NCBI RefSeq assembly: GCF_000332135.1 | Contig: NZ_KB235896.1 | Location: forward strand, 3,181,321 to 3,245,320 | Reading direction: 5' to 3' | DNA from: Anabaena sp. PCC 7108 | Lineage (GTDB): Bacteria; Cyanobacteriota; Cyanobacteriia; Cyanobacteriales; Nostocaceae | Length of the DNA stretch: 64,000 bases | In this document: positions 1-64,000 of the stretch, piece after piece | Position numbering within the stretch: the stretch's first letter is position 1 | Layout of the letters: each line of letters begins with the position of its first letter | Position numbers and translations under genes: made by a program | Notes under the pieces: model-generated | What the model was told of the DNA's origin: nothing | Seen by the model: only the letters and a program-made list of their open reading frames with translations | Database searches by the model: none

Positions 1-123
1 ACGGGATAATAGGCGTGAAAGGTTGGTTTTAGCTTGATGGATATTTACGGTTTCCACAGGTTTTTAGCTAAGTCTACAAACTTAGTTTAGTTTGATTCTT
101 TAATTTTGGCAAGAATTAAAAGC

Positions 124-246
124 AGGACTTACGCAACTGGCACATTGGTAGGGTGCGTCAGACTGCATAAATCTAGTAAATAAACAGATTTTTGATATCT
201 GACGCACCCTACAACAGATTTTTAGTGTGACACTTGCGTAAGTCCT
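124..246. repeat. Small MITE-like element with a REP palindrome nested inside
   Basis: Outer inverted repeats AGGACTTACGCAA (124-136) and TTGCGTAAGTCCT (234-246) enclose an inner pair GTAGGGTGCGTCAGA (148-162) and TCTGACGCACCCTAC (198-212). The inner pair is the same palindrome that flanks the REP-associated transposase at 3459-4010, so a REP unit appears to sit inside a non-autonomous element. There is no coding capacity. Confidence 0.75.
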
Positions 247-361
247 AAAAAGGAAAAGCAACCTATTCTATACCAACTTATCCTTACTCAGTAGCGATCG
301 CCTATTACTCGTAAATTGGCGTAAATGTTATATTGTAGGCGATCGCATTTTAATCAAAATC

Positions 362-658
362 GTGGCAGACATTACCTTCACAGACAAAAACAAAATCACC
401 GAAATCATTAATACATCCAGCCGTTTGAAATATCTGATCAAGTTTACCTATCAAATTCCTCTAGAAGATATCGTCTCTATACGAGTAGATGGTAACAACT
501 TCAAAATTGATGTGGAGACGGACACAGAGATGTTTCGGTTCAAAGCAAAAGGCTTAGATAATGTAATTATGAAAGATATCAAAACTGGAATTATGCAACT
601 AACACTTGATCCTGCATTAGCCCAAGCAATTTATAACATTGTTGATGAATACGTATAG
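362..658 (+). CDS. Hypothetical 98-residue protein
   Basis: Open frame of 98 codons from a GTG at 362; no earlier in-frame ATG gives a better start. The product is small, acidic, mixed alpha/beta in character, with no membrane segment or cysteine. It contains a short run of alternating polar and hydrophobic residues (SIRVDGNNFKIDVETDTEMF) that looks like a beta hairpin. I do not recognise a family. It stands alone between repeats: a HIP1-rich upstream stretch and a palindromic repeat starting 6 bp after its stop. It could be a conserved cyanobacterial orphan or a spurious frame; codon use looks normal for the region. Confidence 0.45.
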   Translation: MADITFTDKNKITEIINTSSRLKYLIKFTYQIPLEDIVSIRVDGNNFKIDVETDTEMFRFKAKGLDNVIMKDIKTGIMQLTLDPALAQAIYNIVDEYV

Positions 659-663
659 TAAAG

Positions 664-785
664 TTTGGCGTTGCTGAATAAGGGGATGATTGAGGCTGAC
701 GCGGGGACGCGGGGACACTCCAGACGCGGTGATTATATATTGATGCAGATTCTCAAATCATCCCGCAATGGGAGCAACGCCGAAA
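664..785. repeat. GGCGTTGCT palindromic repeat, copy 1
   Basis: The stretch begins TTTGGCGTTGCTGAATAAG and ends GGGAGCAACGCCGAAAA, so its ends are inverted repeats; ATGATTGAGG near the left end is also echoed near the right end. Related copies with the same ends lie at 12231-12348 and 21866-21990. Its interior differs from those copies and carries a small GACGCGG repetition. Non-coding, probably a non-autonomous mobile repeat. Confidence 0.6.
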
Positions 786-984
786 ATCTCATATAGGTAT
801 AAATATTGCAAAACTTAGCAAAATTGCGATCGCTAATCAACTTTGACAATATACTACAAATATGTTACATTTGCTCCGGGATAGTAGTAAAGTTACAAAG
901 CTATAGTTTAGGTTCTATATACCTAACTGGTGCGCCAAACTCTAGTATGAGCGTATACCGCCGAGTCCTCCAACCTATTCTATC

Positions 985-1058
985 GTTTGATTAGCTCAGT
1001 CTGGTAGAGCAGTTGACTTATAATCAATGCGTCACAGGTTCAAATCCTGTATCAAACC
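985..1058 (+). tRNA. tRNA-Ile(TAT)
   Basis: A full cloverleaf can be drawn. The acceptor is GTTTGAT paired with ATCAAAC, the D-arm begins TAGCTCAG, the anticodon stem is GTTGA/TCAAT (four pairs plus G-T) around loop CTTATAA (anticodon TAT), and the T-arm is CACAGG-TTCAAAT-CCTGT. TAT reads AUA codons directly, which is unusual because most bacteria use a CAT anticodon modified to lysidine. The base after the acceptor is C rather than A, so charging may be non-standard or the gene may be decaying. Confidence 0.75.
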
Positions 1059-1060
1059 CC

Positions 1061-1133
1061 CGGAAGTTAGCTCATTTGGTAGAGCAATCGACTTTTAATC
1101 GATCTGTAGCAGGTTCGATTCCTGTACTTTCAC
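1061..1133 (+). tRNA. tRNA-Lys(TTT), slightly degenerate
   Basis: It follows the tRNA-Ile gene by 2 bases. The anticodon stem ATCGA/TCGAT encloses CTTTTAA (anticodon TTT), and the T-arm is GCAGG-TTCGATT-CCTGT. The acceptor CGGAAGT/ACTTTCA pairs except for a C-A mismatch at the first position and one G-T. Tight packing of two tRNAs suggests a piece of a tRNA array, as found on mobile elements of Nostocales, rather than a housekeeping locus. Confidence 0.7.
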
Positions 1134-1136
1134 CCA

Positions 1137-1215
1137 ACCCTGTCCGGGTCAAAAGACACTACTTTTGGGAAGTAGCAAGTGGTAAAGGAGAAATCCTACG
1201 GTTCAAATCCGTGTT
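1137..1215 (+). other. tRNA-like remnant (type II variable arm, TGG-like anticodon)
   Basis: Stem CTACT/AGTAG encloses the loop TTTGGGA (would-be anticodon TGG). It is followed by a variable-arm stem GGA-GAAA-TCC and a T-arm TACGG-TTCAAAT-CCGTG. No matching 5' acceptor strand or normal D-arm precedes it, so this looks like a decayed third member of the tRNA array. The anticodon call is tentative. Confidence 0.35.
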
Positions 1216-1554
1216 ATCTTCAGTAACTCTGCGGTGCAAGTGTTCTGCTGTTGGTTATTACTCACAAGGGTGATGCTCAATGGCTACAGTTAATGAGTAA
1301 GCGCAACTGCTTTTCTCCCTAACTTGAGTTTGTCCCTTCAGTTTCCATAAGGACAACTGAACGGCATATTTGCAGAACGTTTTCTTGCTCTCGGTTGCTA
1401 CGGAGCAACTAAGAAAAAGTTACATTCTTCTTAATCCAGTTTTGGCGAAGTTTTTGCCCACACATAAACTGTGAACACTTGCATTGACAGAGTAAAAAAT
1501 ATTTTGTAGCATAATATTACAAATCAAGTAAAATAAATAATTTATCGTCCAAAT
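1216..1554. other. Non-coding spacer between tRNA cluster and SPFH gene
   Basis: I see no convincing gene here. A weak inverted repeat (TTGTCCCTTCAGTTTCC and GGACAACTGAAC, about 1330-1364) could form a hairpin after the tRNA remnants. The last 60 bases are AT-rich and presumably hold the promoter of the gene starting at 1555. Confidence 0.4.
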
Positions 1555-3096
1555 ATGCAACTTAATATGTGGCGAACATTTTATATCAAACCTAACGAAA
1601 TCGGCATTTTATATCACCGCAGCGACTTTAAGAAAGTTTTACAACCTGGTGAATATACATATTTTGGTCGTCATTGGCAAATTAAAACTTATGATCTCAA
1701 CGAACCAGAAGCGGAAATTGAAAATCTAGAATTATTATTGCGAAATCATGGAACTGAATTGCAAAAACATTTATTAATTGTCAAAACTGCATTTAATGAA
1801 GCTGCTTTAGTCCGTTTGGGTCAGAATTGGATAAGCATTGCTCCTAATCAATTACGAGCTTTTTGGCGTGGTTTTATAGAAGTAGAATCTCATCTTTTTA
1901 ACTTAGAAGCAAACTGGGAATTACCTAATTCTTTTGTCCAGCAATTGCGTTCAGTCGCATTAAATGGATTAAAGAAATTCCAAATCTTTGAATATGAGGT
2001 TGGTCTACTATATCTCCAAAATAATTTTATTCGACCTTTAGAACCAGGAGAGTATGCTTTTTGGTCAATAAATAAAGATGTGATAGTACGGAGTATCAGC
2101 AGAATTATCCCCAATCCAGATTTTCCTTTAGAAGATATACTAATTGAAAAACATCCAGATTTTGTTGCAGCTTATTGTGAAAATGTGCAATTACTACCTT
2201 CACAAGTTGCAATTGTCCGATATAGGGGGAAAGTGATTTCTATTTTACCACCCACAAGCCGGAAGCTATTTTGGCAAGGTGTCCAAGTAGAAATTATTGA
2301 TATTAGCACAGATGCAAAATTACCACCTGCGTTAATTTCTGAATTAGTAGAAGGAACAACCGAAGTAAAAGCACTAAGTCGGAACTATGTACATATTTGT
2401 CAAGTTCCTCCCCAACATATCGGACTATTATATATTAATCAGGAATTTCAAACCCAATTACAACCAGGATTAAATGCTTGGTGGTCATTTGGACGTTCTT
2501 GGCAAACGGAAACTATTGACCTGCGATTGCAAAATATGGAAGTATCTGGTCAAGAAATCCTCTCCAAAGATAAAGTCCCATTGCGGTTAAATTTAACTGC
2601 TGGTTTCCGCATTCAAGACATATTAAAAGCGAAAAATGGCTTATCAGATATTACTGGATTCTTATATAAAGAGTTGCAATTTGCCTTGCGTGGTGCGGTA
2701 GGAGAAAGAACATTAGATGCTTTATTAGAAGATAAAGGATCAATTGATAGAAGTATCTCTGAATATATTCGTCAAAAAGCCGCAGATTATGGAATTGAAG
2801 TAGATTCTGTAGGTGTGAAAGATATTATTTTACCTGGGGAAATTAAGGCTATTTTGAGTAAGGTTGTGGAAGCTGAAAAAGCTGCTCAAGCAAATGTTGT
2901 CAGACGCAGAGAAGAGACTGCTGCTACTCGGAGTATGTTGAATACTGCTAAGGTAATGGAAGATAATCCAGTTGCATTAAGATTGAAGGAATTGGAGGTT
3001 TTAGAACGGATTGCGGAGAAGATTGATCGAATTCAAGTTAATGGGAGTTTGGATAGTATTTTGACAGATTTGATTAGAATGAATCCACAGTCATAA
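1555..3096 (+). CDS. SPFH/Band 7 domain protein (slipin-like) with repeated N-terminal modules
   Basis: This 513-residue protein has its SPFH (stomatin/prohibitin/flotillin) domain at about residues 280-450, ending in an alanine/glutamate-rich helix around 440-480 (VVEAEKAAQANVVRRREETA), the typical oligomerising helix of slipins. The first 280 residues hold repeats of one module. Each has a phrase such as IGILYH..FKKVLQPGEY, VGLLYLQNNFIRPLEPGEY or IGLLYINQEFQTQLQPGL, so the SPFH start is one of at least three homologous units. There is no obvious N-terminal membrane anchor. Family members scaffold membrane microdomains or act in stress responses; the role here is unknown. The start at ATG 1555 follows an AT-rich leader. 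It is a single-gene unit followed at once by a REP array. Confidence 0.8.
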   Translation: MQLNMWRTFYIKPNEIGILYHRSDFKKVLQPGEYTYFGRHWQIKTYDLNEPEAEIENLELLLRNHGTELQKHLLIVKTAFNEAALVRLGQNWISIAPNQLRAFWRGFIEVESHLFNLEANWELPNSFVQQLRSVALNGLKKFQIFEYEVGLLYLQNNFIRPLEPGEYAFWSINKDVIVRSISRIIPNPDFPLEDILIEKHPDFVAAYCENVQLLPSQVAIVRYRGKVISILPPTSRKLFWQGVQVEIIDISTDAKLPPALISELVEGTTEVKALSRNYVHICQVPPQHIGLLYINQEFQTQLQPGLNAWWSFGRSWQTETIDLRLQNMEVSGQEILSKDKVPLRLNLTAGFRIQDILKAKNGLSDITGFLYKELQFALRGAVGERTLDALLEDKGSIDRSISEYIRQKAADYGIEVDSVGVKDIILPGEIKAILSKVVEAEKAAQANVVRRREETAATRSMLNTAKVMEDNPVALRLKELEVLERIAEKIDRIQVNGSLDSILTDLIRMNPQS

Positions 3097-3106
3097 TATC
3101 AACCTC

Positions 3107-3421
3107 GTAGGGTGCGTCAGACAAATAGCCTAGTAATAAGATGATTAACTTAAAACCTGACGCACCCAGTTCTAACTAAGATCAACCTTGTAGGGTGCGT
3201 CAGACAAATAACTAAGCAATAAGATGATAAACTTAAAACCTGACGCACGTTACTACTTGGGTAAGTAATGATTTTAAGGTGCGTCAGACAAATAACTAAG
3301 CAATAAGATGATTAACTTAAAATCTGACGCACGTTATACTTGGGTAAGTAATATTTTAAGGTGCGTCAGACAAATTAACCTAGCAATAGGATGATAAACT
3401 TATAAATCTGACGCACCCTAC
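3107..3421. repeat. Array of four REP palindromes
   Basis: Four units begin at about 3107, 3190, 3277 and 3359, spaced 82-87 bp. Each starts with (GTAG)GGTGCGTCAGACAAAT, has a middle like AGCAATAAGATGAT, and ends with CTGACGCAC(CCTAC). Each unit is itself an inverted repeat and could fold as a hairpin. The array lies directly upstream of the REP-associated transposase, its likely mobilising enzyme. Confidence 0.9.
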
Positions 3422-3458
3422 CGCATGTAATAATTTCACAAATATTTATTTTTTCGGT

Positions 3459-4010
3459 ATGTCTAACTATCGCAGAATAATCATACCAGGTACAACTTAT
3501 TTTTTTACCCAAGTAACCTATCAACGTATACCTTGGTTATGCACTGATATTGGACGGGAAACCTTACGCAAAGGTTTACAAAGAGTACAAAAATTATATC
3601 CATTTTCTATTGATGCAATTGTACTTTTACCCAATCATTTTCATTGCATTTGGACTCTTCCTAACGGTGATAGTAACTATCCCGTTCGTTGGCGTTATTT
3701 AAAAAGTTTTGTCACTCGTAGTTGTGGTCATAAATTACAACTTACAGCAGAAATTAGCTTGTCTAGCAAAAAGCGTCAAGAAAAGAATTTATGGCAAAGA
3801 CGCTATTGGGAACATTTAATAAAAGATGAAAAAGATTTTAGTAATCACTGTGATTACATTCATTATAATCCTGTGAAACATGGGTTATGTCAATCACCCC
3901 AAAATTGGAAGTTTTCCAGTTTTCATCGTTTTGTTCAGCAAGGAATTTATTCTCAAGATTGGGGTACAAATGAATCTCTTAATATTCCTGAAAATATCGG
4001 ACATGAATAA
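3459..4010 (+). CDS. REP-associated tyrosine transposase (RAYT, Y1/HUH family)
   Basis: The product has 183 residues, the usual size for this single-domain family. HUH motif: LLPNHFHCIW at about residues 56-65, with the two metal-binding histidines. The catalytic tyrosine lies in the helix DYIHYNPVKHG at about residues 132-142. YWEHLIKDEKDF just before it is also typical. These enzymes cut and join single-stranded REP palindromes. Here four REP units lie upstream and one inverted unit downstream (4026-4088), a classic transposase-plus-REP arrangement. The frame appears intact. The last 19 codons recur at 50819-50875 as a fragment, so the family has more than one copy in this genome. Confidence 0.9.
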   Translation: MSNYRRIIIPGTTYFFTQVTYQRIPWLCTDIGRETLRKGLQRVQKLYPFSIDAIVLLPNHFHCIWTLPNGDSNYPVRWRYLKSFVTRSCGHKLQLTAEISLSSKKRQEKNLWQRRYWEHLIKDEKDFSNHCDYIHYNPVKHGLCQSPQNWKFSSFHRFVQQGIYSQDWGTNESLNIPENIGHE

Positions 4011-4025
4011 GTCTACTAAATGGGT

Positions 4026-4088
4026 GACGTGCGTCAGATTTTTAATTTCATCATTTTATTATTAAGTTACTTGTCTGACGCACCCTAC
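4026..4088. repeat. REP palindrome downstream of the RAYT gene
   Basis: GTGCGTCAGATTTTTAAT runs into a complementary end ACTTGTCTGACGCACCCTAC. The copy is in the opposite orientation to the upstream array, so the transposase gene is bracketed by head-facing REPs. Confidence 0.85.
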
Positions 4089-4155
4089 AATTATTTGACT
4101 GCTTGCTACCTACCAAGCTGAAACACGAACGCTCTCAATCATATCTTCAAAAATA

Positions 4156-4184
4156 AAATGTCCAGTAAATTTTACCGGACATTT
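4156..4184. terminator. Bidirectional hairpin terminator
   Basis: AAATGTCC-A-GTAAA pairs with TTTAC-C-GGACATTT across a short loop, with A-rich and T-rich flanks. It lies between the convergent RAYT and dehydrogenase genes and could serve both. Confidence 0.6.
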
Positions 4185-4209
4185 CCCGTTGTCTTATTTA
4201 CCCTGTACT

Positions 4210-5130
4210 TTATACCTGTTTATTAAATTCAAATTTCACGCCGGTGAGTTTTTCCGATACTTCCCATAGTTTTTGAGCGATCGCTTGATCTTTGGATAAC
4301 TCGTTTGATTCCACCTTGACTGGATAGCCACGCACTTCCAGAAAGCCACTAGGACCAAAATATTCTTTACCTTTTAAACCTTCTTCAGTTGCCGCCCGCA
4401 GAGTCGGTAATGCACCCATCGTGATATCTTGAGCAAGGATGCCGTTAAGATATCCCACAACCCTGCCCGCAGTTCTCTGCAATTCGGTAGCCGTCCAGCC
4501 GGGATGCGAGGCGGTTGCAAAGGTTTTGATACCGTTATCTTTTAGTTTCCGGTCAAGTTCGTAGATAAAATAAAGATTAGCAAGTTTGCTGTCGCCGTAG
4601 GCTTTCCATTTAGCATAACTTCTCTTTTCCCAATTCAAATCATCAAAATCTATATTGCCTATGTTATGTGCGCCGCTGGAAACATTGACAATTCGTGAAT
4701 TTTCGGTGCTGATTAAAAGTTCTAAAAGCTGTCCTGTCAAAGCAAAATGTCCGAGATGATTAGTACCAAATTGCAATTCAAAACCATCTGTTGTTTTTGT
4801 ATAAGGCGGAATCATTACACCCGCATTATTAATCAGTAAATCCAAACGCGAATAATTTTTCTTAAAGTTTTCAGCGAAATTTTTAACAGATGCTAAATTA
4901 GCTAAATCAAGTTCCATCACCTTGACATCAGCATCTTTATTCTGTTGAATAATTTTCGCCAACGCCTTGTTTCCTTTGTCCAAATTGCGAACCGCAATCA
5001 TCACAGATGCTTGTTTATTGGCTAAAACCCGTGCCGTTTCATAACCAATACCGCTACTAGAACCTGTGACAATTACTACTCTTCCTTTTTGACTCAGAAT
5101 ATTTTCCTTGTTCCATTTTTCATTTTTCAT
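4210..5130 (-). CDS. Short-chain dehydrogenase/reductase (SDR)
   Basis: A 306-residue NAD(P)-dependent oxidoreductase of the classical SDR fold. The cofactor loop TGSSSGIG lies at about residues 22-29, NNAGV at about 106, the catalytic serine in NVSSGAH at about 151, and YGDSK (YxxxK) at about 183-187. Length and the C-terminal part (ASHPGWTATEL) resemble retinol dehydrogenase or WW-domain oxidoreductase-like SDRs; the substrate cannot be read from sequence. The ATG at 5130 is preceded by a good ribosome site (AGGAG, spacing about 8), which supports this start. It is monocistronic, converging on the RAYT gene across a hairpin terminator. Confidence 0.88.
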   Translation of the reverse strand: MKNEKWNKENILSQKGRVVIVTGSSSGIGYETARVLANKQASVMIAVRNLDKGNKALAKIIQQNKDADVKVMELDLANLASVKNFAENFKKNYSRLDLLINNAGVMIPPYTKTTDGFELQFGTNHLGHFALTGQLLELLISTENSRIVNVSSGAHNIGNIDFDDLNWEKRSYAKWKAYGDSKLANLYFIYELDRKLKDNGIKTFATASHPGWTATELQRTAGRVVGYLNGILAQDITMGALPTLRAATEEGLKGKEYFGPSGFLEVRGYPVKVESNELSKDQAIAQKLWEVSEKLTGVKFEFNKQV

Positions 5131-5308
5131 CTTTTTTACTCCTACTGAATTAATCGAATACTTGTTTAATCAACTCTCAAACAAATTGATAATAATTATT
5201 CCAAATCATTTTCAAGGCTTCCTCCACTCGGATGTAACACCTATAATGAAACGGTAGGTTTTACAGTTATTACACAGTGCTTTCTTATTTATTAATTTTT
5301 ATAGGCTG

Positions 5309-5530
5309 TCACCTTTTCACCTTTTCAAACAAACTACTTATTGCTACCTTCAAATCTGGCGTATTTGATCGGACGTATATATTGGTTCCATCTATGGTAA
5401 TTATTCGCACCAACTCCCTTTTTAATAACTCATCAAGGATGCAAAGGTAAGAATTAAACCCTTTTATAGCCTTCTGATACATAAGCAAATCATTCAATTT
5501 ACTTTCAAATTTTCTCATTATATTCATCAT
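5309..5530 (-). CDS. Hypothetical 73-residue protein
   Basis: A short leftward frame (73 codons) with methionines at codons 1, 2 and 5, so the start is uncertain. The product is basic and probably helical, with a lysine/arginine-rich end (FEKVKR). There is no recognised domain. It lies 180 bp upstream of the SDR gene in an AT-rich stretch. It may be a small regulatory protein or a chance frame. The 295 bp beyond it (5531-5825) hold only AT-rich sequence with a repeated phrase TTCTGTATATT at about 5621 and 5663. Confidence 0.3.
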   Translation of the reverse strand: MMNIMRKFESKLNDLLMYQKAIKGFNSYLCILDELLKRELVRIITIDGTNIYVRSNTPDLKVAISSLFEKVKR

Positions 5531-5825
5531 ATTTTTATCTCAGTATTTATGCTCAACTATATCAATTATTATACCGGGATTTTCCATCTAGTCAACCTCC
5601 ATGAGATAAAAAGCCGAAAATTCTGTATATTTTCCCTTTAAAGAAGAATATCCAGGGAATTTCTGTATATTCTGCATGAAGACATCATTACTTGCTCAAG
5701 GATGGAATTTGAATTTCCGATAGCAATGCTTTATAATGATATAGAAGTATAAACTTAATAATTAAGAATAAAATCAACATCCTTTAATCAAATAAATATG
5801 ACTATAAAATAAAATTTATTACCTC

Positions 5826-6413
5826 ATGAAGACTATGGCAAAACGTAAGAAAAGTAATTTTCAATGGATTAAAGAAACCCTGGAATTAAAGCCAGATCAT
5901 CATTGGGAATCTCCCCCAGAATATAATATTTTTGTAGCAGGTAGAGGGGCTGTGCGTTTCAATGTTCCTCGCGGGTGGATATCTGAACCCCAGGAAAAAT
6001 CATTTAAGTTCATGGATAAAAAACCACCTGATGATGATTGTTGTTTAGAGGTTTCTTACAATCACTTACCTCCTAATGATTGGACTCTGTTTCCCTTAAA
6101 ATCCACTTTAAAGAAAATCATGGAAGATGATAGCCGTGATGTGATTGAAAGAGGAGAAGTGATAACTGTCAAACGACAAACTGCCCGAATTATGTGGTGT
6201 GAAATTAAATTTATTGATACTCAAGCCGAACCCAGAGAAGCTTTTTCTCGGACTTGTGTTGGTTTAGGTTCTAATGTTCAATGTTTAATTACCTTTGATT
6301 ATTGGGCAGATCAAGCGGAACAATTAATACCTGTGTGGGATGAAGTGATGCGGAGTTTGACACTTGGATTATATATCAGAGATCCGAGAACCGGTTTAGC
6401 TTTTCCAGATTAA
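5826..6413 (+). CDS. Conserved hypothetical protein, 195 residues
   Basis: A soluble protein with a basic N-terminus (AKRKKSNF), a middle containing DDDCCLEVSY, and a conserved-looking end YWADQAEQLIPVWDEVMRSL. There is no signal peptide or membrane segment. A second in-frame ATG at 5835 is an equally good start. I do not recognise a characterised family; the layout (beta-rich core, then an amphipathic C-terminal helix) is reminiscent of small DUF1795/PsbP-like folds, but that is a guess. It stands 135 bp upstream of the cyclophilin gene on the same strand and may be co-transcribed with it. Confidence 0.6.
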   Translation: MKTMAKRKKSNFQWIKETLELKPDHHWESPPEYNIFVAGRGAVRFNVPRGWISEPQEKSFKFMDKKPPDDDCCLEVSYNHLPPNDWTLFPLKSTLKKIMEDDSRDVIERGEVITVKRQTARIMWCEIKFIDTQAEPREAFSRTCVGLGSNVQCLITFDYWADQAEQLIPVWDEVMRSLTLGLYIRDPRTGLAFPD

Positions 6414-6547
6414 AATTGAGTTTATTGATCACAAGTGGAAATTGTTAGTTTGAAAAGTTGTGGATTTTAGTCAACATTATGTTCAAGATTTTGGGTAAAC
6501 TGGAAGCGACAAAATAACCCATTGCACAGATTAGTAATTCAATATTC

Positions 6548-7063
6548 ATGACAAATCCCACCGCAACCCTTGAAACGTCCCTTGGTACTATTACTCTTGA
6601 GCTATTCACCGATGTTATGCCCATAACGGCGGGAAATTTCATCAAATTGGCTAAAAGCGGCTTTTATGATGGACTGCATTTCCACCGTGTGATTAAAAAC
6701 TTTATGGTGCAGTTTGGTTGTCCTCACAGTAAAGATCCTAGCTCCCCTCGTGCAGGGACAGGTAATGGTCCTGATGGGTGCATTCAAGATGAGCATCCCG
6801 CAGATGGGAAAATTTCCAACGAACCAGGAACTTTATCTATGGCTAATACGGGGGCCCCTAATAGTGGGAGTTGCCAGTTTTTCATCAACACTGTTCACAA
6901 CTCCTATTTAGATTGGTTTACACCCGGTCCATCCAAGCATCCTGTTTTTGGTCGAGTTACTGAAGGGATGGATGTATTGAAAGCTATCGAAACGACTCCA
7001 ACGGGACAAGGCGATCGCCCCAAAACTCCAGTTAAAATGATCAAAGTGACTATCCACGAATAA
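6548..7063 (+). CDS. Peptidyl-prolyl cis-trans isomerase (cyclophilin)
   Basis: A 171-residue, single-domain cyclophilin that speeds proline isomerisation during protein folding. Catalytic and binding residues are present: [13 protein letters not shown] at about residues 39-51 (catalytic Arg in FHR), [17 protein letters not shown] at about 98-114, and HPVFGRV at about 134-140. It lacks a signal peptide, so it is predicted cytoplasmic. An insert of charged residues ([17 protein letters not shown]) follows the first motif, as in other bacterial and cyanobacterial B-type enzymes. A tryptophan precedes the HPVFG loop. Start chosen at ATG 6548. Confidence 0.93.
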
Positions 7064-7169
7064 AATCAAGGATTAGTGCGGAGATTTTCTCCGCACACCG
7101 CTATCTTCAGGCAAAATCCCCTATTTATGATAAAAGAACTCCACAGCAAAACTAATCCGATCAAACAAA

Positions 7170-7745
7170 CTAACCTTCTATTTCTTCTTCCGTAAAAATA
7201 GGAGGCCATAATTCCGAAACAGCTACTTCCCAACCTGGAAAAAGTTCAGGTAAAGTTAAAATATCGCCATTGATTAAAACGGTTGGTTCACCTTGATGAC
7301 GATAAACTGTAACAGTTTCTTCATCAGGATCAATTAAAATTCCAATCACAGCACCTAAGTTTATAAAGTTGATAATTTTAGTAACTAAAGGTTTAATCCT
7401 ATCACTTTGAGATTTAATTTCTACTATTAAATCTGGCACAAGTTCCCCAAAATAACGGGGACTTTGACGCAGACGTGCAGCCCGAACAAAAGAAACATCT
7501 GGTGCGGTGAGATTGCTATCAGGTAAAATAAAACCACCAGCAGAATCAAATACTCTTCCTAAACGACGGGGATAAACCCAGTTAGCTAATAGTCGGCTAA
7601 AGAGAATACCAATTTCACTAGATACAATATCCGAAGGACCCACAATAGAAATTCTCCCGTTTGTTAATTCAACATCATAATCTAAACCAGCTTCACTAAA
7701 AGCGGTTTGGACTTGTTCTACATCTTTAATAGTCATGATTGACAT
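7170..7745 (-). CDS. Uma2 family protein (DUF820, PD-(D/E)XK nuclease fold)
   Basis: 191 residues, the normal size for this family, which is strongly expanded in cyanobacteria. The recognisable core is APDVSFV at about residues 78-84, PDLIVEIKS(Q)S at about 104-113 (the Asp and Glu-x-Lys of the nuclease-like site), and GAVIGILIDPDEETVTVYR at about 131-149. Biological function is not established; family members are often proposed as mobile restriction-like endonucleases. A strong ribosome site (AGGAGGA, spacing about 7) precedes the ATG at 7745. Confidence 0.9.
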   Translation of the reverse strand: MSIMTIKDVEQVQTAFSEAGLDYDVELTNGRISIVGPSDIVSSEIGILFSRLLANWVYPRRLGRVFDSAGGFILPDSNLTAPDVSFVRAARLRQSPRYFGELVPDLIVEIKSQSDRIKPLVTKIINFINLGAVIGILIDPDEETVTVYRHQGEPTVLINGDILTLPELFPGWEVAVSELWPPIFTEEEIEG

Positions 7746-8084
7746 AAAATAATCCTCCTAATATACAAAATTTATTTAACTAATATTTTACACCATTTGT
7801 CAGAATCAGGATGTCCAGGATTTGAGGATTTACAGGATGTGATTGATGATTTTTTCAAATTATGTTAATTATCCAATATATCTTTCAGAGGGAACAGGGA
7901 ACGGGCAACAGGGAACAGAAAAAACTCATGTTTAAAAACATAAGATTGAAATAATGACACTGTTTTTTTTCGTGTCACTCTCCTTGTAAAAACATCCTTT
8001 TTTTTGACTGAGCTTTAAACTCTTAAACTTTAGTTTTTTATTTGTTCCCTGTTCCCTGTTAAGAGTTCCCTGTTCCCTTCTTTT
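7746..8084. repeat. Non-coding region with GGGAACAGGGAACAG inverted repeats
   Basis: No gene is visible. Runs of GGGAACAG (7888-7920) are answered by the complementary CTGTTCCCTGTTCCC runs (8040-8080), so the two arms could pair across about 120 bp. A phrase of AGGAT/AGGATG repeats lies at about 7805-7840. Such reiterated motifs are common in intergenic DNA of Nostocales. Confidence 0.6.
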
Positions 8085-8428
8085 GTAAGGATTCAGGTCT
8101 AAATTTGAGGGATTAAATCCGGAGTCTGCACATTAGGATTAACCATAGCTTTAATGGCTTGATAGCGAAGCGCTCCGTAGGAATCAAAAAACTCAATGAC
8201 AGAACGTCTTTGACGACGACTTTTTTTGTATAACCGTCAATAAATTGGCAGTATCTTGAAACTGCTCCATTGAGCGGGAACCACCACTGACTTTTCGTTT
8301 TGTCACGGCTAAACGTAACGTTCGTTCAGCACTTTGAGCCACTGCACTATCTATTCGTTCATTTTCCATAATTGATATCTTCTGCTTCCCATATCACACT
8401 TGTCAACACCCCCGACCTGAATCCTTAC
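8085..8428 (-). mobile_element. Internally deleted insertion sequence with 15-bp terminal inverted repeats
   Basis: GTAAGGATTCAGGTC at 8085-8099 and its complement GACCTGAATCCTTAC at 8414-8428 are perfect terminal inverted repeats of a 344-bp element. Inside is the C-terminal remnant of a transposase read leftward. No clear target duplication flanks it. Its right terminus abuts the P450 stop codon (the TAG uses the last base of the repeat). A second copy of its left 137 bp lies at 50683-50819, on the far side of the peptide gene cluster. Confidence 0.8.
8099..8369 (-). pseudogene. Transposase C-terminal remnant (IS66-like), frameshifted
   Basis: Read leftward from ATG 8369, the first frame gives a segment containing AERTLRLAVTKRKVSGGSRS, close to the C-terminal pattern of IS66-type transposases (AEr.LRpaV..RKvs.G.RS). 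A frameshift near the T-run at about 8221-8228 moves the match to another frame that continues RRQRRSVIEFFDSYGALRYQ and ends PQI at the TAG at 8099-8101. The N-terminal and catalytic regions are absent, so the gene is dead. Family assignment rests on recalled motifs. Confidence 0.6.
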
Positions 8429-10032
8429 TATTTTCGCTCTTTGAAAAGTAGAGTTTGCTGATTATCCTCGTACACATCATTTGCCCTCTCATATTCCTGT
8501 CTAGTTTGAGAGCGACAAAGAAGAATTGCTTTTATATTTACCAGAGGTAATCTAATCCCAAAACATTTACTCAAGAGCGTGGATTGTCGCAAGCTAACAA
8601 TGAATAATTCTAGTTTAGTTCTGAATAAAACAGCAGAAGCTTCGGGCTTGGAGATAACTGCTTGATCTGAAACCTGCTGAATAGAAAATCTTTGCAAAAG
8701 CATAGGTAACATTAACTGTAGCTGGATCATAGCAAAATTCGCCCCAATACAACCCCTGGCTCCAACTCCAAATGGAATGTAAGCATAGCGTAAGTGTTGT
8801 TTTTCATTCTCAGGAGAGAATCGTTCTGGACAAAATTTCTCTGGTGCTGACCAAATTTCTTGGTTATTGTGTAAAGCAGAAATTGAAATGAAGAGTATAG
8901 TTCCTTTGGGTATGTGATAACCCGCTAGTTCAAAGTCCAAATCCACCTGTCGCATAGTCACAGAAGAGGGAGGATTTATTCGCATTGTTTCTTTAAGGAT
9001 TTGGTTCAAGTAGTCCAATGCTTTGAAATCCTCAGATTTTGGCAGTCTACAACCTATGACTCGATCCACTTCTGCCTGAGCCTGCGCTTGAATCTCAGGA
9101 TGTTGGGCAAGTATGTAGCAAGCTGAAGTAAGGGCTGCTGCTACTGCATCAAATCCACCAAATAGAAAGTTGATAATCGTTGCTCGAATTTCCTCTTTGG
9201 TAAACAAAGATTGACCTTGATCATCCTGATCTCGAAGGACTCGCGATAGAAAATCTGTTCTTTGATTTAAGTTTGCATCTTGCTTTCTTTGCTCAATCAA
9301 ATCATAAATACATTGATGTAGATGAGATACTGTTTTTTGCCAATCCCAATAACTGCGATCCCAAACCGCAGGAATAACTTCTTCAGTTCTGGGCTGCACA
9401 CCCTTGAGAACTTTAGTAAAGGATGCTGAGATTTCCTGTCCCAGATTAGAATTACTGAATTCTTCTCCGATTAAACAATCTCCTATAATCGTTAAAGAAA
9501 CTTGACTCAATTCATCTCTAACATCAATTGTTTGTCCACATTGGCTGGAAGTCCATCGATCTAATAGTCTAGTCATGTGTTTTTGTGTTGCTTCACGTAA
9601 GTAATCCAAAGTTTCTCCGGATAAGAGGCGCAACAATTTGATCTTGATAGACTTAGCTTCTTGGGGTTGTCTGAAAAAGTAAATTTCGTCCCCAATCCAG
9701 GTGAATGGTTGTTTGATTGAAATTGGCAAAGATTGTAAAGTTCCTGCTACTTCAGCAACGAGGGCTGGATCGCTAATCGAGACAATAAAATTTGAACTTC
9801 CCAACCATAATTTAGTAATTTTCCCATACTGGCTATGAAGCTTTGGCAAATAATTGGGAAAACCACCGACTTTTTCAAGATCGAGAATATTTCCTAGTAA
9901 AGGATCGCTAGGCGGACCAGGGATAACCTTGCCTTTATGGTGTAAAATCAGAATTTTTTGTATTCTTACACCTATCGATATTAATATACCTATAATGACT
10001 AAACCTAGAAGCACTGATGAACTGAAATTCAT
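8428..10032 (-). CDS. Cytochrome P450
   Basis: A 534-residue haem monooxygenase. The N-terminus carries a membrane-anchor-like helix (residues 5-22) followed by a proline-rich hinge (IPGPPSDP, about 36-43). ExxR lies in LKETMRINPP at about 350, and the haem-binding loop PFGVGARGCIG with the cysteine ligand is at about residue 430. The I-helix reads FGGFDAVAAAL: the usual threonine after the acidic residue is alanine, which is uncommon and may affect oxygen activation. The last 55 residues after FIVSLR are not P450-like, and the stop coincides with the edge of an IS remnant, so the natural C-terminus may have been altered. It is last in the leftward arm and probably oxidises the fatty chain or peptide; the substrate is inferred only. 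Confidence 0.88.
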   Translation of the reverse strand: MNFSSSVLLGLVIIGILISIGVRIQKILILHHKGKVIPGPPSDPLLGNILDLEKVGGFPNYLPKLHSQYGKITKLWLGSSNFIVSISDPALVAEVAGTLQSLPISIKQPFTWIGDEIYFFRQPQEAKSIKIKLLRLLSGETLDYLREATQKHMTRLLDRWTSSQCGQTIDVRDELSQVSLTIIGDCLIGEEFSNSNLGQEISASFTKVLKGVQPRTEEVIPAVWDRSYWDWQKTVSHLHQCIYDLIEQRKQDANLNQRTDFLSRVLRDQDDQGQSLFTKEEIRATIINFLFGGFDAVAAALTSACYILAQHPEIQAQAQAEVDRVIGCRLPKSEDFKALDYLNQILKETMRINPPSSVTMRQVDLDFELAGYHIPKGTILFISISALHNNQEIWSAPEKFCPERFSPENEKQHLRYAYIPFGVGARGCIGANFAMIQLQLMLPMLLQRFSIQQVSDQAVISKPEASAVLFRTKLELFIVSLRQSTLLSKCFGIRLPLVNIKAILLCRSQTRQEYERANDVYEDNQQTLLFKERK

Positions 10033-10137
10033 GAAATCTACCGAGTAAGTGAAAGAGTCTTAAGTAGTGTTAGTGTTAATCGGCTTATGGCTTCTACCTG
10101 GCGATCGCAAGTTACAAAGAATAAGCCAATTAAGTAA

Positions 10138-12210
10138 CTATCCGTTAGCCTGCATAAACAGCCCTGAAGAGATATCTAAAATTTCTCGCAACTTCAAATG
10201 ATCTGCGATCGCCGCTGGAGTGCGCCAAACAGGTCTCAGTTGACCCTGAACATAAAGCTGCAACTGGTCCCCAACGTGAGGCGAATGTGGTTGGGTGGCA
10301 TTACCGTAGATGGCTAGCGCTTCAGCACGAATCGGGTTAGTAAACTCGATTGCCATCATAAAAGAATTACCACCGAAGGCCTGAAAATTCTTTTCATCAA
10401 CAGGCATGATATCTACGACTTGAAAACTACCAAAGATACTACCCGCACCGCTACCGGGTAAATCCTGGTTCCCAATACGCAGTCTAACCACCTCTCCCCA
10501 AGCAACATCAAGGGTTCCATAGCGTGATTGAATATCCGCTGCAACTTCCTCAAGCACTGCGGTAGCGAACACAGGATCGATCAAGTCGCAAGGAGTCTCT
10601 AAGGGTAAATCACTTTGCCAAGGAGTTGCAAAGATATTATCTAGCCCCATTTTCTCAACCCATTGTATAAACAGAACTGTTCCGCAACTGTCTGCATTTG
10701 CATGGCGATCCCAAGATTCTAAAACCTTCACAGCTTGCATCCCCAGTTCGCTTCCGTGGGTTTTCACCGATGCAATCAGCCCATCGAGGATTCGGTCAGC
10801 CAGTTCCAAACGAGATGAAAACATAAACGCCACCATGTCATCAAAACTCATGGTGTCGCTGTTTAGCAATTTCCGAATCGAGCGCTGAGGACGCAGAATG
10901 TTGTGAGGCATTTTCCCTAAATTACTAGGCGCAATATAGAGGGGATAGTTTTCAGGCTTCAGCAATGTGGGAAATGTGACAGTCCAGGGTGAATCGTTAG
11001 TGTTCTGTAGCCACCCGCAAGCTGGATTCACCACACGAGGTAAATCCTCATAGGAATGGTATTCTGTCCACAAGGTATCAGATGTATTGCCAGGAATCAG
11101 TTTTTGCCAATAGTCCCAGTCCCCCTGATCCTGAGAGGATTTCGACCGTACTGGCACAAGGGCATTGAATAAATAAAAGATTTGCCCCTCTGTATCTGCG
11201 TAGAGAAAGTTGAACAATGGCAGCTGTAGTTGTTGCAAAGAAGCCTCGAATTGGCTGAGGTTCCTAGCATTAATCATCTCCCACATCTGTTCGAGCAAAT
11301 GGGGACGATCAAGACCTACCACCCGCAAGGCGATCGCCTTGGTTTCTGTTTGAGACACCACCGGACCATGAACAGACTGAACAACGACTAGCGGCTCTTC
11401 CTGCAAACTACCGTCTTCTTGTTTAATCTTTAACGTCTGTGACTCAACTTCAAAAGCGCGAATCTGATCATTCCATTCATAACCCCCATCCCTGAGAGAC
11501 AATTCGTAAAAGTCTGCCCCTTTGGTGGGATTAACTGTGACCGTCCATCCCAAATAATCGTTAAATGCAATGCCCAGCGTTGGCCACCCCACTAAAGCAG
11601 CGCCATAGGCACTCAAGGAAGGCATTGTCAACTGTGCTTCATACCAAAGAAATAAATCGAACCACGGCTGATGGGGATTGGCCAATAACATCGCCTTCTG
11701 ACTCGCTGAATGCTCTGGTGCGTTGATCGCCCAAGCATTAGATCCTGCCATCTGTTCTCCCTGGCTCAGAGTCGCGATCTGATTGGGGTTAACTACAAAG
11801 AAAAAGTGAATGACCCGTTGCACATGAGCCAGGATATCGACTGCCGATACAGGTAAAACAACTTTTAAGAACTCTGGAACCTCATCAGGATATGCTTGGA
11901 TATAGCCATTAATGCCATCAGCAAATGCGTTGAGGTATGTCCGCATCTGATCGCTCTGCGCCTCGTACCACTCCCCAGCACGCCGGGGAATCCCCATTGT
12001 GCGAACATATCTATCTGTATCAACATAATCTGTTCCCCAATACTCAGATGCACGTCCCCTTGCCTGCCCATACAGCATGAGAATTAGATTGCCATGGCTC
12101 TTGGCTTGCGCCCAACCCAGAGCATGGAATAGCTCAACTTCATTTCTGGCGTAAATATGGGGTACGCCCCAGCTATCCCACAGAATTTCGCTGACTTCAA
12201 ATTGTTGCAT
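10138..12210 (-). CDS. Penicillin amidase-family acylase (Ntn hydrolase)
   Basis: A 690-residue S45-family enzyme, close to full length. It opens with the alpha-chain signature (EILWDSWGVPHIYA) and has the self-cleavage point and new N-terminal nucleophile at GSNAWAIN (Ser at about residue 152), followed by KAMLLANPHQP. Unlike secreted penicillin acylases it has no signal peptide, so action in the cytoplasm is likely. Family members remove or exchange acyl groups on amides (penicillin G, acyl-homoserine lactones, lipopeptide tails). Encoded beside an NRPS that installs a fatty acyl starter, it may deacylate the peptide (maturation or self-protection) or cleave acyl signals. It lies 163 bp downstream of the sulfotransferase gene, with a palindromic repeat between, and 105 bp upstream of the P450 start. 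Confidence 0.88.
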   Translation of the reverse strand: MQQFEVSEILWDSWGVPHIYARNEVELFHALGWAQAKSHGNLILMLYGQARGRASEYWGTDYVDTDRYVRTMGIPRRAGEWYEAQSDQMRTYLNAFADGINGYIQAYPDEVPEFLKVVLPVSAVDILAHVQRVIHFFFVVNPNQIATLSQGEQMAGSNAWAINAPEHSASQKAMLLANPHQPWFDLFLWYEAQLTMPSLSAYGAALVGWPTLGIAFNDYLGWTVTVNPTKGADFYELSLRDGGYEWNDQIRAFEVESQTLKIKQEDGSLQEEPLVVVQSVHGPVVSQTETKAIALRVVGLDRPHLLEQMWEMINARNLSQFEASLQQLQLPLFNFLYADTEGQIFYLFNALVPVRSKSSQDQGDWDYWQKLIPGNTSDTLWTEYHSYEDLPRVVNPACGWLQNTNDSPWTVTFPTLLKPENYPLYIAPSNLGKMPHNILRPQRSIRKLLNSDTMSFDDMVAFMFSSRLELADRILDGLIASVKTHGSELGMQAVKVLESWDRHANADSCGTVLFIQWVEKMGLDNIFATPWQSDLPLETPCDLIDPVFATAVLEEVAADIQSRYGTLDVAWGEVVRLRIGNQDLPGSGAGSIFGSFQVVDIMPVDEKNFQAFGGNSFMMAIEFTNPIRAEALAIYGNATQPHSPHVGDQLQLYVQGQLRPVWRTPAAIADHLKLREILDISSGLFMQANG

Positions 12211-12230
12211 TTTAGATTCCCAATTATGTT

Positions 12231-12348
12231 AAATTTTTGGCGTTGCTGATTAAGAGTATGAATTTATTTCACGCAAAGTCGCAAAGGTACGAAGAAAAAC
12301 AAAGGTAATTTTGGCATTTCATACTTTGATTTAGCAACGCCAATTTTT
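12231..12348. repeat. GGCGTTGCT palindromic repeat, copy 2
   Basis: Ends are inverted repeats: AATTTTTGGCGTTGCTGAT and TTTAGCAACGCCAATTTTTT. An inner pair is AAGAGTATGAA and TTTCATACTTT. It fills the gap between the sulfotransferase and acylase genes and is closely related to the copy at 21866-21990, so the two bracket the NRPS1-sulfotransferase pair. Confidence 0.8.
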
Positions 12349-12373
12349 TCAATTCCAAAGCGCGATCACGACT

Positions 12374-13129
12374 TCAGTAAAATAGGTCGCGATCGATCAA
12401 TTGAGACAACTTCTGCACTTCCTCGGCGTACTGGAATTGAAGTTGCTGTCTCAATTTTAGTTCCATCGCCTTCCCCTCGCGCTTATTGGAATTAACGATT
12501 TCAAAATCTGTGGTGAAATTAGCATCTACCCCTAAAAATTGCAAAACTTTTCGATAAGTTCCCGCAGTATCTTTCACAAAGTCATCATAGATCGTTAAGT
12601 GAATTTGGCTGTGATCGAAGACATCTAGATATCGTTGAATCTGCTGTGTAAAACTTGCTAATTCACTATATAGTAAGAGTTCTGTGGGATGGCAGCCAGG
12701 AGGAATTCGTTTACCTTGGCGGCGATCAGGTTCTGCTAGCAAGGCACTCTCAAAATCTTGAATATCTTCGTAGCCATAGAACACCAAATGACTGTGCAGC
12801 GAATACAAAAAGTCAACCGGATTCCTGAGCATAATCAGGATTTTAGCATGAGGGTTGAACTGATAAATCTCTCTGGCCGCAGTTTTAGACAGCATATACC
12901 AGACTGTGCCTTCCCCACATAGAAGTCCCTCGCCTGCTTTAAACAAGTCAAGATATTCTGAGAGAGTGTAGCTACGGTGCAACGGTTTCAGGCTGAGTAA
13001 ATCACCATCAAAGAAGTTAGGTTCCTTCGGTTTCGAGATATAAATAGCAGGGTGTCGATCAAGATATTGACACATCGCAGTTGTTGCACAGCGGGGCGCT
13101 CCAACTAAAAAAAAGTTAGGTTTATTCAT
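12374..13129 (-). CDS. PAPS-dependent sulfotransferase
   Basis: A 251-residue member of the sulfotransferase fold. The 5'-phosphosulfate loop is FFLVGAPRCATTAMCQYL at residues 6-23, the supporting KEPNFFD lies at about 36-42, and the 3'-phosphate loop region is ILIMLRNPVDFLYSLH at about 97-112. It would transfer sulfate from PAPS to a hydroxyl (or amine) of an acceptor. Its ATG lies inside the end of the NRPS1 gene (8-bp overlap), so the two are translationally coupled. The product peptide, possibly the Ser side chain, a hydroxylated fatty acid or a P450-made hydroxyl, is therefore the likely acceptor. It is shorter than many relatives, but both cofactor motifs are intact. Confidence 0.85.
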   Translation of the reverse strand: MNKPNFFLVGAPRCATTAMCQYLDRHPAIYISKPKEPNFFDGDLLSLKPLHRSYTLSEYLDLFKAGEGLLCGEGTVWYMLSKTAAREIYQFNPHAKILIMLRNPVDFLYSLHSHLVFYGYEDIQDFESALLAEPDRRQGKRIPPGCHPTELLLYSELASFTQQIQRYLDVFDHSQIHLTIYDDFVKDTAGTYRKVLQFLGVDANFTTDFEIVNSNKREGKAMELKLRQQLQFQYAEEVQKLSQLIDRDLFY

Positions 13130-16100
13130 GTCCGATCTGTTTAAATAAGACTTCTATTTCCTCTGGAGTCAAATTGTTCACTTCCAGAAATGTTTGAGCA
13201 ATTTCATCAACCTGGTTCTGACTTCCCAGCAGCTTGGCAAGTACAGTCTCTAGCTCTGCAATAGTTGGATTCATAAAAAGTTGCTGGAGTGATATTTCTG
13301 ACGAGAAAATTTGGTTGATTCGACTAAGCAATTGTGTTGCCAGCAAGGAATGTCCACCCAGATCAAAGAAGTTATCATGAATACTGACTTGAGGGAGGTG
13401 CAAAACTTCTGACCAGATATCTGCGAGAACTACTTCTGTTGATGTTTCCGGTGCAATGTAATTATTCTCGAAACTACTTCTGTCGGGAGTCGGCAATACT
13501 CGGCGATCAACTTTACCACTTGGGGTCAGAGGTAGAGTCTCCAGCATGACAAAAGCTGATGGTACCATGTACTCTGGCAATTTGGTTTTGAGATAGGTTC
13601 TCAGTTCTTGAGTGGTGAGAACTTGATTTGGTTTAGGAACAATGTAAGCGATCAGCCGCTTGTTTTCGGTAGGTTCCATGGTGGCGATCGCCACTGCTTC
13701 CAGGACATCAGGATGCTGCCCTAAAACAGCCTCAATTTCTGCCAGTTCAATCCGGAAGCCCCGAATCTTGACCTGGTTATCAATGCGACCTAAGTATTCT
13801 AGGACTCCATCTGCACGATAACGAGCGATATCTCCTGTTCGATACCAACGCCTACCAGTGGCTTGGCTAAAAGCATGAGCCGAGAACTTATCTGCCGTTA
13901 ACTCTGGACGATTGTAGTAACCTCTGGCCAGTCCAGTCCCCGCAATATAGATTTCTCCAGGTATCCCCACAGGTACTAGTTGCTGATTTCTATCCAGAAG
14001 GTAAACCTGAGTGTTAGCAATGGGACGACCAATAGGAGGAAATGTCACCCATTTGCTGGGGTTTCCGGTGAGATTGTAGGCTGTTGCTAAGTGGGTTTCT
14101 GTGGGGCCATAGTGATTCCACAAGGTACAATGCTCCAGTCGTTCAAAAAAGCGGGCGATCTCAGGTGTAATGCAGAGTTGCTCCCCCGCTGTAATCAAGT
14201 CTTGTAGCCCCTTGGGAACCTGATCGCGCTCAATTGCCACCTCAGCCAGTTGCTGTAGAACCACATAGGGAGCAAAGAAGCGTTTAATGCCAGCATCACT
14301 GAGAAATCTCAGTAGAAGGGTTGGGTCGCGCCTTGTCTGCTCTGGCACCAAAACGAGAGTTCCACCCTCGCACCAGGTAGCGAAAGTTTCTTGGACGGAA
14401 ACATCAAAGCTCAATGAGGCGAACTGGGCTGTTCTGGCGCTGCTAGGAGCGGTGACATTTTCAATTTGCCAGGAAATTAAATTGATTAAAGACTGGTGTT
14501 GCATGGCAACTCCTTTGGGGATACCAGTCGAGCCTGATGTATAGATGATGTAAGCTAAATTTTCACCTGTTGCCGGACATTCTGGGTTATCAACAGACTG
14601 TTGAGCGATGTCTGAGCGATCGCGATCCAAGTAAACAATCTCAAAAGTTGAGCTTGGCAAGGCGCTGGCCACATCAGTTTCTGTCACTAGCACCTTAACT
14701 TTGGCATCCTGGATGGAAAAAGCCAGACGTTCAGGGGGATAGGTCGGATCTAGGGGGACATAAGCACCCCCAGCTTTCAAAATACCCAGCAAACCAACAA
14801 ATCCGCTCAAGCTTCGCGAAACACATAATCCCACAGGTTCATCGGGCTGCACCTGAAGTTGTCGCAGATAGTGTGCTAACTGATTTGCACGGCTATTTAG
14901 TTCTCGATAAGTTAAATGTTCATCTCCCAATTCCAGCGCGACTCGATCAGGTGTTTTTGTTACCTGTTCTTCAAATAGCTGGTGGATACACTGAACCAGA
15001 TTAAAGGTAGACGGAGTGAAATTCCACTCCTGTAAAATCTGTTGCTCTTCTGTGGGACTGAGTATTTTAGCAGTCGCTACCATTTGTTGCGGTGCTATGA
15101 CCATTTCTGACAACAGCGTTTGCAAGTGACCGATTAAGCGCTGGATAGTTGTTCTATTGTAAAGATCCTGACTGTACTCGATAGTACCCACAAGCTGGGA
15201 ACCTCGTTCTTCCATGATTAGAGTCAGATCGAACTTAGTAGTGGCTGTATCAACCTCCAACCAGTCTAAGGTGACATCTGACAAATTCAGTTGCTCTCTA
15301 GGAGCATTTTGAAACACGAACATCACCTGAAACAGTGGATTATGGCTGAGACTGCGCTCTGGCTTGAGGATCTCTACCAACTTCTCAAACGGAATATCTT
15401 GGTGGGCATAGGCCTCCAAACAGGTTTGCTTCACCTGAGTCAACAACTCTTGAAATGAAAGCTGATCAAATAGATGAGTCCGTAGCACCAGGGTATTGAC
15501 AAAAAAGCCAATTATATCTTCTAGTTCCTGGCGATTTCGATTGGCAACTGGTGAACCCACCAGGATATCCTCTTGGCCGCTGTAGCGATATAACAGACTC
15601 ACAAAGGCAGTAAATAGCACCATGAAGACCGTTGCCCCAGATTGCCTAGCCAAGTCATGCAATTGCGCTGTTAAAGCTGGACTTAGTTCAAAGGATTCCT
15701 GTCCGCCACGAAAAGTTTGGACGGGAGGGCGGGGATAATCTGTTGGCAAGTCCAGTATATTAGTAGCGTCTGCCAATTGCTGTTTCCAGTAATCCACCTG
15801 GGCTGCTAGCTGTTCATTCTCTAACAACTGTTGTTGCCAAGCGGCAAAATCTACGTACTGAATCGGGAGAGGGGCTAGAGGTGAGTTAGCTTCGACCAAG
15901 AACGTCTGGTAAAGGGTAGACAGTTCTCGAATCATCACCCCAATCGACCAACCATCAGCAATAATGTGGTGCATGACCACCACTAGAATGTAGGATTGCC
16001 GTGCCAGACATAGCAATTTAAGACGTAGCAGAGGTTCTCGATCTAGGGAAAACGAGCCACAGGCGACTTCGGAAATGTGATGTTGTACGGCGATCGCTTG

Positions 16101-19100
16101 TTCATCCCCGGACAGAGATTGCAGATCGATCACAGGTAAGGAGCAAACAAGGCGCTCGGCAATCTTTTGTACTGGTATCCCATCAACTAAGGGAAAAGTC
16201 GTTCGTAGAGAGGCTTGACGCTCTACGATTTCTTGGAAGCAGCGCTCTAGGATGGGAATCTGAAGTGGGCCGATCATGCGTAGTGCAGCTGGCATATTGT
16301 AGATTGGTCGATGCCCTTCCAGATGATTCAGAAACCAGAGGCGCTGTTGGGAAAAGGAAAGAGGCAACTGTCCGCCTGGTGGCATTGGTTGAATAGGAGC
16401 AGATACCCAGTGGTTTCCCTGATGACAAACTGCTTCCACGATTGGACTGAGGGTGGCAATTGTCGGGTATTCAAAGATTTGATGCACCGGCAGCTCGATG
16501 GCAAAAAGGGTGCGTATCCGAGACACCACTTGAGTTGCCAAAAGGGAATGTCCCCCTAAATCAAAGAAGTTGTCATAAATCCCAATGGTTTTTAGACCGA
16601 GAACTTGGGTGTAAATGCCCACCAGTAGTTCCTCTGTAGGTGTCCTTGGAGGAACATAGCCCACCTGCAAAACTCGGTCGGCGGCGGGGACTGGGAGGGA
16701 ACGCCGATCCACCTTGCCGTTGGGACTCAGGGGAATTGTCTCCAAGATAACGAAAATGGATGGCACCATGTAATCTGGGAGGCGCTCCCGCAGAAAGCAT
16801 CGCAGTTCATTGTTGAGCAGATGTGTACCGAGTTGGGGAACCACATAAGCCACTAGCCTCTGCCCATTTGTGCCAAAGTCTGGCGCGATCGCGATCGCTT
16901 CTCGCACTTGAGGATGTTGTCTGAGGCTCGCTTCTACCTCTCCCAATTCAATCCGAAAGCCCCGGATCTTCACCTGAAAGTCACTTCGTCCTAGATACTC
17001 AAGGTTGCCATCTGGTCGGTAACGGGCGAGATCCCCAGTTCGGTAAAGCCTGGCTCCGGGTTCTTGGGAGAAGGGATTCGGCACAAACTTTTCGGCTGTT
17101 AATTCTGGGCGGTTGAGGTATCCTCGCGCCAAGCCGATACCTGCCAAATGTAACTCCCCTGGAACTCCAATCGGCACGGGTTGTCCGTAGCGATCCAACA
17201 GATAGGTTTGCATATTCGCAATTGGTTTGCCAATGGGAACCGCTAACTGTTCTTGGGTGCGATCGCATTGCCAAAATGTGACATCAACGGCAGCTTCTGT
17301 GGGTCCGTAAAGATTATGTAGCGCTGCATCCAAATTATCAAAGAAGCGTTTTTGCAGGGCATTGGGCAGTGCCTCACCACTACAGAAGACTTGTCTAAGG
17401 CTGCCGGTCTGCTCCAGGTTGGGTTCTTCTAGGAACAGCTGGAGCATGGAAGGGACAAAGTGGAGGGTTGTGATTTGGTGTTCGGCAATAGTGCGAATTA
17501 AATAGGGATTATCCTGATGACCTCCCGGCTGTGCTACCACCAAGCAAGCACCAGCCAAGAGAGGCCAGAAAAACTCCCATACCGATACGTCAAAGCTGAA
17601 GGGAGTTTTCTGCAATACGCGATCGCCAGAGGTCAGTTGATAGGTATCCTGCATCCAAAGCAGGCGATTGCAAATGCCTCTATGGGTATTCATCACCCCT
17701 TTGGGACGACCAGTGGAGCCTGAAGTATAAATCACATAAGCTAAATCATGGGGCTGTACCTCAAAGTGTGGGTTATCTAGTGATTGGGTTTGTAGGAGGC
17801 TATTTTCGCTGTCAAGACAGATTCTTGGTACTGTCTGTTCGGGCAGTTGCGGCAAAAGTCGCTGTTGTGTTAGTAATACGGACACCCCCGCATCTGACAA
17901 CATGAAGGTCAACCGCTCTGGCGGATAGCTGGGATCTAAGGGAAGATAAGCGCCACCTGCTTTGAGAATCCCGAATAAACCCACAACCATCTCTAGGGAA
18001 CGCTCGACACAAATGCCAACTAAAACCCCCGGTTTAACGCCTAGCGATCGCAGGTGATGCGCCAATTGATTTGCCTGTTCATTCAAAGCTTTATAGGTCA
18101 ATTGTCGCTCGCCAAAGACCACTGCAACAGTATCGGCAGAACGTTGCACCTGGGCTTCAATTAAATGGTGCAAGCAGGTTTCGTAAGTGTCAGATGTTTG
18201 AGTCCTGTTCCAAACTTTCAGGATTTCACCCTGTTCTTGGTCTGTGAGTAAAGGTAATTCGGAAACTCGTTGTTCAGTTTCAAGAGCGATCGCTCCTAGC
18301 AGCGTCTGAAAATGCTGGCTCATCCGCTCAATCGTCCCATGATCGAACAGATCCGTATTATATTCAAACGATGCCAACAACTGCTGCTGAGTCTCAGTCA
18401 CAATTAGCGTTAAGTCAAATTGTGCGGTTCGCTGTTCAATACCAACAGATTCTAAAACTAACTCATCCAATTCCAGCACAGCTCCTGGTTGCCGCAGCAC
18501 AAAGGGGGACGATTCGGGCAGAATATGGGGCTTTTGAAACACAAACATCACCTGGAACAGTGGCGAACGACTCAGATCCCGTTCCGGTTGTAATATCTCA
18601 ACTAACCGTTGAAAGGGATAATCTGCTTGTTCCAAGGCAGCCAATACGGTTTGGCGCACCCGATAAAGCAACTCTTGGACTGTCGGATTCCCAGATAGGT
18701 CTACTCGCAACACAATCGGATTCGCACAATAGCCCACCGTTTGTTTCAAATGAGACTGCCGTCCAGAGGTTACCGACCCCACAACTAGATCGTCCTGTCC
18801 CGTGTAGCGATGCAGGAGAATCTCAAACGCAGTCAAGAGCAAAGTGTAGAGGGTAACGCCACAACGTTGAGCCAGCTGCTTTAGTTGGTTCGTTAATTCT
18901 AGATCAAGGTCAAATCCGTGAGCGGCTCCCTGATATGTCTGCACAGCCGGACGAGAGCGGAGTGTGGGTAAATTTAACAGAGGTAAATCAGCTAATTGCT
19001 CTTTCCAGTATGACTGTGAAGTTTGTTCTAGGGCGGGTAACTGATGCACCCTTTGCCAATTGATGTAGTTTGTATAGGAAAACGCTACTGGCGGTAATTT

Positions 19101-21695
19101 AGCCATAGTCCCTGTATTGGCTGATGAATACAGTAAACCCAACTCATCCACCAAGACTAACAAAGACCATAAATCAGCCGCGATATGGTGAACGGACAAT
19201 AACAAAATTGGCGCATTTGTTTCAGAGGTAAACAATAGCACTCGCAGTAATGATTCTTGTGCTAAATCAAAAGGACGATAGGCTTCTGTAATTAACTCAT
19301 TGTGCAGTTGATTCTCAGACCAATTTGTAGCGTCAATTTGCTTGAATGATAAGGAAGAGTGCTGATGAATTTGTTGCCACGGCTGGTTATCCCGCAGAAT
19401 ATAGGATGTCCGCAGGGAAGGGTGACGAGTCACCAAATTTTCAAATGCTTGCTTGAGGGCAACCACATTCAGTTTTGACCGAATCCGCACTGCAAAAGCA
19501 ATATTATAAGCACCACTGTCCGGTGCAAGCTGATTTAAAAACCACAACCCTTGCTGGTTGGGGGACAAAGGCAACTCCTGGGTGCAGTGCTGCTCCTCAG
19601 ATTTTATGGCAAATACTTGATTTCTGGAGATTGGCTGCCTGTCTAATTGTTCGAGCAATTGCAGAATCAGTTCCTCGAAGCTGGTGTCTTGGAGAAATGC
19701 CGTCATCGACAAAGATAAATCCAGTTCAGTTTCCAGGCGATGCTGTAAAGTGACAGCCGCTAAAGAATCCAAACCTAAGTTAATCAATGGTTGCTGTTTG
19801 TTGAGGGCAGACGGCGAAATGCCCAACACTGCCAAAATCGCCTGTTGCAAATACAATTCCAGTTTGAGCCGGCGCTCTATCTCCGGCAGCGATCGCAATA
19901 TTTCCCCACTCAGAAGTGGTTTGTCTGCACTTGTCGGCGCAGGAGGCTCATTCAAAATACTATTTCCCACAACACTTAAACTGGCTTCGAGAAATTTTTT
20001 CCGGCAGTTAGAGCGTTGAATTTTACCACTGGAAGTTTTAGGAATACTGGCTGTTTTGAGCAGTGTGATCGCATAAACTTGCAATTCATGCTGTGCTGCA
20101 ACTGCCTGACGAATTGCCTGAACGACGGTTTCAACTGGCAGTTTCCGTAGATAATGGCGTTCGACTTCTTGCACAATCACCAGTCGCTCTTCTCCTGCCA
20201 CATCCACAGAAAATGCCGCCCCACACCCAGCCCGTAATGCCGGATGACACTGTTCTACGGTGAGTTCAATATCTTGAGGATAATAATTGCGTCCCCGGAT
20301 GACAATCAGATCCTTTAAACGTCCCGTAATAAAGAGTTCTCCTTGGTGGACAAACCCTAAATCTCCTGTTTGCAAAAATGGTCCTTCATTGGTATCTGCT
20401 GTGTAAGCGTTGAAGGTTTGTGCTGTTTGCTCGGATTGATTCCAGTATCCCCCAGCAATATTTGTACCAGCTACCCAAATTTCACCCACCCGATCTTCTG
20501 CACATATCTGTCTTGTGTCAGGAGAGACAATTCGCAACGATTGATCCAGCCAGGGGTGTCCCACACCCACAATAGCCTTGTAACTCGGTTGATCAGGCTC
20601 TAAGATCGCAACCTGGTTCTGCCCCAAGGCCTGGTCATCCACTCCTAACACTTGAGGAGATTTCGTTTTAGCACCACCGGAAATAAATAACGTTGCTTCT
20701 GCCATCCCATAGCAGGGATAGAAAGCTTCCCGCTTAAATCCACAAGACTCAAATGTGCTAGTAAATGCCTCTAGGGTTTCTGCCCTCACTGTTTCTGAGC
20801 CATTAAAAGCCAGTTGCCAGGAACTCAGGTCAAGTTGCGATCGCTGTTCTGGAGTTGTGGAGCGAATGCAAAGATCGTAGGCGAAATTCGGGCCACCACT
20901 AGTTGTCGCTCGATAGCGAGAAATTGCCTGGAGCCAGTAAAAGGGAGTTTGCAGGAATGTGACGGGAGCCATGAAAATGCAAGGAATTCCCAAGTACAGA
21001 GGTTGCAGAACGTTACCAATCAACCCCATGTCATGAAACAATGGCAACCACCCGACGAAGATAGTTTCTGAACTATGTCCAAAGGCGTGCTGAATCATTT
21101 GCTCGTTACTGAGCAGATTCAAATGGCTAACTTTTACACCTTTTGGCATTCCCGTTGATCCGGAAGTGTACTGAAGGAATGCCAAGGTTTCCTCAGTTAA
21201 AGTCGGAGGTTGCCAAGATGTCGCGTCTGTTGTGGCGATCGTATCCGTAGCCAACCACTTCAGTTGCCCTAATATCCGGTCTTGTCCCAGATAGATACTA
21301 ATGTCATTGTCTAGTAAGTCTTGGGTTGTCAGTGCGATCGTTGCTTGGGCATCGATCACAATGGATTGTAGCCTGGTTAAATTTTGATTCCGTCGCGGGG
21401 GATAAGCAGGTACAGCGATCGCCCCAGCATAAAGGCAACCTAAAAAAGCGGTGATAAAGTCTAGCCCTGATGGGTACAGCAACAAAGCGCGTTCGCCTGG
21501 AGAACAAATGCTTTGCAACTGCATGGCAATGGCACGCGCCCGTTGCTCTAGCATTCCATAGGTGAGACAGATTTCTGTTTCACCATCGGGTAAAAAAATG
21601 TATGCTTGTTTATCAGGCTGGTGAATAGCTCGCCAACGCAGAATATCAATCAACGTAGACCATTCAGGATTTCGATTTAACATAAGACTAGACAT
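13122..21695 (-). CDS. NRPS 1: FAAL-ACP-C-A(Ser)-PCP-C-A(Pro/MePro)-PCP
   Basis: The frame is open from 21794, but the natural start is probably the ATG at 21695, just before the FAAL domain; residue numbers below count from 21794. Fatty acyl-AMP ligase about 40-620 (TSGSTGMPKG at 207), ACP with LGLDSLAA at about 670, C domain with HHIAADLW at about 868 (D kept, final G replaced by L). A1 about 1200-1700 (TSGSTGRPKG at 1354) has pocket residues DVWHFSLVDK, the serine code of EntF. PCP1 is LGGHSLLAT at about 1745, and C2 has HHIIADGWS at about 1940. A2 (TSGSTGIPKG at about 2418) has pocket DVQFIAHLAK, a proline-type code that fits 4-methylproline made by the neighbouring nosE/nosF-like genes. 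PCP2 at about 2810 and a C-terminal helix (LTPEEIEVLFKQI) resembling a docking domain end the protein. No epimerase domain. Confidence 0.95.
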   Translation of the reverse strand: MSSLMLNRNPEWSTLIDILRWRAIHQPDKQAYIFLPDGETEICLTYGMLEQRARAIAMQLQSICSPGERALLLYPSGLDFITAFLGCLYAGAIAVPAYPPRRNQNLTRLQSIVIDAQATIALTTQDLLDNDISIYLGQDRILGQLKWLATDTIATTDATSWQPPTLTEETLAFLQYTSGSTGMPKGVKVSHLNLLSNEQMIQHAFGHSSETIFVGWLPLFHDMGLIGNVLQPLYLGIPCIFMAPVTFLQTPFYWLQAISRYRATTSGGPNFAYDLCIRSTTPEQRSQLDLSSWQLAFNGSETVRAETLEAFTSTFESCGFKREAFYPCYGMAEATLFISGGAKTKSPQVLGVDDQALGQNQVAILEPDQPSYKAIVGVGHPWLDQSLRIVSPDTRQICAEDRVGEIWVAGTNIAGGYWNQSEQTAQTFNAYTADTNEGPFLQTGDLGFVHQGELFITGRLKDLIVIRGRNYYPQDIELTVEQCHPALRAGCGAAFSVDVAGEERLVIVQEVERHYLRKLPVETVVQAIRQAVAAQHELQVYAITLLKTASIPKTSSGKIQRSNCRKKFLEASLSVVGNSILNEPPAPTSADKPLLSGEILRSLPEIERRLKLELYLQQAILAVLGISPSALNKQQPLINLGLDSLAAVTLQHRLETELDLSLSMTAFLQDTSFEELILQLLEQLDRQPISRNQVFAIKSEEQHCTQELPLSPNQQGLWFLNQLAPDSGAYNIAFAVRIRSKLNVVALKQAFENLVTRHPSLRTSYILRDNQPWQQIHQHSSLSFKQIDATNWSENQLHNELITEAYRPFDLAQESLLRVLLFTSETNAPILLLSVHHIAADLWSLLVLVDELGLLYSSANTGTMAKLPPVAFSYTNYINWQRVHQLPALEQTSQSYWKEQLADLPLLNLPTLRSRPAVQTYQGAAHGFDLDLELTNQLKQLAQRCGVTLYTLLLTAFEILLHRYTGQDDLVVGSVTSGRQSHLKQTVGYCANPIVLRVDLSGNPTVQELLYRVRQTVLAALEQADYPFQRLVEILQPERDLSRSPLFQVMFVFQKPHILPESSPFVLRQPGAVLELDELVLESVGIEQRTAQFDLTLIVTETQQQLLASFEYNTDLFDHGTIERMSQHFQTLLGAIALETEQRVSELPLLTDQEQGEILKVWNRTQTSDTYETCLHHLIEAQVQRSADTVAVVFGERQLTYKALNEQANQLAHHLRSLGVKPGVLVGICVERSLEMVVGLFGILKAGGAYLPLDPSYPPERLTFMLSDAGVSVLLTQQRLLPQLPEQTVPRICLDSENSLLQTQSLDNPHFEVQPHDLAYVIYTSGSTGRPKGVMNTHRGICNRLLWMQDTYQLTSGDRVLQKTPFSFDVSVWEFFWPLLAGACLVVAQPGGHQDNPYLIRTIAEHQITTLHFVPSMLQLFLEEPNLEQTGSLRQVFCSGEALPNALQKRFFDNLDAALHNLYGPTEAAVDVTFWQCDRTQEQLAVPIGKPIANMQTYLLDRYGQPVPIGVPGELHLAGIGLARGYLNRPELTAEKFVPNPFSQEPGARLYRTGDLARYRPDGNLEYLGRSDFQVKIRGFRIELGEVEASLRQHPQVREAIAIAPDFGTNGQRLVAYVVPQLGTHLLNNELRCFLRERLPDYMVPSIFVILETIPLSPNGKVDRRSLPVPAADRVLQVGYVPPRTPTEELLVGIYTQVLGLKTIGIYDNFFDLGGHSLLATQVVSRIRTLFAIELPVHQIFEYPTIATLSPIVEAVCHQGNHWVSAPIQPMPPGGQLPLSFSQQRLWFLNHLEGHRPIYNMPAALRMIGPLQIPILERCFQEIVERQASLRTTFPLVDGIPVQKIAERLVCSLPVIDLQSLSGDEQAIAVQHHISEVACGSFSLDREPLLRLKLLCLARQSYILVVVMHHIIADGWSIGVMIRELSTLYQTFLVEANSPLAPLPIQYVDFAAWQQQLLENEQLAAQVDYWKQQLADATNILDLPTDYPRPPVQTFRGGQESFELSPALTAQLHDLARQSGATVFMVLFTAFVSLLYRYSGQEDILVGSPVANRNRQELEDIIGFFVNTLVLRTHLFDQLSFQELLTQVKQTCLEAYAHQDIPFEKLVEILKPERSLSHNPLFQVMFVFQNAPREQLNLSDVTLDWLEVDTATTKFDLTLIMEERGSQLVGTIEYSQDLYNRTTIQRLIGHLQTLLSEMVIAPQQMVATAKILSPTEEQQILQEWNFTPSTFNLVQCIHQLFEEQVTKTPDRVALELGDEHLTYRELNSRANQLAHYLRQLQVQPDEPVGLCVSRSLSGFVGLLGILKAGGAYVPLDPTYPPERLAFSIQDAKVKVLVTETDVASALPSSTFEIVYLDRDRSDIAQQSVDNPECPATGENLAYIIYTSGSTGIPKGVAMQHQSLINLISWQIENVTAPSSARTAQFASLSFDVSVQETFATWCEGGTLVLVPEQTRRDPTLLLRFLSDAGIKRFFAPYVVLQQLAEVAIERDQVPKGLQDLITAGEQLCITPEIARFFERLEHCTLWNHYGPTETHLATAYNLTGNPSKWVTFPPIGRPIANTQVYLLDRNQQLVPVGIPGEIYIAGTGLARGYYNRPELTADKFSAHAFSQATGRRWYRTGDIARYRADGVLEYLGRIDNQVKIRGFRIELAEIEAVLGQHPDVLEAVAIATMEPTENKRLIAYIVPKPNQVLTTQELRTYLKTKLPEYMVPSAFVMLETLPLTPSGKVDRRVLPTPDRSSFENNYIAPETSTEVVLADIWSEVLHLPQVSIHDNFFDLGGHSLLATQLLSRINQIFSSEISLQQLFMNPTIAELETVLAKLLGSQNQVDEIAQTFLEVNNLTPEEIEVLFKQIGHE

Positions 21696-21865
21696 ACTTT
21701 CATTTTGAATAACGCGGCAGTAAGACTTTGCCCGATGGGCTACTAGCAGAGTAATGTTATTAGGGATTTCCAGAAAATAAATGCCCCATTTCATCAGACC
21801 ATATTTGTTCTTTATTCCCCCGGCTCCCGGCTCCCCTGCCTACCTCAGCAATGGAATATTTATTT

Positions 21866-21990
21866 TTTTGGACTTGCTGATTAAGAGTATGATTTTGTTT
21901 CACGCAGAGGCGCTCCAGTCACAGAGAGTAAGAGTTTGAAATCATTGATTTTTCAATTTCATACCCTAATTCAGCAACGCCATTTTTTTA
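21866..21990. repeat. GGCGTTGCT palindromic repeat, copy 3
   Basis: Ends TTTGGACTTGCTGATTAAGAG and TAATTCAGCAACGCCATTTTT are imperfect inverted repeats, with inner AGTATGATTT and AATTTCATACC. It lies just upstream of the NRPS1 start and downstream of the broken hydrolase tail. Related to copies at 664 and 12231. Confidence 0.75.
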
Positions 21991-22008
21991 ATTGGAAGTC
22001 CCTTATCC

Positions 22009-22257
22009 TCACCATTCTGCGTTGGGGAGTCGATTAAAAATCAATTCTTGAAGCGCAGGTTCGAGTGGGAAAGAGAGACTGGATAACTCCCCATTAGTAT
22101 CGGTATAGTAGGATAAAAGAACCGGATTGGGATATGGGCTACCGTTATTAGTAATTTTGTTGTAGGGTGCAAGTATCGCCAGAAATGTATCATGGCAATA
22201 ATGCTCAAGTAAATATACGATATCGTTATAAGTAATCGGACAAAAATACTTACACAT
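22009..22257 (-). pseudogene. Detached C-terminal domain fragment of the upstream serine hydrolase
   Basis: An 82-codon frame containing LLEHYCHDTFLAIL and ending FPLEPALQELIFNRLP. This matches the usual closing pattern of beta-lactamase-family esterases with a DUF3471-like tail (h..LEHyhyDtF ... PLEPav..ivF.R). The hydrolase gene at 22320-23711 stops exactly where this tail should begin. A spacer of about 60 bp with further stops lies between. The simplest reading is that a frameshift or small insertion cut the tail off. An independent small protein is possible but less likely. Confidence 0.6.
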
Positions 22258-22319
22258 TAGATTTCAGGCTCAATAAAGGTTGTAGGTTAAATTTTGTGTA
22301 ATTAATTTTGTCTTACTAC

Positions 22320-23711
22320 TTAAGTTGCGATCATACAGCCATCTTTCATGGTGATTGATAAAGAACCTAATGATCGATTGGCAAATTCTCCTAGATAATC
22401 GACCAAAGGATGGCAAGGTTGGAGCCAAGGCTTGCGTCCTGCTAAGATTTTCTCCCATTTTTCCTCTGTTTCCTTTTTTTGTTCTTCCACCTCATGCTGT
22501 AAAATTTGGTTCCAAGGAAGTGGTGTCCGATCAAGTAGATAATCGTAGATTTGATAAGTTATACTCTTGGCTCCCATGGTTTTGTTCAGGTTAGTTAAAA
22601 CCACAACACCCAAGTTACTGTTTGGCATTAAACTCACCATTGCAGTGAAACCATCAATTCCACCTGATGTTTCTATCAGATAATGACCTCGGTAAGCACT
22701 GGTGAGCCATCCCAAGCCATAGGATACAGGATAAAAAATATCTACACTCGCTTCCTGTTTTGCATCAGCAATCCCCCGCAACAAAGACGATAAAGAATGT
22801 TTCTTCCGAATCGAGGTCAGTAATCGAGCATGATCGATTGTGTCGTTGTCGGAACCTGGGGTTAAATGTGCAAAGTCAGTTGAGTTGGAGTTGACTACAA
22901 ATTGTGGCCTTTGCATTTGGTTGAGCGTTTCAGAACTAATCACTTGCCGATGGCCATATTTTCCCCCGTTGAGATTGAGGATTAGCCACTGAGCCATATC
23001 TAGTGCAGTGGAATTAATTGAGCCAGCCGGACCAATTGCATCTACATTCCGTAAGACCAACTTTTTGAGACTATTCCCATCACATTCGTAAGGCTGTGCA
23101 AAATTGTCTGACAACTGAGATTGTTTGACAGAAAAATTACTATCTGCCATTCCTAATGGCTCAAATATCTCATCCTGAACAAATGTTTCCCAAGTACTTT
23201 CAGATATATGACCTACGACCATACCCGCAACAGTATAGAGTAAGTTTTGCGGTTGAAACATCGTACGTAGTTCATGGCTTGATCTCATGAAAGTGAGATG
23301 CTCATAAAGTTCTAATTGGGTATGAGGGGAGCTACCATTGCTGCCAAACCAAATGACATCGTACCCCGGTAATCCAGAGCGCATCAGTAATAAATCCCGA
23401 AGTGTTATGTCTTCACTGGCATAGCGGGAAAAAACTCGAAAAGTTGCCAAATAGTTTCTCACAGGAGAATCCCAAATTAGTTGACCCCGATCAACTAAAA
23501 TCCCGATTGCGCTTGCTGTGAAGGCTTTTGTAGAAGAGCCAGTTGCAAATATAGTTTGCGAGGTCACAGGTAAACGCTCTTCTAAATTTCGGAAACCAAA
23601 TCCTTGACTGAAAATAACTTGAGTATCTCGAACAATTGCAATTGACAATCCGGGAATATCCCAAAATTCCATCGTTTCTTTAACGATGTCTTCTAGCTGT
23701 TGCTCTAACAT
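22320..23711 (-). CDS. Serine hydrolase, beta-lactamase (class C/PBP-like) family, tail lost
   Basis: 463 residues. The serine nucleophile motif SxxK is in TGSSTKAFTA at about residue 55 (GSSTK), as in class C beta-lactamases, EstB-type esterases and D-aminopeptidases. LLYTVAGMVVG at about 157 occupies the YxN position with the asparagine missing, and ETSGGIDGF at about 354 supplies the H/KxG-equivalent strand. There is no signal peptide. The frame ends after the tail domain has just begun (SLSITMKDGCMIAT); the remainder lies out of frame at 22009-22257. The gene starts 31 bp after mbtH and precedes NRPS1, so it belongs to the leftward arm. It may hydrolyse or cyclise the peptide, or may be inactive. 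Confidence 0.8.
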   Translation of the reverse strand: MLEQQLEDIVKETMEFWDIPGLSIAIVRDTQVIFSQGFGFRNLEERLPVTSQTIFATGSSTKAFTASAIGILVDRGQLIWDSPVRNYLATFRVFSRYASEDITLRDLLLMRSGLPGYDVIWFGSNGSSPHTQLELYEHLTFMRSSHELRTMFQPQNLLYTVAGMVVGHISESTWETFVQDEIFEPLGMADSNFSVKQSQLSDNFAQPYECDGNSLKKLVLRNVDAIGPAGSINSTALDMAQWLILNLNGGKYGHRQVISSETLNQMQRPQFVVNSNSTDFAHLTPGSDNDTIDHARLLTSIRKKHSLSSLLRGIADAKQEASVDIFYPVSYGLGWLTSAYRGHYLIETSGGIDGFTAMVSLMPNSNLGVVVLTNLNKTMGAKSITYQIYDYLLDRTPLPWNQILQHEVEEQKKETEEKWEKILAGRKPWLQPCHPLVDYLGEFANRSLGSLSITMKDGCMIAT

Positions 23712-23742
23712 TCCTATTTACTCGGATATTTTATTAGGACAC

Positions 23743-23940
23743 TTACTTACGGAGGCTGAGTGGGCGCATATCAAGCCAAACTTCTTTAATGTAGTCTAAG
23801 CATTCTTCTTTAGAGCCGCTTTTACCAGTATCTTTCCAGCCCAGAGGCATTTCTCGGTAAGTTGGCCAAATTGAATATTGCTCTTCATGATTAACAACAA
23901 CATTGTAAACGGTTGCGTCTTCGCGATCGTTCTCACTCAT
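23743..23940 (-). CDS. MbtH-like protein
   Basis: 65 residues, the standard size. All family landmarks are present: [10 protein letters not shown] (NxExQxSxWP), PLGWKD (PxGW), a 13-residue spacer, and [18 protein letters not shown]. MbtH proteins bind the N-terminal part of NRPS adenylation domains and are often needed for their solubility or activity. It is the first gene of the leftward arm and probably serves the Ser- and Pro-type A domains of NRPS1 and those encoded in the other arm, as it is the only copy seen here. Confidence 0.96.
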
Positions 23941-25074
23941 AGTCTCTTGTTTTTAAGTAGATTAATAGTTCTTCAGTTTTCCTCATTTTCACACTGTTGA
24001 TACTTTTCTTAACTTTTATTTTAGAATTTTTTCTATTAAGTGTCACTAAAGTTAACAAGAAAGTAAGCCAGTTAGCAATAAACAGTGCAATAGAAAAAAT
24101 AAAGAGAGCTAACATAACATTTAAGTTACAAAGAAGAAAAATAAGCGTCATAAGAGGCGAGAACATAACTCTACGAAATTGGTCTTTTCTGTTTACCCTC
24201 TACTTTTAACGAAGGTATTGCCTCGCTGATTTTATTTTTCTTTGCGTCCCTACTGATTGAGCCGATGCAAAAATTATTTAAATTACTTGCTTAAATGTCT
24301 TAACTGTCCTTGTGTTTGGAATGGTGATCATAAGACAATACAAAAATCCTTATCAATACACTCGTTGGAGGTAAAGGGGCAATACATTAAAACAATTTAA
24401 TTTTTCTTTGCGTCCCTACTAATTGAGCCGATGCAAAAATTATTTAAATTACTTGCTTAAATGTCTTAACTGTCCTTGCGTTTGGAATGGTGATCATAAG
24501 ACAATACAAAAATCCTTATCAATACACTCGTTGGAGGTAAAGGGGCAATATATTAAAACAACCTTGCGGTAAAACTTGCCGCAATTTTTAGGACTAATTG
24601 TTTTTGCTCAACCTCAGAGAACAGAGAGTTAATACATCAATTCACCCTCGTCAATAATTGGTGGAGGTATTGAGGATATGCAAGGAATGGCTCTAAGAAA
24701 AGCGAAAACTCTTAAGATAGCTAGTCTCTGGGTGTCAGAGTGTGGGAGTGTGATGGTGAAAGCGCATTCAACATTTCTGTTACTTTTGGTAGCTGATGAT
24801 CCTCAGCTTTTGACTATAGGGCTGTTTCTTTCCCTCAAAGGCTGATAAGCTTTAGGTAAATTTGAATTTTTGACTCTAAATTTAGGTTTTTAGGCTTTCC
24901 ATGACTTCAGTCCCCAAAATTATCACTAATGATATTGAAAAATAGTTCCTCCTGATCGAATGAAACAGCCCTGCTTTTCAGGGGAATCAGCAAAATGCCA
25001 ATCAGTCCAGAGCGATTGGCTAAAGCTTGACCAAAATCGCAATTGTTTAATGCTATTTACAAAAAGAACCTTAA
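23941..25074. promoter_or_regulatory. Divergent intergenic control region of the peptide cluster
   Basis: About 1.1 kb separates the leftward (mbtH) and rightward (oxygenase) arms, so both promoters must lie here or nearby. It holds a 166-bp tandem duplication (24233-24564) and otherwise AT-rich DNA with no convincing gene. A 77-codon hydrophobic frame overlapping the mbtH start was judged unlikely. I could not identify a specific operator. Confidence 0.55.
24233..24564. repeat. 166-bp tandem direct duplication
   Basis: Two head-to-tail copies start at about 24233 and 24399 with only a handful of differences (for example CTACTGATTG against CTACTAATTG, and CCTTGTGTTT against CCTTGCGTTT). Each copy contains the inverted pair TGTCTTA and TAAGACA about 28 bp apart, which could be a hairpin or a binding site present twice. 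The high identity suggests a recent event. Confidence 0.9.
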
Positions 25075-25869
25075 ATGATTACTCCCAACCTGATCAAGTC
25101 AAAGGTATGGAAAACAACAGAAGCTCTGTCTTTGAGCGCAAAATCGCTAAGGATGCTATTTGAAAATCAAATTCCTATCGTTCAGATAGAGCAGTTTGCC
25201 ACAAACCAGGAGTGTGCAGCACTGGTGACTCAAGCTAACTTGTTAGGGTTTGATACCTACCAGAATGTTACTCCTAAGATTGAACGCCTGGGGATTACAG
25301 TCTTTGAGTACAACAGCATTGGCAAAGAGGATTACTTCCTAGCAGTAGATCGAGCCAGCAAAGAACAATATCGTATTACTTCTGCTTCTTTCAATCCATT
25401 GGAACGTCTGATGGCAAGGATCAGAAACCAAACTGGTACAACTGTCAGAATTGCCTCGGAATCTTGCTATGGAAGTTACCATGCAGGGTTGATCAGGAAA
25501 ATTGAGCAAGGGACACAACTACATATTGATTATGCGCCATCAGAACAGATCGGATGGGAGGTGAGTAAAGTCGTGGGACAATTGTCCTGGAATTTGTACC
25601 TCCAAGTATCTGCAAATGATCGGGGGAAAACTTATATTTACGATCGCCAGTGGCGTTCGGAAGATGAGAGATATAAACTCGATTCCTACGGATATAATGA
25701 GGCTGTTGTTTCAGGTGCCAGCTCGATCTGCTTCCAGCCACAAGTCGGAGATGTATTTATCTTCAACACCCAAAATTATCATATCGTTGAGCCAACCGAG
25801 GGGCAACGCGTGACATTTACCTCTGCAATGGGACTACTTCCTAATGATGAAATCATTTTCTGGTCTTGA
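25075..25869 (+). CDS. 2-oxoglutarate/Fe(II) oxygenase, probable L-leucine 5-hydroxylase (LdoA-like)
   Basis: 264 residues. The metal triad is visible as HIDYAP (HxD, His at about residue 148) and a distal His in NYHIVEPTEG at about 243, followed by the 2-oxoglutarate-binding Arg in GQRVTFT. This is the proline-hydroxylase-like layout of the superfamily. Nostoc punctiforme LdoA makes (2S,4S)-5-hydroxyleucine, the first step to 4-methylproline. The two genes immediately downstream (NosE- and NosF-like) carry out the next two steps, so this function is assigned mainly by context. It is the first gene of the rightward arm; start ATG 25075. A different amino-acid hydroxylase remains possible. Confidence 0.75.
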   Translation: MITPNLIKSKVWKTTEALSLSAKSLRMLFENQIPIVQIEQFATNQECAALVTQANLLGFDTYQNVTPKIERLGITVFEYNSIGKEDYFLAVDRASKEQYRITSASFNPLERLMARIRNQTGTTVRIASESCYGSYHAGLIRKIEQGTQLHIDYAPSEQIGWEVSKVVGQLSWNLYLQVSANDRGKTYIYDRQWRSEDERYKLDSYGYNEAVVSGASSICFQPQVGDVFIFNTQNYHIVEPTEGQRVTFTSAMGLLPNDEIIFWS

Positions 25870-25916
25870 GTCCGATAGGATGACATTTATGATTGAGTAT
25901 AATCGGGGAAACATCA

Positions 25917-27023
25917 ATGGTATTAGCGGCTGTCTTAACTGCGCCTAACCGTCCAATTGAATTGCAAGAATTGCCAGAGCCTGTACTTGAAAAAGGCGGC
26001 CTAATCTTACAGACGATCTACTCGGAAGTTTGTGGTACTGATGTACATTTACTTAGAGGCCATTTAGGGGGAGTACCCTATCCGATCATTCCTGGTCACT
26101 TTTCAGTGGGACGAGTGGTTGATATCGGTGGAAAGGTTTTGAATCTCGATGGTCAGCCGATTCAAATAGGGTCGATTGTGACGTTCCTTGATGTGAACGA
26201 GACTTGTAACAGTTGCTGGTATTGTTTAGTTGCCAAAACATCTACTCGCTGTCCACAGCGCAAGGTCTATGGTGTTACCTACTCATCCAATGAGGGGTTG
26301 CTCGGTGGGTGGTCGGAACTGATTTACCTGAAACCGGGAGTTAAAGTGCTAACGCTACCTGAAGAGGTGACACCTGCACGATTCATAGCAGGTGGATGTT
26401 CGTTACCAACCGGATTACACGCTATTGATCGGGCGCAGATTCAGATTGGCGATGTTGTAGTAGTGCAAGGGTGTGGTCCTGTGGGGTTGAGTGTGGCAAT
26501 TTTAGCCTTACTTTCGGGAGCAGGTCGGGTGATTGTCATTGATAAATATGAAAGTCGTTTAGCTGTGGCAAAATCTTTTGGTGTGGATGATGCGATCGCA
26601 ATTGACGATCAAGCTCCACAGCAGCACATTGAACGAGTTCTGGAATTAACCGATGGTCGAGGAGCCGATGTCACCATCGAAGCTACAGGAGTTCCCATTG
26701 CGGTCAAACAAGGCATTGCCATGACCAGAGATGGCGGTCGCTACGTAGTTGTGGGACACTACACGAATACCGGTGAAATCTTGCTTAATCCCCATTTGGA
26801 AATTAACCTCAAACACATTGAGATTCGAGGCACATGGGGCATCGATTTTAGTCACTTTTACAGAATGATTCAGTTACTAAAACGTCATCGCGATCAAAAT
26901 CGAGAGATTGCTTGGGAGCGCGTAATTAGTCGTTTTTACAGGTTAGAAGAAATTAATCAAGCATTAGCAGATGTAGAGCAGGGATTGGTCTTAAAGGCTG
27001 CAATCCAACCAAATTTATTTTAA
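25917..27023 (+). CDS. nosE: Zinc-dependent alcohol dehydrogenase, NosE-like (4-methylproline pathway)
   Basis: 368 residues from ATG 25917; an upstream TTG at 25893 is possible but has no advantage. Medium-chain dehydrogenase features: catalytic zinc site SEVCGTDVHLLRGH at about residues 36-49, a structural-zinc-like cysteine cluster (ETCNSCWYC), and the NAD-binding loop VVQGCGPVGLSVA at about 182-194. In nostopeptolide-type clusters NosE oxidises 5-hydroxyleucine to the aldehyde, which cyclises to a methyl-pyrroline carboxylate. It lies 47 bp after the oxygenase gene and 37 bp before the nosF-like gene, a compact three-gene pathway unit. Confidence 0.85.
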   Translation: MVLAAVLTAPNRPIELQELPEPVLEKGGLILQTIYSEVCGTDVHLLRGHLGGVPYPIIPGHFSVGRVVDIGGKVLNLDGQPIQIGSIVTFLDVNETCNSCWYCLVAKTSTRCPQRKVYGVTYSSNEGLLGGWSELIYLKPGVKVLTLPEEVTPARFIAGGCSLPTGLHAIDRAQIQIGDVVVVQGCGPVGLSVAILALLSGAGRVIVIDKYESRLAVAKSFGVDDAIAIDDQAPQQHIERVLELTDGRGADVTIEATGVPIAVKQGIAMTRDGGRYVVVGHYTNTGEILLNPHLEINLKHIEIRGTWGIDFSHFYRMIQLLKRHRDQNREIAWERVISRFYRLEEINQALADVEQGLVLKAAIQPNLF

Positions 27024-27060
27024 TTTTAATCGAGAAAATATTGGCTTTAGAGGAACACAG

Positions 27061-27879
27061 ATGCGCTCGGATATGCAAATTGCTTTTATAGGTAGTGGTG
27101 CGATGGCTGAAGCCATGATTAGTGGCTTGCTCGCCCAAAAGGTGGTGACAGCCGGCCAAATTATTGCCAGCGATCCACTGGAAAGTCGTCGCCTCTATAT
27201 GCAGCAGACCTATGCTGTCAGAACCACAAGCAACAACATAGAAGCAATTCAGGAAAAAGCGATCGCTGTGTTGAGTGTGAAGCCGCAAGTGTTGCGATCG
27301 CTTATGCCGACCCTTAGAGGTAAAATTGCCCCGGATACCCTAGTCATGAGCATTGTAGCTGGAGCGAGTATACCATCCCTCAGCCAAGGTTTGAACCATT
27401 CCCCCATTGTCCGCGCCATGCCCAATACCCCGGCTCAAGTAGGAATGGGAATGACTGTCTGGAGTGCATCCCCGGAAGTGACGGAGGCACAGCGTTCATA
27501 TAGCAAAACCATTCTGCAAGCATTAGGAGAAGAAATGGCAGTTCTGCACGAAGATGAAATTGATCGAGCAACGGCTGTGAGTGGTGCTGGTCCTGGATTT
27601 GTCTTTCTCTTGATCGAAGCCGCTATCGATGCTGGAGTTCAGATGGGATTTACCCGTGACCAAGCTCAAACCCTGACTTTGCAAACAATTGCAGGTAGCG
27701 TGGAACTGATGCGCCAAACCAACGAACATCCCACTGAGTTACGCAACCGAGTTACTAGTCCTGGCGGCGCTACGGCTGCGGGGCTTTACGAGCTAGAAAA
27801 AGGGGGAATTCGGACCACAATTTGTGATGCTGTCTTTGCTACCTTTGAGCAAACTCAGAAGTTGGGCAATCTGAGTTAG
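27061..27879 (+). CDS. nosF: Pyrroline-5-carboxylate reductase homologue, NosF-like (4-methylproline pathway)
   Basis: 272 residues, the size of ProC. N-terminal dinucleotide loop IAFIGSGAMAEAMISGL (about residues 7-23), SVKPQVL at about 71, VRAMPNTPAQVGMGMT at about 116, and the C-terminal signature EHPTELRNRVTSPGGATAAGL (about 220-240). In cluster context it should reduce 3-methyl-pyrroline-5-carboxylate to 4-methylproline for the Pro-type A domain of NRPS1. It could also act on ordinary P5C. Position next to nosE rather than in a proline locus supports the specialised role. Confidence 0.88.
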   Translation: MRSDMQIAFIGSGAMAEAMISGLLAQKVVTAGQIIASDPLESRRLYMQQTYAVRTTSNNIEAIQEKAIAVLSVKPQVLRSLMPTLRGKIAPDTLVMSIVAGASIPSLSQGLNHSPIVRAMPNTPAQVGMGMTVWSASPEVTEAQRSYSKTILQALGEEMAVLHEDEIDRATAVSGAGPGFVFLLIEAAIDAGVQMGFTRDQAQTLTLQTIAGSVELMRQTNEHPTELRNRVTSPGGATAAGLYELEKGGIRTTICDAVFATFEQTQKLGNLS

Positions 27880-27901
27880 GCAATTTCCATGAAGTATAGC
27901 T

Positions 27902-27939
27902 GGGGAGTAGGGAGTGGGGAGTGGGGAGTGGGGAGTGGG
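27902..27939 (+). repeat. G-rich heptamer repeat (GGGGAGT)
   Basis: About five tandem GGGGAGT units, one with a base change, 20 bp after the nosF-like stop and about 165 bp before NRPS2. The four or more G-runs on the plus strand could form a G-quadruplex in DNA or in the transcript. The rest of the 225-bp spacer shows nothing notable. Confidence 0.75.
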
Positions 27940-28104
27940 TGAAAACCCTTTTGGTGTATAAGTTTGATTATCCCTTTATGTCTTCACCTCCTTGGCGGTG
28001 GCTATACATTAAGCCCATCGCTCAACACCCAGAGATTTCTTGTTGATGCCAGCGACTTACCTGAATTTGTAGATTCCTCAGATTTATGATTGGAGATTTG
28101 ATCG

Positions 28105-31100
28105 ATGAGTGCATTAGATAACGCTTCAAATAACGCTGCTAAGAAATCCTTGACTGAGCAAAAGCAAGAATTATTCAAACTTCTGCTTCAGAAAAAAGGT
28201 ATCAACTTGAAGCAAAAAGAGATTATCCCTCGTCGATCGCCCTCTGCGGAGAATTGTGTTTCTTTTGCCCAGCAACGTCTGTGGTTTTTGGCTCAGTTAG
28301 AAGGAGCTAGCGTGGCCTATAATATGCCCGCAGTGCTTCGCATCAAAGGAAATCTGGAAGTTGCTTGTCTACAAAAGAGTATAGATACAATTATCCAGCG
28401 CCACGAAGTATTACGCACAACTTTCAAAACCGTTAACGGTCTGCCAATTCAGGCGATCGCCTCAAAGCCAGAAATGATAATTCCACTTGTAGACCTGCAA
28501 GAGCTTTCCGCAGATATACAAGCGCAGGAAACAAAACGATTAACCATTGAAGCCACACAAACGCCTTTTGACCTAGAGAATGGTCCTTTACTGCGTGCAA
28601 GTTTATTGCGCCTGCATCCTCAAGAATATCTTCTGATCTTAACGATGCACCACATCATTTTTGATGGCTGGTCCATCGGCATTTTGGTGCGAGAACTCTC
28701 CACGTTATATCCCGCTTTCTTGAACAAAGAGGCAATTTCTTTACCAGACCTGCCAATTCAGTATGCAGACTTTGCTCATTGGCAACGGCAGTGGCTGCAA
28801 GGCGACGTGCTGGAAACCCAACTGGCATACTGGCAGAAACAGTTGACAGGAGTATCACCCCTCGATTTGCCCACAGATTATCCCCGTCCTCCCGTGCAGA
28901 CTTACCGAGGGGCAAAATACTCCTTTGATCTGCCTCAAAGTTTAGCACTGTCATTAAAACAATTCAGTCAAGCCCAAGGAGCGACTTTATTTATGACGCT
29001 GCTGACTGCTTTTGCCAGCCTGTTAGGACGCTACAGCAGTCAAGACGACATCGTGATTGGCTCGCCCATTGCCAATCGGAATCGACCGGAATTAGAAGGA
29101 CTGATTGGTTTCTTTGCTAACACCCTAGCCTGGCGCATCAATTTAGCGGGAGACCCGACATTTATTGAATTACTGGGTCATGTACGAGAGATGACGATGC
29201 AGGCTTATGCTCATCAGGATCTACCCTTTGAGATGTTAGTTGAAAAATTAAAGTTAGAGCGAAACCTCAGCTACAATCCTCTATTTCAAGTGATGTTTGC
29301 CTTGCAGAATGCCCCCAGTGATGATTTAAATCTGCCGGGTGTCACGATGGAGCGAGAAGAAATTGACAGTGGTACTTCCCATTTTGATTTATCTTTGCAC
29401 GTTTGGGAGAGTGCGGATGGTTTGAGTGGATTCCTGACTTATAATACCGATTTGTTTGAGTTAGGGACTGTGACTGACTTAGTGAGTCGTTTTCAACAAC
29501 AGCTAGAAGGGATTTTGAGTTGCCCCACCCAGCCGTTATCGAAATTGCTTCTTTTGAGTGAAACAGAACAGCAGGAATTACTCCAAAAGGGTAATGTTAT
29601 GACTGTTGATCTGATGGATGGAGGGCTTTGTGTTCATCAGTTATTTGAGGCTGAAGTAGAACGTAACTCGGAAGCGATCGCCCTCGTCGCTGGCAGTCAG
29701 CAATTGACCTACCAAACATTAAACGCTCAAGCAAATCAGTTAGCTCACTATCTACAATCTTTGGGAGTGAAACCGGGAATTGTGGTTGGTATTTGTCTTG
29801 AGCATCCCTTGCAACTAATTATGGCATTGTTGGGGGTTCTAAAAGTGGGAGGGACTTGTCTGCTAATGGAAACAGCTGCTAAGACAGCAGCCCTAGCTTT
29901 AACTTGCCAAAGGACAAAACCAAACATTATCTTGACTGGACAGCGCTCTATTGAGCATTTTCGTCAACTCCAGACAACTGAGAGGAAATGCCGAATACTC
30001 TGCCTTGATGCAGAGCAAGAAGCGATCGCCAAACAAGCAAAGCACAATCCCAGCAGTGATGTCACAGCGACAACCCTGGCACAGCTGCTCTATGCCTCTA
30101 ATCGGCTGGTGCAAATCGATCACCATAGCATCTGCGCTCGAATTGCTCAAATCCAAAGCTTGTGTCAGATGAACAGTGAGGATAGTTGTCTAACTACAGC
30201 ATCCCTTGTCCAAGAAACGGCTTTTCTGGAGATTTTCTGGACTTTAACTACAGGGGGAAGGTTAATCATCCCTCTAGAGACAGAACGGGAGAACCCATCA
30301 AGATGGATCATGCTGATTCGAGAATACCAGGTGAGTCTGCTTCACAGTCTGCCAGAGTCCCTGACCGATTTAGTCAATTACTTGAATCACGAGGGAGATA
30401 GCCAGTCTCTCGGTTCACTACGAATGGTTGTGTATCGCGGTCGGCAGTTACCCCAGGCGATCACCCTAGCATTCAGACAACATTACATAGGTGACTTGCA
30501 GCACCTCTACACTCTACCGGAAGCAGGTGCGATCGCGTCCTATGGAGATCGTCCAGGCAGTCAATCCCATGCTGGTTATACCCCTTGCGGATCAATCCTA
30601 GTTTTAGATCGACACTTCCAACCAGTACCAGTGGGCGTGAAAGGTAAGATTTACCTTGGTGGAAATGGATTGGCTAGGGGATATTTCCAGAATTGTGCAG
30701 AAACGGCTGCACGCTTTATGCAGATTTTTCATTTAAAAGATATTAGCAAAAATATTCAAAATCGTTGGTTCAGCACAGGCATAACAGGGCGATGGCTAAG
30801 GGATGGAACTTTAGAATTACTCGATTCCTCGGCTCGACAAGTTTGGATTCAGGGATACCACATTGCCCTTGAGGAAATCGAAACCGCTCTGTTAGCGATA
30901 CCTGTAGTTGAAGACTGCCGAGTTTTGGCACGAGAAACTATTACCTCTACCCCAGAACTGATTGCGTACGTTGTTTTGTCAGAACGGTTTCGGCTAGAAC
31001 AATTGCAAAATCAGGTGCAAAACTGTCTGCCCCCCCATCTGTGGCCCAGCAGCTATTTATTCCTTCCATCCCTCCCCATAACCGCTGCTGGCGAAATTGA

Positions 31101-34100
31101 TGACCAAGCCCTTGCCAAAATTCCAGTAGTTGATCTTCAAGAGTGCCAACAATGGGAGGAACGGTTGCAATCAGTCCCAGACTTGGGAGAACTAGCAGTT
31201 GTTGTTCAGGAAAAACTTACCCACTTACCCCTCCTGCATCTGTCGGAAGTGGTATCGCAAAACTCATTGATCACAACAGGATTCCTGGAAGCATCAACAA
31301 CATTGTCAAGAAAGCCATCAGCAAAGATACCAGTTGATGGGACGGTAAACCTGGAAAAGCGAGAAACAAAGGCTTGGGCGATTAGTGATGGCGGTTCCCT
31401 GGTAATTCCAGCAGACGCGCCCAGAACCTTAACAGCAGCCCTAGTGGAAACCGCAAGGAAGTACCCAAATCAGGGAATTGTCTTGATCCAAACAGATGGC
31501 TCAGAAGTCATTCAAACCTATAGTGTGCTGCTAGAGGAAGCCAAGTGCAAGTTAACAGGCTTGTCTAACAACGGACTCAAGGCAGGCGATCGCGTGATTC
31601 TCCAAATCTCCTGCCTTCAGGATTACTTTTCAACCCTGTGGGCTTGTATTCTCGGTGGCATTATTCCCGTCACCGTTGCAGTTGCCCCTACCTATGATCA
31701 GCATAACGTTGTGGCAAAAAAACTGCTGAAGGTTTGGGAACTACTGAAACAGCCGATTATTTTAGCAAGTGATTTCTTAATAGAGCCAATTAGGAATCTC
31801 CGCAGATCGCCTGTAGATAATGGGCTGTCGGTTCTGGGAATCGACTCATTGCGTCACCATCCCCCTGCCTCAGAAATTCCGGCGGGTTGCCCTGAAGATG
31901 TCGTGTTCTTACAGCTAACTTCGGGAAGTACAGGCGTGCCGAAAGTAGTGCCAGAAACGCACCGAGGCATTATTACCCACATCCATGCTGCCCAACAATT
32001 CAATGGTTATCAGCCCTTTGATATCTCCTTGAATTGGCTGCCACTAGATCACGTTGTTCCTTTATTAACTTGTCACTTGAAGGATGTTTATTTGGGCTGT
32101 CAACAGGTTGAGGTTCCCACAGCCCTAATTTTGGAAAATCCCCTTAATTGGCTCGATTTGATTCAACGCTATCAGGTTACTCATACTTGGTCTCCAAATT
32201 TTGCCTACAAGTTGGTAAGCGACGCACTTCAGCAGGTATCCCAAAGGCATTGGAACCTAAGTTCGGTCAAGTTTTTTATGAATGCTGGAGAGCAGGTCAC
32301 CCGACCAGTTGTGCAGGAATTTTTAGAACAAGTTGCGGCTTTTGGGGTATCGCCCCAGGCGATGCAGCCTGCATTCGGCATGGCAGAAGTCTGTACCTGT
32401 ATGACTTATCAAAACCATTTTCAGCTAGATGGAACTGGGGTCTACTGCATTCAGAAGAATAGCTTGGGCGACAACCTGCAATTTGCTAGCACGACTGACG
32501 AGGCAGTTAGTGAGTTCGTTGACTTAGGTCTGCCCGTTCCCGGCGTGCAGATTCGGATTACTGATACTAATAATCAAGTGTTAGCCGAAGGCGCGATCGG
32601 TCAGTTACAAATTAAGGGAGATGTTGTGACTCCCGGTTATGTGGATCACCCTGAAGCAAATCGTGAAGCCTTTGTGGGCGATGGGTGGTTCAACACAGGT
32701 GACTTAGGGTTTATTCTCAATCGCCGCTTAATCTTAACCGGGCGCAAGAAAGAACAGATTGTGGTCAATGGAGTGAACTACTATTGCTATGAAATTGAAG
32801 ATTTAGTCAATAGTATTGAAGAAGTTGAACCAACCTATGTCGCTGCCTTGGGTTTTGAGGATACGAATCGAGGCACAGAAGGGTTAGCGATTTTCTTTGT
32901 CCCGAAGTCATCTGTTACTGGTGTTAATCTGATTAAACAAATTCGGACTTATGTAACATCCAATCTTGGCATCACTCCAGCTTGCATTATCCCAGTCAAG
33001 AAGCAGGAATTTCCGAAAACGACCAGTGGCAAAATCCAGCGCCACCATCTCAAGCAACAGCTAATTACCGGAGCATTTAAGGAACAACTCAAGCAGATAG
33101 ATATCCAGTTAGGTAACGAGAACACAATTCCCAGTTGGTTTTATCGCCAGATATGGAAGCGTAAACAGGCTCATGTTGTCCAGAGACAGGTACAGACTGG
33201 ACATTATCTGATTTTTATGGATTCCTTGGGTTTAGGTGCGTTCCTCTGCCAAAAGCTTCAGCAAGACGAACAGCAGTGTATCTGTGTTGAGATGGGGAGT
33301 AACTTTGACCAAATTGATGCCACGCACTATCGCATTGTCCCTGGAGATTTCGACCACTACCGACAATTGTTTGAGTCTCTGGCATCTAATAACATTCACA
33401 TCGGGCAAGTGATTCATCTGTGGAACTATGAAAACCAAGAGCGAGCGATCGCTAATTTGTCTAAACTTGAACAAGCTCAGGAACGAGGTGTTTATAGTTT
33501 GTTGTTTTTTGTGCAGGCACTAACAACCATTCAACCTACACAACAACCCGTTCGACTGCAAGTGGTTGCCAATCACACCCAAAGCGTTGTGCCAGGTGAC
33601 ACCGTAGCTTCGGAAAAAGCATTGATGCTGGGATTGCTCAAAACCATAAACCAGGAGTTTCCTGGGCTAAGTTGCTCCCATATCGATCTGCCCATCAATG
33701 CTGTCACAGTGAATGGCAATTTCATCCTGCGGGAGTGTCAGGTTGCCAACAAGGATCGCGAAATTGCTTACCGCCATCAACAACGTTGGGTGTCTCGTCT
33801 GGAACGAATCGATTTGGGACAAACTGAGAAACAACCGCTCCCGTTTAAATCAGGTGGAATGTACTTGATTAGTGGCGGCTTGGGTGGAATTGGGGTTGAA
33901 ATTGCGAAATTTCTGCTCAAACACTATCAGGCTCATATTATCTTAGTCGGACGAACCCTCCTACCAGACCATGAACCTGAAGCCGATGCACCAGAAAAAC
34001 TCGGTTCCCATGCCGATCACCTGAAAACTTACTATGATTTAAAGCGTTTGGGAGGAGCTTGTCTTTATGCGGCAGTGGATGTGAGCAATCTCGAACAGCT

Positions 34101-36537
34101 CCAGCAGGTCATTGATCGAACCCAAGCGCTTTGGCAACGTGAATTAGACGGCGTGATTCATTTAGCAGGTGTGTCCCACGAGTCTCTGTTACAGGCAGAA
34201 ACGCGGACAGGGCTAGCTGCAACGTTGCACCCCAAAGTTTCCGGTACATGGACACTCCATCAACTGCTCAAACAACAACCGGAGAAATTTTTCATTAGTT
34301 TTTCATCCGTGAATGCTTTCTTTGGTGGCTTTGGGGCGGGTGCGTATGCCGCAGCCAATTCCTTTTTGGAAGCCTTTGCCCAAGAACAGCGACAACAGGG
34401 ACTGCGAAGTTACTGTTTTGCCTGGAGTATGTGGGATGAGGTCGGCATGAGTCGGCATTCTCTGACGAAAGAGCAAGCCCAGTCGCGTGGGTACAGCCTG
34501 ATTACTAAACAGCAAGGACTACAGTCATTCCTGGCAGCGTTGCAGCATGGCTCAACTCAACTCTTGATTGGCTTAAATGATCGCTCCCCCAATGTCCGGC
34601 GCTATATGACGACGACACCAAAAGCTTTGCACCTGTTAATGTTCTACTTGACGGGACAGTCAGAGGCCTTGAAATCAAAGTTAGCACAGTTGGGAGTCTG
34701 CGATCGCTTTGGAACCCAGAGTCCCTGGGATAGCATTCATCTGTCAGAATTGCCCTCGACCGAGACAGGTGCCATTGATCGAGAACAGTTAATCGCCCTC
34801 AATCGCCAAAATATCCGTCCCTTGAAGGAGTTGATTGCCCCTCGCACCGAAATAGAACAACAAGTTGCCCAGATTTGGCAGGAGATTTTGAGCTTGTCCA
34901 AAGTGGGAGTTGATGATAATTTCTTTGAGTTAGGTGGTCATTCTCTCCTAGCAACACAACTTGTTTTTCGCCTCTCTCAAACCTTTGCCATTGACCTCTC
35001 GATCCCAAGCTTATTCGAGCATCCCACAGTTGCAAAACTTAGTGTGGCGATTGAGATCGCGATTCGTTCCACTCAAGGCCAGACCGCTGCTGCTGGCATC
35101 CAATGGGTTTCCCGTGACCAATCCTTGCCCTTGTCCTTTGCCCAGCAACGCCTTTGGTTCTTGGATCGGCTGGAGGAGGGAAAAACTGCTACCTATAATA
35201 TGCCCACTGCCCTATATCTCACAGGTTCACTTCACATTGAAGCGTTGGAACAGAGCATCATCGAGATTATGCGTCGCCATGAAGTCTTGCGAACTACCTT
35301 CCCCACAGTCAATGGCTCGCCAGTTCAAGCGATCGCTGCGGAGCCACAACTTAATTTAACCCGACTGGATCTGCAAGGGTTAACCCCCGATCAGCAGACA
35401 ACAGAAGTCCTGCGGTTAGCCACAGAAGAAGCCCATCGTCCCTTTGATTTGGCAAATGGTCCCCTACTGCGGGTGACGCTACTGAAGCTAGGGGAACAAT
35501 CTCATGTGTTGTTAGTGACTATTCATCATATTTGTTCCGATGGTTGGTCTGTTGCACTTTATACGCGGGAACTATCGATCCTCTATCAGGCTTTCTCTAC
35601 GGGTGCTACCTCACCTTTACCAAAACTGCCAATTCAATATGCCGACTTTGCCTATTGGCAGCATCAGTGGTTAGCGAGTTCGGAATTAGATCGACAGCTT
35701 GCTTATTGGCAACAACGGCTGCAAGACGCACCTCCTATTTTGAAGTTGCCGAATGACTATCCTCGCCAAGCAGTACAGAGCTTTCGGGGCAATGCTCAAG
35801 CCTTTATCCTCACACCAGATTTATCTAAGGAACTGAAGGTTTTAAGTCGGCGAACAGGAACAACCCTCTTTATGGTTTTGTTTGCTGCGTTTGCGATCGT
35901 TTTACATTACTACTCCGGTCAAGACGATCTGGTACTGGGAACCGATGTCGCCAATCGAAACCGAGCCGAGACGGAAGGTTTAATTGGATTCTTTGTCAAT
36001 CAATTAGCCCTGAGACTTGACCTGAGCGGGAATCCCACCTTCAGTCAGGAATTGCTCGGCAGAGTGCGAGAACGGGCGCTAGAAGCTTATACCAATCAGG
36101 ATCTACCCTTTGATCGCTTAGTGGAAAAACTCAATGTCGAACGTAGTCTCAGCTATAACCCCGTTTTTCAGGCCAAGTTAGTGCTGCAAAATACGCCAAA
36201 AGTAGATTTGGAATTGCCCGGACTGAGTATTAAACCATTAGTCGTCAAGAACGAAACGGCAAGCTATGACCTCTTGCTGAATGTTGAGGAGACTGAACAG
36301 GGATTGGAAGCTTCTTTGAGATACAGTACAGATTTATTCAAACCCACAACTATCACACGGATAGTAGAACATTTCCAGATGGTTTTACAAACAGTGGTTA
36401 TACAACCCGATTTGCAACTCAATGAATTGGCAAAACTTCTGGCTGATACCGATAAAACACAGCAAATGCAAGCCGAACAAGAAATAGCAAAAGTGAGTTT
36501 GCAGAAGCTGAAAGGTCGCCGGAGAAAAGAGGGTTAA
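28105..36537 (+). CDS. NRPS 2: C-A(decayed)-A(ligase)-KR-PCP-C
   Basis: 2810 residues. The N-terminal helix (KQELFKLLLQKKGI) looks like a docking segment. C1 has HHIIFDGWS at about 182. Residues about 510-1000 keep the fold of an adenylation domain, but the A3 loop is YASNRLVQID instead of TSGSTGxPKG and the A10 lysine is lost (AGEIDDQAL), so it cannot be active. Residues about 1090-1660 form a second adenylating domain (LTSGSTGVPKVV at 1269, PLDHVVPLL) resembling McyG/AerA-type loading domains. A ketoreductase follows (ISGGLGGIG at about 1920; Ser in FISFSSVNAFF and Tyr in GAYAAANS near 2066-2083), then PCP (LGGHSLLAT about 2278) and a final C domain (HHICSDGWS about 2474). An A-KR-carrier order normally activates an alpha-keto acid and reduces it to an alpha-hydroxy acid, giving an ester link. 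A GGAG ribosome site lies about 9 nt before ATG 28105. Confidence 0.93.
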   Translation: MSALDNASNNAAKKSLTEQKQELFKLLLQKKGINLKQKEIIPRRSPSAENCVSFAQQRLWFLAQLEGASVAYNMPAVLRIKGNLEVACLQKSIDTIIQRHEVLRTTFKTVNGLPIQAIASKPEMIIPLVDLQELSADIQAQETKRLTIEATQTPFDLENGPLLRASLLRLHPQEYLLILTMHHIIFDGWSIGILVRELSTLYPAFLNKEAISLPDLPIQYADFAHWQRQWLQGDVLETQLAYWQKQLTGVSPLDLPTDYPRPPVQTYRGAKYSFDLPQSLALSLKQFSQAQGATLFMTLLTAFASLLGRYSSQDDIVIGSPIANRNRPELEGLIGFFANTLAWRINLAGDPTFIELLGHVREMTMQAYAHQDLPFEMLVEKLKLERNLSYNPLFQVMFALQNAPSDDLNLPGVTMEREEIDSGTSHFDLSLHVWESADGLSGFLTYNTDLFELGTVTDLVSRFQQQLEGILSCPTQPLSKLLLLSETEQQELLQKGNVMTVDLMDGGLCVHQLFEAEVERNSEAIALVAGSQQLTYQTLNAQANQLAHYLQSLGVKPGIVVGICLEHPLQLIMALLGVLKVGGTCLLMETAAKTAALALTCQRTKPNIILTGQRSIEHFRQLQTTERKCRILCLDAEQEAIAKQAKHNPSSDVTATTLAQLLYASNRLVQIDHHSICARIAQIQSLCQMNSEDSCLTTASLVQETAFLEIFWTLTTGGRLIIPLETERENPSRWIMLIREYQVSLLHSLPESLTDLVNYLNHEGDSQSLGSLRMVVYRGRQLPQAITLAFRQHYIGDLQHLYTLPEAGAIASYGDRPGSQSHAGYTPCGSILVLDRHFQPVPVGVKGKIYLGGNGLARGYFQNCAETAARFMQIFHLKDISKNIQNRWFSTGITGRWLRDGTLELLDSSARQVWIQGYHIALEEIETALLAIPVVEDCRVLARETITSTPELIAYVVLSERFRLEQLQNQVQNCLPPHLWPSSYLFLPSLPITAAGEIDDQALAKIPVVDLQECQQWEERLQSVPDLGELAVVVQEKLTHLPLLHLSEVVSQNSLITTGFLEASTTLSRKPSAKIPVDGTVNLEKRETKAWAISDGGSLVIPADAPRTLTAALVETARKYPNQGIVLIQTDGSEVIQTYSVLLEEAKCKLTGLSNNGLKAGDRVILQISCLQDYFSTLWACILGGIIPVTVAVAPTYDQHNVVAKKLLKVWELLKQPIILASDFLIEPIRNLRRSPVDNGLSVLGIDSLRHHPPASEIPAGCPEDVVFLQLTSGSTGVPKVVPETHRGIITHIHAAQQFNGYQPFDISLNWLPLDHVVPLLTCHLKDVYLGCQQVEVPTALILENPLNWLDLIQRYQVTHTWSPNFAYKLVSDALQQVSQRHWNLSSVKFFMNAGEQVTRPVVQEFLEQVAAFGVSPQAMQPAFGMAEVCTCMTYQNHFQLDGTGVYCIQKNSLGDNLQFASTTDEAVSEFVDLGLPVPGVQIRITDTNNQVLAEGAIGQLQIKGDVVTPGYVDHPEANREAFVGDGWFNTGDLGFILNRRLILTGRKKEQIVVNGVNYYCYEIEDLVNSIEEVEPTYVAALGFEDTNRGTEGLAIFFVPKSSVTGVNLIKQIRTYVTSNLGITPACIIPVKKQEFPKTTSGKIQRHHLKQQLITGAFKEQLKQIDIQLGNENTIPSWFYRQIWKRKQAHVVQRQVQTGHYLIFMDSLGLGAFLCQKLQQDEQQCICVEMGSNFDQIDATHYRIVPGDFDHYRQLFESLASNNIHIGQVIHLWNYENQERAIANLSKLEQAQERGVYSLLFFVQALTTIQPTQQPVRLQVVANHTQSVVPGDTVASEKALMLGLLKTINQEFPGLSCSHIDLPINAVTVNGNFILRECQVANKDREIAYRHQQRWVSRLERIDLGQTEKQPLPFKSGGMYLISGGLGGIGVEIAKFLLKHYQAHIILVGRTLLPDHEPEADAPEKLGSHADHLKTYYDLKRLGGACLYAAVDVSNLEQLQQVIDRTQALWQRELDGVIHLAGVSHESLLQAETRTGLAATLHPKVSGTWTLHQLLKQQPEKFFISFSSVNAFFGGFGAGAYAAANSFLEAFAQEQRQQGLRSYCFAWSMWDEVGMSRHSLTKEQAQSRGYSLITKQQGLQSFLAALQHGSTQLLIGLNDRSPNVRRYMTTTPKALHLLMFYLTGQSEALKSKLAQLGVCDRFGTQSPWDSIHLSELPSTETGAIDREQLIALNRQNIRPLKELIAPRTEIEQQVAQIWQEILSLSKVGVDDNFFELGGHSLLATQLVFRLSQTFAIDLSIPSLFEHPTVAKLSVAIEIAIRSTQGQTAAAGIQWVSRDQSLPLSFAQQRLWFLDRLEEGKTATYNMPTALYLTGSLHIEALEQSIIEIMRRHEVLRTTFPTVNGSPVQAIAAEPQLNLTRLDLQGLTPDQQTTEVLRLATEEAHRPFDLANGPLLRVTLLKLGEQSHVLLVTIHHICSDGWSVALYTRELSILYQAFSTGATSPLPKLPIQYADFAYWQHQWLASSELDRQLAYWQQRLQDAPPILKLPNDYPRQAVQSFRGNAQAFILTPDLSKELKVLSRRTGTTLFMVLFAAFAIVLHYYSGQDDLVLGTDVANRNRAETEGLIGFFVNQLALRLDLSGNPTFSQELLGRVRERALEAYTNQDLPFDRLVEKLNVERSLSYNPVFQAKLVLQNTPKVDLELPGLSIKPLVVKNETASYDLLLNVEETEQGLEASLRYSTDLFKPTTITRIVEHFQMVLQTVVIQPDLQLNELAKLLADTDKTQQMQAEQEIAKVSLQKLKGRRRKEG

Positions 36538-36610
36538 TTAATAGTTCATTTTAACTAATCGTCATCACATTTAATTCACGTTGATCTACAAGTAAGAAAC
36601 TACTGAAATT

Positions 36611-37645
36611 ATGGAAGATATGATCTCTCAATCTCAAGCGCAGGAGAAATTACGACTAGCAAAGCGGCGCTCATTTAATCCACAACAACAGGAGTGGGTT
36701 AAAACTAGCTTTCTCAATGGTGATTCATCATTACCTTTGATTGTTTCACCCGCAATGGATGGAGTGAATTTAACCAATTGGGCCAGCCAGCATCAGAATT
36801 GGATGGAATCTTCTCTATCCCAGTACGGCGGTCTGCTGTTTCGGGGCTTTCGGATTGATAATATGGATGAATTTGTCCAGTTTATTCAAGCCACATCCCA
36901 AGGTGAATTGCTGGAGTATACCTATCGTTCAACGCCGAGAACTCAACTGCAAGACAAGGTATATACTTCCACAGAATACCCGGCAGATCAATTCATTTCC
37001 ATGCACAATGAAAATGCTTACTCCACGAGTTGGCCGATGAAAATCTGGTTTTGTTGTCTTCAACCTGCGTCGCAAGGAGGCGAAACCCTGGTTGCTGACA
37101 GTCGCAAAGTTTTTCAGAGAATCGATCCAGCCGTGCGGCAAAAGTTTGCCGAAAAAAAGGTGATGTATATCCGTAACTATGGTGATGTTGACCTTTCCTG
37201 GGAGGAGGTGTTTCAAACCGGCGATCGCTCTGATGTCGAAGCCTACTGCCGGCAAGCTGGCATTGAGTTGGAGTGGAACGGTGAAAAACTCAGAACTCGT
37301 CAAGTTTGTCAAGCGATCGCCTCCCATCCGAAAACAGGCGATCGTGTGTGGTTCAATGTGGCTCATATTTTTCATATCTCTAACCTCGCCGAGGATCTAC
37401 AAAAATCGCTCTTATCGCTGTTTCAACCAGAGGATATGCCACGTCATGCCTGCTACGGAGATGGTTCCCCAATGGAAGTTTCAGCACTAAATCAGATTCG
37501 AGCCGCCTATGAAGCTGAAACGATCGCAATTAAGTGGCAGAAGGGAGATATTTTGATGTTGGACAATATGTTAGTCGCTCATGGACGTAAGCCATTTACT
37601 GGCGCGAGGCAGGTAGTTGTCGGTATGGCCGAACCTTATTCTTAG
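36611..37645 (+). CDS. TauD/TfdA-family Fe(II)/2-oxoglutarate oxygenase (SyrP-like)
   Basis: 344 residues. Metal ligands appear in SMHNENAYS at about residue 132 (an HxE motif) and the distal His in MLVAHGRKPFTGAR at about 322, whose Arg binds 2-oxoglutarate. NPQQ, GGLLFRGF and GGETLVADSRKVF are family landmarks. HNE in place of HxD is the arrangement of SyrP and the asparagine hydroxylase AsnO, which beta-hydroxylate Asp or Asn residues for nonribosomal peptides. That agrees with the Asn-like pocket of the first A domain in NRPS3. It sits 73 bp after NRPS2 and about 400 bp before NRPS3. The substrate is inferred. Confidence 0.85.
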   Translation: MEDMISQSQAQEKLRLAKRRSFNPQQQEWVKTSFLNGDSSLPLIVSPAMDGVNLTNWASQHQNWMESSLSQYGGLLFRGFRIDNMDEFVQFIQATSQGELLEYTYRSTPRTQLQDKVYTSTEYPADQFISMHNENAYSTSWPMKIWFCCLQPASQGGETLVADSRKVFQRIDPAVRQKFAEKKVMYIRNYGDVDLSWEEVFQTGDRSDVEAYCRQAGIELEWNGEKLRTRQVCQAIASHPKTGDRVWFNVAHIFHISNLAEDLQKSLLSLFQPEDMPRHACYGDGSPMEVSALNQIRAAYEAETIAIKWQKGDILMLDNMLVAHGRKPFTGARQVVVGMAEPYS

Positions 37646-38044
37646 CTCTTGAACAATGGTTTTTGCAGGATTGGGTAATACTTGACTAATTTACGGTAAT
37701 TTAGCCGCAAGAATTCGGCAATTTCTCTAACCATCTACCTCTCATACCAATTCTGTATGAGTATGCGCTGAAATATATGGGGAACATTCGCGTAGCGTGC
37801 GCGCAGCGCATACCGCAAAGGACGCAAAGAAAGAAAGAAAGAAAGAAAAATTTAGCGCAACTTTACACAGAAATGGTATCAGAATCAATAGAGTTAACCA
37901 CCCATTTCAAATCTCGAACAATCTGACACTGTATTCATTTTGAATTTTGAATTTTGAATTTTGAATTTTGAATTTTGAATTTTGAATTCCGCCTTGCAGT
38001 ACTAGCGATAACAAATTAACTCTGGAAAACAAATAGGAATAAAA
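37646..38044. other. Spacer before NRPS3 with two microsatellites
   Basis: No gene is visible. It contains a palindrome-rich stretch (GCGTAGCGTGCGCGCAGCGC, about 37790-37810), six AAAG units at 37826-37850 and seven TTTTGAA units at 37938-37986. A ribosome site (AGGAA) lies just before ATG 38045. Confidence 0.6.
37938..37986 (+). repeat. Seven perfect TTTTGAA heptamers
   Basis: Seven uninterrupted copies of TTTTGAA end 58 bp before the NRPS3 start codon. Slippage could change promoter or leader spacing. Similar heptamer microsatellites are common in Nostocales intergenic DNA, so a regulatory role is only a possibility. Confidence 0.9.
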
Positions 38045-41000
38045 ATGGTTCAGCAAACTCAGAATAACTTCCGTACTTCACCCCAACAACAACGTTTATG
38101 GCGATTACAAAATGGACAGTGGCAATCCACTTATCAAGCTTTAGGCGTTGTTTCTATTGTCGGGGATCTCGATATCAATCTACTGGAGTTATCCATCAAA
38201 GAGGTAGCCGAACGACATGAAATTCTCCGCACTATTCTCCGGTGTTTTCCAGGAATGGATTTGCCACTCCAAGTCATCGAAAGTAGTCGAGTCCGGCTGC
38301 AATATGCTGATTTAAAACCGAACGATCCTCAAGATGGGGATGAGAACTTCAACACCGAAGTGCAGGCATTTATCTCCCAAAAGCTGGATTTTGAGCAGGA
38401 CTCTCCCTTGCAAACCCGGCTGTTGAGAAAATCTTTCCGGGAGCATCTCCTTCTGGTGAGTTTACCTGCTCTTTGTGCCGATCGCGTGGCAATTGAGAAG
38501 TTCGTTCAGGAAGTGGGTGCTGAGTATGGAAGACAACTGCACAATGGCGATCTGCCGGCAGATCCTTGGCAATATGCCGATTTATCGGAATGGCTGCATG
38601 ATTTACTAGAATCGGATGATACAGAATATGGTAGAGAATATTGGCGTAAGTTAGCCGTTCCCTCGCTCAATCCTGGACGATTAGCTTTTGAGCAGGGTTC
38701 GTTACCTTCAGAGGAGTTTACAACCGATACTGTCACCCTCACCTTGAGGGCTGAGACAATTGAGCAGATTGACTCCGTTCTATACAAGTACAAAACAACC
38801 TGTTCTGTGTTCCTCCTAACCTGTTGGGAAGTTTTGCTGTGGTGGCTGACAGGACAAGCGGATCTAGTAATTGGCGTGGCTGATGACGGCAGAAAATATG
38901 AAGAATTGCAAGATGCGATCGGTCTTCTGACAAAGTATCTGCCTTTGTGCAGCAAACTTGATGACACTGTTCAGTTTTCCGAACACCTTGTCAACGTTGG
39001 TAAAGTAGCCCAAGAATTGCATAAATGGCAAGAATACTTTAGCTGGGAACAAGTTTTCGCGATTGAGGCAGATAGGTCTACTTTGTTGAGTTACCCCTAT
39101 TGCTTTGATTTTTCTGAATTAGCGTTGCCGATCAAGGTTGACAATGCCATCTTTTCAATTGAGCAATCTGATAGCTGTATTGAGCGAGCTAAGGTGAGGT
39201 TGTCTTGCACCCAAACCTCTCAAGCTTTGGTGCTGAAGTTTCACTATGACACTAGCTTATATCAAGAAGACACCATCAAATTATTGGCGAGTCAGTACCA
39301 GGCATTTGTTGAATGGGTTGTCCACCGCCCGGAAAGCTGCATCGGGGATATTGTATTTCTGGGTCAGACTGAACGGCAGAAGTTGCTTAAGGATCTCAAC
39401 AACACTCAGACAGACTATCCCCAGGATCGATGCGTTCACCAACTGTTTGAAGCTCAAGTGCATAGCACACCAAATCACATTGCTGTAGCTTTTGGAAATC
39501 AATTTCTCACATATCAAGAACTGAATGCTCAAGCTAACCAGCTTGCTCACTATCTGCAAACTCAGGGAGTCCAACCAGAAACCCTAGTTGCCATTTGCCT
39601 AGAACGCTCCCTGAAGCTCGTAGTTGGCATTTTAGGGATTCTCAAGGCGGGGGCTGCTTATATACCCCTCGATCCAGTCTATCCCCAGCAACGGTTAGCA
39701 GATATGCTCGAAGACTCCCAGACTCTCTTGCTGCTGACACAGCATTCCTTAGCGCCGAGTTTTGCGGAGTTTGGAGGGAAAATTCTGTGTCTGGACAGGG
39801 ATTGGGAAAGTGCGATCGCTCATCAGACCACAAACAATCTACCCAGCAAAGTTAAACCTGAGAACTTGGCTTACACAATCTATACTTCGGGATCGACAGG
39901 TAAACCCAAGGGTGTGATGATTGCCCATCGCAATTTGGTCAATTATCTCAGCTGGTGTATGCAAGCATATCCCATCGCTCAGGGATGTGGTTCGCCGGTT
40001 CATTCATCGATTAGCTTCGATGCTACCATCACCAGCTTTTTTACACCGCTTTTGTGTGGCAAGAAAGTGGTTTTGCTACCCGAAAACCAAGAAATCGAAG
40101 CTTTGAAAGAAATATTGTGTGCTGAACGAGACTTTAGTCTTGTGAAAATTACCCCAGCTCACTTAGATTTATTGAATCAATTATTGCCAGAAGATGAAAT
40201 TGCTGCCCAAACCCAATCCTTTGTGATTGGTGGGGAAGCTTTGTTGGGTAAGAGTTTACGCTCATGGCGACAATATGCGCCGACTACCCGAATCGTGAAT
40301 GAATATGGGCCGAGTGAAACGGTGGTAGGTTGTTGCATCTACGAGGTTTCCGAGCAAACTGATTTGGCTGGCGTGGTACCGATTGGTCGCCCCATCGCTA
40401 ACACCCAAATTTACATTCTGGATGCAGCCCTAAATCTAGTTCCTACAGGAATTCCTGGGGAAATCTACATTGGCGGGGCGGGTGTCGGGAGAGGATACCG
40501 TAATCGTCCCGATCTGACAGCCGATAAATTTATTCCAGATCCTTTTAGTGAAGTTCCTGGGTCGCGACTGTACCGCAGTGGGGACTTAGGTCGTTATCTT
40601 CCTAGTGGCGATCTAGAGTTTCTCGGACGCATCGATCACCAAGTCAAAATCCGCAGTTTCCGGATTGAACTGGGCGAAATTGAGGCAGTTCTGAGCCAAC
40701 ACCCAGCCGTCCAAGAGGGGGTGGTGACGGTGCGAGAGGAAAAGAGCGATCGCTACCTTGTCGCTTACGTTGTGGCCAAGGCAGAGTCTAATAACTTAGT
40801 AGACCAGATCGATGCCTGGGCTGACCAACATATTTGCCGGTGGCAAACTATCTATAAGGACACTTACGGTCAATCGCCCACCCATTCAGATTTAACCTTT
40901 AACATTTCCGGTTGGAACAGTAGCTACACTGGTTCTCTCCTTGCAGATATAGAGATGGAAGAGTGGGTTGATCGGACTGTTGACCGCATTCGATTACTCC

Positions 41001-44000
41001 AACCCAAACAGGTTCTAGAAATTGGCTGCGGTACTGGATTACTCCTGTCTCGCATTGCTCCCCAGTGTCTGCGCTATGACGGTGCTGACTTTTCTCCAGA
41101 AGCCATGCACTATCTTCAGTTGCTCAAAACCACAAAATCAGAACTTGCCCACGTTAACTTGTTGAATAGAACGGCGGATGATTTCAGTGGATTTGAGCCA
41201 TCTTTATTCGATACTGTGATTATCAACTCGGTAATTCAATATTTTCCGAATATTGATTATTTGGTCAAGGTTTTACAGCAAGCTGTAGCAGTTGTTCAAC
41301 CTGGAGGACATATTTTCATTGGAGATGTCAGGAGTTTACCTTTGCTTGAGGCTTATCATGCCTCAGTCCAGTTAGAACAAGCTGCTGAGGATCTTTCGCG
41401 GGAGCTACTGCAACAACGGGTACGGCGACGGTTATTGGAAGAAGAAGAGTTGGTAATCGATCCGGAATTCTTTTTGGCTCTACAGCAGCACTTACCCCAG
41501 ATCGGTGCGGTGCAAATCCAACTGAAACAAGGTCGTTTCCACAATGAACTCACCCGTTTCCGGTATGATGTTGTACTTCAGGTGGGGACTCAGTGGCGAT
41601 CGCCAGCACCCATACAGTGGTTAGACTGGTCGCCATTGCAAATGACTCCAGAGCAAGTGTCTCAACAGTTAGCGGCACAGCAACCTGAGAGTTTAGGCAT
41701 CAGGGGAGTTGTTAATGCGCGAATACAAGCTGACCTGGAACTTTTAGAGTGGTTAACGAGCGCTCCAGCAGAAGCTATTGTTGGCGATCGCGATCAATTC
41801 TCTGCCATCCAGTATCAAGGTATCGATCCAGACCTGTGGTGGGAATGTGTGCAGGATCTGCCCTACGCGGTGACTGTAACTTGGTCGGCAACAAAATTAG
41901 GCTGTTATGACGTTTTATTCCGTTATCAAAAATCCCAGACAACGGATATCCCCTTAGAGACCATCGGAACTGTCACCCACAGTAAACCTTGGGAGTTTTA
42001 TGCCAATAATCCACTTCAGAATAAACTGACACAATACCTAGCGCCGCAGTTGAGCCAGTTTGTCAAAGATCGGCTACCAGACTACATGGTTCCCAGAACG
42101 TTTATTTTGCTCTCATCCCTACCCCTTACCACTAACGGCAAAGTTGATCGGCGGGCTTTGCCTGTTCCCAGCTTATCTCGCGATCACACGGCAACCTATA
42201 TTGCCCCGCAAACTGATTCAGAAGCATTGCTGGCTAACCTTTGGGCGGAGATTTTGGGAGTCGAGCAAGTTGGTCTTGAGGATAATTTCTTTGGGCTTGG
42301 CGGACATTCTCTGCTCGCAACTCAACTGATCTCGCGGATTCGGGATATCTTTGCGGTTGAAATGCCTGTTCGTTCTCTGTTTGAAGCGCCCACTGTAGCA
42401 AGTCTGCATCAAAAAATTGAACTGGCACGGCACCAGAATGCTAATATTTCTATCTCTCCCATTCCATCTGCTGAGTACAACAGCGCAGCGCCTCTGTCTT
42501 TTCCTCAACAACGGCTTTGGTTTCTGTCTCAGATCGAAGGCGCGAATGCCACCTACAATATGCCAGCAGCCGTGCGAATCACGGGCTATTTGAATATCGA
42601 TGCTCTCAATCAGAGTTTGCAGGAAATTGTGCAGCGTCATGGCACGTTACGGACAACGTTCAAGCTGATGAATGGAACACCTGTGCAAGTGCTGGCTGAA
42701 CAGATGGAACCCAGCTTAATAATTATTGACCTCCAGAGTCTGCCAGCAAAGGAGCAAGCTACTCAGGTAGAACAGTGGATAGCAGAAGAGGCGCAATCTC
42801 CCTTCGATTTGGAAAATGGCCCCCTGTTCCGTGCCAAATTGCTGTGCCTGCATCCCCAGGAGCATATTTTCCTGTTAACAATGCACCACATCATTTCCGA
42901 TGGTTGGTCAATCGGGATCTTGATTCGGGAAATGACCGTCCTTTACAAAACTTTTTCTCAGCAATCTGACTCGCCTTTATCTCCCTTGCCGATTCAGTAC
43001 ATTGACTTTACTCAGTGGCAGCGTCAGTTGCTACAAGGAGAAGTTTTAGAGCGACTGCTAAGTTACTGGCAGCAACAGTTAACAGGTATCCCCGCTTTGC
43101 TGAATCTGCCAACGGATTACCCCCATCCGCCTGTACAAACTTTTCGGGGCGATCGCATCAGGTTTGAACTGTCGCCAGAGTTGACCCGCCGCTTAAGAGA
43201 ACTGAGCCAACAAAGGCAGACAACGCTGTTTATGACGCTTTTGGCAGCTTTTAGCACATTATTATTTCGCTATAGCGAGCAGGAAGACATTGTGATTGGT
43301 TCGCCGATAGCTAATCGGACTCGCAGCGAAACAGAAGCTTTAATTGGCTTTTTTGTCAATACTTTAGTCTTGCGGACTCAGCCCTCTGGCAAGCTCTCCT
43401 TTTTAGAACTACTCGCACAAACAAAGACAGTCTGTTTAGATGCCTACGCGTACCAGGATATTCCCTTTGAACGTTTGGTTGAGGAGCTTAAACCAGAGCG
43501 GAGCTTGAGTCATAATCCGCTGTTTCAGGTGATGTTTGCCCTGCAAAACGCACCCGTGTTGGATAACTTGGATTTACCCAATCTGATTCTGACTCCTCTG
43601 CAATCTGAAAATGTCACCTCCATGTTTGATTTGTCTCTCCTGTTGGAGGAAACCAAATCGCAAATTGTTGGCGCTTGGGAGTACAGTCGAGATTTGTTTG
43701 AATCCGAGACGATTTCTCGAATGGTTGGGCATTTCCAAATCCTCTTAGAGGCAATTGTCATCGACCCCCACCAACAATTAGCAGAGTTGCCGATGCTCAG
43801 TGAGGTGGAACGCCAGCAATTGCTTGTAGCGTGGAATCATACCCAAAGCGACTATTCCGAAACACAATCGATTCATCAGTTGTTTGAAACCCAGGTTGAG
43901 CGAACACCCGATGCGATCGCACTCAGTTTTGAAGGAACGCAAATTTCCTATAGTGAACTCAATCGACGCAGCAACCAACTAGCGCACTACTTGCAAACAC

Positions 44001-46480
44001 TGGGCGTTGACTCAGAGAGTTTAGTGGGAATCTGTATGGAGCGATCGCCCGAATTGGTAATCGGGCTACTGGCGATTCTCAAGTCTGGGGGGGCTTATGT
44101 ACCAATCGATCCGAACTATCCCCAAGAACGTCAAACCTCGATTTTGAATGAAGCTCAGGTCAAAGTTGTGCTAAAGAGCTTATGTCAAGTGCCAGAGATC
44201 CCGAAATCAGGAATTCAGGTGGTTGACCTTGATCGCGCTCAAACTGAAATTGCCAGTCTTGCCAGTACCAATTTAGCCCAGCCCCTAACTAATCACCATT
44301 TAGCTTATGTCTTGTATACGTCAGGTTCCACCGGTTTACCCAAGGGAGTGGCAATTGAACATCGTAGTGTCGTAGCCTTTCTGCATTGGGCAAAAACAGT
44401 GTTCCCACCCAACCAACTGGATGGAGTCTTAGCCTCCACTTCCATTTGTTTTGATTTATCAATCTTCGAGTTATTTTTACCCCTAGTTTGCGGCGGTCAG
44501 GTAATCTTAGTGGAGAATGTACTCAAGTTAGCCACATTACCTGCAACAGAGACGGTGACTCTGGTAAACACAGTTCCCTCGGCAATGACAGAATTGCTCA
44601 ACATTAACGGTATCCCCGATTCCGTGCGGGTGATCAATTTGGCAGGTGAGCCGCTCTCGGCACAACTTGTACAACGCCTTTATCAGAGAGATTCTATTGC
44701 AGAGGTCTACAACTTGTATGGACCTTCGGAGGACACCACCTACTCCACGATGGCGCTGATGCCCAGAGATGGTGAGCGATCGCCTACTATTGGCAGGCCA
44801 ATCGCCAATACGCAAGCTTACGTCCTCGATCCATTCTTACAGCCCGTGCCTATTGGTGTCCCTGGTGAACTCTATCTTGGCGGTGCTGGTTTAGCCAGGG
44901 GATACCTTCACCGTCCAGAATTGACTGCCGCAGGATTTATTCCCCATCCCTTTAGTGATATTTCTGGGACACGGTTGTATAAAACAGGAGATTTAGTGCG
45001 CTATCGAGGCAATGGTGAATTGGAATATCTAGGTCGTCGCGATTACCTAGTGAAAATTCGGGGATTTCGGATTGAATTGGGAGAAATAGAGGCAGTATTG
45101 CGGCAAAATAGTCTGGTGCGAGAGACGGTTGTCGTTGTTTCTTCAGACAATCCCTCTGGAGAGAAGCAGATTGTTGCTTACGTTGTTCCCCAATCGTCAA
45201 CGCCCTCTCTCACCTATGACTTACGAAATTTTCTGCAAGAAAAATTGCCCAGCTATATGATACCTGCAACCTTGATTTTGCTAGAGACATTTCCTCTGAC
45301 CCCAAATGGCAAGATTGATCGGAAAGCGCTGCCAAAACCTAGCCTGAATTATACAGTGCGTGGAGACAAGAACTATGTTCCACCGCGATCGCCTCTGGAG
45401 TTACAACTTGTACACATCTGGGAGAGTGTGCTGGGTTTGGAGCCTGTGAGCGTGCAGGATAATTTCTTTGAAATCGGGGGGCATTCCTTACTTGCTGTGC
45501 GGTTGATGGCGGCAATACAGCAGCATTTTGGCTACGAACTGCCTCTATCGAGTTTATTTGTGGCACCGACTATTGAGCAACTGGCTCAACTACTGTCTGC
45601 TCAAACTGAAACCTCAATCGAGTCTGCGATCGTCAAAATCCAGCCGCTGGGTTCCAATCCCCCCTACTTCTGTGTTCCAGGTGTGGGTGGCAATGTACTC
45701 TACTTGTCCGATTTGGCTCGCCACCTAGATCCTTTGCAGCCATTCTATGGCTTTCAAGCTCAGGGGCTGTACGGGAAGCTCGATCCCCACACCAGCATTG
45801 AGGAAATGGCGCATAGTTACATTGAAGCGTTATGTCAAGTGCAACCCCAAGGTCCTTACTGGCTGGGAGGGCATTCCTTTGGGGGATGGGTGGCCTTCGA
45901 GATGGCACAACAACTCCAGCAACGTGGGCAGCCAGTAGCAATCCTCACAATTTTCGATGCTGTTGCTCCTAGTGCCGACAATTCTATGCTAGGCCATGAC
46001 TGGAATGATGCTCAGTGGTTGTTTGAGATGACTCAATTTTTAGAAGATAGCTATGGCAAGGAGTTAAGAGTATCCTATGATCACCTGCTTGCCCATAATT
46101 TGGAGACGCAAATCACCTATGTCATGCAGCGATTAAAAGAGGCTGATCTGCTGCCTGCGATCGCGGGAGCGGAGCAGATAGAACGACTATTAAGGGTGTT
46201 CAAAGCCAACTCTCAAATGCGCTATCTGCCTCAAACTCTTCACGGAACGCAGATTCACCTGTTCAGAGTTGATGAGAACTCACTGGAAAATGGTGATGGA
46301 GATAGTGCAAGCAAGAGTCGTCAAAATCCAACTTTAGGCTGGGAGAAACTCACAGATATCCCTGTTGTGGTTCATCCTGTTCCAGGAACTCATACATCAA
46401 TGATGGCGTTTCCCCATGTTCAGATATTGGCTAAATCTCTCCAATCTGTTTTAAAACAGTCTCAGATGAATATAACTTGA
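38045..46480 (+). CDS. NRPS 3: C*-A-MT(Asn-like)-PCP-C-A(Ala)-PCP-TE
   Basis: 2811 residues. The N-terminal C-like domain reads LVSLPALCADRVA at about 137-149 where HHxxxDG should be; both histidines are gone, so it is probably non-catalytic, and the terminal C of NRPS2 can supply the bond. A1 (TSGSTGKPKG at about 613) has pocket residues DATKVGEVGK, closest to the Asn code DLTKLGEVGK. A methyltransferase (VLEIGCGTGLL at about 990) interrupts it between A8 and A10 (NGKVDRRAL at about 1364), the position of N-methyltransferases. Then PCP (GLGGHSLLAT, 1417), C (HHIISDGWS, 1614), A2 (TSGSTGLPKG, 2091; pocket DLFNNALTYK, the Ala code known from McyA), PCP (IGGHSLLAV, 2477) and a type I thioesterase (GGHSFGGWVA, about 2608) that releases the peptide by hydrolysis or cyclisation. 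The stop overlaps a downstream TTG. Confidence 0.95.
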   Translation: MVQQTQNNFRTSPQQQRLWRLQNGQWQSTYQALGVVSIVGDLDINLLELSIKEVAERHEILRTILRCFPGMDLPLQVIESSRVRLQYADLKPNDPQDGDENFNTEVQAFISQKLDFEQDSPLQTRLLRKSFREHLLLVSLPALCADRVAIEKFVQEVGAEYGRQLHNGDLPADPWQYADLSEWLHDLLESDDTEYGREYWRKLAVPSLNPGRLAFEQGSLPSEEFTTDTVTLTLRAETIEQIDSVLYKYKTTCSVFLLTCWEVLLWWLTGQADLVIGVADDGRKYEELQDAIGLLTKYLPLCSKLDDTVQFSEHLVNVGKVAQELHKWQEYFSWEQVFAIEADRSTLLSYPYCFDFSELALPIKVDNAIFSIEQSDSCIERAKVRLSCTQTSQALVLKFHYDTSLYQEDTIKLLASQYQAFVEWVVHRPESCIGDIVFLGQTERQKLLKDLNNTQTDYPQDRCVHQLFEAQVHSTPNHIAVAFGNQFLTYQELNAQANQLAHYLQTQGVQPETLVAICLERSLKLVVGILGILKAGAAYIPLDPVYPQQRLADMLEDSQTLLLLTQHSLAPSFAEFGGKILCLDRDWESAIAHQTTNNLPSKVKPENLAYTIYTSGSTGKPKGVMIAHRNLVNYLSWCMQAYPIAQGCGSPVHSSISFDATITSFFTPLLCGKKVVLLPENQEIEALKEILCAERDFSLVKITPAHLDLLNQLLPEDEIAAQTQSFVIGGEALLGKSLRSWRQYAPTTRIVNEYGPSETVVGCCIYEVSEQTDLAGVVPIGRPIANTQIYILDAALNLVPTGIPGEIYIGGAGVGRGYRNRPDLTADKFIPDPFSEVPGSRLYRSGDLGRYLPSGDLEFLGRIDHQVKIRSFRIELGEIEAVLSQHPAVQEGVVTVREEKSDRYLVAYVVAKAESNNLVDQIDAWADQHICRWQTIYKDTYGQSPTHSDLTFNISGWNSSYTGSLLADIEMEEWVDRTVDRIRLLQPKQVLEIGCGTGLLLSRIAPQCLRYDGADFSPEAMHYLQLLKTTKSELAHVNLLNRTADDFSGFEPSLFDTVIINSVIQYFPNIDYLVKVLQQAVAVVQPGGHIFIGDVRSLPLLEAYHASVQLEQAAEDLSRELLQQRVRRRLLEEEELVIDPEFFLALQQHLPQIGAVQIQLKQGRFHNELTRFRYDVVLQVGTQWRSPAPIQWLDWSPLQMTPEQVSQQLAAQQPESLGIRGVVNARIQADLELLEWLTSAPAEAIVGDRDQFSAIQYQGIDPDLWWECVQDLPYAVTVTWSATKLGCYDVLFRYQKSQTTDIPLETIGTVTHSKPWEFYANNPLQNKLTQYLAPQLSQFVKDRLPDYMVPRTFILLSSLPLTTNGKVDRRALPVPSLSRDHTATYIAPQTDSEALLANLWAEILGVEQVGLEDNFFGLGGHSLLATQLISRIRDIFAVEMPVRSLFEAPTVASLHQKIELARHQNANISISPIPSAEYNSAAPLSFPQQRLWFLSQIEGANATYNMPAAVRITGYLNIDALNQSLQEIVQRHGTLRTTFKLMNGTPVQVLAEQMEPSLIIIDLQSLPAKEQATQVEQWIAEEAQSPFDLENGPLFRAKLLCLHPQEHIFLLTMHHIISDGWSIGILIREMTVLYKTFSQQSDSPLSPLPIQYIDFTQWQRQLLQGEVLERLLSYWQQQLTGIPALLNLPTDYPHPPVQTFRGDRIRFELSPELTRRLRELSQQRQTTLFMTLLAAFSTLLFRYSEQEDIVIGSPIANRTRSETEALIGFFVNTLVLRTQPSGKLSFLELLAQTKTVCLDAYAYQDIPFERLVEELKPERSLSHNPLFQVMFALQNAPVLDNLDLPNLILTPLQSENVTSMFDLSLLLEETKSQIVGAWEYSRDLFESETISRMVGHFQILLEAIVIDPHQQLAELPMLSEVERQQLLVAWNHTQSDYSETQSIHQLFETQVERTPDAIALSFEGTQISYSELNRRSNQLAHYLQTLGVDSESLVGICMERSPELVIGLLAILKSGGAYVPIDPNYPQERQTSILNEAQVKVVLKSLCQVPEIPKSGIQVVDLDRAQTEIASLASTNLAQPLTNHHLAYVLYTSGSTGLPKGVAIEHRSVVAFLHWAKTVFPPNQLDGVLASTSICFDLSIFELFLPLVCGGQVILVENVLKLATLPATETVTLVNTVPSAMTELLNINGIPDSVRVINLAGEPLSAQLVQRLYQRDSIAEVYNLYGPSEDTTYSTMALMPRDGERSPTIGRPIANTQAYVLDPFLQPVPIGVPGELYLGGAGLARGYLHRPELTAAGFIPHPFSDISGTRLYKTGDLVRYRGNGELEYLGRRDYLVKIRGFRIELGEIEAVLRQNSLVRETVVVVSSDNPSGEKQIVAYVVPQSSTPSLTYDLRNFLQEKLPSYMIPATLILLETFPLTPNGKIDRKALPKPSLNYTVRGDKNYVPPRSPLELQLVHIWESVLGLEPVSVQDNFFEIGGHSLLAVRLMAAIQQHFGYELPLSSLFVAPTIEQLAQLLSAQTETSIESAIVKIQPLGSNPPYFCVPGVGGNVLYLSDLARHLDPLQPFYGFQAQGLYGKLDPHTSIEEMAHSYIEALCQVQPQGPYWLGGHSFGGWVAFEMAQQLQQRGQPVAILTIFDAVAPSADNSMLGHDWNDAQWLFEMTQFLEDSYGKELRVSYDHLLAHNLETQITYVMQRLKEADLLPAIAGAEQIERLLRVFKANSQMRYLPQTLHGTQIHLFRVDENSLENGDGDSASKSRQNPTLGWEKLTDIPVVVHPVPGTHTSMMAFPHVQILAKSLQSVLKQSQMNIT

Positions 46481-46518
46481 GAGCAGAGCCGAAATTATGT
46501 ATTGGTCAAAACAAAATT

Positions 46519-47895
46519 ATGAATTTATCTGAGAGCGATCAGGCGAGTAATCACGATCTTCATTGGCGATTTTTTCGTTTAGCAATTGTCAATATTATCT
46601 CCAACATCATGATTCCCCTCGCTGGGCTAGTTGATGTCGCATTTTTAGGTCATTTGCCAGATATTCGACATTTTGCAGGTGTAGCTTTAGGAGGGATTTT
46701 ATTCAACTATCTTTATTCGACTTTTGGGTTTTTGCGTATGAGTACTACGGGACTCACAGCCCAAGCAGTAGGGCGCTCAGATTCAGAAAGTTTGTTGCTC
46801 ATCCTCTTGCGTAATACTCTGCTTGCACTCGTCTGTGGGATCGTCATTCTCTTGCTGCAAAAACCTCTGTGCCAGCTAGGCTTTGCGCTCCTAACGGCTA
46901 CTCCTGATGTAGAGTCGGCTGGACGTGCCTACTATGATGCGCGAATCTTAGCCGCGCCCGCCGCCCTAATTAACTTTGTCCTGCTTGGTTGGTTTCTTGG
47001 GCGCGAGGAAAGCGGTAAGGTTCTCTTGCTGTCAGCGATTAACAACGGCGCAAATGTTGTTCTGGATTACCTATTTATTATTGATTGGGGCTGGGAAAGT
47101 GCAGGTGCGGGTTTAGCCACAGCCGCAAGCCAATACTTAACTCTGCTGATCGGAATTGTTTTTGTCTGCTTAACGGGTTTGCTGAAGTTTGTGCCTGACA
47201 TTGGGGCCAAGATATTAGATAAAGAAGCACTTTTAGCAACGTTTAATCTGAATAGGGATCTCTTAATTCGGAACTTAACGTTCATTACAGTTTTCTCCCT
47301 GCTTACCGAACTGAGTTCAATATTTGGCACTCTGGAACTATCAGTGAATGTGTTGATTTTACGGGTAGTGACATTGGCTAGCTATTGTATTGATGGTTTC
47401 ACTTTCGCAACGGAAAGTTTGACCGGGATCTTTTTTGGTGAAAAAGCTTATAAAGATTTGAATTCTGTACTGCGACTTGCTTTGGGAACTGGGCTAGTAG
47501 CTAGCTTATTGTTTGCCGTCTGTTTTATAGTGTTTCCAGATACGTTGTTTGGAATTCTGACAAATCATACAGAAGTGACGGATCTAGCCCATAAGTATGT
47601 GTTGTGGTTGCTACCAGTTTTGGGATTTTCTGCCATTGCTTTAGTGTTCGATGGATATTTTCTGGGTTTAGCGAAGGGGGATATTTTACGGAACAGTGCT
47701 TTGCTCTCTGCGATCATTGGGTTTCTCCCCATCGCCTTGATGGCTTGGAAGTTTCACGATAGCCAATTTCTATGGCTTGGGGTTGTTTGTTTTATGGCTG
47801 CACGCTCAATTATAGCGGGGCTGCAAATACCTCAACTTCTGGAAGAATTTGCTGCCTCTGGGGCGGCGGATCAACAAGTTGTCATTGTGGAGTGA
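46519..47895 (+). CDS. MATE-family efflux transporter (DinF-like)
   Basis: About 458 residues from ATG 46519. A TTG at 46477 overlapping the NRPS3 stop would add 14 non-conserved residues. The protein is strongly hydrophobic with about 12 predicted membrane helices in two halves. NIISNIMIPLAGLVDVAFLGHL near the N-terminus and GFLRMSTTGLTAQAVGR match the start of DinF-type MATE proteins, and ESLTGIFFGEKAY lies in the second half. MATE proteins export cationic or amphipathic compounds using proton or sodium gradients. Position right after the releasing NRPS makes it the likely exporter or self-resistance pump for the peptide. Confidence 0.92.
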   Translation: MNLSESDQASNHDLHWRFFRLAIVNIISNIMIPLAGLVDVAFLGHLPDIRHFAGVALGGILFNYLYSTFGFLRMSTTGLTAQAVGRSDSESLLLILLRNTLLALVCGIVILLLQKPLCQLGFALLTATPDVESAGRAYYDARILAAPAALINFVLLGWFLGREESGKVLLLSAINNGANVVLDYLFIIDWGWESAGAGLATAASQYLTLLIGIVFVCLTGLLKFVPDIGAKILDKEALLATFNLNRDLLIRNLTFITVFSLLTELSSIFGTLELSVNVLILRVVTLASYCIDGFTFATESLTGIFFGEKAYKDLNSVLRLALGTGLVASLLFAVCFIVFPDTLFGILTNHTEVTDLAHKYVLWLLPVLGFSAIALVFDGYFLGLAKGDILRNSALLSAIIGFLPIALMAWKFHDSQFLWLGVVCFMAARSIIAGLQIPQLLEEFAASGAADQQVVIVE

Positions 47896-47921
47896 GAAGA
47901 CTGATGAGGAAGTATTTTACC

Positions 47922-48105
47922 GGTAAAGGCAGAGGGCAGGAGGCAGGAGGCAGAAGGAATGTCTCCTCTGCCCACGACTGAAAGGAGTAAGGGTATGAAG
48001 CCCCTCCCAAATCGAAAATTTGGGAGCTTCCGATTGGGAGGGGTCACAATCCCTTTCCAATTGGTTCCTTCTGCCCTCTGCCCTCTGCCTCCTGCCTTCT
48101 TGAAT
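47922..48105. repeat. Imperfect long inverted repeat with internal hairpin
   Basis: GGCAGAGGGCAGGAGGCAGG (from 47926) is answered by CTGCCTCCTGCCTTC near 48085-48100. Between them CCCCTCCC (about 48002-48009) pairs with GGGAGGGG (about 48036-48043). This fills most of the gap between the MATE gene and the next gene. It may act as a terminator or attenuator, but such repeats are also common filler in these genomes. Confidence 0.65.
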
Positions 48106-48111
48106 CAAAAT

Positions 48112-50034
48112 ATGACGATCCTGGGTACGGTTACTCAAAAGGAGCCGAGAGCAGGTATTTTTACAATTCTTTGTCGCAGTGAAGAAGAGTATCTCATTCA
48201 TGTTTCTCCTGTTACCCATTTTCAGGTTTTACCGCATCTTGATAGTTGCGATCGCGCCTACTTTCCGATCCCCGGTAATGTCTACAGTAGTTCCGAAGCC
48301 ACCCTGATTCAACGCTATATTTTTCTAGATAGATTAATTTATGTGCAAGGAATTTGGCAGGAACATCAAGGACAGAGTTGCTTTGAAGCTATTACCATTG
48401 TTTTACTGCAAGATATACAGGGGAATTTCCTTTTTGAAACCAATAATTGGTGGTTGAGCCAGACAACCTGTTTAGCAGACTCATGGCTGCAAAACCAACT
48501 TAGCCAGCAGCAAATAGATAATATTGCCATTAGTGGTAATTCTATCAACATCATTGGGCTACAAAATGATCAAAGTTTGCAGTCCTGTGCCTGGGTGTCG
48601 AGGTTAATCTATGGACTTTCTTCCAGTTATCTCTTGACGGGAAAGGATCGCTATCGCTTGGCGGCAAAAAACTGGATTGCATATCAACGAGAATATTTTC
48701 AAACTATCAGCCATGATCGTCAATCTTGCTTTTGGGCGTTTGGTAAGCGAGGTCGAGATTCGATTCTGGTTTCAGAGGTTAGTGAAGACCATCTTGGAAT
48801 TCCCCTTGCCGAACAAATTTGCGTCCTAGCGGGGTTGAGCCAATACTACCGCATTTCTCAAGATCCGGCAGTGTTTGAGGACATTCACCGCGCGATCGCT
48901 ACGTTTAATCAGTTATTTAAGGATACAAGTAGCGAGCAGGGTTATTTCTCCCACATTGACTACGCCACGCTGTCCTGCGATCAAAACCGCCTGGGACAAA
49001 ATAAGTTAAGGAAAAACTGGCACTCTAATGGCGAGCATATACCCGCGTATCTGATCGACCTGATTCTGGCCTTGGACTCGATGCCGACCCCAGCAAATGA
49101 AACTATTGGTGAACTTTATCACACCTGTATGGAGAATTTGGAGGCGATCGTTGAACTGTTGGTTAAGCGTTTTCCCGATCAGGACACTGAGGTTCCTTAC
49201 ATCAACGAGCGTTTTTACTATAATTGGATTCCCGATCGCAGTTGGGCATGGCAACAAAACCGTGCCATTATTGGTAACAATCTCCGAATGGCTTGGACGC
49301 TTTGCCGTGTTGCCAACTACTATCTCACAGTTGTCGCTCAATCAAAGCAAGCGGGAAAAGCTGAGATGGCGCAACGGTTCTCACAAAAGGCTGAACGGTT
49401 AATGAATCTAGCAGAGTCTTTGGCTGTGAAAATGATTCCCAAAGGGCTGGATTTACTGCGTGGTGGTGTATTCGATCTAGTTGAACGCGAACCAAAAAAC
49501 GGGCAACCTATTGAATTTGCTGGCAGCTATACCAAAGACGCTTGGCAGCAGGAGCAAGGTATTTTGGCGTACTTGATGTTATACGGTAGTACAGGAAAAT
49601 TTCTTTATCTTGACATTGCTCGTGAATTGTCCGCATTTTGGCATTTATTTTGTGTGTCTCATCACCCTAAAGGTATTTTCTTCCGAGTTGAAGCGGACGG
49701 ACGACCTACTGGAATTTTAGGCACCATCGATATTGGGTCTCCGGCTCGTTATCCCCTGTGGGAAATTAACTATTTAGGGCATATTTACACGCAACTCTAC
49801 TCTGGGGTTAAAGGTCAAGGGGGCTTCTGTCTTTATTTCAAGCCAGACCTCGATTTGACGCTCAACTCGATTAATGTTTTACCAGATTTTGTCAGACCTG
49901 GAATTCTTGAGATTAAGGCTTATTCTATCAATGGTATGCGGAAAATTCCGGAAAATCCTCGCAATTTTCAAATTGATCTCAGTCAGGAACCATCGGGTTG
50001 TGAGTTAGTAGTTGAGTTTCAAACTGTAAGGTAA
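48112..50034 (+). CDS. AGE-family (N-acylglucosamine 2-epimerase-like) protein
   Basis: About 640 residues from ATG 48112. The frame is open from 47959, but that part runs through a repeat and is unlikely to be translated. Residues about 150-580 look like an (alpha/alpha)6 barrel of the AGE/six-hairpin glycosidase type: aromatic-rich helices such as WIAYQREYF, GLSQYYRISQDP, RKNWHSNGEHIPAYLIDLIL and ELSAFWHLF. AGE proteins isomerise or epimerise sugars, and relatives are hydrolases. Nothing else in the cluster suggests a glycosylated product, so the substrate is open. A non-barrel N-terminal part of about 140 residues is unusual for a simple epimerase. The next gene starts 6 bp after the stop. 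Confidence 0.7.
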   Translation: MTILGTVTQKEPRAGIFTILCRSEEEYLIHVSPVTHFQVLPHLDSCDRAYFPIPGNVYSSSEATLIQRYIFLDRLIYVQGIWQEHQGQSCFEAITIVLLQDIQGNFLFETNNWWLSQTTCLADSWLQNQLSQQQIDNIAISGNSINIIGLQNDQSLQSCAWVSRLIYGLSSSYLLTGKDRYRLAAKNWIAYQREYFQTISHDRQSCFWAFGKRGRDSILVSEVSEDHLGIPLAEQICVLAGLSQYYRISQDPAVFEDIHRAIATFNQLFKDTSSEQGYFSHIDYATLSCDQNRLGQNKLRKNWHSNGEHIPAYLIDLILALDSMPTPANETIGELYHTCMENLEAIVELLVKRFPDQDTEVPYINERFYYNWIPDRSWAWQQNRAIIGNNLRMAWTLCRVANYYLTVVAQSKQAGKAEMAQRFSQKAERLMNLAESLAVKMIPKGLDLLRGGVFDLVEREPKNGQPIEFAGSYTKDAWQQEQGILAYLMLYGSTGKFLYLDIARELSAFWHLFCVSHHPKGIFFRVEADGRPTGILGTIDIGSPARYPLWEINYLGHIYTQLYSGVKGQGGFCLYFKPDLDLTLNSINVLPDFVRPGILEIKAYSINGMRKIPENPRNFQIDLSQEPSGCELVVEFQTVR

Positions 50035-50040
50035 AAATCA

Positions 50041-50664
50041 ATGAAGCAGAGGCTTTTGGGTAAAAAAATTGGGATTGTTGTGGAAAGTGAATTTCTAGCC
50101 GATGAAATAGAAGCTTACCGCGATCGCTTTACCGAACAGGGTGCGGAAGTTTGCTTTATGTCTCGCATCTGGAATCCACAAGGTGTACAAGCTTACTATA
50201 GCAATTCTCTGGAACCGGAAAATCGTCCTCAAGCATTAACAGTTAGGATTGATTTTCGGCGCGAAAATCCAGAAGACTATGCGGCTTTAATTATGGCATC
50301 TAGCTATGCCAGTGTGAGACTTCGCTATGTTGATAAGATGCCCATTAGCCAGATGACTCCTACCCTGGCTCGGAAAGCGCCAGCTTGCGAATTTTTTGCG
50401 CGCTCAATGATGAATCCGCAGATTGTCAAAGGGTTTCTTTGTCAAGGATTGTGGATTTTGACACCATATCCAGAACTATTAAAGGGGCGTTCAGTTATTT
50501 GTCACCAGGTTGTTTTAGCAGATGTGATCAATACGGGTGCTGTATTGTGTACTAATGAAGATGGTGTTGTTGTAGACAAGGATATAGTTACTGGATACTC
50601 TAAAGAAGAAGTAATGCTATTTATCGATCACATCATAGAGCAAATTGAGAAGATAGCTATCTAG
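50041..50664 (+). CDS. DJ-1/PfpI-family protein
   Basis: 207 residues. The flavodoxin-like fold of the class I glutamine-amidotransferase superfamily begins KKIGIVVESEFLADEIEAYRDRF. The nucleophile elbow reads GFLCQGLW at about residue 132 (family pattern ICHGPW, with Gln replacing His), and the C-terminal signature CHQVVLADVINTGAVL is followed by VVVDKDIVTGYS. Family members include proteases, glyoxalases, chaperones and isocyanide hydratases; the Cys is kept but the elbow change makes the activity hard to predict. It is translated in tandem with the AGE-like gene (6-bp gap) and is last in the rightward arm. Confidence 0.82.
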   Translation: MKQRLLGKKIGIVVESEFLADEIEAYRDRFTEQGAEVCFMSRIWNPQGVQAYYSNSLEPENRPQALTVRIDFRRENPEDYAALIMASSYASVRLRYVDKMPISQMTPTLARKAPACEFFARSMMNPQIVKGFLCQGLWILTPYPELLKGRSVICHQVVLADVINTGAVLCTNEDGVVVDKDIVTGYSKEEVMLFIDHIIEQIEKIAI

Positions 50665-50682
50665 TGGCAGAAGTGTTGAATG

Positions 50683-50819
50683 TGTAAGGATTCAGGTCTA
50701 AATTTGAGGGATTAAATCCGGACTCTGCACATTAGGATTAACCATAGCTTTAATGGCTTGATAGCGAAGCGCTCCGTAGGAATCAAAAAACTCAATGACA
50801 GAACGTCCTTGACGACGAC
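50683..50819 (-). mobile_element. IS-end remnant, right-hand copy of the 137-bp direct repeat
   Basis: Matches 8084-8220 in the same orientation over 137 bp with two mismatches that I can see (CCGGACTC against CCGGAGTC, and CGTCCTTG against CGTCTTTG). It includes one terminal inverted repeat (GTAAGGATTCAGGTC) and the last codons of the transposase frame read leftward. The other end of the element is missing; the sequence passes straight into a RAYT fragment. Confidence 0.9.
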
Positions 50820-50875
50820 AAGATTGGGGTGCAAATGAATCTTTAAATATTCCTGAAAATATTGGACATGAATAA
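50819..50875 (+). pseudogene. 3'-terminal fragment of a RAYT transposase gene
   Basis: CAAGATTGGGGTGCAAATGA runs to a TAA and encodes QDWGANESLNIPENIGHE, identical to the last 18 residues of the intact RAYT (3459-4010) except one Ala for Thr. It is followed, as in the intact locus, by a REP palindrome. It has no 5' part, so it is a relic. Confidence 0.85.
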
Positions 50876-50894
50876 TATAAATTTAAATTCGTTG

Positions 50895-50957
50895 GTAGGG
50901 TACGTCAGATTTTTAATTTATCTTTTTTTACTAAGTTATTTGTCTAACACACCCTAC
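50895..50957. repeat. REP palindrome (divergent copy)
   Basis: GTAGGGTACGTCAGATTTTT to TTGTCTAACACACCCTAC is the same palindrome as at 4026-4088, with several substitutions that weaken the pairing. It belongs to the RAYT relic. The following 220 bp (to 51175) are AT-rich with no gene seen. Confidence 0.8.
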
Positions 50958-51175
50958 TATTTAGGCTAAAAAAACAACCCACCAAAAGTTATCCTACATA
51001 ACCAAATCACCAAACTTCAAAAATTCACAACTATCTCAAAATCAGACATAACCAGACTTTTACTACTTGGAGTTATCCACAAACAATGTTATTATAGAAC
51101 ATAATAAATTACATTTAGTCTAAAAATTAAACTCTCATAATTCCCCAACCAAAAAACCTCCCAAAAAACCTTAAA

Positions 51176-51676
51176 TTAACACACCTTTCCACCAACATTA
51201 CCAAGTTCGGAGTAATCCCAAGAGTGCATTTGACGGAAAGGTAAGCCCATCTTTTGGAAGACATACTTCTCTTTCACACCAGAAGCAACTAAATCTGGCT
51301 TCAATGCTTTGATGAATTCTTCAAATTCGTAAGCGGTAACGTCGTCATAAACGATAGTTCCGTTTTCGATGTAGTTGGTAGTACGTTTATAGTCGTCATT
51401 ATGAGCGAACTCATAACCTGTACCAATCATCTTCATTCCTAAATCTTGGAAAGCAGGAACAACGTGACGGGGACGTAGACCACCAACCATCATTGCAACA
51501 GTCTTACCTTCCAAACGGGGGCGATACTTAGAAACAATCGCATCCATTGTGGGTTGGTACTTAGCAATTACTTTCTCAGCATTTGCTTGGATCTTCGCGT
51601 CAAACTTGGAAGCAATTTCACGTAAGGAAGCTGCAATCTTGGTAGGTCCGAAGAAGTTATATTCTAACCAGGGAAT
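51176..51676 (-). CDS. nifD: nifD internal segment (nitrogenase MoFe protein alpha chain), interrupted at both ends
   Basis: Read leftward, about 156 codons match Nif[74 protein letters not shown] and [20 protein letters not shown]. Homology ends abruptly after HSWDYS at 51208-51218; from there a foreign frame of about ten codons ([10 protein letters not shown]) reaches a stop. It also begins abruptly at about 51676, where KYG before IPW should be. There is no start codon of its own; an internal ATG at 51547 is not the gene start. The rest of NifD, on both sides, is outside the window. The left break falls on the known nifD-element core; the right break suggests a second inserted element. Confidence 0.93.
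51208..51218 (-). other. nifD-element recombination core (GGATTACTCCG)
   Basis: The complement of CGGAGTAATCC at this position is GGATTACTCCG, the 11-bp direct repeat at which XisA excises the nifD element in Anabaena PCC 7120. It lies exactly where NifD homology stops. A partner copy next to the 3' part of nifD would be expected beyond position 1; I saw none in the window. Confidence 0.88.
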
Positions 51677-51697
51677 ATAAATTACTAGTTGATAAAC

Positions 51698-51714
51698 CCC
51701 TTGTACAGCAAGGG
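51698..51714. repeat. Palindrome CCCTTGTACAGCAAGGG beside the right nifD break
   Basis: An imperfect 17-bp palindrome starts about 20 bp outside the NifD homology. A near copy, CCCTTGTATATCAAGGG, lies at 61381-61397. Position at the edge of an inserted element suggests a recombinase arm site, but this is inference. Confidence 0.5.
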
Positions 51715-51944
51715 TTCTGACTTCCCGAAAAATTCATATCTTAAATCTGGCTTAAATCTGGCTTTCACTCTCTCCAAAACCGCCTTTTTTACAAGGGATT
51801 CATTCAATGCGTCGTGGCTTAATCTTCTCTAAATATTATTATATTTGTATCAACAGGCTACAAAAAATACAAATAAGTAAATATACGTGATGTACGGTAT
51901 GTTTATTATATTAATATGTAGCTATATATTGCTGGTTTTATTTT

Positions 51945-52049
51945 ATGACAACATCTCAAGCGATCACAAGTTTGGCAGAAATTCCTACCTATAATTGGAA
52001 AGCATTTTTAGTAGATGGAAAAGCCCGAAGCCACCAAAGATTTAATTAA
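51945..52049 (+). CDS. Short frame, 34 residues, unknown
   Basis: ATG 51945 opens a frame starting MTTSQAITSLAEIPTYNWKA and ending in TAA at 52047-52049. Composition is protein-like, and the phrase is what one might expect from the N-terminus of a longer gene, cut short here. I do not recognise it. It sits between the nifD break and a hairpin; it may be a truncated relic of the element's own gene. The remaining DNA from 51715 to 51944 shows no gene. Confidence 0.2.
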   Translation: MTTSQAITSLAEIPTYNWKAFLVDGKARSHQRFN

Positions 52050-52066
52050 TAAATCTTAATTTTTTA

Positions 52067-52090
52067 TTCCAGCAAGATTTCTTGCTGGAA
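52067..52090. terminator. Hairpin, 10-bp perfect stem
   Basis: TTCCAGCAAG - ATTT - CTTGCTGGAA, preceded by a T-run. It could terminate the short frame at 51945-52049 or leftward transcription. Confidence 0.55.
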
Positions 52091-52120
52091 ATTTATGCTA
52101 TAAAAGTAGTGTTAGTATGT

Positions 52121-52162
52121 CTCTTAATCAATTGGTTGCGGGTTCGATTCCCTCCTCACCCA
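52121..52162 (+). other. 3' half of a tRNA-Lys(CTT) gene, probable attachment-site remnant
   Basis: CTCTTAATCAATTGGTTGCG and the following bases give an anticodon loop (CTCTTAA, anticodon CTT), the 3' anticodon strand (TCAAT), a T-arm GCGGG-TTCGATT-CCCTC with one mismatch, and the acceptor end CTCACCC-A. The bases before it (GTATGT) cannot pair with TCAAT, so the 5' half is absent. A 3' tRNA half starting at the anticodon loop is the usual footprint of a tyrosine-integrase attachment site. Confidence 0.7.
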
Positions 52163-52294
52163 CTAACTTACAGCACTTTAAAATATTAGCTTTGACTAAA
52201 TCTTGACTAAAACAAGAGATTATCCCCTCAATAAAAGCTGATATAGCAAGCAATGCCTTAGCCATCTTTTGAATAATTTATTAAATTCCTGAAT

Positions 52295-52320
52295 GGGGAT
52301 GAGTGAAAATACTCCTCCCC
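52295..52320 (+). terminator. Rho-independent terminator
   Basis: GGGGA-T-GAGT - GAAAAT - ACTC-C-TCCCC followed directly by TTTTGCATTTTT. It isolates the genes starting at 52400 from upstream transcription. Confidence 0.7.
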
Positions 52321-52360
52321 TTTTGCATTTTTATTGCCACTCAATCACTAATATCGTAGT

Positions 52361-52376
52361 ATTGCTATATAGCAAT
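52361..52376. promoter_or_regulatory. Perfect 16-bp palindrome upstream of the accessory module
   Basis: ATTGCTATATAGCAAT is a perfect dyad 23 bp before ATG 52400, the usual place for an operator controlling the first gene of an operon. No regulator gene is visible nearby. Confidence 0.5.
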
Positions 52377-52399
52377 AAAAGAACTTAACTATATAACCT

Positions 52400-52729
52400 A
52401 TGCCGAAATCGACACTAGCCGAAGTATTTGGACAAGGTGCTACCCAAACAGCTACTTCCTGGACAATTCAAAAAGCGGATTTCCCTACCTTGGAAGCATC
52501 GGCTACAAATTCCGGCTCCGCACTTTTAGCCGCGATTCTAATAGAAAATAATGGGAAACTAACCAAAGCCGCATTTGACGCGGACGTGGAAAAAAGCATC
52601 TACATAGAAGATGGGTTCTCGAATTTCATCCCCAGGGGTGAAACAAGTATTCAGTATCGTGTAGACCAAATAGTGACCAATCTTGCACAAGTAGATTCCG
52701 GCTCTACACTTGACCCTGATAATTACTAA
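52400..52729 (+). CDS. Hypothetical protein, first gene of the rightward accessory module
   Basis: 109 residues, acidic, no cysteine, no membrane segment. Rich in Ala, Ser, Thr and Asn at the N-terminus (GQGATQTATSWTIQKADF) with a repeated-looking acidic tail. I recognise no family. The size, composition and first place in a run of ten same-strand genes with virion- or surface-like proteins would suit a small structural subunit, but that is speculation. The next gene starts 1 bp after its stop, so they are co-translated. Confidence 0.6.
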   Translation: MPKSTLAEVFGQGATQTATSWTIQKADFPTLEASATNSGSALLAAILIENNGKLTKAAFDADVEKSIYIEDGFSNFIPRGETSIQYRVDQIVTNLAQVDSGSTLDPDNY

Positions 52730-52730
52730 T

Positions 52731-53765
52731 ATGACGATTCAAGAAATTGTTTTAAGCTCCAATATAGTAGTCAGTCTACTGCCTTCCAGCTACGGTAATA
52801 AAGTAAAAATATCACCAGATATTATCCCTTACTCTAAGGAAGGTTATACGATAATCGATGAAAGAAGAGACTTGATAAAATTAACAGCAATCAATTACAT
52901 TCAATCATTAGAAGAGGTTCCATACCCTGAAATACCAGTAACTGCTTCTGATAGTGAAAAGTCATTGATTTTATTAAATTTACAATGGCTTTCACCAAGG
53001 ATGCACCTTAATACTTGGATTGATAATACTCTTGTAGATGTTTTGTCGTTACTAACCCCTAAGCCATACCCTTATTCAAATATTGAATTAAGAGATTTCA
53101 GCTTCTACGATGAAATTATTTATGCAAGTATTACTGACGTTGGATATGGCTATCTTACTGCTGATGATTCAATTGTTATTATTGGTGAATTCATCCGTCA
53201 TATTTGGATTGAAAAAGAAGAGAATCTGACCGTTGCTTTTAACAATATTTCTACTTCTTTGCAATCAATAGCAACTGCTATTAGTGAATTACAATTAAAT
53301 ATAACCGTGCCAGATGGAACTGGAGGTGGCAACGGTGATACAGGTGGCGGTGATAGTGGTAGCGATGAAAATAACAATACAGGAGATGATGATTTTATGC
53401 CTTTATCAATTAAGACCTCGGATTACACAATCACATCTAACGGTGAACGAATTGCTTGTTTCACCGAGAACGGAGACTTTACTATAACTTTACCTGCCAA
53501 CCCAGCACGCGGCTGGGAAGTAGAAATAATCTTCTTAGCGGGGGGTAACGGATACAATATTCCTGTTGATCTTAACGGGAAAAATCTATTAAGACTAGAT
53601 GAGGGAGGAGGCTACAGTTTAGACATAGAGTCCATAAAACTTACCAATGAAAACAGAGGTGGCAAGCTCATTTATTCCGATCCTAACTGGGAATTTTATC
53701 CTAATAGTAGTACTAGCAATGGTGTCGATATTAATCTTAGTTTTAGTATTACTCTAGTGCCATAA
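52731..53765 (+). CDS. Hypothetical two-domain protein with Gly/Asp/Asn-rich linker
   Basis: 344 residues from ATG 52731; an earlier in-frame start at 52710 would overlap the previous gene. An N-terminal domain (about 1-190) of mixed character is joined by a low-complexity linker (GTGGGNGDTGGGDSGS and following, about 197-222) to a C-terminal domain of about 120 residues with a beta-rich pattern (DYTITSNGERIACFTENGDFTITLP, GGNGYNIPVDLNGKNLLRLD). The C-terminal domain resembles the small beta domains at the ends of phage tail and receptor-binding proteins (the GDFTITLPA phrase). No signal peptide. Function unknown; a role in adhesion or particle structure is a reasonable guess. Confidence 0.65.
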   Translation: MTIQEIVLSSNIVVSLLPSSYGNKVKISPDIIPYSKEGYTIIDERRDLIKLTAINYIQSLEEVPYPEIPVTASDSEKSLILLNLQWLSPRMHLNTWIDNTLVDVLSLLTPKPYPYSNIELRDFSFYDEIIYASITDVGYGYLTADDSIVIIGEFIRHIWIEKEENLTVAFNNISTSLQSIATAISELQLNITVPDGTGGGNGDTGGGDSGSDENNNTGDDDFMPLSIKTSDYTITSNGERIACFTENGDFTITLPANPARGWEVEIIFLAGGNGYNIPVDLNGKNLLRLDEGGGYSLDIESIKLTNENRGGKLIYSDPNWEFYPNSSTSNGVDINLSFSITLVP

Positions 53766-53823
53766 TTACAACCAACAGATAAGGTTGATAACTTTGTCTG
53801 TTGATAAATAAATCTTTAAAACA

Positions 53824-55098
53824 ATGGGATTTGCACAACCACAAAAAGGGCTAGTGCCAATAGGTGGAAATTGGTATGCTACGCCCGATATTCCACAAAA
53901 ACCAAACTATAGCGACCCGTTCAAACCTATCCTAGAAGTCAGTAAGAAAGGAATTGAAATTAATCCACCTATAGGCATTGACTTTGAACCAATTTCCGAC
54001 GGCTGCAATATTGGATTACAGGCTACCGGATTTTTAGCTTATATCAATTTGCCGTCCTATCAAATCCTGTATCACAATCCATCATTAGGCTGCAACCCAC
54101 CACCTCCACCACCGCCGGAACCATTAGACGATGAACCATTGCCTTTTCCACCTCCACCACCCAATCCTTATCACAAGTACATTGTGATAACAATGACTGA
54201 ATCGATTAGGTCTACGACTTCAGGCAAAGCTATTGAGGGGTATCTTGGCGAATTTCCTGAAGGCTTTCAATTTAGTTCGGATGAAACCAAATCTACAAAA
54301 ATAACTTCACTGGAGGAGACTGCACCAGATGAAATATTAATAGGCAGAGAGCTGATCGTATTTCCTAATTACAGGGATATCTACGCAACTCACGTTGCGG
54401 TATGGGAGGAGAGCAGGAGCTTTACGACTGACTATCGACGCTATCCCGATAGTAAAAATTACCCCAACATCAGCCCTGCCAGTACTAGCTATTCAGGTGT
54501 TTGCAGAACTTACTTCAATGCCAATGTTCGCAATATCAGAAAAGATGAAATATTATCTTTCTCAGCTAATAGCACGCCTGGTATTGCTTATGATGGGTCT
54601 GAGTATCAATTCGAGACTCCTAGCGAAGGTAACATTGACTCTATCCAAGCCTTCTCTGTCAGCTTAAGAAGTTACTCCGATCTGCTGTCGAACCCTGACA
54701 TAAACAAACCGTACAAAGTATACGGCAACACGCTGGATTTGATAGATGGAATTAACTATTTTGCTGGCAGAGTTGATCAACAAATCAATAAACCCAGAAT
54801 AATTATCAAGGAATTACCCAAAGGCGAAATAGTTCCACCTCCTCCACCGCCGAAGCCCAAGAAACCACCCGAACCACCACCTGACGATATGTGTTGTAAT
54901 AACCAGAATGCTTTGATTCAGTATCTCCTAGCCAAAGATAAACAAAATACGCAGGATATATCGGCTTTAGAAAAATATATTAATCAATTAGATGGGGCAG
55001 GAAAAGAAATTTTTAATTCAATAGCGCGACTAGATATAGTTGCCAATGTAATTGGATTCTTCGTTAGTAAAATACTAAAATTATTACTTAGGTTTTAG
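53824..55098 (+). CDS. Hypothetical proline-rich protein with C-terminal hydrophobic tail
   Basis: 424 residues. Three polyproline tracts divide it (about residues 94-101, 113-121 and 339-357). Between them lies a domain of about 210 residues with no family I can name (ITMTESIRSTTSGKAIEGYL at the start). After the last proline tract comes DDMCCNNQNALIQYLLAKDK, a short coiled-coil-like stretch, and a hydrophobic C-terminal segment (IANVIGFFVSKILKLLLRF-like) that could anchor it in a membrane. The architecture of spaced proline spacers and a terminal anchor suggests a surface or secretion-complex component. The next gene begins 1 bp after its stop. Confidence 0.65.
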   Translation: MGFAQPQKGLVPIGGNWYATPDIPQKPNYSDPFKPILEVSKKGIEINPPIGIDFEPISDGCNIGLQATGFLAYINLPSYQILYHNPSLGCNPPPPPPPEPLDDEPLPFPPPPPNPYHKYIVITMTESIRSTTSGKAIEGYLGEFPEGFQFSSDETKSTKITSLEETAPDEILIGRELIVFPNYRDIYATHVAVWEESRSFTTDYRRYPDSKNYPNISPASTSYSGVCRTYFNANVRNIRKDEILSFSANSTPGIAYDGSEYQFETPSEGNIDSIQAFSVSLRSYSDLLSNPDINKPYKVYGNTLDLIDGINYFAGRVDQQINKPRIIIKELPKGEIVPPPPPPKPKKPPEPPPDDMCCNNQNALIQYLLAKDKQNTQDISALEKYINQLDGAGKEIFNSIARLDIVANVIGFFVSKILKLLLRF

Positions 55099-55099
55099 C

Positions 55100-57100
55100 A
55101 TGGGTGTCCCTGGAAATTCTTCATTTAGCAATATTCCCGCCAGATTTAATCAAGGTATAGACAATTTACAAAAGCGATTTGGATGGCAGCCTGAGTACGA
55201 TAAGGGGAATCCAAATGCAATGCTCCAGCGTCAAATAGATGAAATAAAAAGGCAAATTGTAGACATCAACAAGAAGTCTGAAGCACAAAACAGAAGAATA
55301 CAAATATTAGAGTTTAAATTTGATTCAGAAAAGCAAGTAAATGCTGCTGAACATAAAGCTCTATGGGGTGCTATTGGTGCTATTCAAAAGCTTGTAACAG
55401 GGCTATTGGCTGGATTACCAGCGCTGGTTCAAACTATTATTTTATCTGTTATTGGTAGCGTACTTTTATCCAAGCTACTCGAACTTGGGATGGGATTATT
55501 CCTTAAGAATGGCAAGTTCGATTTAAGTGGAATACTTGCCAGAATACAAGAGGCTAAGGATGATGCTAGAGCAGCCGCTACTTTAGCAGTAAAGGCAGAA
55601 GGGAAAGCGGATAAAGCTTCAACTAAGGCTGATTCTGCATTAGAATATATTAAATTTATAGAGAAGTCCGCGCTGGATGCTTTCAAGCGCCTGGAGGCTT
55701 TCATTAAATCTGAAATCGCCTTCTTAACAAATGCTACTAACAATGCTTTATTGAGACTGCAAGATAGAATAATAAATCTTGAAGCTTTAGTTAAATCAAT
55801 CAAGTCTCAGCTTGATCAATTTATCGCAGCAATAAACTCTCAGATAAAGAGTATAAATACCTTAATCCAAAAACAATTTTTGGATTTGAATAAAACTATT
55901 AAGAAATTAAGTTTTGATTTAAACAAGTCTCTTGAGAAATTAGCTATTGATTTCAACAAGTCTCTTGAAGGCATAAAAACTGATTTAGCTGTTTCCTTAA
56001 ACAAGCTAAAAAGTGACTTTACCGGTGAAATTAATAAGATAAAATCCAATGTTCTTCAAGAGCTTCAAAAAATCAAGCCACTCATTGACAAGATTCCAGA
56101 AATACTTGCTCAAATCGCTACATTTGGAATTCAAGTAGCAGCTATTTTCTTGGCGATAAATGCGATAAATGCAGTTATAGCAGGGCTAAAATTAGCAGTA
56201 GGTAAAGGCGTGACAATAATCAATAATTACACAAACAATAACTACACCAATGTAACTAACGTAAACAACCCTCCGTTAGACCTTGGACTATTAAAGAAAA
56301 TAGACATTACCACATCAACTAATTTATCCTTAACAGCAAGTGTGCAGTCTGCTGTTCAGGTGAGTTATCTAAAACTGTTGAGCGGCTTTAAATGGCTGCA
56401 ATTGGATAGATTGCTTAATCTTCTAATATTTGCAGGAACTGTACATAATGCATTGCAATTAAGCTCTAACATAAGCACTACCTTAATGCAAGTAATACAA
56501 AATGCTCTTGATACAATTGGGCTAAAAGATGATTCAGGAGCAGCATTTGATGTTACCAGTGCTATTAATTCAACAGTAGAAAATACCATAAAAGCTATTG
56601 TTGGAGAGGACAATTACACCAACATCAAAAAGGAATGGGCTAAATATAATCGCATTTATCAAGCAGCTGGGAATCTATTCTCTTCCCTCCTAGACATGGC
56701 AGACACAACTTTATATGCACTGCAAGTAATCTCTGGTCAAACTTCAAAAATAGGGAACGCGTTAAGAAATGCAGGTGAGGTTTTTGAGAATGCCTATGGT
56801 TGGTTCAATCCCACGCCAAACTTTTCAAATCCTCTGCTTACGAAATTAAATAGTTTGGAAGAGACAGCTTCAATGGTAGAGAATGTCTCGCAGCAACCAT
56901 TAAACGTTAAATCAGCAAAGGAGGATTTGGAGGAATCGGCGAAAAATCTTGCAGACAGCTGGGAACAAAATGAAGGTGCAGCCCAAGGGAAAGAGGTTCC
57001 TGAGGCGAAGCAGGAAAAGGAGAAGAGAACCGCCGACAAGGACGAATCAAAAGGTTTAGATATAGAAGATCCAATTGATAAGCTGGAGGCTGACGACTAA
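55100..57100 (+). CDS. Hypothetical membrane coiled-coil protein (666 residues)
   Basis: The largest protein of the module. A short coiled coil (about 40-80) precedes a hydrophobic stretch (about 95-130, AGLPALVQTIILSVIGSVLL). A long coiled coil follows (about 140-335) with quasi-repeats LNKTIKKLSFDLNKSLEKLA and DFNKSLEGIKTDL, then a second hydrophobic segment (about 337-365, IQVAAIFLAINAINAVIAGL), an Asn/Thr-rich NNYTNNNYTN stretch, and a charged tail. Helical length-setting proteins such as tape-measure proteins look like this, but so do other membrane-linked coiled-coil proteins. No enzyme motif. Its TAA overlaps the ATG of the next gene (TAATG), showing coupling. Confidence 0.7.
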   Translation: MGVPGNSSFSNIPARFNQGIDNLQKRFGWQPEYDKGNPNAMLQRQIDEIKRQIVDINKKSEAQNRRIQILEFKFDSEKQVNAAEHKALWGAIGAIQKLVTGLLAGLPALVQTIILSVIGSVLLSKLLELGMGLFLKNGKFDLSGILARIQEAKDDARAAATLAVKAEGKADKASTKADSALEYIKFIEKSALDAFKRLEAFIKSEIAFLTNATNNALLRLQDRIINLEALVKSIKSQLDQFIAAINSQIKSINTLIQKQFLDLNKTIKKLSFDLNKSLEKLAIDFNKSLEGIKTDLAVSLNKLKSDFTGEINKIKSNVLQELQKIKPLIDKIPEILAQIATFGIQVAAIFLAINAINAVIAGLKLAVGKGVTIINNYTNNNYTNVTNVNNPPLDLGLLKKIDITTSTNLSLTASVQSAVQVSYLKLLSGFKWLQLDRLLNLLIFAGTVHNALQLSSNISTTLMQVIQNALDTIGLKDDSGAAFDVTSAINSTVENTIKAIVGEDNYTNIKKEWAKYNRIYQAAGNLFSSLLDMADTTLYALQVISGQTSKIGNALRNAGEVFENAYGWFNPTPNFSNPLLTKLNSLEETASMVENVSQQPLNVKSAKEDLEESAKNLADSWEQNEGAAQGKEVPEAKQEKEKRTADKDESKGLDIEDPIDKLEADD

Positions 57101-57933
57101 TGACATTACCCAAGGACGCGTGGGAACATTTGCAAGACATGATTCGCCGTGATCATGCCAAGATTTTAGCTAGATATTTTAAAGATTTAGGTCCTAATTG
57201 GGAACCAGAGATAGCATCTACCAGAGGGGCAATTCGTACTGCTTGTACGATAAAAGATGAGGATACTGCCACAATTACGTTACTACGTTTATTCTATTTT
57301 TATATTATTCTAGGGTACGGATTTCGCGGATTAGCACCAGTTTTTGGAGTTCCAAGTCAACAATTCCAAGAAGCTTATGAACTTCATCCACAAATATTTT
57401 TATATTTCTCACAGGATAAAGCTTCCATTCCTGATGGGTTACGCCCGGTGGAGGCTCAGATTTCCTTCAGAATCATGGGATACACTAAAGAATCTATGAC
57501 CCCTGCAAAAGCACTTCCCTTCGCTACAAGAATTGCGGAAGAATTTGTAGAGGCAAATAAAGGTATTACCTTTTCCAAAGGAAAGCAGGTAATTAGTTAT
57601 GTTGATGTGAAAAATGGTATCAAAACTTTGAAAATTTTTGCACTTTCTCAATCAGAAGGAATTGATATTATCAAAAAAGTTTGTAAAGTTCTTTTGCTTC
57701 CATATTCTTCTGAATTCGTGGGAACGAGTGACAAACCTCAAAGAGCATCTATTACAAAACCCGTAGGCAAGGAGATGGTTTATGGTAAGTCCGTCGCCAA
57801 GAAGCGGTGGCGACCAAGTGCGAAAGTGCGATTTAGATACGCTTACATGATTGTTGATAACAGGGAGTTTCCTGTCCCGCTCGTGGACACTACCGGACGG
57901 TTCCCTGACGCAATCATCAAGAAGTATGGGTAA
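57100..57933 (+). CDS. Hypothetical protein, 277 residues
   Basis: Starts inside the stop of the preceding gene (TAATG). Mixed alpha/beta, soluble, with a basic C-terminal part (KKRWRPSAKVRFRYAY) that could bind nucleic acid or acidic partners. No motif recognised. Conserved-looking aromatic patches (LFYFYIILGYGFRGLAPVFG at about 66-85) may pack against the membrane. It is within the same transcription unit as the coiled-coil protein, so it probably acts with it. The following 100 bp hold no gene. Confidence 0.6.
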   Translation: MTLPKDAWEHLQDMIRRDHAKILARYFKDLGPNWEPEIASTRGAIRTACTIKDEDTATITLLRLFYFYIILGYGFRGLAPVFGVPSQQFQEAYELHPQIFLYFSQDKASIPDGLRPVEAQISFRIMGYTKESMTPAKALPFATRIAEEFVEANKGITFSKGKQVISYVDVKNGIKTLKIFALSQSEGIDIIKKVCKVLLLPYSSEFVGTSDKPQRASITKPVGKEMVYGKSVAKKRWRPSAKVRFRYAYMIVDNREFPVPLVDTTGRFPDAIIKKYG

Positions 57934-58036
57934 CGGTTCCGACCGAGAACCAAAACGCGGACATATAATATATTTCCTTTGCATTTGAAGCTCTTTTCCT
58001 ATGCCAGAATGCATGATAGTAAAGGATTAGAGCATC

Positions 58037-58393
58037 ATGGTTACTAAAAAATCGAAGTACCGAATAGATATTGGTACTACTAAGAGTATTTATCTGAAAT
58101 CATTACCCAATATAATCGGCGGCATCGCCACCGAGATTGGGTGGACTTTAGATGATGATGGAGTGCCGCCTGCCGGTCGGACTATTGTGGCCGAGAACAG
58201 ATCGGACGCTGTGGACAAAGGCATGGTTCCCTTTGTCATCACGTATCAAAAAAACAAGAAAAATCAAAGTACTACTATTTTGGTGTCTCCAGATAAAGCT
58301 GATACCGTGGCGGAAGACCTTATAGGTAAGACTTACGGCGGAGGGCAAATATCCAAGGTGAGAGCGCCACGACGAGCTAAGTTTACTATTTGA
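58037..58393 (+). CDS. Hypothetical basic protein, 118 residues
   Basis: Basic, soluble, no cysteine. Begins VTKKSKYRIDIGTTKSIYLK and ends KVRAPRRAKFTI, with a central ENRSDAVDKGMVPFVITYQK. Beta-rich by eye. I recognise no family. It lies 103 bp after the previous gene and precedes a 66-residue gene with a good ribosome site. Could be a small structural or DNA-binding protein of the element. Confidence 0.55.
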   Translation: MVTKKSKYRIDIGTTKSIYLKSLPNIIGGIATEIGWTLDDDGVPPAGRTIVAENRSDAVDKGMVPFVITYQKNKKNQSTTILVSPDKADTVAEDLIGKTYGGGQISKVRAPRRAKFTI

Positions 58394-58447
58394 TTATTTT
58401 TTGAAATTCACAAAATAGGTTTGATTTAGTTTAAAAGGAAATAATCA

Positions 58448-58648
58448 ATGGAATACGTTGTGGTTAAAGTCGAAGCGGGCGCGATTACGGGGTACTGGGA
58501 CGGGTCACTTTTTCAATCGAACATTGATTTATCCGATGTGCAAGGAACTATAGAAGACGCACGTTTTCTCCAAGGTTCCGTGCAAACTCAAGATTTGAGT
58601 TTTGATGTTGAATATCGTGAAGCCAACGTAACGATTGTATTAGTGTAG
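58448..58648 (+). CDS. Hypothetical protein, 66 residues
   Basis: A small, acidic, beta-rich frame (EYVVVKVEAGAITGYWDGSL) with a strong ribosome site (AAGGAAAT) about 6 nt before ATG 58448, which supports translation. No family known to me. The next gene begins 9 bp after its stop. Confidence 0.5.
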   Translation: MEYVVVKVEAGAITGYWDGSLFQSNIDLSDVQGTIEDARFLQGSVQTQDLSFDVEYREANVTIVLV

Positions 58649-58657
58649 GTAATTGAT

Positions 58658-59143
58658 ATGTGGGCAAAAGTTGGACAGAAAAAATTTGATGATTTATTTG
58701 TTTCGCCCAAGCCCACAATACTTTTTATCCACAATTGGACTAATCGCAGGATAGCGGTATCCTGCGAAGTTCCGGGGCGTGAATGGGAGCAAGTGGCTTG
58801 GCTTATCCCATTCATGAATACACCCGGGGGGAGATTTGATGGTACATGGTATCCACTTTGGGAAGGTGCGAAAATGCTCACTTTACCAAAGGAGGAGCTT
58901 GTAGGATGCACTCTAGAAGTGCGTCCTAGACCTCCCATTAAATCTATTACTGTTACTTTATACGAATCTTTCTTGAATGATGAATTTTCTATAGATACGA
59001 ATATTCAAGAAGATTTGCTTGGGCTTTCAAGTCAAATTGAAGGAGTATTAACTCAAGTGCAGGGAGTATCAACTCAAGTGCAGGGAGTATCAACTCAAAT
59101 TCAACAATTTTATAATTACGTAAAATCTAAATTAGGAAACTAA
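58658..59143 (+). CDS. Hypothetical protein with C-terminal heptad repeats
   Basis: 161 residues. The first 115 form a compact domain with many tryptophans (FIHNWTNRRIAVSCEVPGRE, AWLIPFMNTPGGRFDGTWYP). The tail is a short coiled coil built from seven-residue repeats (GVLTQVQ, GVSTQVQ, GVSTQIQ), encoded by near-perfect 21-bp DNA repeats at about 59041-59101. Such a head-plus-stalk layout is common in trimeric fibres, but the stalk here is only about 40 residues. Family unknown. Confidence 0.6.
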   Translation: MWAKVGQKKFDDLFVSPKPTILFIHNWTNRRIAVSCEVPGREWEQVAWLIPFMNTPGGRFDGTWYPLWEGAKMLTLPKEELVGCTLEVRPRPPIKSITVTLYESFLNDEFSIDTNIQEDLLGLSSQIEGVLTQVQGVSTQVQGVSTQIQQFYNYVKSKLGN

Positions 59144-59178
59144 TCTGTAAAAAAAATATCTATTAAATTAATAAAAAT

Positions 59179-59445
59179 ATGGCTATCGAACTATTAGGAC
59201 TGCTCATGGGAATGATAGGAACCTTATTAGCAATTGGTTCCAGTATCTTCTGGTGGAATGAACAGGATAAAAAAAATGAAGTTAAAAAATATGCAGCGGA
59301 AAGAGAATTTGGACACATAAAAAATGCCTTAATTCAACAGTCAAGCTCACTTGCAAATGAATTTCAAGACATAGATAGAAAATTAGATGCAATAAAAGAC
59401 GATGTTCAAGAAATAAAATTTAAACTAAATGTTGAGGAAAAATGA
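59179..59445 (+). CDS. Small single-span membrane protein with coiled-coil tail
   Basis: 88 residues. One membrane helix near the N-terminus (LLGLLMGMIGTLLAIGSSIF, residues 5-24) is followed by a charged helical region with heptads (IDRKLDAIKDDVQEIKFKL). No signal peptidase site is evident. Size and layout fit a small membrane-bound partner of the larger coiled-coil protein, or a holin-like or coat-like protein of an element; there is no sequence-based proof. Its stop overlaps the start of the next gene (ATGA). Confidence 0.6.
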   Translation: MAIELLGLLMGMIGTLLAIGSSIFWWNEQDKKNEVKKYAAEREFGHIKNALIQQSSSLANEFQDIDRKLDAIKDDVQEIKFKLNVEEK

Positions 59446-59636
59446 TTAATAATCTTTACTCTTATGATCAAGCTTTAGCCATTGTGGAATTATGTTCTGG
59501 TCTTGAATTTTACTTAAGACACGAAGCAGACGAAAAACATATTAGAGTTTTAGGGATTGATATTGTTGCTTCTATCCTCAAAAAAAATCATGCTGAGAGA
59601 ATCAGCATGATGAAAGAGGTTGTTAAATATCTGTAA
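59442..59636 (+). CDS. Hypothetical protein, 64 residues
   Basis: Starts within the stop of the small membrane protein gene (ATGA overlap), so translation is coupled. Helical, acidic, with one cysteine (YDQALAIVELCSGLEFYL) and a C-terminal KNHAERISMMKEVVKYL. No family known. Last gene of the rightward module; it converges on the leftward ATPase gene with 8 bp between the stops. Confidence 0.5.
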   Translation: MINNLYSYDQALAIVELCSGLEFYLRHEADEKHIRVLGIDIVASILKKNHAERISMMKEVVKYL

Positions 59637-59644
59637 ATTAGAGA

Positions 59645-61333
59645 TTAGGTTTCTCCTAGCAGCCACTTGTATTCTGAAACGGCTTTTTTATAGGCTTCTT
59701 TACCTCCAGGTGCTTCCCCCCAAAGGAATTTGATGATTTCTGTCTGGTTGAATTTCATTTCAAGTTTCAGCCGATGAATTTCATGAATAGCTTCAGTTTG
59801 GGTCATTTTGAAACGTGTGAAACGCTGGTCAATGTCTTCAGAAGGATTGATTTCAGGTTGTTTCATCGTTTCAGGAGCCGTTTCAAACGTTTCAGAGTCG
59901 CGATCGCACTCCAGTTCCCAAATTTCCTCCAACTTTTCTAAAGTCAGCGGGGTTGCTTCCTTCCTTCCATCAAAATCAAAAATTGTCTTCCACTCTGGTA
60001 CGGTCACTGGTAAAAACTCCCCGCCGGGATATTTCACTGACCAATTTCTACTGCTGCCACCAGTTGGAGCAACACAATGTAATTCTAAAAACGAATCATC
60101 ACGAGTTTTTGAAGTGCCTTTAGCATCTCCCATTAACGCCAGTGTTCGACCGTGAGAGATGAATAAGCAGTTGAAAAATATTTTGCGGTTGTCAGATAAA
60201 CACGCCTGAATAAAATCACCTGAGTTTTTACAGCGTTTGGCGTAATTAGTTAACTCTTCAGCTACCAAACAAATTCTTCCCAGCTTTTCTACTGCGGCTT
60301 TACCATGCTCTCTTAATATTTGATAGCGGCGTTTGCATTCCTCAAAATACCAGCCCATAAATTCATCTATGGCTTTATAATTCATTCCCGCACCAATAAC
60401 CTCTAATCCTTTCCATTGACCCTTCTCAGCATGAGGATCTAAAACTACCACCCTGTCACCACGGGTTTTTCGGGAATGTACGATGTGACTGGCCGCCGTG
60501 GTTTTCCCTCCCCCCTGTCCACCCCAAATCAGAACGCAAAAGTAGTCAACCGCATGAGTGAACCAATCAGTTTCCAATGACTTGGTTTCGTTGCCCTCAA
60601 CTTTATCCTTGGGGTCAATTGTTTTACCCAAAGTTTGATTCCCTGACAGATAAGGTGTTTGCTGGTTACGGATAAATTCAATGTAGGCGATACGCTGCTC
60701 CTCACTCATGCCAGCGGTTTCTGCTTCAAAAATTAATTCTGAAGCTTCCATCTGAGTAAGTTTCACTTCCACTTCAGCTAATAGTTCAGCTTGTTGAATA
60801 ACCACAGCATTGTCGTTCGCGGTCAATTCGACATCTCGGTAAACTTCCATCAGTTCAATTTGGGTAGTTAGTTCGCTGATAGCCTCATCCCTTTTCTGAA
60901 TCAGGGCATCCCACTTGGCTTTTTGATTTTGCTCATGCTGAAACTGCCTGAACATCCAGCCCGCCACGGCGAAACTGATAAATCCTACAGCTGACTGAAA
61001 TGGTTTAGCTGGGTTACTGGGCAGTTCTACCCGTTTCTTAATCACATACTTCGAGCGACCGTCAAGTCCCCACTGTTCCCAGTGGTAAGGAGTCATCCTG
61101 AATGGCCTGTTATTTTTATCGGCGCAAACTTTACCAGCCGGAGATTTGATGCAAAAGTAAATTCGGGCTGAACTTGTTCCACTCCAAGCCATTGCCGATG
61201 ATGCCACTCCGATAAATAAAGCAGATGCAATTATTGAAATCCGTTTATCAAAGGAGTGTCTGTTAATTTTCAGCATCAGGGCTGAGGTTTGAGCTTTGGA
61301 TAATTGCTTATGCCATACATTGATATATTTCAT
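59645..61333 (-). CDS. Membrane-anchored P-loop ATPase (FtsK/HerA/VirD4-like)
   Basis: About 562 residues from ATG 61333; a GTG three codons earlier is also possible. Two hydrophobic segments lie in the N-terminal third (about residues 30-52 and 112-130), then a helical linker, then the ATPase core: Walker A WGGQGGGKTTAASH at about 268, a Walker B-like strand RICLVAEEL at about 355, and a downstream FISHGRTLALMGDAKG with sensor-like polar residues. N-terminal membrane anchors followed by such a core are found in DNA translocases and conjugative coupling proteins. A C-terminal helical stretch (RFKMTQTEAIHEIHRLKLEM and following) looks like a small DNA- or partner-binding domain. No relaxase or pilus genes are in the window, so transfer function is inferred. 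Confidence 0.8.
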   Translation of the reverse strand: MKYINVWHKQLSKAQTSALMLKINRHSFDKRISIIASALFIGVASSAMAWSGTSSARIYFCIKSPAGKVCADKNNRPFRMTPYHWEQWGLDGRSKYVIKKRVELPSNPAKPFQSAVGFISFAVAGWMFRQFQHEQNQKAKWDALIQKRDEAISELTTQIELMEVYRDVELTANDNAVVIQQAELLAEVEVKLTQMEASELIFEAETAGMSEEQRIAYIEFIRNQQTPYLSGNQTLGKTIDPKDKVEGNETKSLETDWFTHAVDYFCVLIWGGQGGGKTTAASHIVHSRKTRGDRVVVLDPHAEKGQWKGLEVIGAGMNYKAIDEFMGWYFEECKRRYQILREHGKAAVEKLGRICLVAEELTNYAKRCKNSGDFIQACLSDNRKIFFNCLFISHGRTLALMGDAKGTSKTRDDSFLELHCVAPTGGSSRNWSVKYPGGEFLPVTVPEWKTIFDFDGRKEATPLTLEKLEEIWELECDRDSETFETAPETMKQPEINPSEDIDQRFTRFKMTQTEAIHEIHRLKLEMKFNQTEIIKFLWGEAPGGKEAYKKAVSEYKWLLGET

Positions 61334-61380
61334 TTTCCACACCTGTAAAACATAGGGTCAATCCACCAGTTCCACCACTA

Positions 61381-61458
61381 CCCTTGTATATCAAGGGTTT
61401 CATCCACCAGGCAATCCACCAGGCAATCCACCAGGCAATCCACCAGGCAATCCACCAC
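61381..61458. repeat. Palindrome plus four-and-a-half 12-bp iterons
   Basis: CCCTTGTATATCAAGGG (61381-61397) is followed by four perfect copies of ATCCACCAGGCA starting at 61402, 61414, 61426 and 61438 and a partial fifth. They lie between the ATPase gene and the membrane-protein gene upstream of it. Directly repeated 12-mers next to a palindrome recall iteron-type replication or partition sites, but a simple leader repeat is also possible. Confidence 0.85.
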
Positions 61459-61461
61459 CAA

Positions 61462-61974
61462 TTACTTTTTGATGAATATCTTGGAGAATATAACTCTCAC
61501 CCCAAACAATAGGAGTGCAATCGCAATTCCTCCTACCCAGTCAGGCATCTCTTTCTGAGGTTGGTAAATTCGCTGAATCTCTTCAGATGCTGAACTGATA
61601 GATGTTCTAGCCTCCCACCATTCCCCCACGGGTTCACTTAAAGCGCACAAACAACTGAGCGAACCGGCACACCCAATCATTGCAACTGAGAAAGATTTCT
61701 CACCAACGGCAGTGGCGGTAAAGTAAAAGTGACAAGTGCCAACTGCCAAAAGTAAACCAGCTGGGTGAACCTGTAAAAGGTGAAAGGTAAAAATTATTGT
61801 GGAATTGAGAGCAGTGCCAGCTGCAATTTCACAGGCATTGCCAGCACGTCTAAAAGTCCGCTCTCTATTATTTTCCTGTACCAATTGCTGTGGTACAGAT
61901 TGTTGCTTGTTGTCATCCAGCCCTTTAAAATGAAAAGGGCTGGTGTTAGTTGGAGTCGAGTTCCGTACTAACAT
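61462..61974 (-). CDS. Hypothetical membrane protein, 170 residues
   Basis: Three to four hydrophobic segments (about residues 55-75, 80-100 and 145-165), with a basic end (KIFIKK). The N-terminal 45 residues are polar. Several cysteines (CEIAAG, MIGCAGSLSCLCAL) lie in or near membrane segments. No family recognised. It sits between the coiled-coil gene (30 bp upstream) and the ATPase gene (about 130 bp downstream, across the iterons), so it may be a membrane partner of the ATPase. Confidence 0.6.
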   Translation of the reverse strand: MLVRNSTPTNTSPFHFKGLDDNKQQSVPQQLVQENNRERTFRRAGNACEIAAGTALNSTIIFTFHLLQVHPAGLLLAVGTCHFYFTATAVGEKSFSVAMIGCAGSLSCLCALSEPVGEWWEARTSISSASEEIQRIYQPQKEMPDWVGGIAIALLLFGVRVIFSKIFIKK

Positions 61975-62004
61975 CAGCCTTGCTCCTATTTGGTGAAAAT
62001 TGAC

Positions 62005-62613
62005 CTAACCAATGTTGATTTTCTCTTCTGGGGGATTGCCACCACGACTGCCAAGTTTGACTCTCTGCATTAGTGATTGGCGTTTCTCCCGAACAGATTG
62101 CTGAATTGCCTGTCGCTCGGATTGCACCTTCTCGCGGCTGGTAATATCAGCAATTTTGTTCTGATGACGAAACAATTCAGCCTGTAAGTCATGCTGCAAG
62201 GTAGTAGCAATTTCAGTTAGAGCATTTTTACGTTTAGCTTCCAGTCTGGTTCTATCACTTCTATCTTGAGCGTCAATTAGTTCCATTCCAGCGCCAAATT
62301 CAGAATCTAATTTCCTAATTTTGGCTAGGGAATCAGCAACTTTAGAACTGAATTTTTTACGTAATTCTGTCCATTTGACTTGACCGTCACTCATCTTTTC
62401 CATTGCATCAAAATACTTTTCAGCGTTGGATAGAAAAGGGTCAATGTAAGATGCTATCTGGTCAGAATCGTGTGCCATGTCAGCAAACTTTTCAAGGTTG
62501 GCGACATCACACAGGTAATCAAGAATATTCTCTTCAACTCCTCCCCACTCACGGGCTTTTTGGTCAATGTGTTCGGAATAGCCGAATGTGGGATTAATTA
62601 TTCTGAAGTCCAT
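62005..62613 (-). CDS. Hypothetical coiled-coil protein, 202 residues
   Basis: A largely helical, charged protein. A globular N-terminal part (about 1-70) is followed by heptad-rich helices (WTELRKKFSSKVADSLAKIR; ERQAIQQSVREKRQSLMQRV) and a basic, glycine-containing end (KLGSRGGNPPEEK). No enzyme motif. Part of the leftward operon, 14 bp after the 45-residue gene. Could be a structural or DNA-associated partner of the ATPase. Confidence 0.6.
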   Translation of the reverse strand: MDFRIINPTFGYSEHIDQKAREWGGVEENILDYLCDVANLEKFADMAHDSDQIASYIDPFLSNAEKYFDAMEKMSDGQVKWTELRKKFSSKVADSLAKIRKLDSEFGAGMELIDAQDRSDRTRLEAKRKNALTEIATTLQHDLQAELFRHQNKIADITSREKVQSERQAIQQSVREKRQSLMQRVKLGSRGGNPPEEKINIG

Positions 62614-62627
62614 GATTAATCACTCCA

Positions 62628-62765
62628 TTAAAGTCCGTTGGCTTTTTTAACTTTCTTGATAAACTCGTCAAAACTTTCTTGGTTAGTTGACGGTTTTTTC
62701 TTGGGGGGTGATCCGATAACTTTTTGAATGAATTGATCAAATGTTTCTTTATTTGATTTGGTCAT
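62628..62765 (-). CDS. 45-residue protein with an internal duplication
   Basis: ATG 62765 to TAA 62628-62630. The two halves are related: KETFDQFIQKVIGSP and QESFDEFIKKVKKAN, separated by a lysine/proline linker (PKKKPST). The start overlaps the end of the ASCH gene by 17 bp and the stop is 14 bp before the next gene, so it fits the operon exactly. Two identical short helices on a flexible linker would suit a peptide that bridges two copies of a partner. No family known. Confidence 0.6.
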   Translation of the reverse strand: MTKSNKETFDQFIQKVIGSPPKKKPSTNQESFDEFIKKVKKANGL

Positions 62766-63171
62766 ACTCAACCTCAAAAAGTTTTTGCTGTCCTCTAACA
62801 GGGAAAGGAGTTATAGGGGTAATATCTCCAAACATCCAGGCATAACGTCCAATCTCCCAATTACCGCAGGCAATTTCTATGTCTGACTGTTTATCAATTA
62901 ATGTTTTAGTCATTTTGATGCAGTCAATCAAGCTAACTTTTGCTACCGCATACCCGCGCGGTAAATCTTTGTATGGAACAGGTTTGGACTCTGAAAGCAT
63001 TGGAATACTAGGAAGTGAATAGTAATAATCTTGGTATTCCATGTTCATTGTTTTTGAAGCACAGATTAATAAGTCACCTCTATAATCTGTGTACCAAAAA
63101 CGTGTTTCCACGGTCTTGACTTTTAATGCAACCAAAGAAGCCCAGGGTTGCCAAAGGCTTATTGCTTTCAT
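62749..63171 (-). CDS. ASCH-domain protein
   Basis: 140 residues. Opens with the ASCH signature AISLWQPWASLVALKVKTVE (residues 3-22), followed by ETRFWYTDYRGDLLICASK, and closes with GNWEIGRYAWMF and VRGQQKLFEV. ASCH domains have a PUA-like beta-barrel fold thought to bind RNA or modified nucleosides; some relatives hydrolyse N4-acetylcytidine. Such genes are frequent in phages and mobile elements and often sit beside DUF5131 genes, as here, where the ATG overlaps the preceding stop (ATGA). Confidence 0.85.
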   Translation of the reverse strand: MKAISLWQPWASLVALKVKTVETRFWYTDYRGDLLICASKTMNMEYQDYYYSLPSIPMLSESKPVPYKDLPRGYAVAKVSLIDCIKMTKTLIDKQSDIEIACGNWEIGRYAWMFGDITPITPFPVRGQQKLFEVEYDQIK

Positions 63172-63515
63172 GCCGGAAACTCCCTAACTTGTAAATAAAG
63201 AGGGAAGTTTTTGATATTCCCAAATTTCTTATCCCTACCCTTATCAAGTCCAGGTGCGCGGTATTCGTAAGATAAATCACCCATTGAGCAAGTGAAAATT
63301 CTCTTGGTTGATTTCCACTTGAAAGGCTTGTCAAATTGGCTTGGGACTAACTGAATTGTCCCATCCCATTCTTTAACCTTTTGGTATTGGGTAAATTGTT
63401 GAAGCCTACCACTTGCAGCCTGAGTTGCTGCATAACAATTTTTACAACCCGCTGAGATTCGACTACAGCCTACCACAGGGTTCCATGTTTCATCACACCA
63501 TTCAATCTTGCTCAT
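63168..63515 (-). CDS. DUF5131 (phage Gp37/Gp68-like) protein, apparently shortened
   Basis: 115 residues. The N-terminal hallmark is clear: KIEWCDETWNPVVGCSRISA with GCKNCYA, giving a cysteine cluster C-x6-C-x2-C, and later FTCSMGDLSYEY. Family members known to me are roughly 200-270 residues, so more than half seems missing after about residue 90, where the sequence changes to a lysine-rich tail (DKGRDKKFGN). Either a frameshift or a natural short form. The cysteine spacing is reminiscent of iron-sulfur enzymes of the radical-SAM type. Its ATG overlaps the stop of the 56-residue gene. Confidence 0.75.
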   Translation of the reverse strand: MSKIEWCDETWNPVVGCSRISAGCKNCYAATQAASGRLQQFTQYQKVKEWDGTIQLVPSQFDKPFKWKSTKRIFTCSMGDLSYEYRAPGLDKGRDKKFGNIKNFPLYLQVREFPA

Positions 63516-63672
63516 CTAATTTCCACTCAAGGTATGTAAGGGCTGTTTCTGCATCCTCAATTTTCAGATCGGGTTCGTAACCGTTTTCTTGAATTTCTGA
63601 ATATTCAGGATGCTCTTTAATGTCGTTGAGCAAGGATTCAACTTCTCTAATCAGATTTATGAGCGGTATCAT
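63502..63672 (-). CDS. Hypothetical 56-residue protein
   Basis: ATG 63670-63672 to TGA 63502-63504. Acidic and helical (REVESLLNDIKEHPEYSEI; DAETALTYLEWKLDEQD). It overlaps the upstream gene by 26 bp and the downstream DUF5131 gene by 14 bp, so it fits the operon with translational coupling on both sides. No family recognised. Confidence 0.55.
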   Translation of the reverse strand: MIPLINLIREVESLLNDIKEHPEYSEIQENGYEPDLKIEDAETALTYLEWKLDEQD

Positions 63673-63922
63673 TTTGGGTAATATCTAAAAGCCAATTAGT
63701 GAGCCATTCATCTAATTCATTTTCGGTGGATTTAAGGAGCAAAGCGGCTGCTTCTTGCCCTACCTGTGTCATCCAATCCCTTGGTTTACCACCAAGATGA
63801 ATAGCTATGTGTTGAGAAAACAGTACAAATGCTACTGCATAATATAGGGTTTCTCGGTTTAGTTTGTTGCGCTTGATTTTGCGCCCAGAACCTCTATGTA
63901 ATATCAAAGGAGTTGATGTCAT
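63647..63922 (-). CDS. Hypothetical 91-residue protein
   Basis: A basic N-terminal third (HRGSGRKIKRNKLNR), a hydrophobic helix (YYAVAFVLFSQHIAIHL) too short and polar to be a certain membrane span, and an acidic helical C-terminus (ENELDEWLTNWLLDITQN). Its ATG overlaps the stop of the gene entering from the right edge (ATGA), so the operon continues beyond the window. No family recognised. Confidence 0.55.
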   Translation of the reverse strand: MTSTPLILHRGSGRKIKRNKLNRETLYYAVAFVLFSQHIAIHLGGKPRDWMTQVGQEAAALLLKSTENELDEWLTNWLLDITQNDTAHKSD

Positions 63923-64000
63923 TTGGTTTCAAGAACTGAGTTAAGTAATTTGGCTTTAGCTTTAGCTTTTTTCTCGGTCAAGTTGCGCTGGATTGTTTCT
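63919..64000 (-). CDS. Partial gene entering at the right edge (C-terminal 26 residues)
   Basis: Only the end is present: ETIQRNLTEKKAKAKAKLL and a few further residues to a TGA at 63919-63921. The lysine/alanine-rich helix suggests a nucleic-acid-binding or coiled-coil tail. The stop overlaps the ATG of the next gene. Confidence 0.5.
   Translation of the reverse strand, partial: ETIQRNLTEKKAKAKAKLLNSVLETK

Follow-up and report, generated by a model that had tools for sequence, protein, structure and literature searches.

A predicted lipodepsipeptide assembly line in Anabaena sp. PCC 7108 with a putative keto-acid ligase behind a degenerate adenylation domain

Introduction

The nostopeptolide and nostocyclopeptide assembly lines carry a Ser module followed by a methylproline module, together with NosE and NosF (PMC12184294, in excerpt), and continue with Leu; nostopeptolide and minutumamide also have PKS modules. 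Puwainaphycins and minutissamides start from a FAAL and contain N-methyl-Asn and Pro (PMC4219810, in excerpt). Potashchelins and cyanochelins have a C - TauD - C - A(Asx) arrangement, in which the A domain is of the Asp type (excerpts of PMC7100376 and PMC12628792).

Other relatives form ester bonds through hydroxy acids. NocQ and ClyF, of the nocuolactylates and chlorosphaerolactylates, have been described as depsipeptide synthetases. The hapalosin cluster, which includes PKS modules, was published from Fischerella sp. PCC 9431 (PMC4558948, in excerpt). In keto-acid A domains, Asp235 is replaced by an aliphatic residue and Gly-Pro by Gly-Met (excerpts of PMC11253843). In the available part of a 2024 paper, the role of the CAL domain in the depsipeptide modules of cryptophycin, hectochlorin, didemnin B and hectoramide is left open (PMC10949194).

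Here we describe a mosaic-like locus that appears to combine pieces of nostopeptolide, depsipeptide/lactylate and siderophore type, and in which every part of the predicted core belongs to already known kinds. It lies in a 64,000-nucleotide stretch of Anabaena DNA (the window), to which all positions refer.

A complete orphan cluster and its predicted product

ORFs and a Pfam domain scan delimit a complete orphan NRPS cluster at 8428-50664 in Anabaena sp. PCC 7108, with the gene and domain content that an earlier note had read from the letters of this interval. Pfam scores for the large domains run from tens to hundreds of bits, so chance matching is not at issue. The features are as follows.

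8428..10032, minus strand: cytochrome P450, tailoring (Pfam p450, 297 bits)
10138..12210, minus: Ntn-hydrolase acylase, cephalosporin-acylase-like (Pfam, 428 bits)
12374..13129, minus: sulfotransferase (Pfam Sulfotransfer_3, 52 bits)
13122..21794, minus: NRPS1, FAAL-ACP-C-A(Ser)-PCP-C-A(MePro-type)-PCP (Pfam, motifs, codes)
13500..15002, minus, approximate: A2, code DVQFIAHLAK, Pro/4-methylproline type
16725..18182, minus, approximate: A1, code DVWHFSLVDK, Ser
19935..21677, minus, approximate: FAAL starter domain (domain scan)
22320..23711, minus: beta-lactamase-fold serine hydrolase (Pfam, 183 bits; best PDB match, 107 bits)
25075..25869, plus: candidate LdoA-like Fe/2OG leucine 5-hydroxylase (Pfam WelO5 family, 34 bits; NosE linkage)
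25893..27023, plus: NosE-like zinc alcohol dehydrogenase (Pfam, synteny)
27061..27879, plus: NosF-like pyrroline-5-carboxylate reductase (TIGR00112, over cut-off)
28105..36537, plus: NRPS2, C - dead A - AL (putative keto-acid ligase) - KR - PCP - C (Pfam, motifs, StsA alignment)
29617..31134, plus, approximate: full-length pseudo-A without A3 P-loop and A5 (motifs, tree)
31432..33144, plus: AL, StsA-like candidate alpha-keto-acid adenylation domain (PDB matches, tree, pocket)
33172..34440, plus, approximate: KR, structural and catalytic (Pfam, StsA alignment)
36611..37645, plus: candidate TauD-family beta-hydroxylase (Pfam, synteny)
38045..46480, plus: NRPS3, C without HHxxxDG (interface-type)-A(Asn)-N-MT-PCP-C-A(Ala)-PCP-TE (Pfam, motif, codes)
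38072..39334, plus: C-like domain without HHxxxDG, paired with the TauD gene (synteny, motif)
46477..47895, plus: MATE exporter (Pfam)
48112..50034, plus: conserved protein (listed ORF start, 47959, probably wrong)
50041..50664, plus: PfpI/DJ-1-family protein (Pfam)

The sulfotransferase gene begins inside NRPS1, sharing 8 bases with its 3' end. The true start of the 691-aa ORF listed at 47959 is probably about 50 codons later, the listed one lying inside a dispersed repeat. The first C domain of NRPS1 escapes a strict HHxxxDG scan, its motif reading HHIAADL.

With code positions placed by hand on GrsA numbering, the four A-domain codes are DVWHFSLVDK, DVQFIAHLAK, DATKVGEVGK and DLFNNALTYK, which we take to mean Ser, Pro type, Asn and Ala. 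The first, second and fourth are letter for letter those given before, and codes and Pfam domains together uphold a FAAL start, a Ser module and a final Ala module with thioesterase.

The reading we favour, with moderate confidence and from sequence, is a five-residue NRPS line with the predicted core acyl-Ser-MePro-Lac-(N-Me-beta-OH-Asn)-Ala. Judged by its domains, the line would begin with the FAAL loading a fatty acid onto the ACP, after which module 1 would add Ser and module 2 4-methylproline, itself derived from leucine through the LdoA-like oxygenase, NosE and NosF. In module 3 the AL would activate an alpha-keto acid, the KR would reduce it to an alpha-hydroxy acid for the preceding C domain to esterify with methylproline. 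Module 4 would add N-methyl-Asn, which the TauD enzyme, docked on the HHxxxDG-lacking C domain, may beta-hydroxylate, as synteny suggests. Module 5 would add Ala, and the TE would free the product as a ring or chain. The P450 and sulfotransferase may decorate this product, and the acylase may later cleave off the fatty acid.

Methylproline supply and the Ser-methylproline block

The oxygenase, alcohol dehydrogenase and reductase genes are adjacent, as expected for the LdoA/NosE/NosF pathway. NosE is likewise next door in 27 of the 29 LdoA-homologue loci retrieved besides the window, and does not adjoin the oxygenase in the other two. By eye, the metal motif of the oxygenase is HxD, not HxG; its Pfam match is WelO5 at 34 bits, and it matches no NCBIfam family.

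The consuming modules show the same linkage. The nearest Ser-Pro dimodules are 55-57% identical to that of the window and mostly lie near LdoA/NosE-like genes; among the best 11 matches outside the window, 10 have an LdoA homologue no more than 30 kb away (by eye). The Pro-type code of the window reads LA at positions 8 and 9, as do those of all five retrieved dimodules near LdoA/NosE-like genes (the final K of relatives' codes was supplied by script), and two other Pro-type codes read VV (L146) and AV (L102). Gene content, linkage elsewhere and the Pro-type code thus bear out the 4-methylproline proposed earlier, and strongly support the prediction that an LdoA-like oxygenase, NosE and NosF make it from leucine.

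In nostopeptolide and nostocyclopeptide this pair precedes Leu, whereas in the window it directly follows FAAL-ACP and leads into a hydroxy acid. Unlike the nostopeptolide and minutumamide lines, the cluster is without PKS modules: in its three NRPS proteins, Pfam finds no ketosynthase or acyltransferase family above threshold, only the KR-associated Beta-ketacyl_N model.

Which domain selects the keto acid

The earlier note had described an A-KR-carrier module for an alpha-hydroxy acid. The hydroxy acid stands, by homology to StsA, but the actual order is C/dead A/AL/KR/carrier, with two adenylating domains, the first without A3 and A5 and the second intact. Residues ~1092-2315 of NRPS2 (query 193-1416, 1224 residues) align with residues 84-1304 of the 1327 in StsA (PDB 6ulw) at 792 bits, a likeness that covers adenylation, KR and carrier almost end to end. 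StsA is a start module; the window module is an elongation module with a preceding C and a full-length dead A.

Against PDB chains, the AL alone scores 443 bits with StsA and 442 with McyG; apart from a second StsA construct, the next chain is 3kxw, a FAAL, at 157 bits, and the first named fatty acyl-adenylate ligase reaches 134 bits. A second fatty-acid ligase was rejected on the gap between 443 bits for StsA and 157 for the next chain outside StsA and McyG. The AL reads DHVVP and FGMAE where it was aligned with StsA by eye, which fits both signature changes of keto-acid A domains. StsA-style Gly-Met also occurs in FAALs and so is not specific. In work by Alonzo in 2020, a split pseudo-A domain reportedly flanks the A and KR of StsA-type modules; in NRPS2 the upstream pseudo-A is clear, and the piece 3' of the KR was judged by eye only.

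The same degeneration recurs across 40 modules, window included, which are partly near copies and hence non-independent: A3 and A5 are missing upstream of the AL in 40/40, while the AL itself has A3 in 40/40, A10 in 40/40 and A5 in 38/40. Among 54 ordinary A domains used as a control, A3 was found in all 54 and A5 in 43; A10 was present in just 38 of 54, which makes it a weak control. An A10-like lysine motif survives upstream in 10/40 by a looser pattern and in 0/40 by the strict one. The upstream stretch is 181-356 residues long in 28 modules, short of a whole A, which leaves the 12 long stretches to test a full A; the counts cover modules with an in-frame upstream C in the retrieved stretch, and leave out 41 other AL modules, L031 and L052 with their long stretches among them.

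Because the stretch before the AL is without A3 and A5 in all 40 modules, the AL should select the keto acid. That module 3 is of the alpha-keto-acid class, activated by the AL and not by the dead A, is well supported as a prediction. The opposite assignment, in which the upstream A picks the keto acid and the CAL/AL is idle, was considered for hectoramide B, where the keto acid was modelled in HcaB-A and the CAL 'may be nonfunctional' or have 'another role' (PMC10949194, in excerpt). We regard it as very improbable here: the P-loop is absent upstream throughout while the AL keeps its motifs, AL-KR-PCP is homologous to StsA over nearly its whole length, and for many modules the match to the upstream A spans no more than about 86-185 residues.

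Identity of the hydroxy acid

In a quick-method tree, the AL of the window falls in a 25-row clade (SH-aLRT 100), and the HapC, CrpD and AerA types form a separate AL clade of 57 rows (SH-aLRT 100). Its pocket resembles that of lactylate-type and didemnin-line ligases: the pocket stretches are similar, not identical, to those of L038, L040 and L042 (61-62% AL identity) and of a Tistrella pTM3 line (44%), in which the codes flanking the AL read Gln, Gln, [AL], Pro. The first three are relatives assigned to the NocQ/ClyF kind from their architecture rather than from a name, as read from Pfam for L042 and from BLAST domain order for L038 and L040. L042 has the layout FAAL - PKS - [C-AL-KR-PCP-TE] (Pfam), one NRPS module behind FAAL-PKS, with a shorter dead-A remnant than the window.

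Homology to StsA thus bears out the alpha-hydroxy acid, and the AL pocket refines it to most likely lactate; pyruvate, reduced to lactate, is our best guess for module 3. The same line could instead carry a branched or aromatic acid (2-hydroxyisovalerate, leucic or phenyllactic acid), given that, among characterised cyanobacterial relatives, HapC carries 2-hydroxyisovalerate (PMC4558948, in excerpt) and AerA phenyllactate (PMC10143770, in excerpt). This is unlikely, as the two AL clades are distinct in the quick-method tree and the four pocket stretches of the window AL are unlike those of the HapC, CrpD and AerA types. An aromatic, AerA-type AL in particular was rejected, as both tree and pocket count against it.

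A possible exchangeable ligase

The Fischerella sp. PCC 9431 locus has the same C - dead A - AL - KR - PCP layout where HapC should be, and we call this module HapC from strain and layout. Its gene and domain order otherwise differs from that of the window, and its AL belongs to the other clade. In the dead-A tree, made without L031, the window, this HapC and L074 nevertheless form a three-row set (support 99/93), within which window and HapC alone pair weakly (92/11) and the window branch is long (1.26).

Conflict among the trees of dead A, AL and KR raises the possibility that the AL is exchanged in nature as a cartridge. On balance we lean slightly towards reading C-A-CAL-KR modules as a conserved dead frame, the first A, around a CAL/AL that selects the keto acid and is swapped like a cartridge; the window would then hold a lactylate-type pyruvate ligase in a hapalosin-type frame. 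The comparison used 34 rows hand-picked from 79 after an earlier result. The tree conflict is silent on which part moved. Dead A and AL move together in some pairs while the C differs, which goes against exchange of the AL; in L076/L077 the C is 48%, the dead A 85% and the AL 88% identical. dN/dS was higher in the dead A than in the AL in 12/12 full-length pairs (22 pairs listed, all from outside the window, some with dS near saturation).

The active part is probably the CAL, for which the 2024 paper gave no settled role. If the exchange reading is true, the published selection by the first A in hectoramide B needs reversal, and AL swapping would offer a ready-made recipe for engineering ester bonds into peptides. 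The survey thereby offers a testable answer for the CAL: first A dead, CAL/AL active and perhaps exchangeable.

The modified asparagine

The first C domain of NRPS3 comes directly after the TauD gene and is without HHxxxDG. A similar TauD/C-like pair occurs in 23 of 24 TauD loci retrieved besides the window; the loss of the motif was seen by eye in 13 relatives as well as in the window. We take such a C-like domain, paired with TauD, to be an 'interface domain'; it precedes an Asx A domain, so that the beta-hydroxylase arrangement is present. The A4 code recurs, letter for letter, in a C-A-MT module of L191. The N-methylated Asx proposed earlier is thus sustained and narrowed: Asn by its code, most likely also beta-hydroxylated, which makes N-methyl-beta-hydroxy-Asn the residue we infer. 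Potashchelins and cyanochelins share the arrangement and differ in having A(Asp), where the window has an Asn code and an N-methyltransferase. Puwainaphycins and minutissamides are ten-membered rings with a beta-amino fatty acid and are not known to carry an ester hydroxy acid.

Novelty and spread

In searches aimed at the compound, none of the open-licence PMC papers listed names this residue order in its title or abstract start, in line with the pathway having been called apparently undescribed. That the product is already described under another name seems quite improbable, although the literature comparison covers open-licence papers and a 4.8-kb contig of a Microcoleus-labelled MAG (L097) matches the part from AL to second C at 86-90% identity. 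That match implies a pathway present in more than one strain; the remainder of the cluster was not found in this MAG, where the best NRPS3 match is 47%. The diagnostic residues of the predicted compound should ease its detection, and the cluster gives a hint of how such lines may exchange the domain choosing an ester-forming acid.

The acylase and other tailoring genes

The best PDB matches of the acylase are cephalosporin acylase (550 bits) and PvdQ (166 bits). PvdQ itself was rejected: the score is 193.7 against an NCBIfam equivalog cut-off of 950 bits, and the protein is closer to cephalosporin acylase. Among the matches listed, 61 genomes have an acylase homologue and a TauD homologue on one contig, and in 54 of them the two are no more than 60 kb apart, as they are in 17 of 23 where the shared contig exceeds 1 Mb (window included in both counts); the two are on different contigs in 34 of 95 genomes that have both.

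The fatty acyl product of the earlier note is upheld in its FAAL start; in its end product it is weakened by this proximity, as the acyl group may be temporary. That the acylase removes it, leaving a short deacylated, possibly metal-binding peptide, is a serious but less probable alternative to a retained acyl group. Beyond its frequent proximity to TauD genes, siderophore transport genes occur in two acylase-TauD neighbourhoods that also have a FAAL: one (G216) has a TonB receptor, the other (G050) two FecCD permeases and a binding protein. In the window, Pfam scans of 31 ORFs gave no match to a TonB receptor, FecCD or binding-protein family, the genes expected of an NRPS metallophore, and on this ground a siderophore assignment of the cluster was rejected. 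Nor is the usual beta-OH-Asp chelator expected, since the A code reads Asn rather than Asp, and no signal peptide is evident by eye. Acylase-TauD proximity leads to a testable proposal: deacylation may be a step in the maturation of some cyanobacterial lipopeptides.

A PBP-type thioesterase was considered, and not adopted, for the beta-lactamase-fold hydrolase, whose best PDB matches are a Pbp-related beta-lactamase and Flp, with ClbP at 63 bits.

Cluster layout and predicted product

Positions 8428-50664 of the window (G000:C2:3181321-3245320 of a 5.9-Mb genome) hold three NRPS genes with tailoring genes, arranged in two arms:

Minus-strand arm: P450; Ntn acylase (10138-12210); sulfotransferase; NRPS1 (13122-21794); beta-lactamase-fold hydrolase
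Plus-strand arm: Fe/2OG oxygenase, alcohol dehydrogenase and pyrroline-5-carboxylate reductase (25075-27879; LdoA-, NosE- and NosF-like); NRPS2 (28105-36537); TauD (36611-37645); NRPS3 (38045-46480); MATE; uncharacterised protein; PfpI-like gene

The orphan pathway is real, of known kinds and apparently complete, and one of its modules is instructive and possibly chimeric. Re-extraction from the A domains, with code positions set by hand, returned the same Ser, Pro-type and Ala codes that the earlier note had read, and added DATKVGEVGK for the N-methylating module; positions follow GrsA numbering, and the codes are given their usual substrate meanings. DATKVGEVGK is identical to the code of a C-A-MT module in locus L191 and one or two residues off the relatives' codes DLTKVGEVGK and DLTKIGEVGK, presumably Asn codes. 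The predicted product is acyl-Ser-(4-MePro)-O-Lac-(N-Me-beta-OH-Asn)-Ala, which the thioesterase would release as a ring or a chain, and which is perhaps oxidised, sulfated or deacylated. Literature searches on this compound, covering titles and the opening lines of abstracts of open-licence PMC papers, found no published description.

The hydroxy-acid module

The earlier note had described an A-KR-carrier module. Its KR and carrier stand, but in place of a single simple A domain there are two adenylating domains: NRPS2 reads C, an A domain without the P-loop (A3) and A5 motifs (hereafter dead A), a complete keto-acid ligase domain (AL), KR, carrier and a second C. Pfam places AL near FAAL types; StsA (443 bits) and McyG (442 bits) match it far ahead of the next protein (157 bits). 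Because of this match, and because the AL-KR-carrier unit aligns over 1224 residues (792 bits) with the solved module of StsA, which loads alpha-ketoisocaproate (excerpt of PMC11253843), the unit is by homology a keto-acid module.

The layout was also seen elsewhere, in a search of named genomes that kept at least 78 loci and in one of 150 relatives that gave six full-length ones from six genomes. Nostoc sp. ATCC 53789 has it in its CrpD-like gene, presumably for cryptophycin, and it also occurs in the Fischerella sp. PCC 9431 locus. The latter fits HapC of that strain's hapalosin cluster, described as C-A-KR-PCP with Val235 (excerpt of PMC4558948), a residue that we would read as part of the AL pocket.

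An in-frame upstream C domain occurs in 40 of the 81 AL modules examined (window included). In none of these 40 does the sequence ahead of AL carry A3 or A5, and an A10-like lysine motif is present there in 10, while AL itself has A3 in 40, A5 in 38 and A10 in 40; 54 ordinary A domains of the same loci, taken as a control, gave 54, 43 and 38. The sequence ahead of AL measures 181-356 residues in 28 of the 40, not enough to hold a complete A domain, and 557-616 in the other 12; the window's, at 616, is the longest.

Lactate as the predicted hydroxy acid

Pocket stretches of AL separate the types compared: DHVGGLVMFH with GMSETSSAV in HapC, DHVAGLIYFH in the CrpD-like protein, DHIGSISDWH in the AerA type (assigned by motif and organism), and DHVVPLLTCH with NAGEQVT and FGMAEVCTCMTY in the window. 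Closely similar to the window's are those of loci L038, L040 and L042 and of a Tistrella pTM3 line. In the Tistrella line two Gln codes precede AL-KR, and a Pro code and a module with a methyltransferase match follow it, which corresponds to the Lac-Pro position of didemnins. The L042 cluster reads FAAL, PKS, then TubC docking, C, AL, KR, PCP and TE; by architecture, this is what one would expect of NocQ and ClyF, lactylate synthetases that couple fatty acids to hydroxy acids (excerpts of PMC12184294 and PMC8406957). Given the pocket likeness and these layouts, lactate is our best prediction for the window, and a reasonably probable one.

A module of possibly mixed descent

In a tree with 47 ordinary A domains, twelve full-length dead A domains group as a single clade (100/100); a P-loop gap is common to them, of 5 residues in seven and 9 in five. 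They look constrained, since their dN/dS lies well below 1 (0.15-0.30, against 0.10-0.24 for AL, and above AL in each of 12 full-length pairs, which exclude the window and include some high dS values). The window dead A groups with those of HapC and L074 (99/93). A quick tree of 82 AL rows splits into two deep clades, with the window in the one of 25 rows and HapC in the one of 57. In the KR tree, the nine cyanobacterial members of the window's AL clade are scattered in separate places, and starred branches force five changes. A tree that keeps the nine together is worse by 202 log units (p-AU 0.0001), in a test on 34 of 79 rows; the tree of all rows was made separately.

On the simplest reading, AL would have been exchanged repeatedly within a dead-A/KR frame. 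The tree conflict is compatible with either part having moved, and there are pairs in which dead A and AL have kept company. Alonzo in 2020 reportedly described a split pseudo-A that surrounds the core of StsA. In HcaB, selection of the keto acid is assigned to the first A domain and the role of the CAL is left open (excerpt of PMC10949194); our sequence comparisons point the other way.

Five loci from Moorena, Symploca and Okeania (L076, L077, L063, L066, L092) share one dead-A type with the longer P-loop gap, and their modules may be related to HcaB, the module of hectoramide B. Two MAGs, one labelled Ignavibacteria (L046) and the other Poribacteria (L048), have near-identical keto-acid modules, and a third, labelled Gammaproteobacteria (L045), has identical pocket stretches; some of these labels are therefore probably binning errors.

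Predicted methylproline and hydroxyasparagine, and the acylase

Of 217 family genomes, 41 contain homologues of the window oxygenase, a putative LdoA (E up to 1e-10). A NosE homologue adjoins the oxygenase in 27 of 29 fetched best-match loci, window excluded; of the exceptions, L139 has NosF alone, and L142 has another oxygenase. The Ser-Pro dimodule of NRPS1 was searched in 208 genomes, and 10 of the best 11 non-window matches lie within 30 kb of an oxygenase homologue on the same contig (by eye), the other (G224) having it on another contig. Codes of five fetched dimodules are DVWHISLID and DVQ[IML][IV]A[QH]LA, read to position 9 with the final K supplied by script. The window's DVQFIAHLAK shares their L-A at positions 8 and 9, where the other two Pro-type codes have V-V (Tistrella, L146) and A-V (L102). 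The window block resembles the Ser-methylproline block of nostopeptolide and nostocyclopeptide (excerpt of PMC12184294).

Of the 217 genomes, 126 have a TauD homologue (E up to 1e-40). In 23 of 24 fetched non-window loci, TauD is directly followed by a C-like domain resembling that of NRPS3 (29-40% identical); the fetched stretch of L168 stops before it. Matches to the NRPS3 C5-A region occur in 84 of 386 genomes of the phylum; 13 of 14 fetched outside the window have TauD just upstream and have lost HHxxxDG (motif by eye), and L191 has an ordinary C domain. We take the TauD-paired domain to be the 'interface domain'. Adjacent A codes are Asn-like, Asp-like or other. Potashchelins have the same arrangement, C-TauD-C-A(Asp) (excerpt of PMC7100376). 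The fourth residue is predicted to be N-methyl-beta-hydroxy-Asn.

The best match of the window acylase is cephalosporin acylase (550 bits); PvdQ, which removes the temporary fatty acid of pyoverdine, is a more remote relative (166 bits). Of the 217 genomes, 145 have a homologue of the window enzyme (E up to 1e-60). Acylase and TauD are both listed in 95 genomes and share a contig in 61, where they lie within 60 kb in 54 (17 of 23 on contigs beyond 1 Mb; window included in both counts). FAAL is also near the acylase in all three neighbourhoods inspected (G050, G216, G037); a transport scan of G216 and G050 found siderophore transport families beside FAAL and TauD. By analogy with PvdQ, the window enzyme may remove a temporary fatty acid.

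Other features of the window

Between MATE and a 691-aa gene, 47926-48100 is a repeat with 34-nt inverted arms; its translated stretch has four more genome copies (91-96%), and the listed ORF start of the 691-aa gene falls inside it. The 48112-50034 protein gave no Pfam family over cut-off and a weak GlcNAc-epimerase-like match (E 0.0077); its ORF is matched in 88 of 217 family genomes, some via the repeat alone. The plus-strand gene run at 52400-57933 likewise has no Pfam family over cut-off; a weak JetC/MukB-like match of its 666-aa protein (E 1.3e-4) makes a condensin-like or defence operon possible. A 565-aa protein at 59645-61342 has weak matches to coupling-protein-like ATPases, with an ASCH-domain gene nearby at 62749. 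Between the cluster's two divergent arms, a 166-nt unit is duplicated in tandem at 24229-24560 (copies 98% identical), perhaps within a promoter region.
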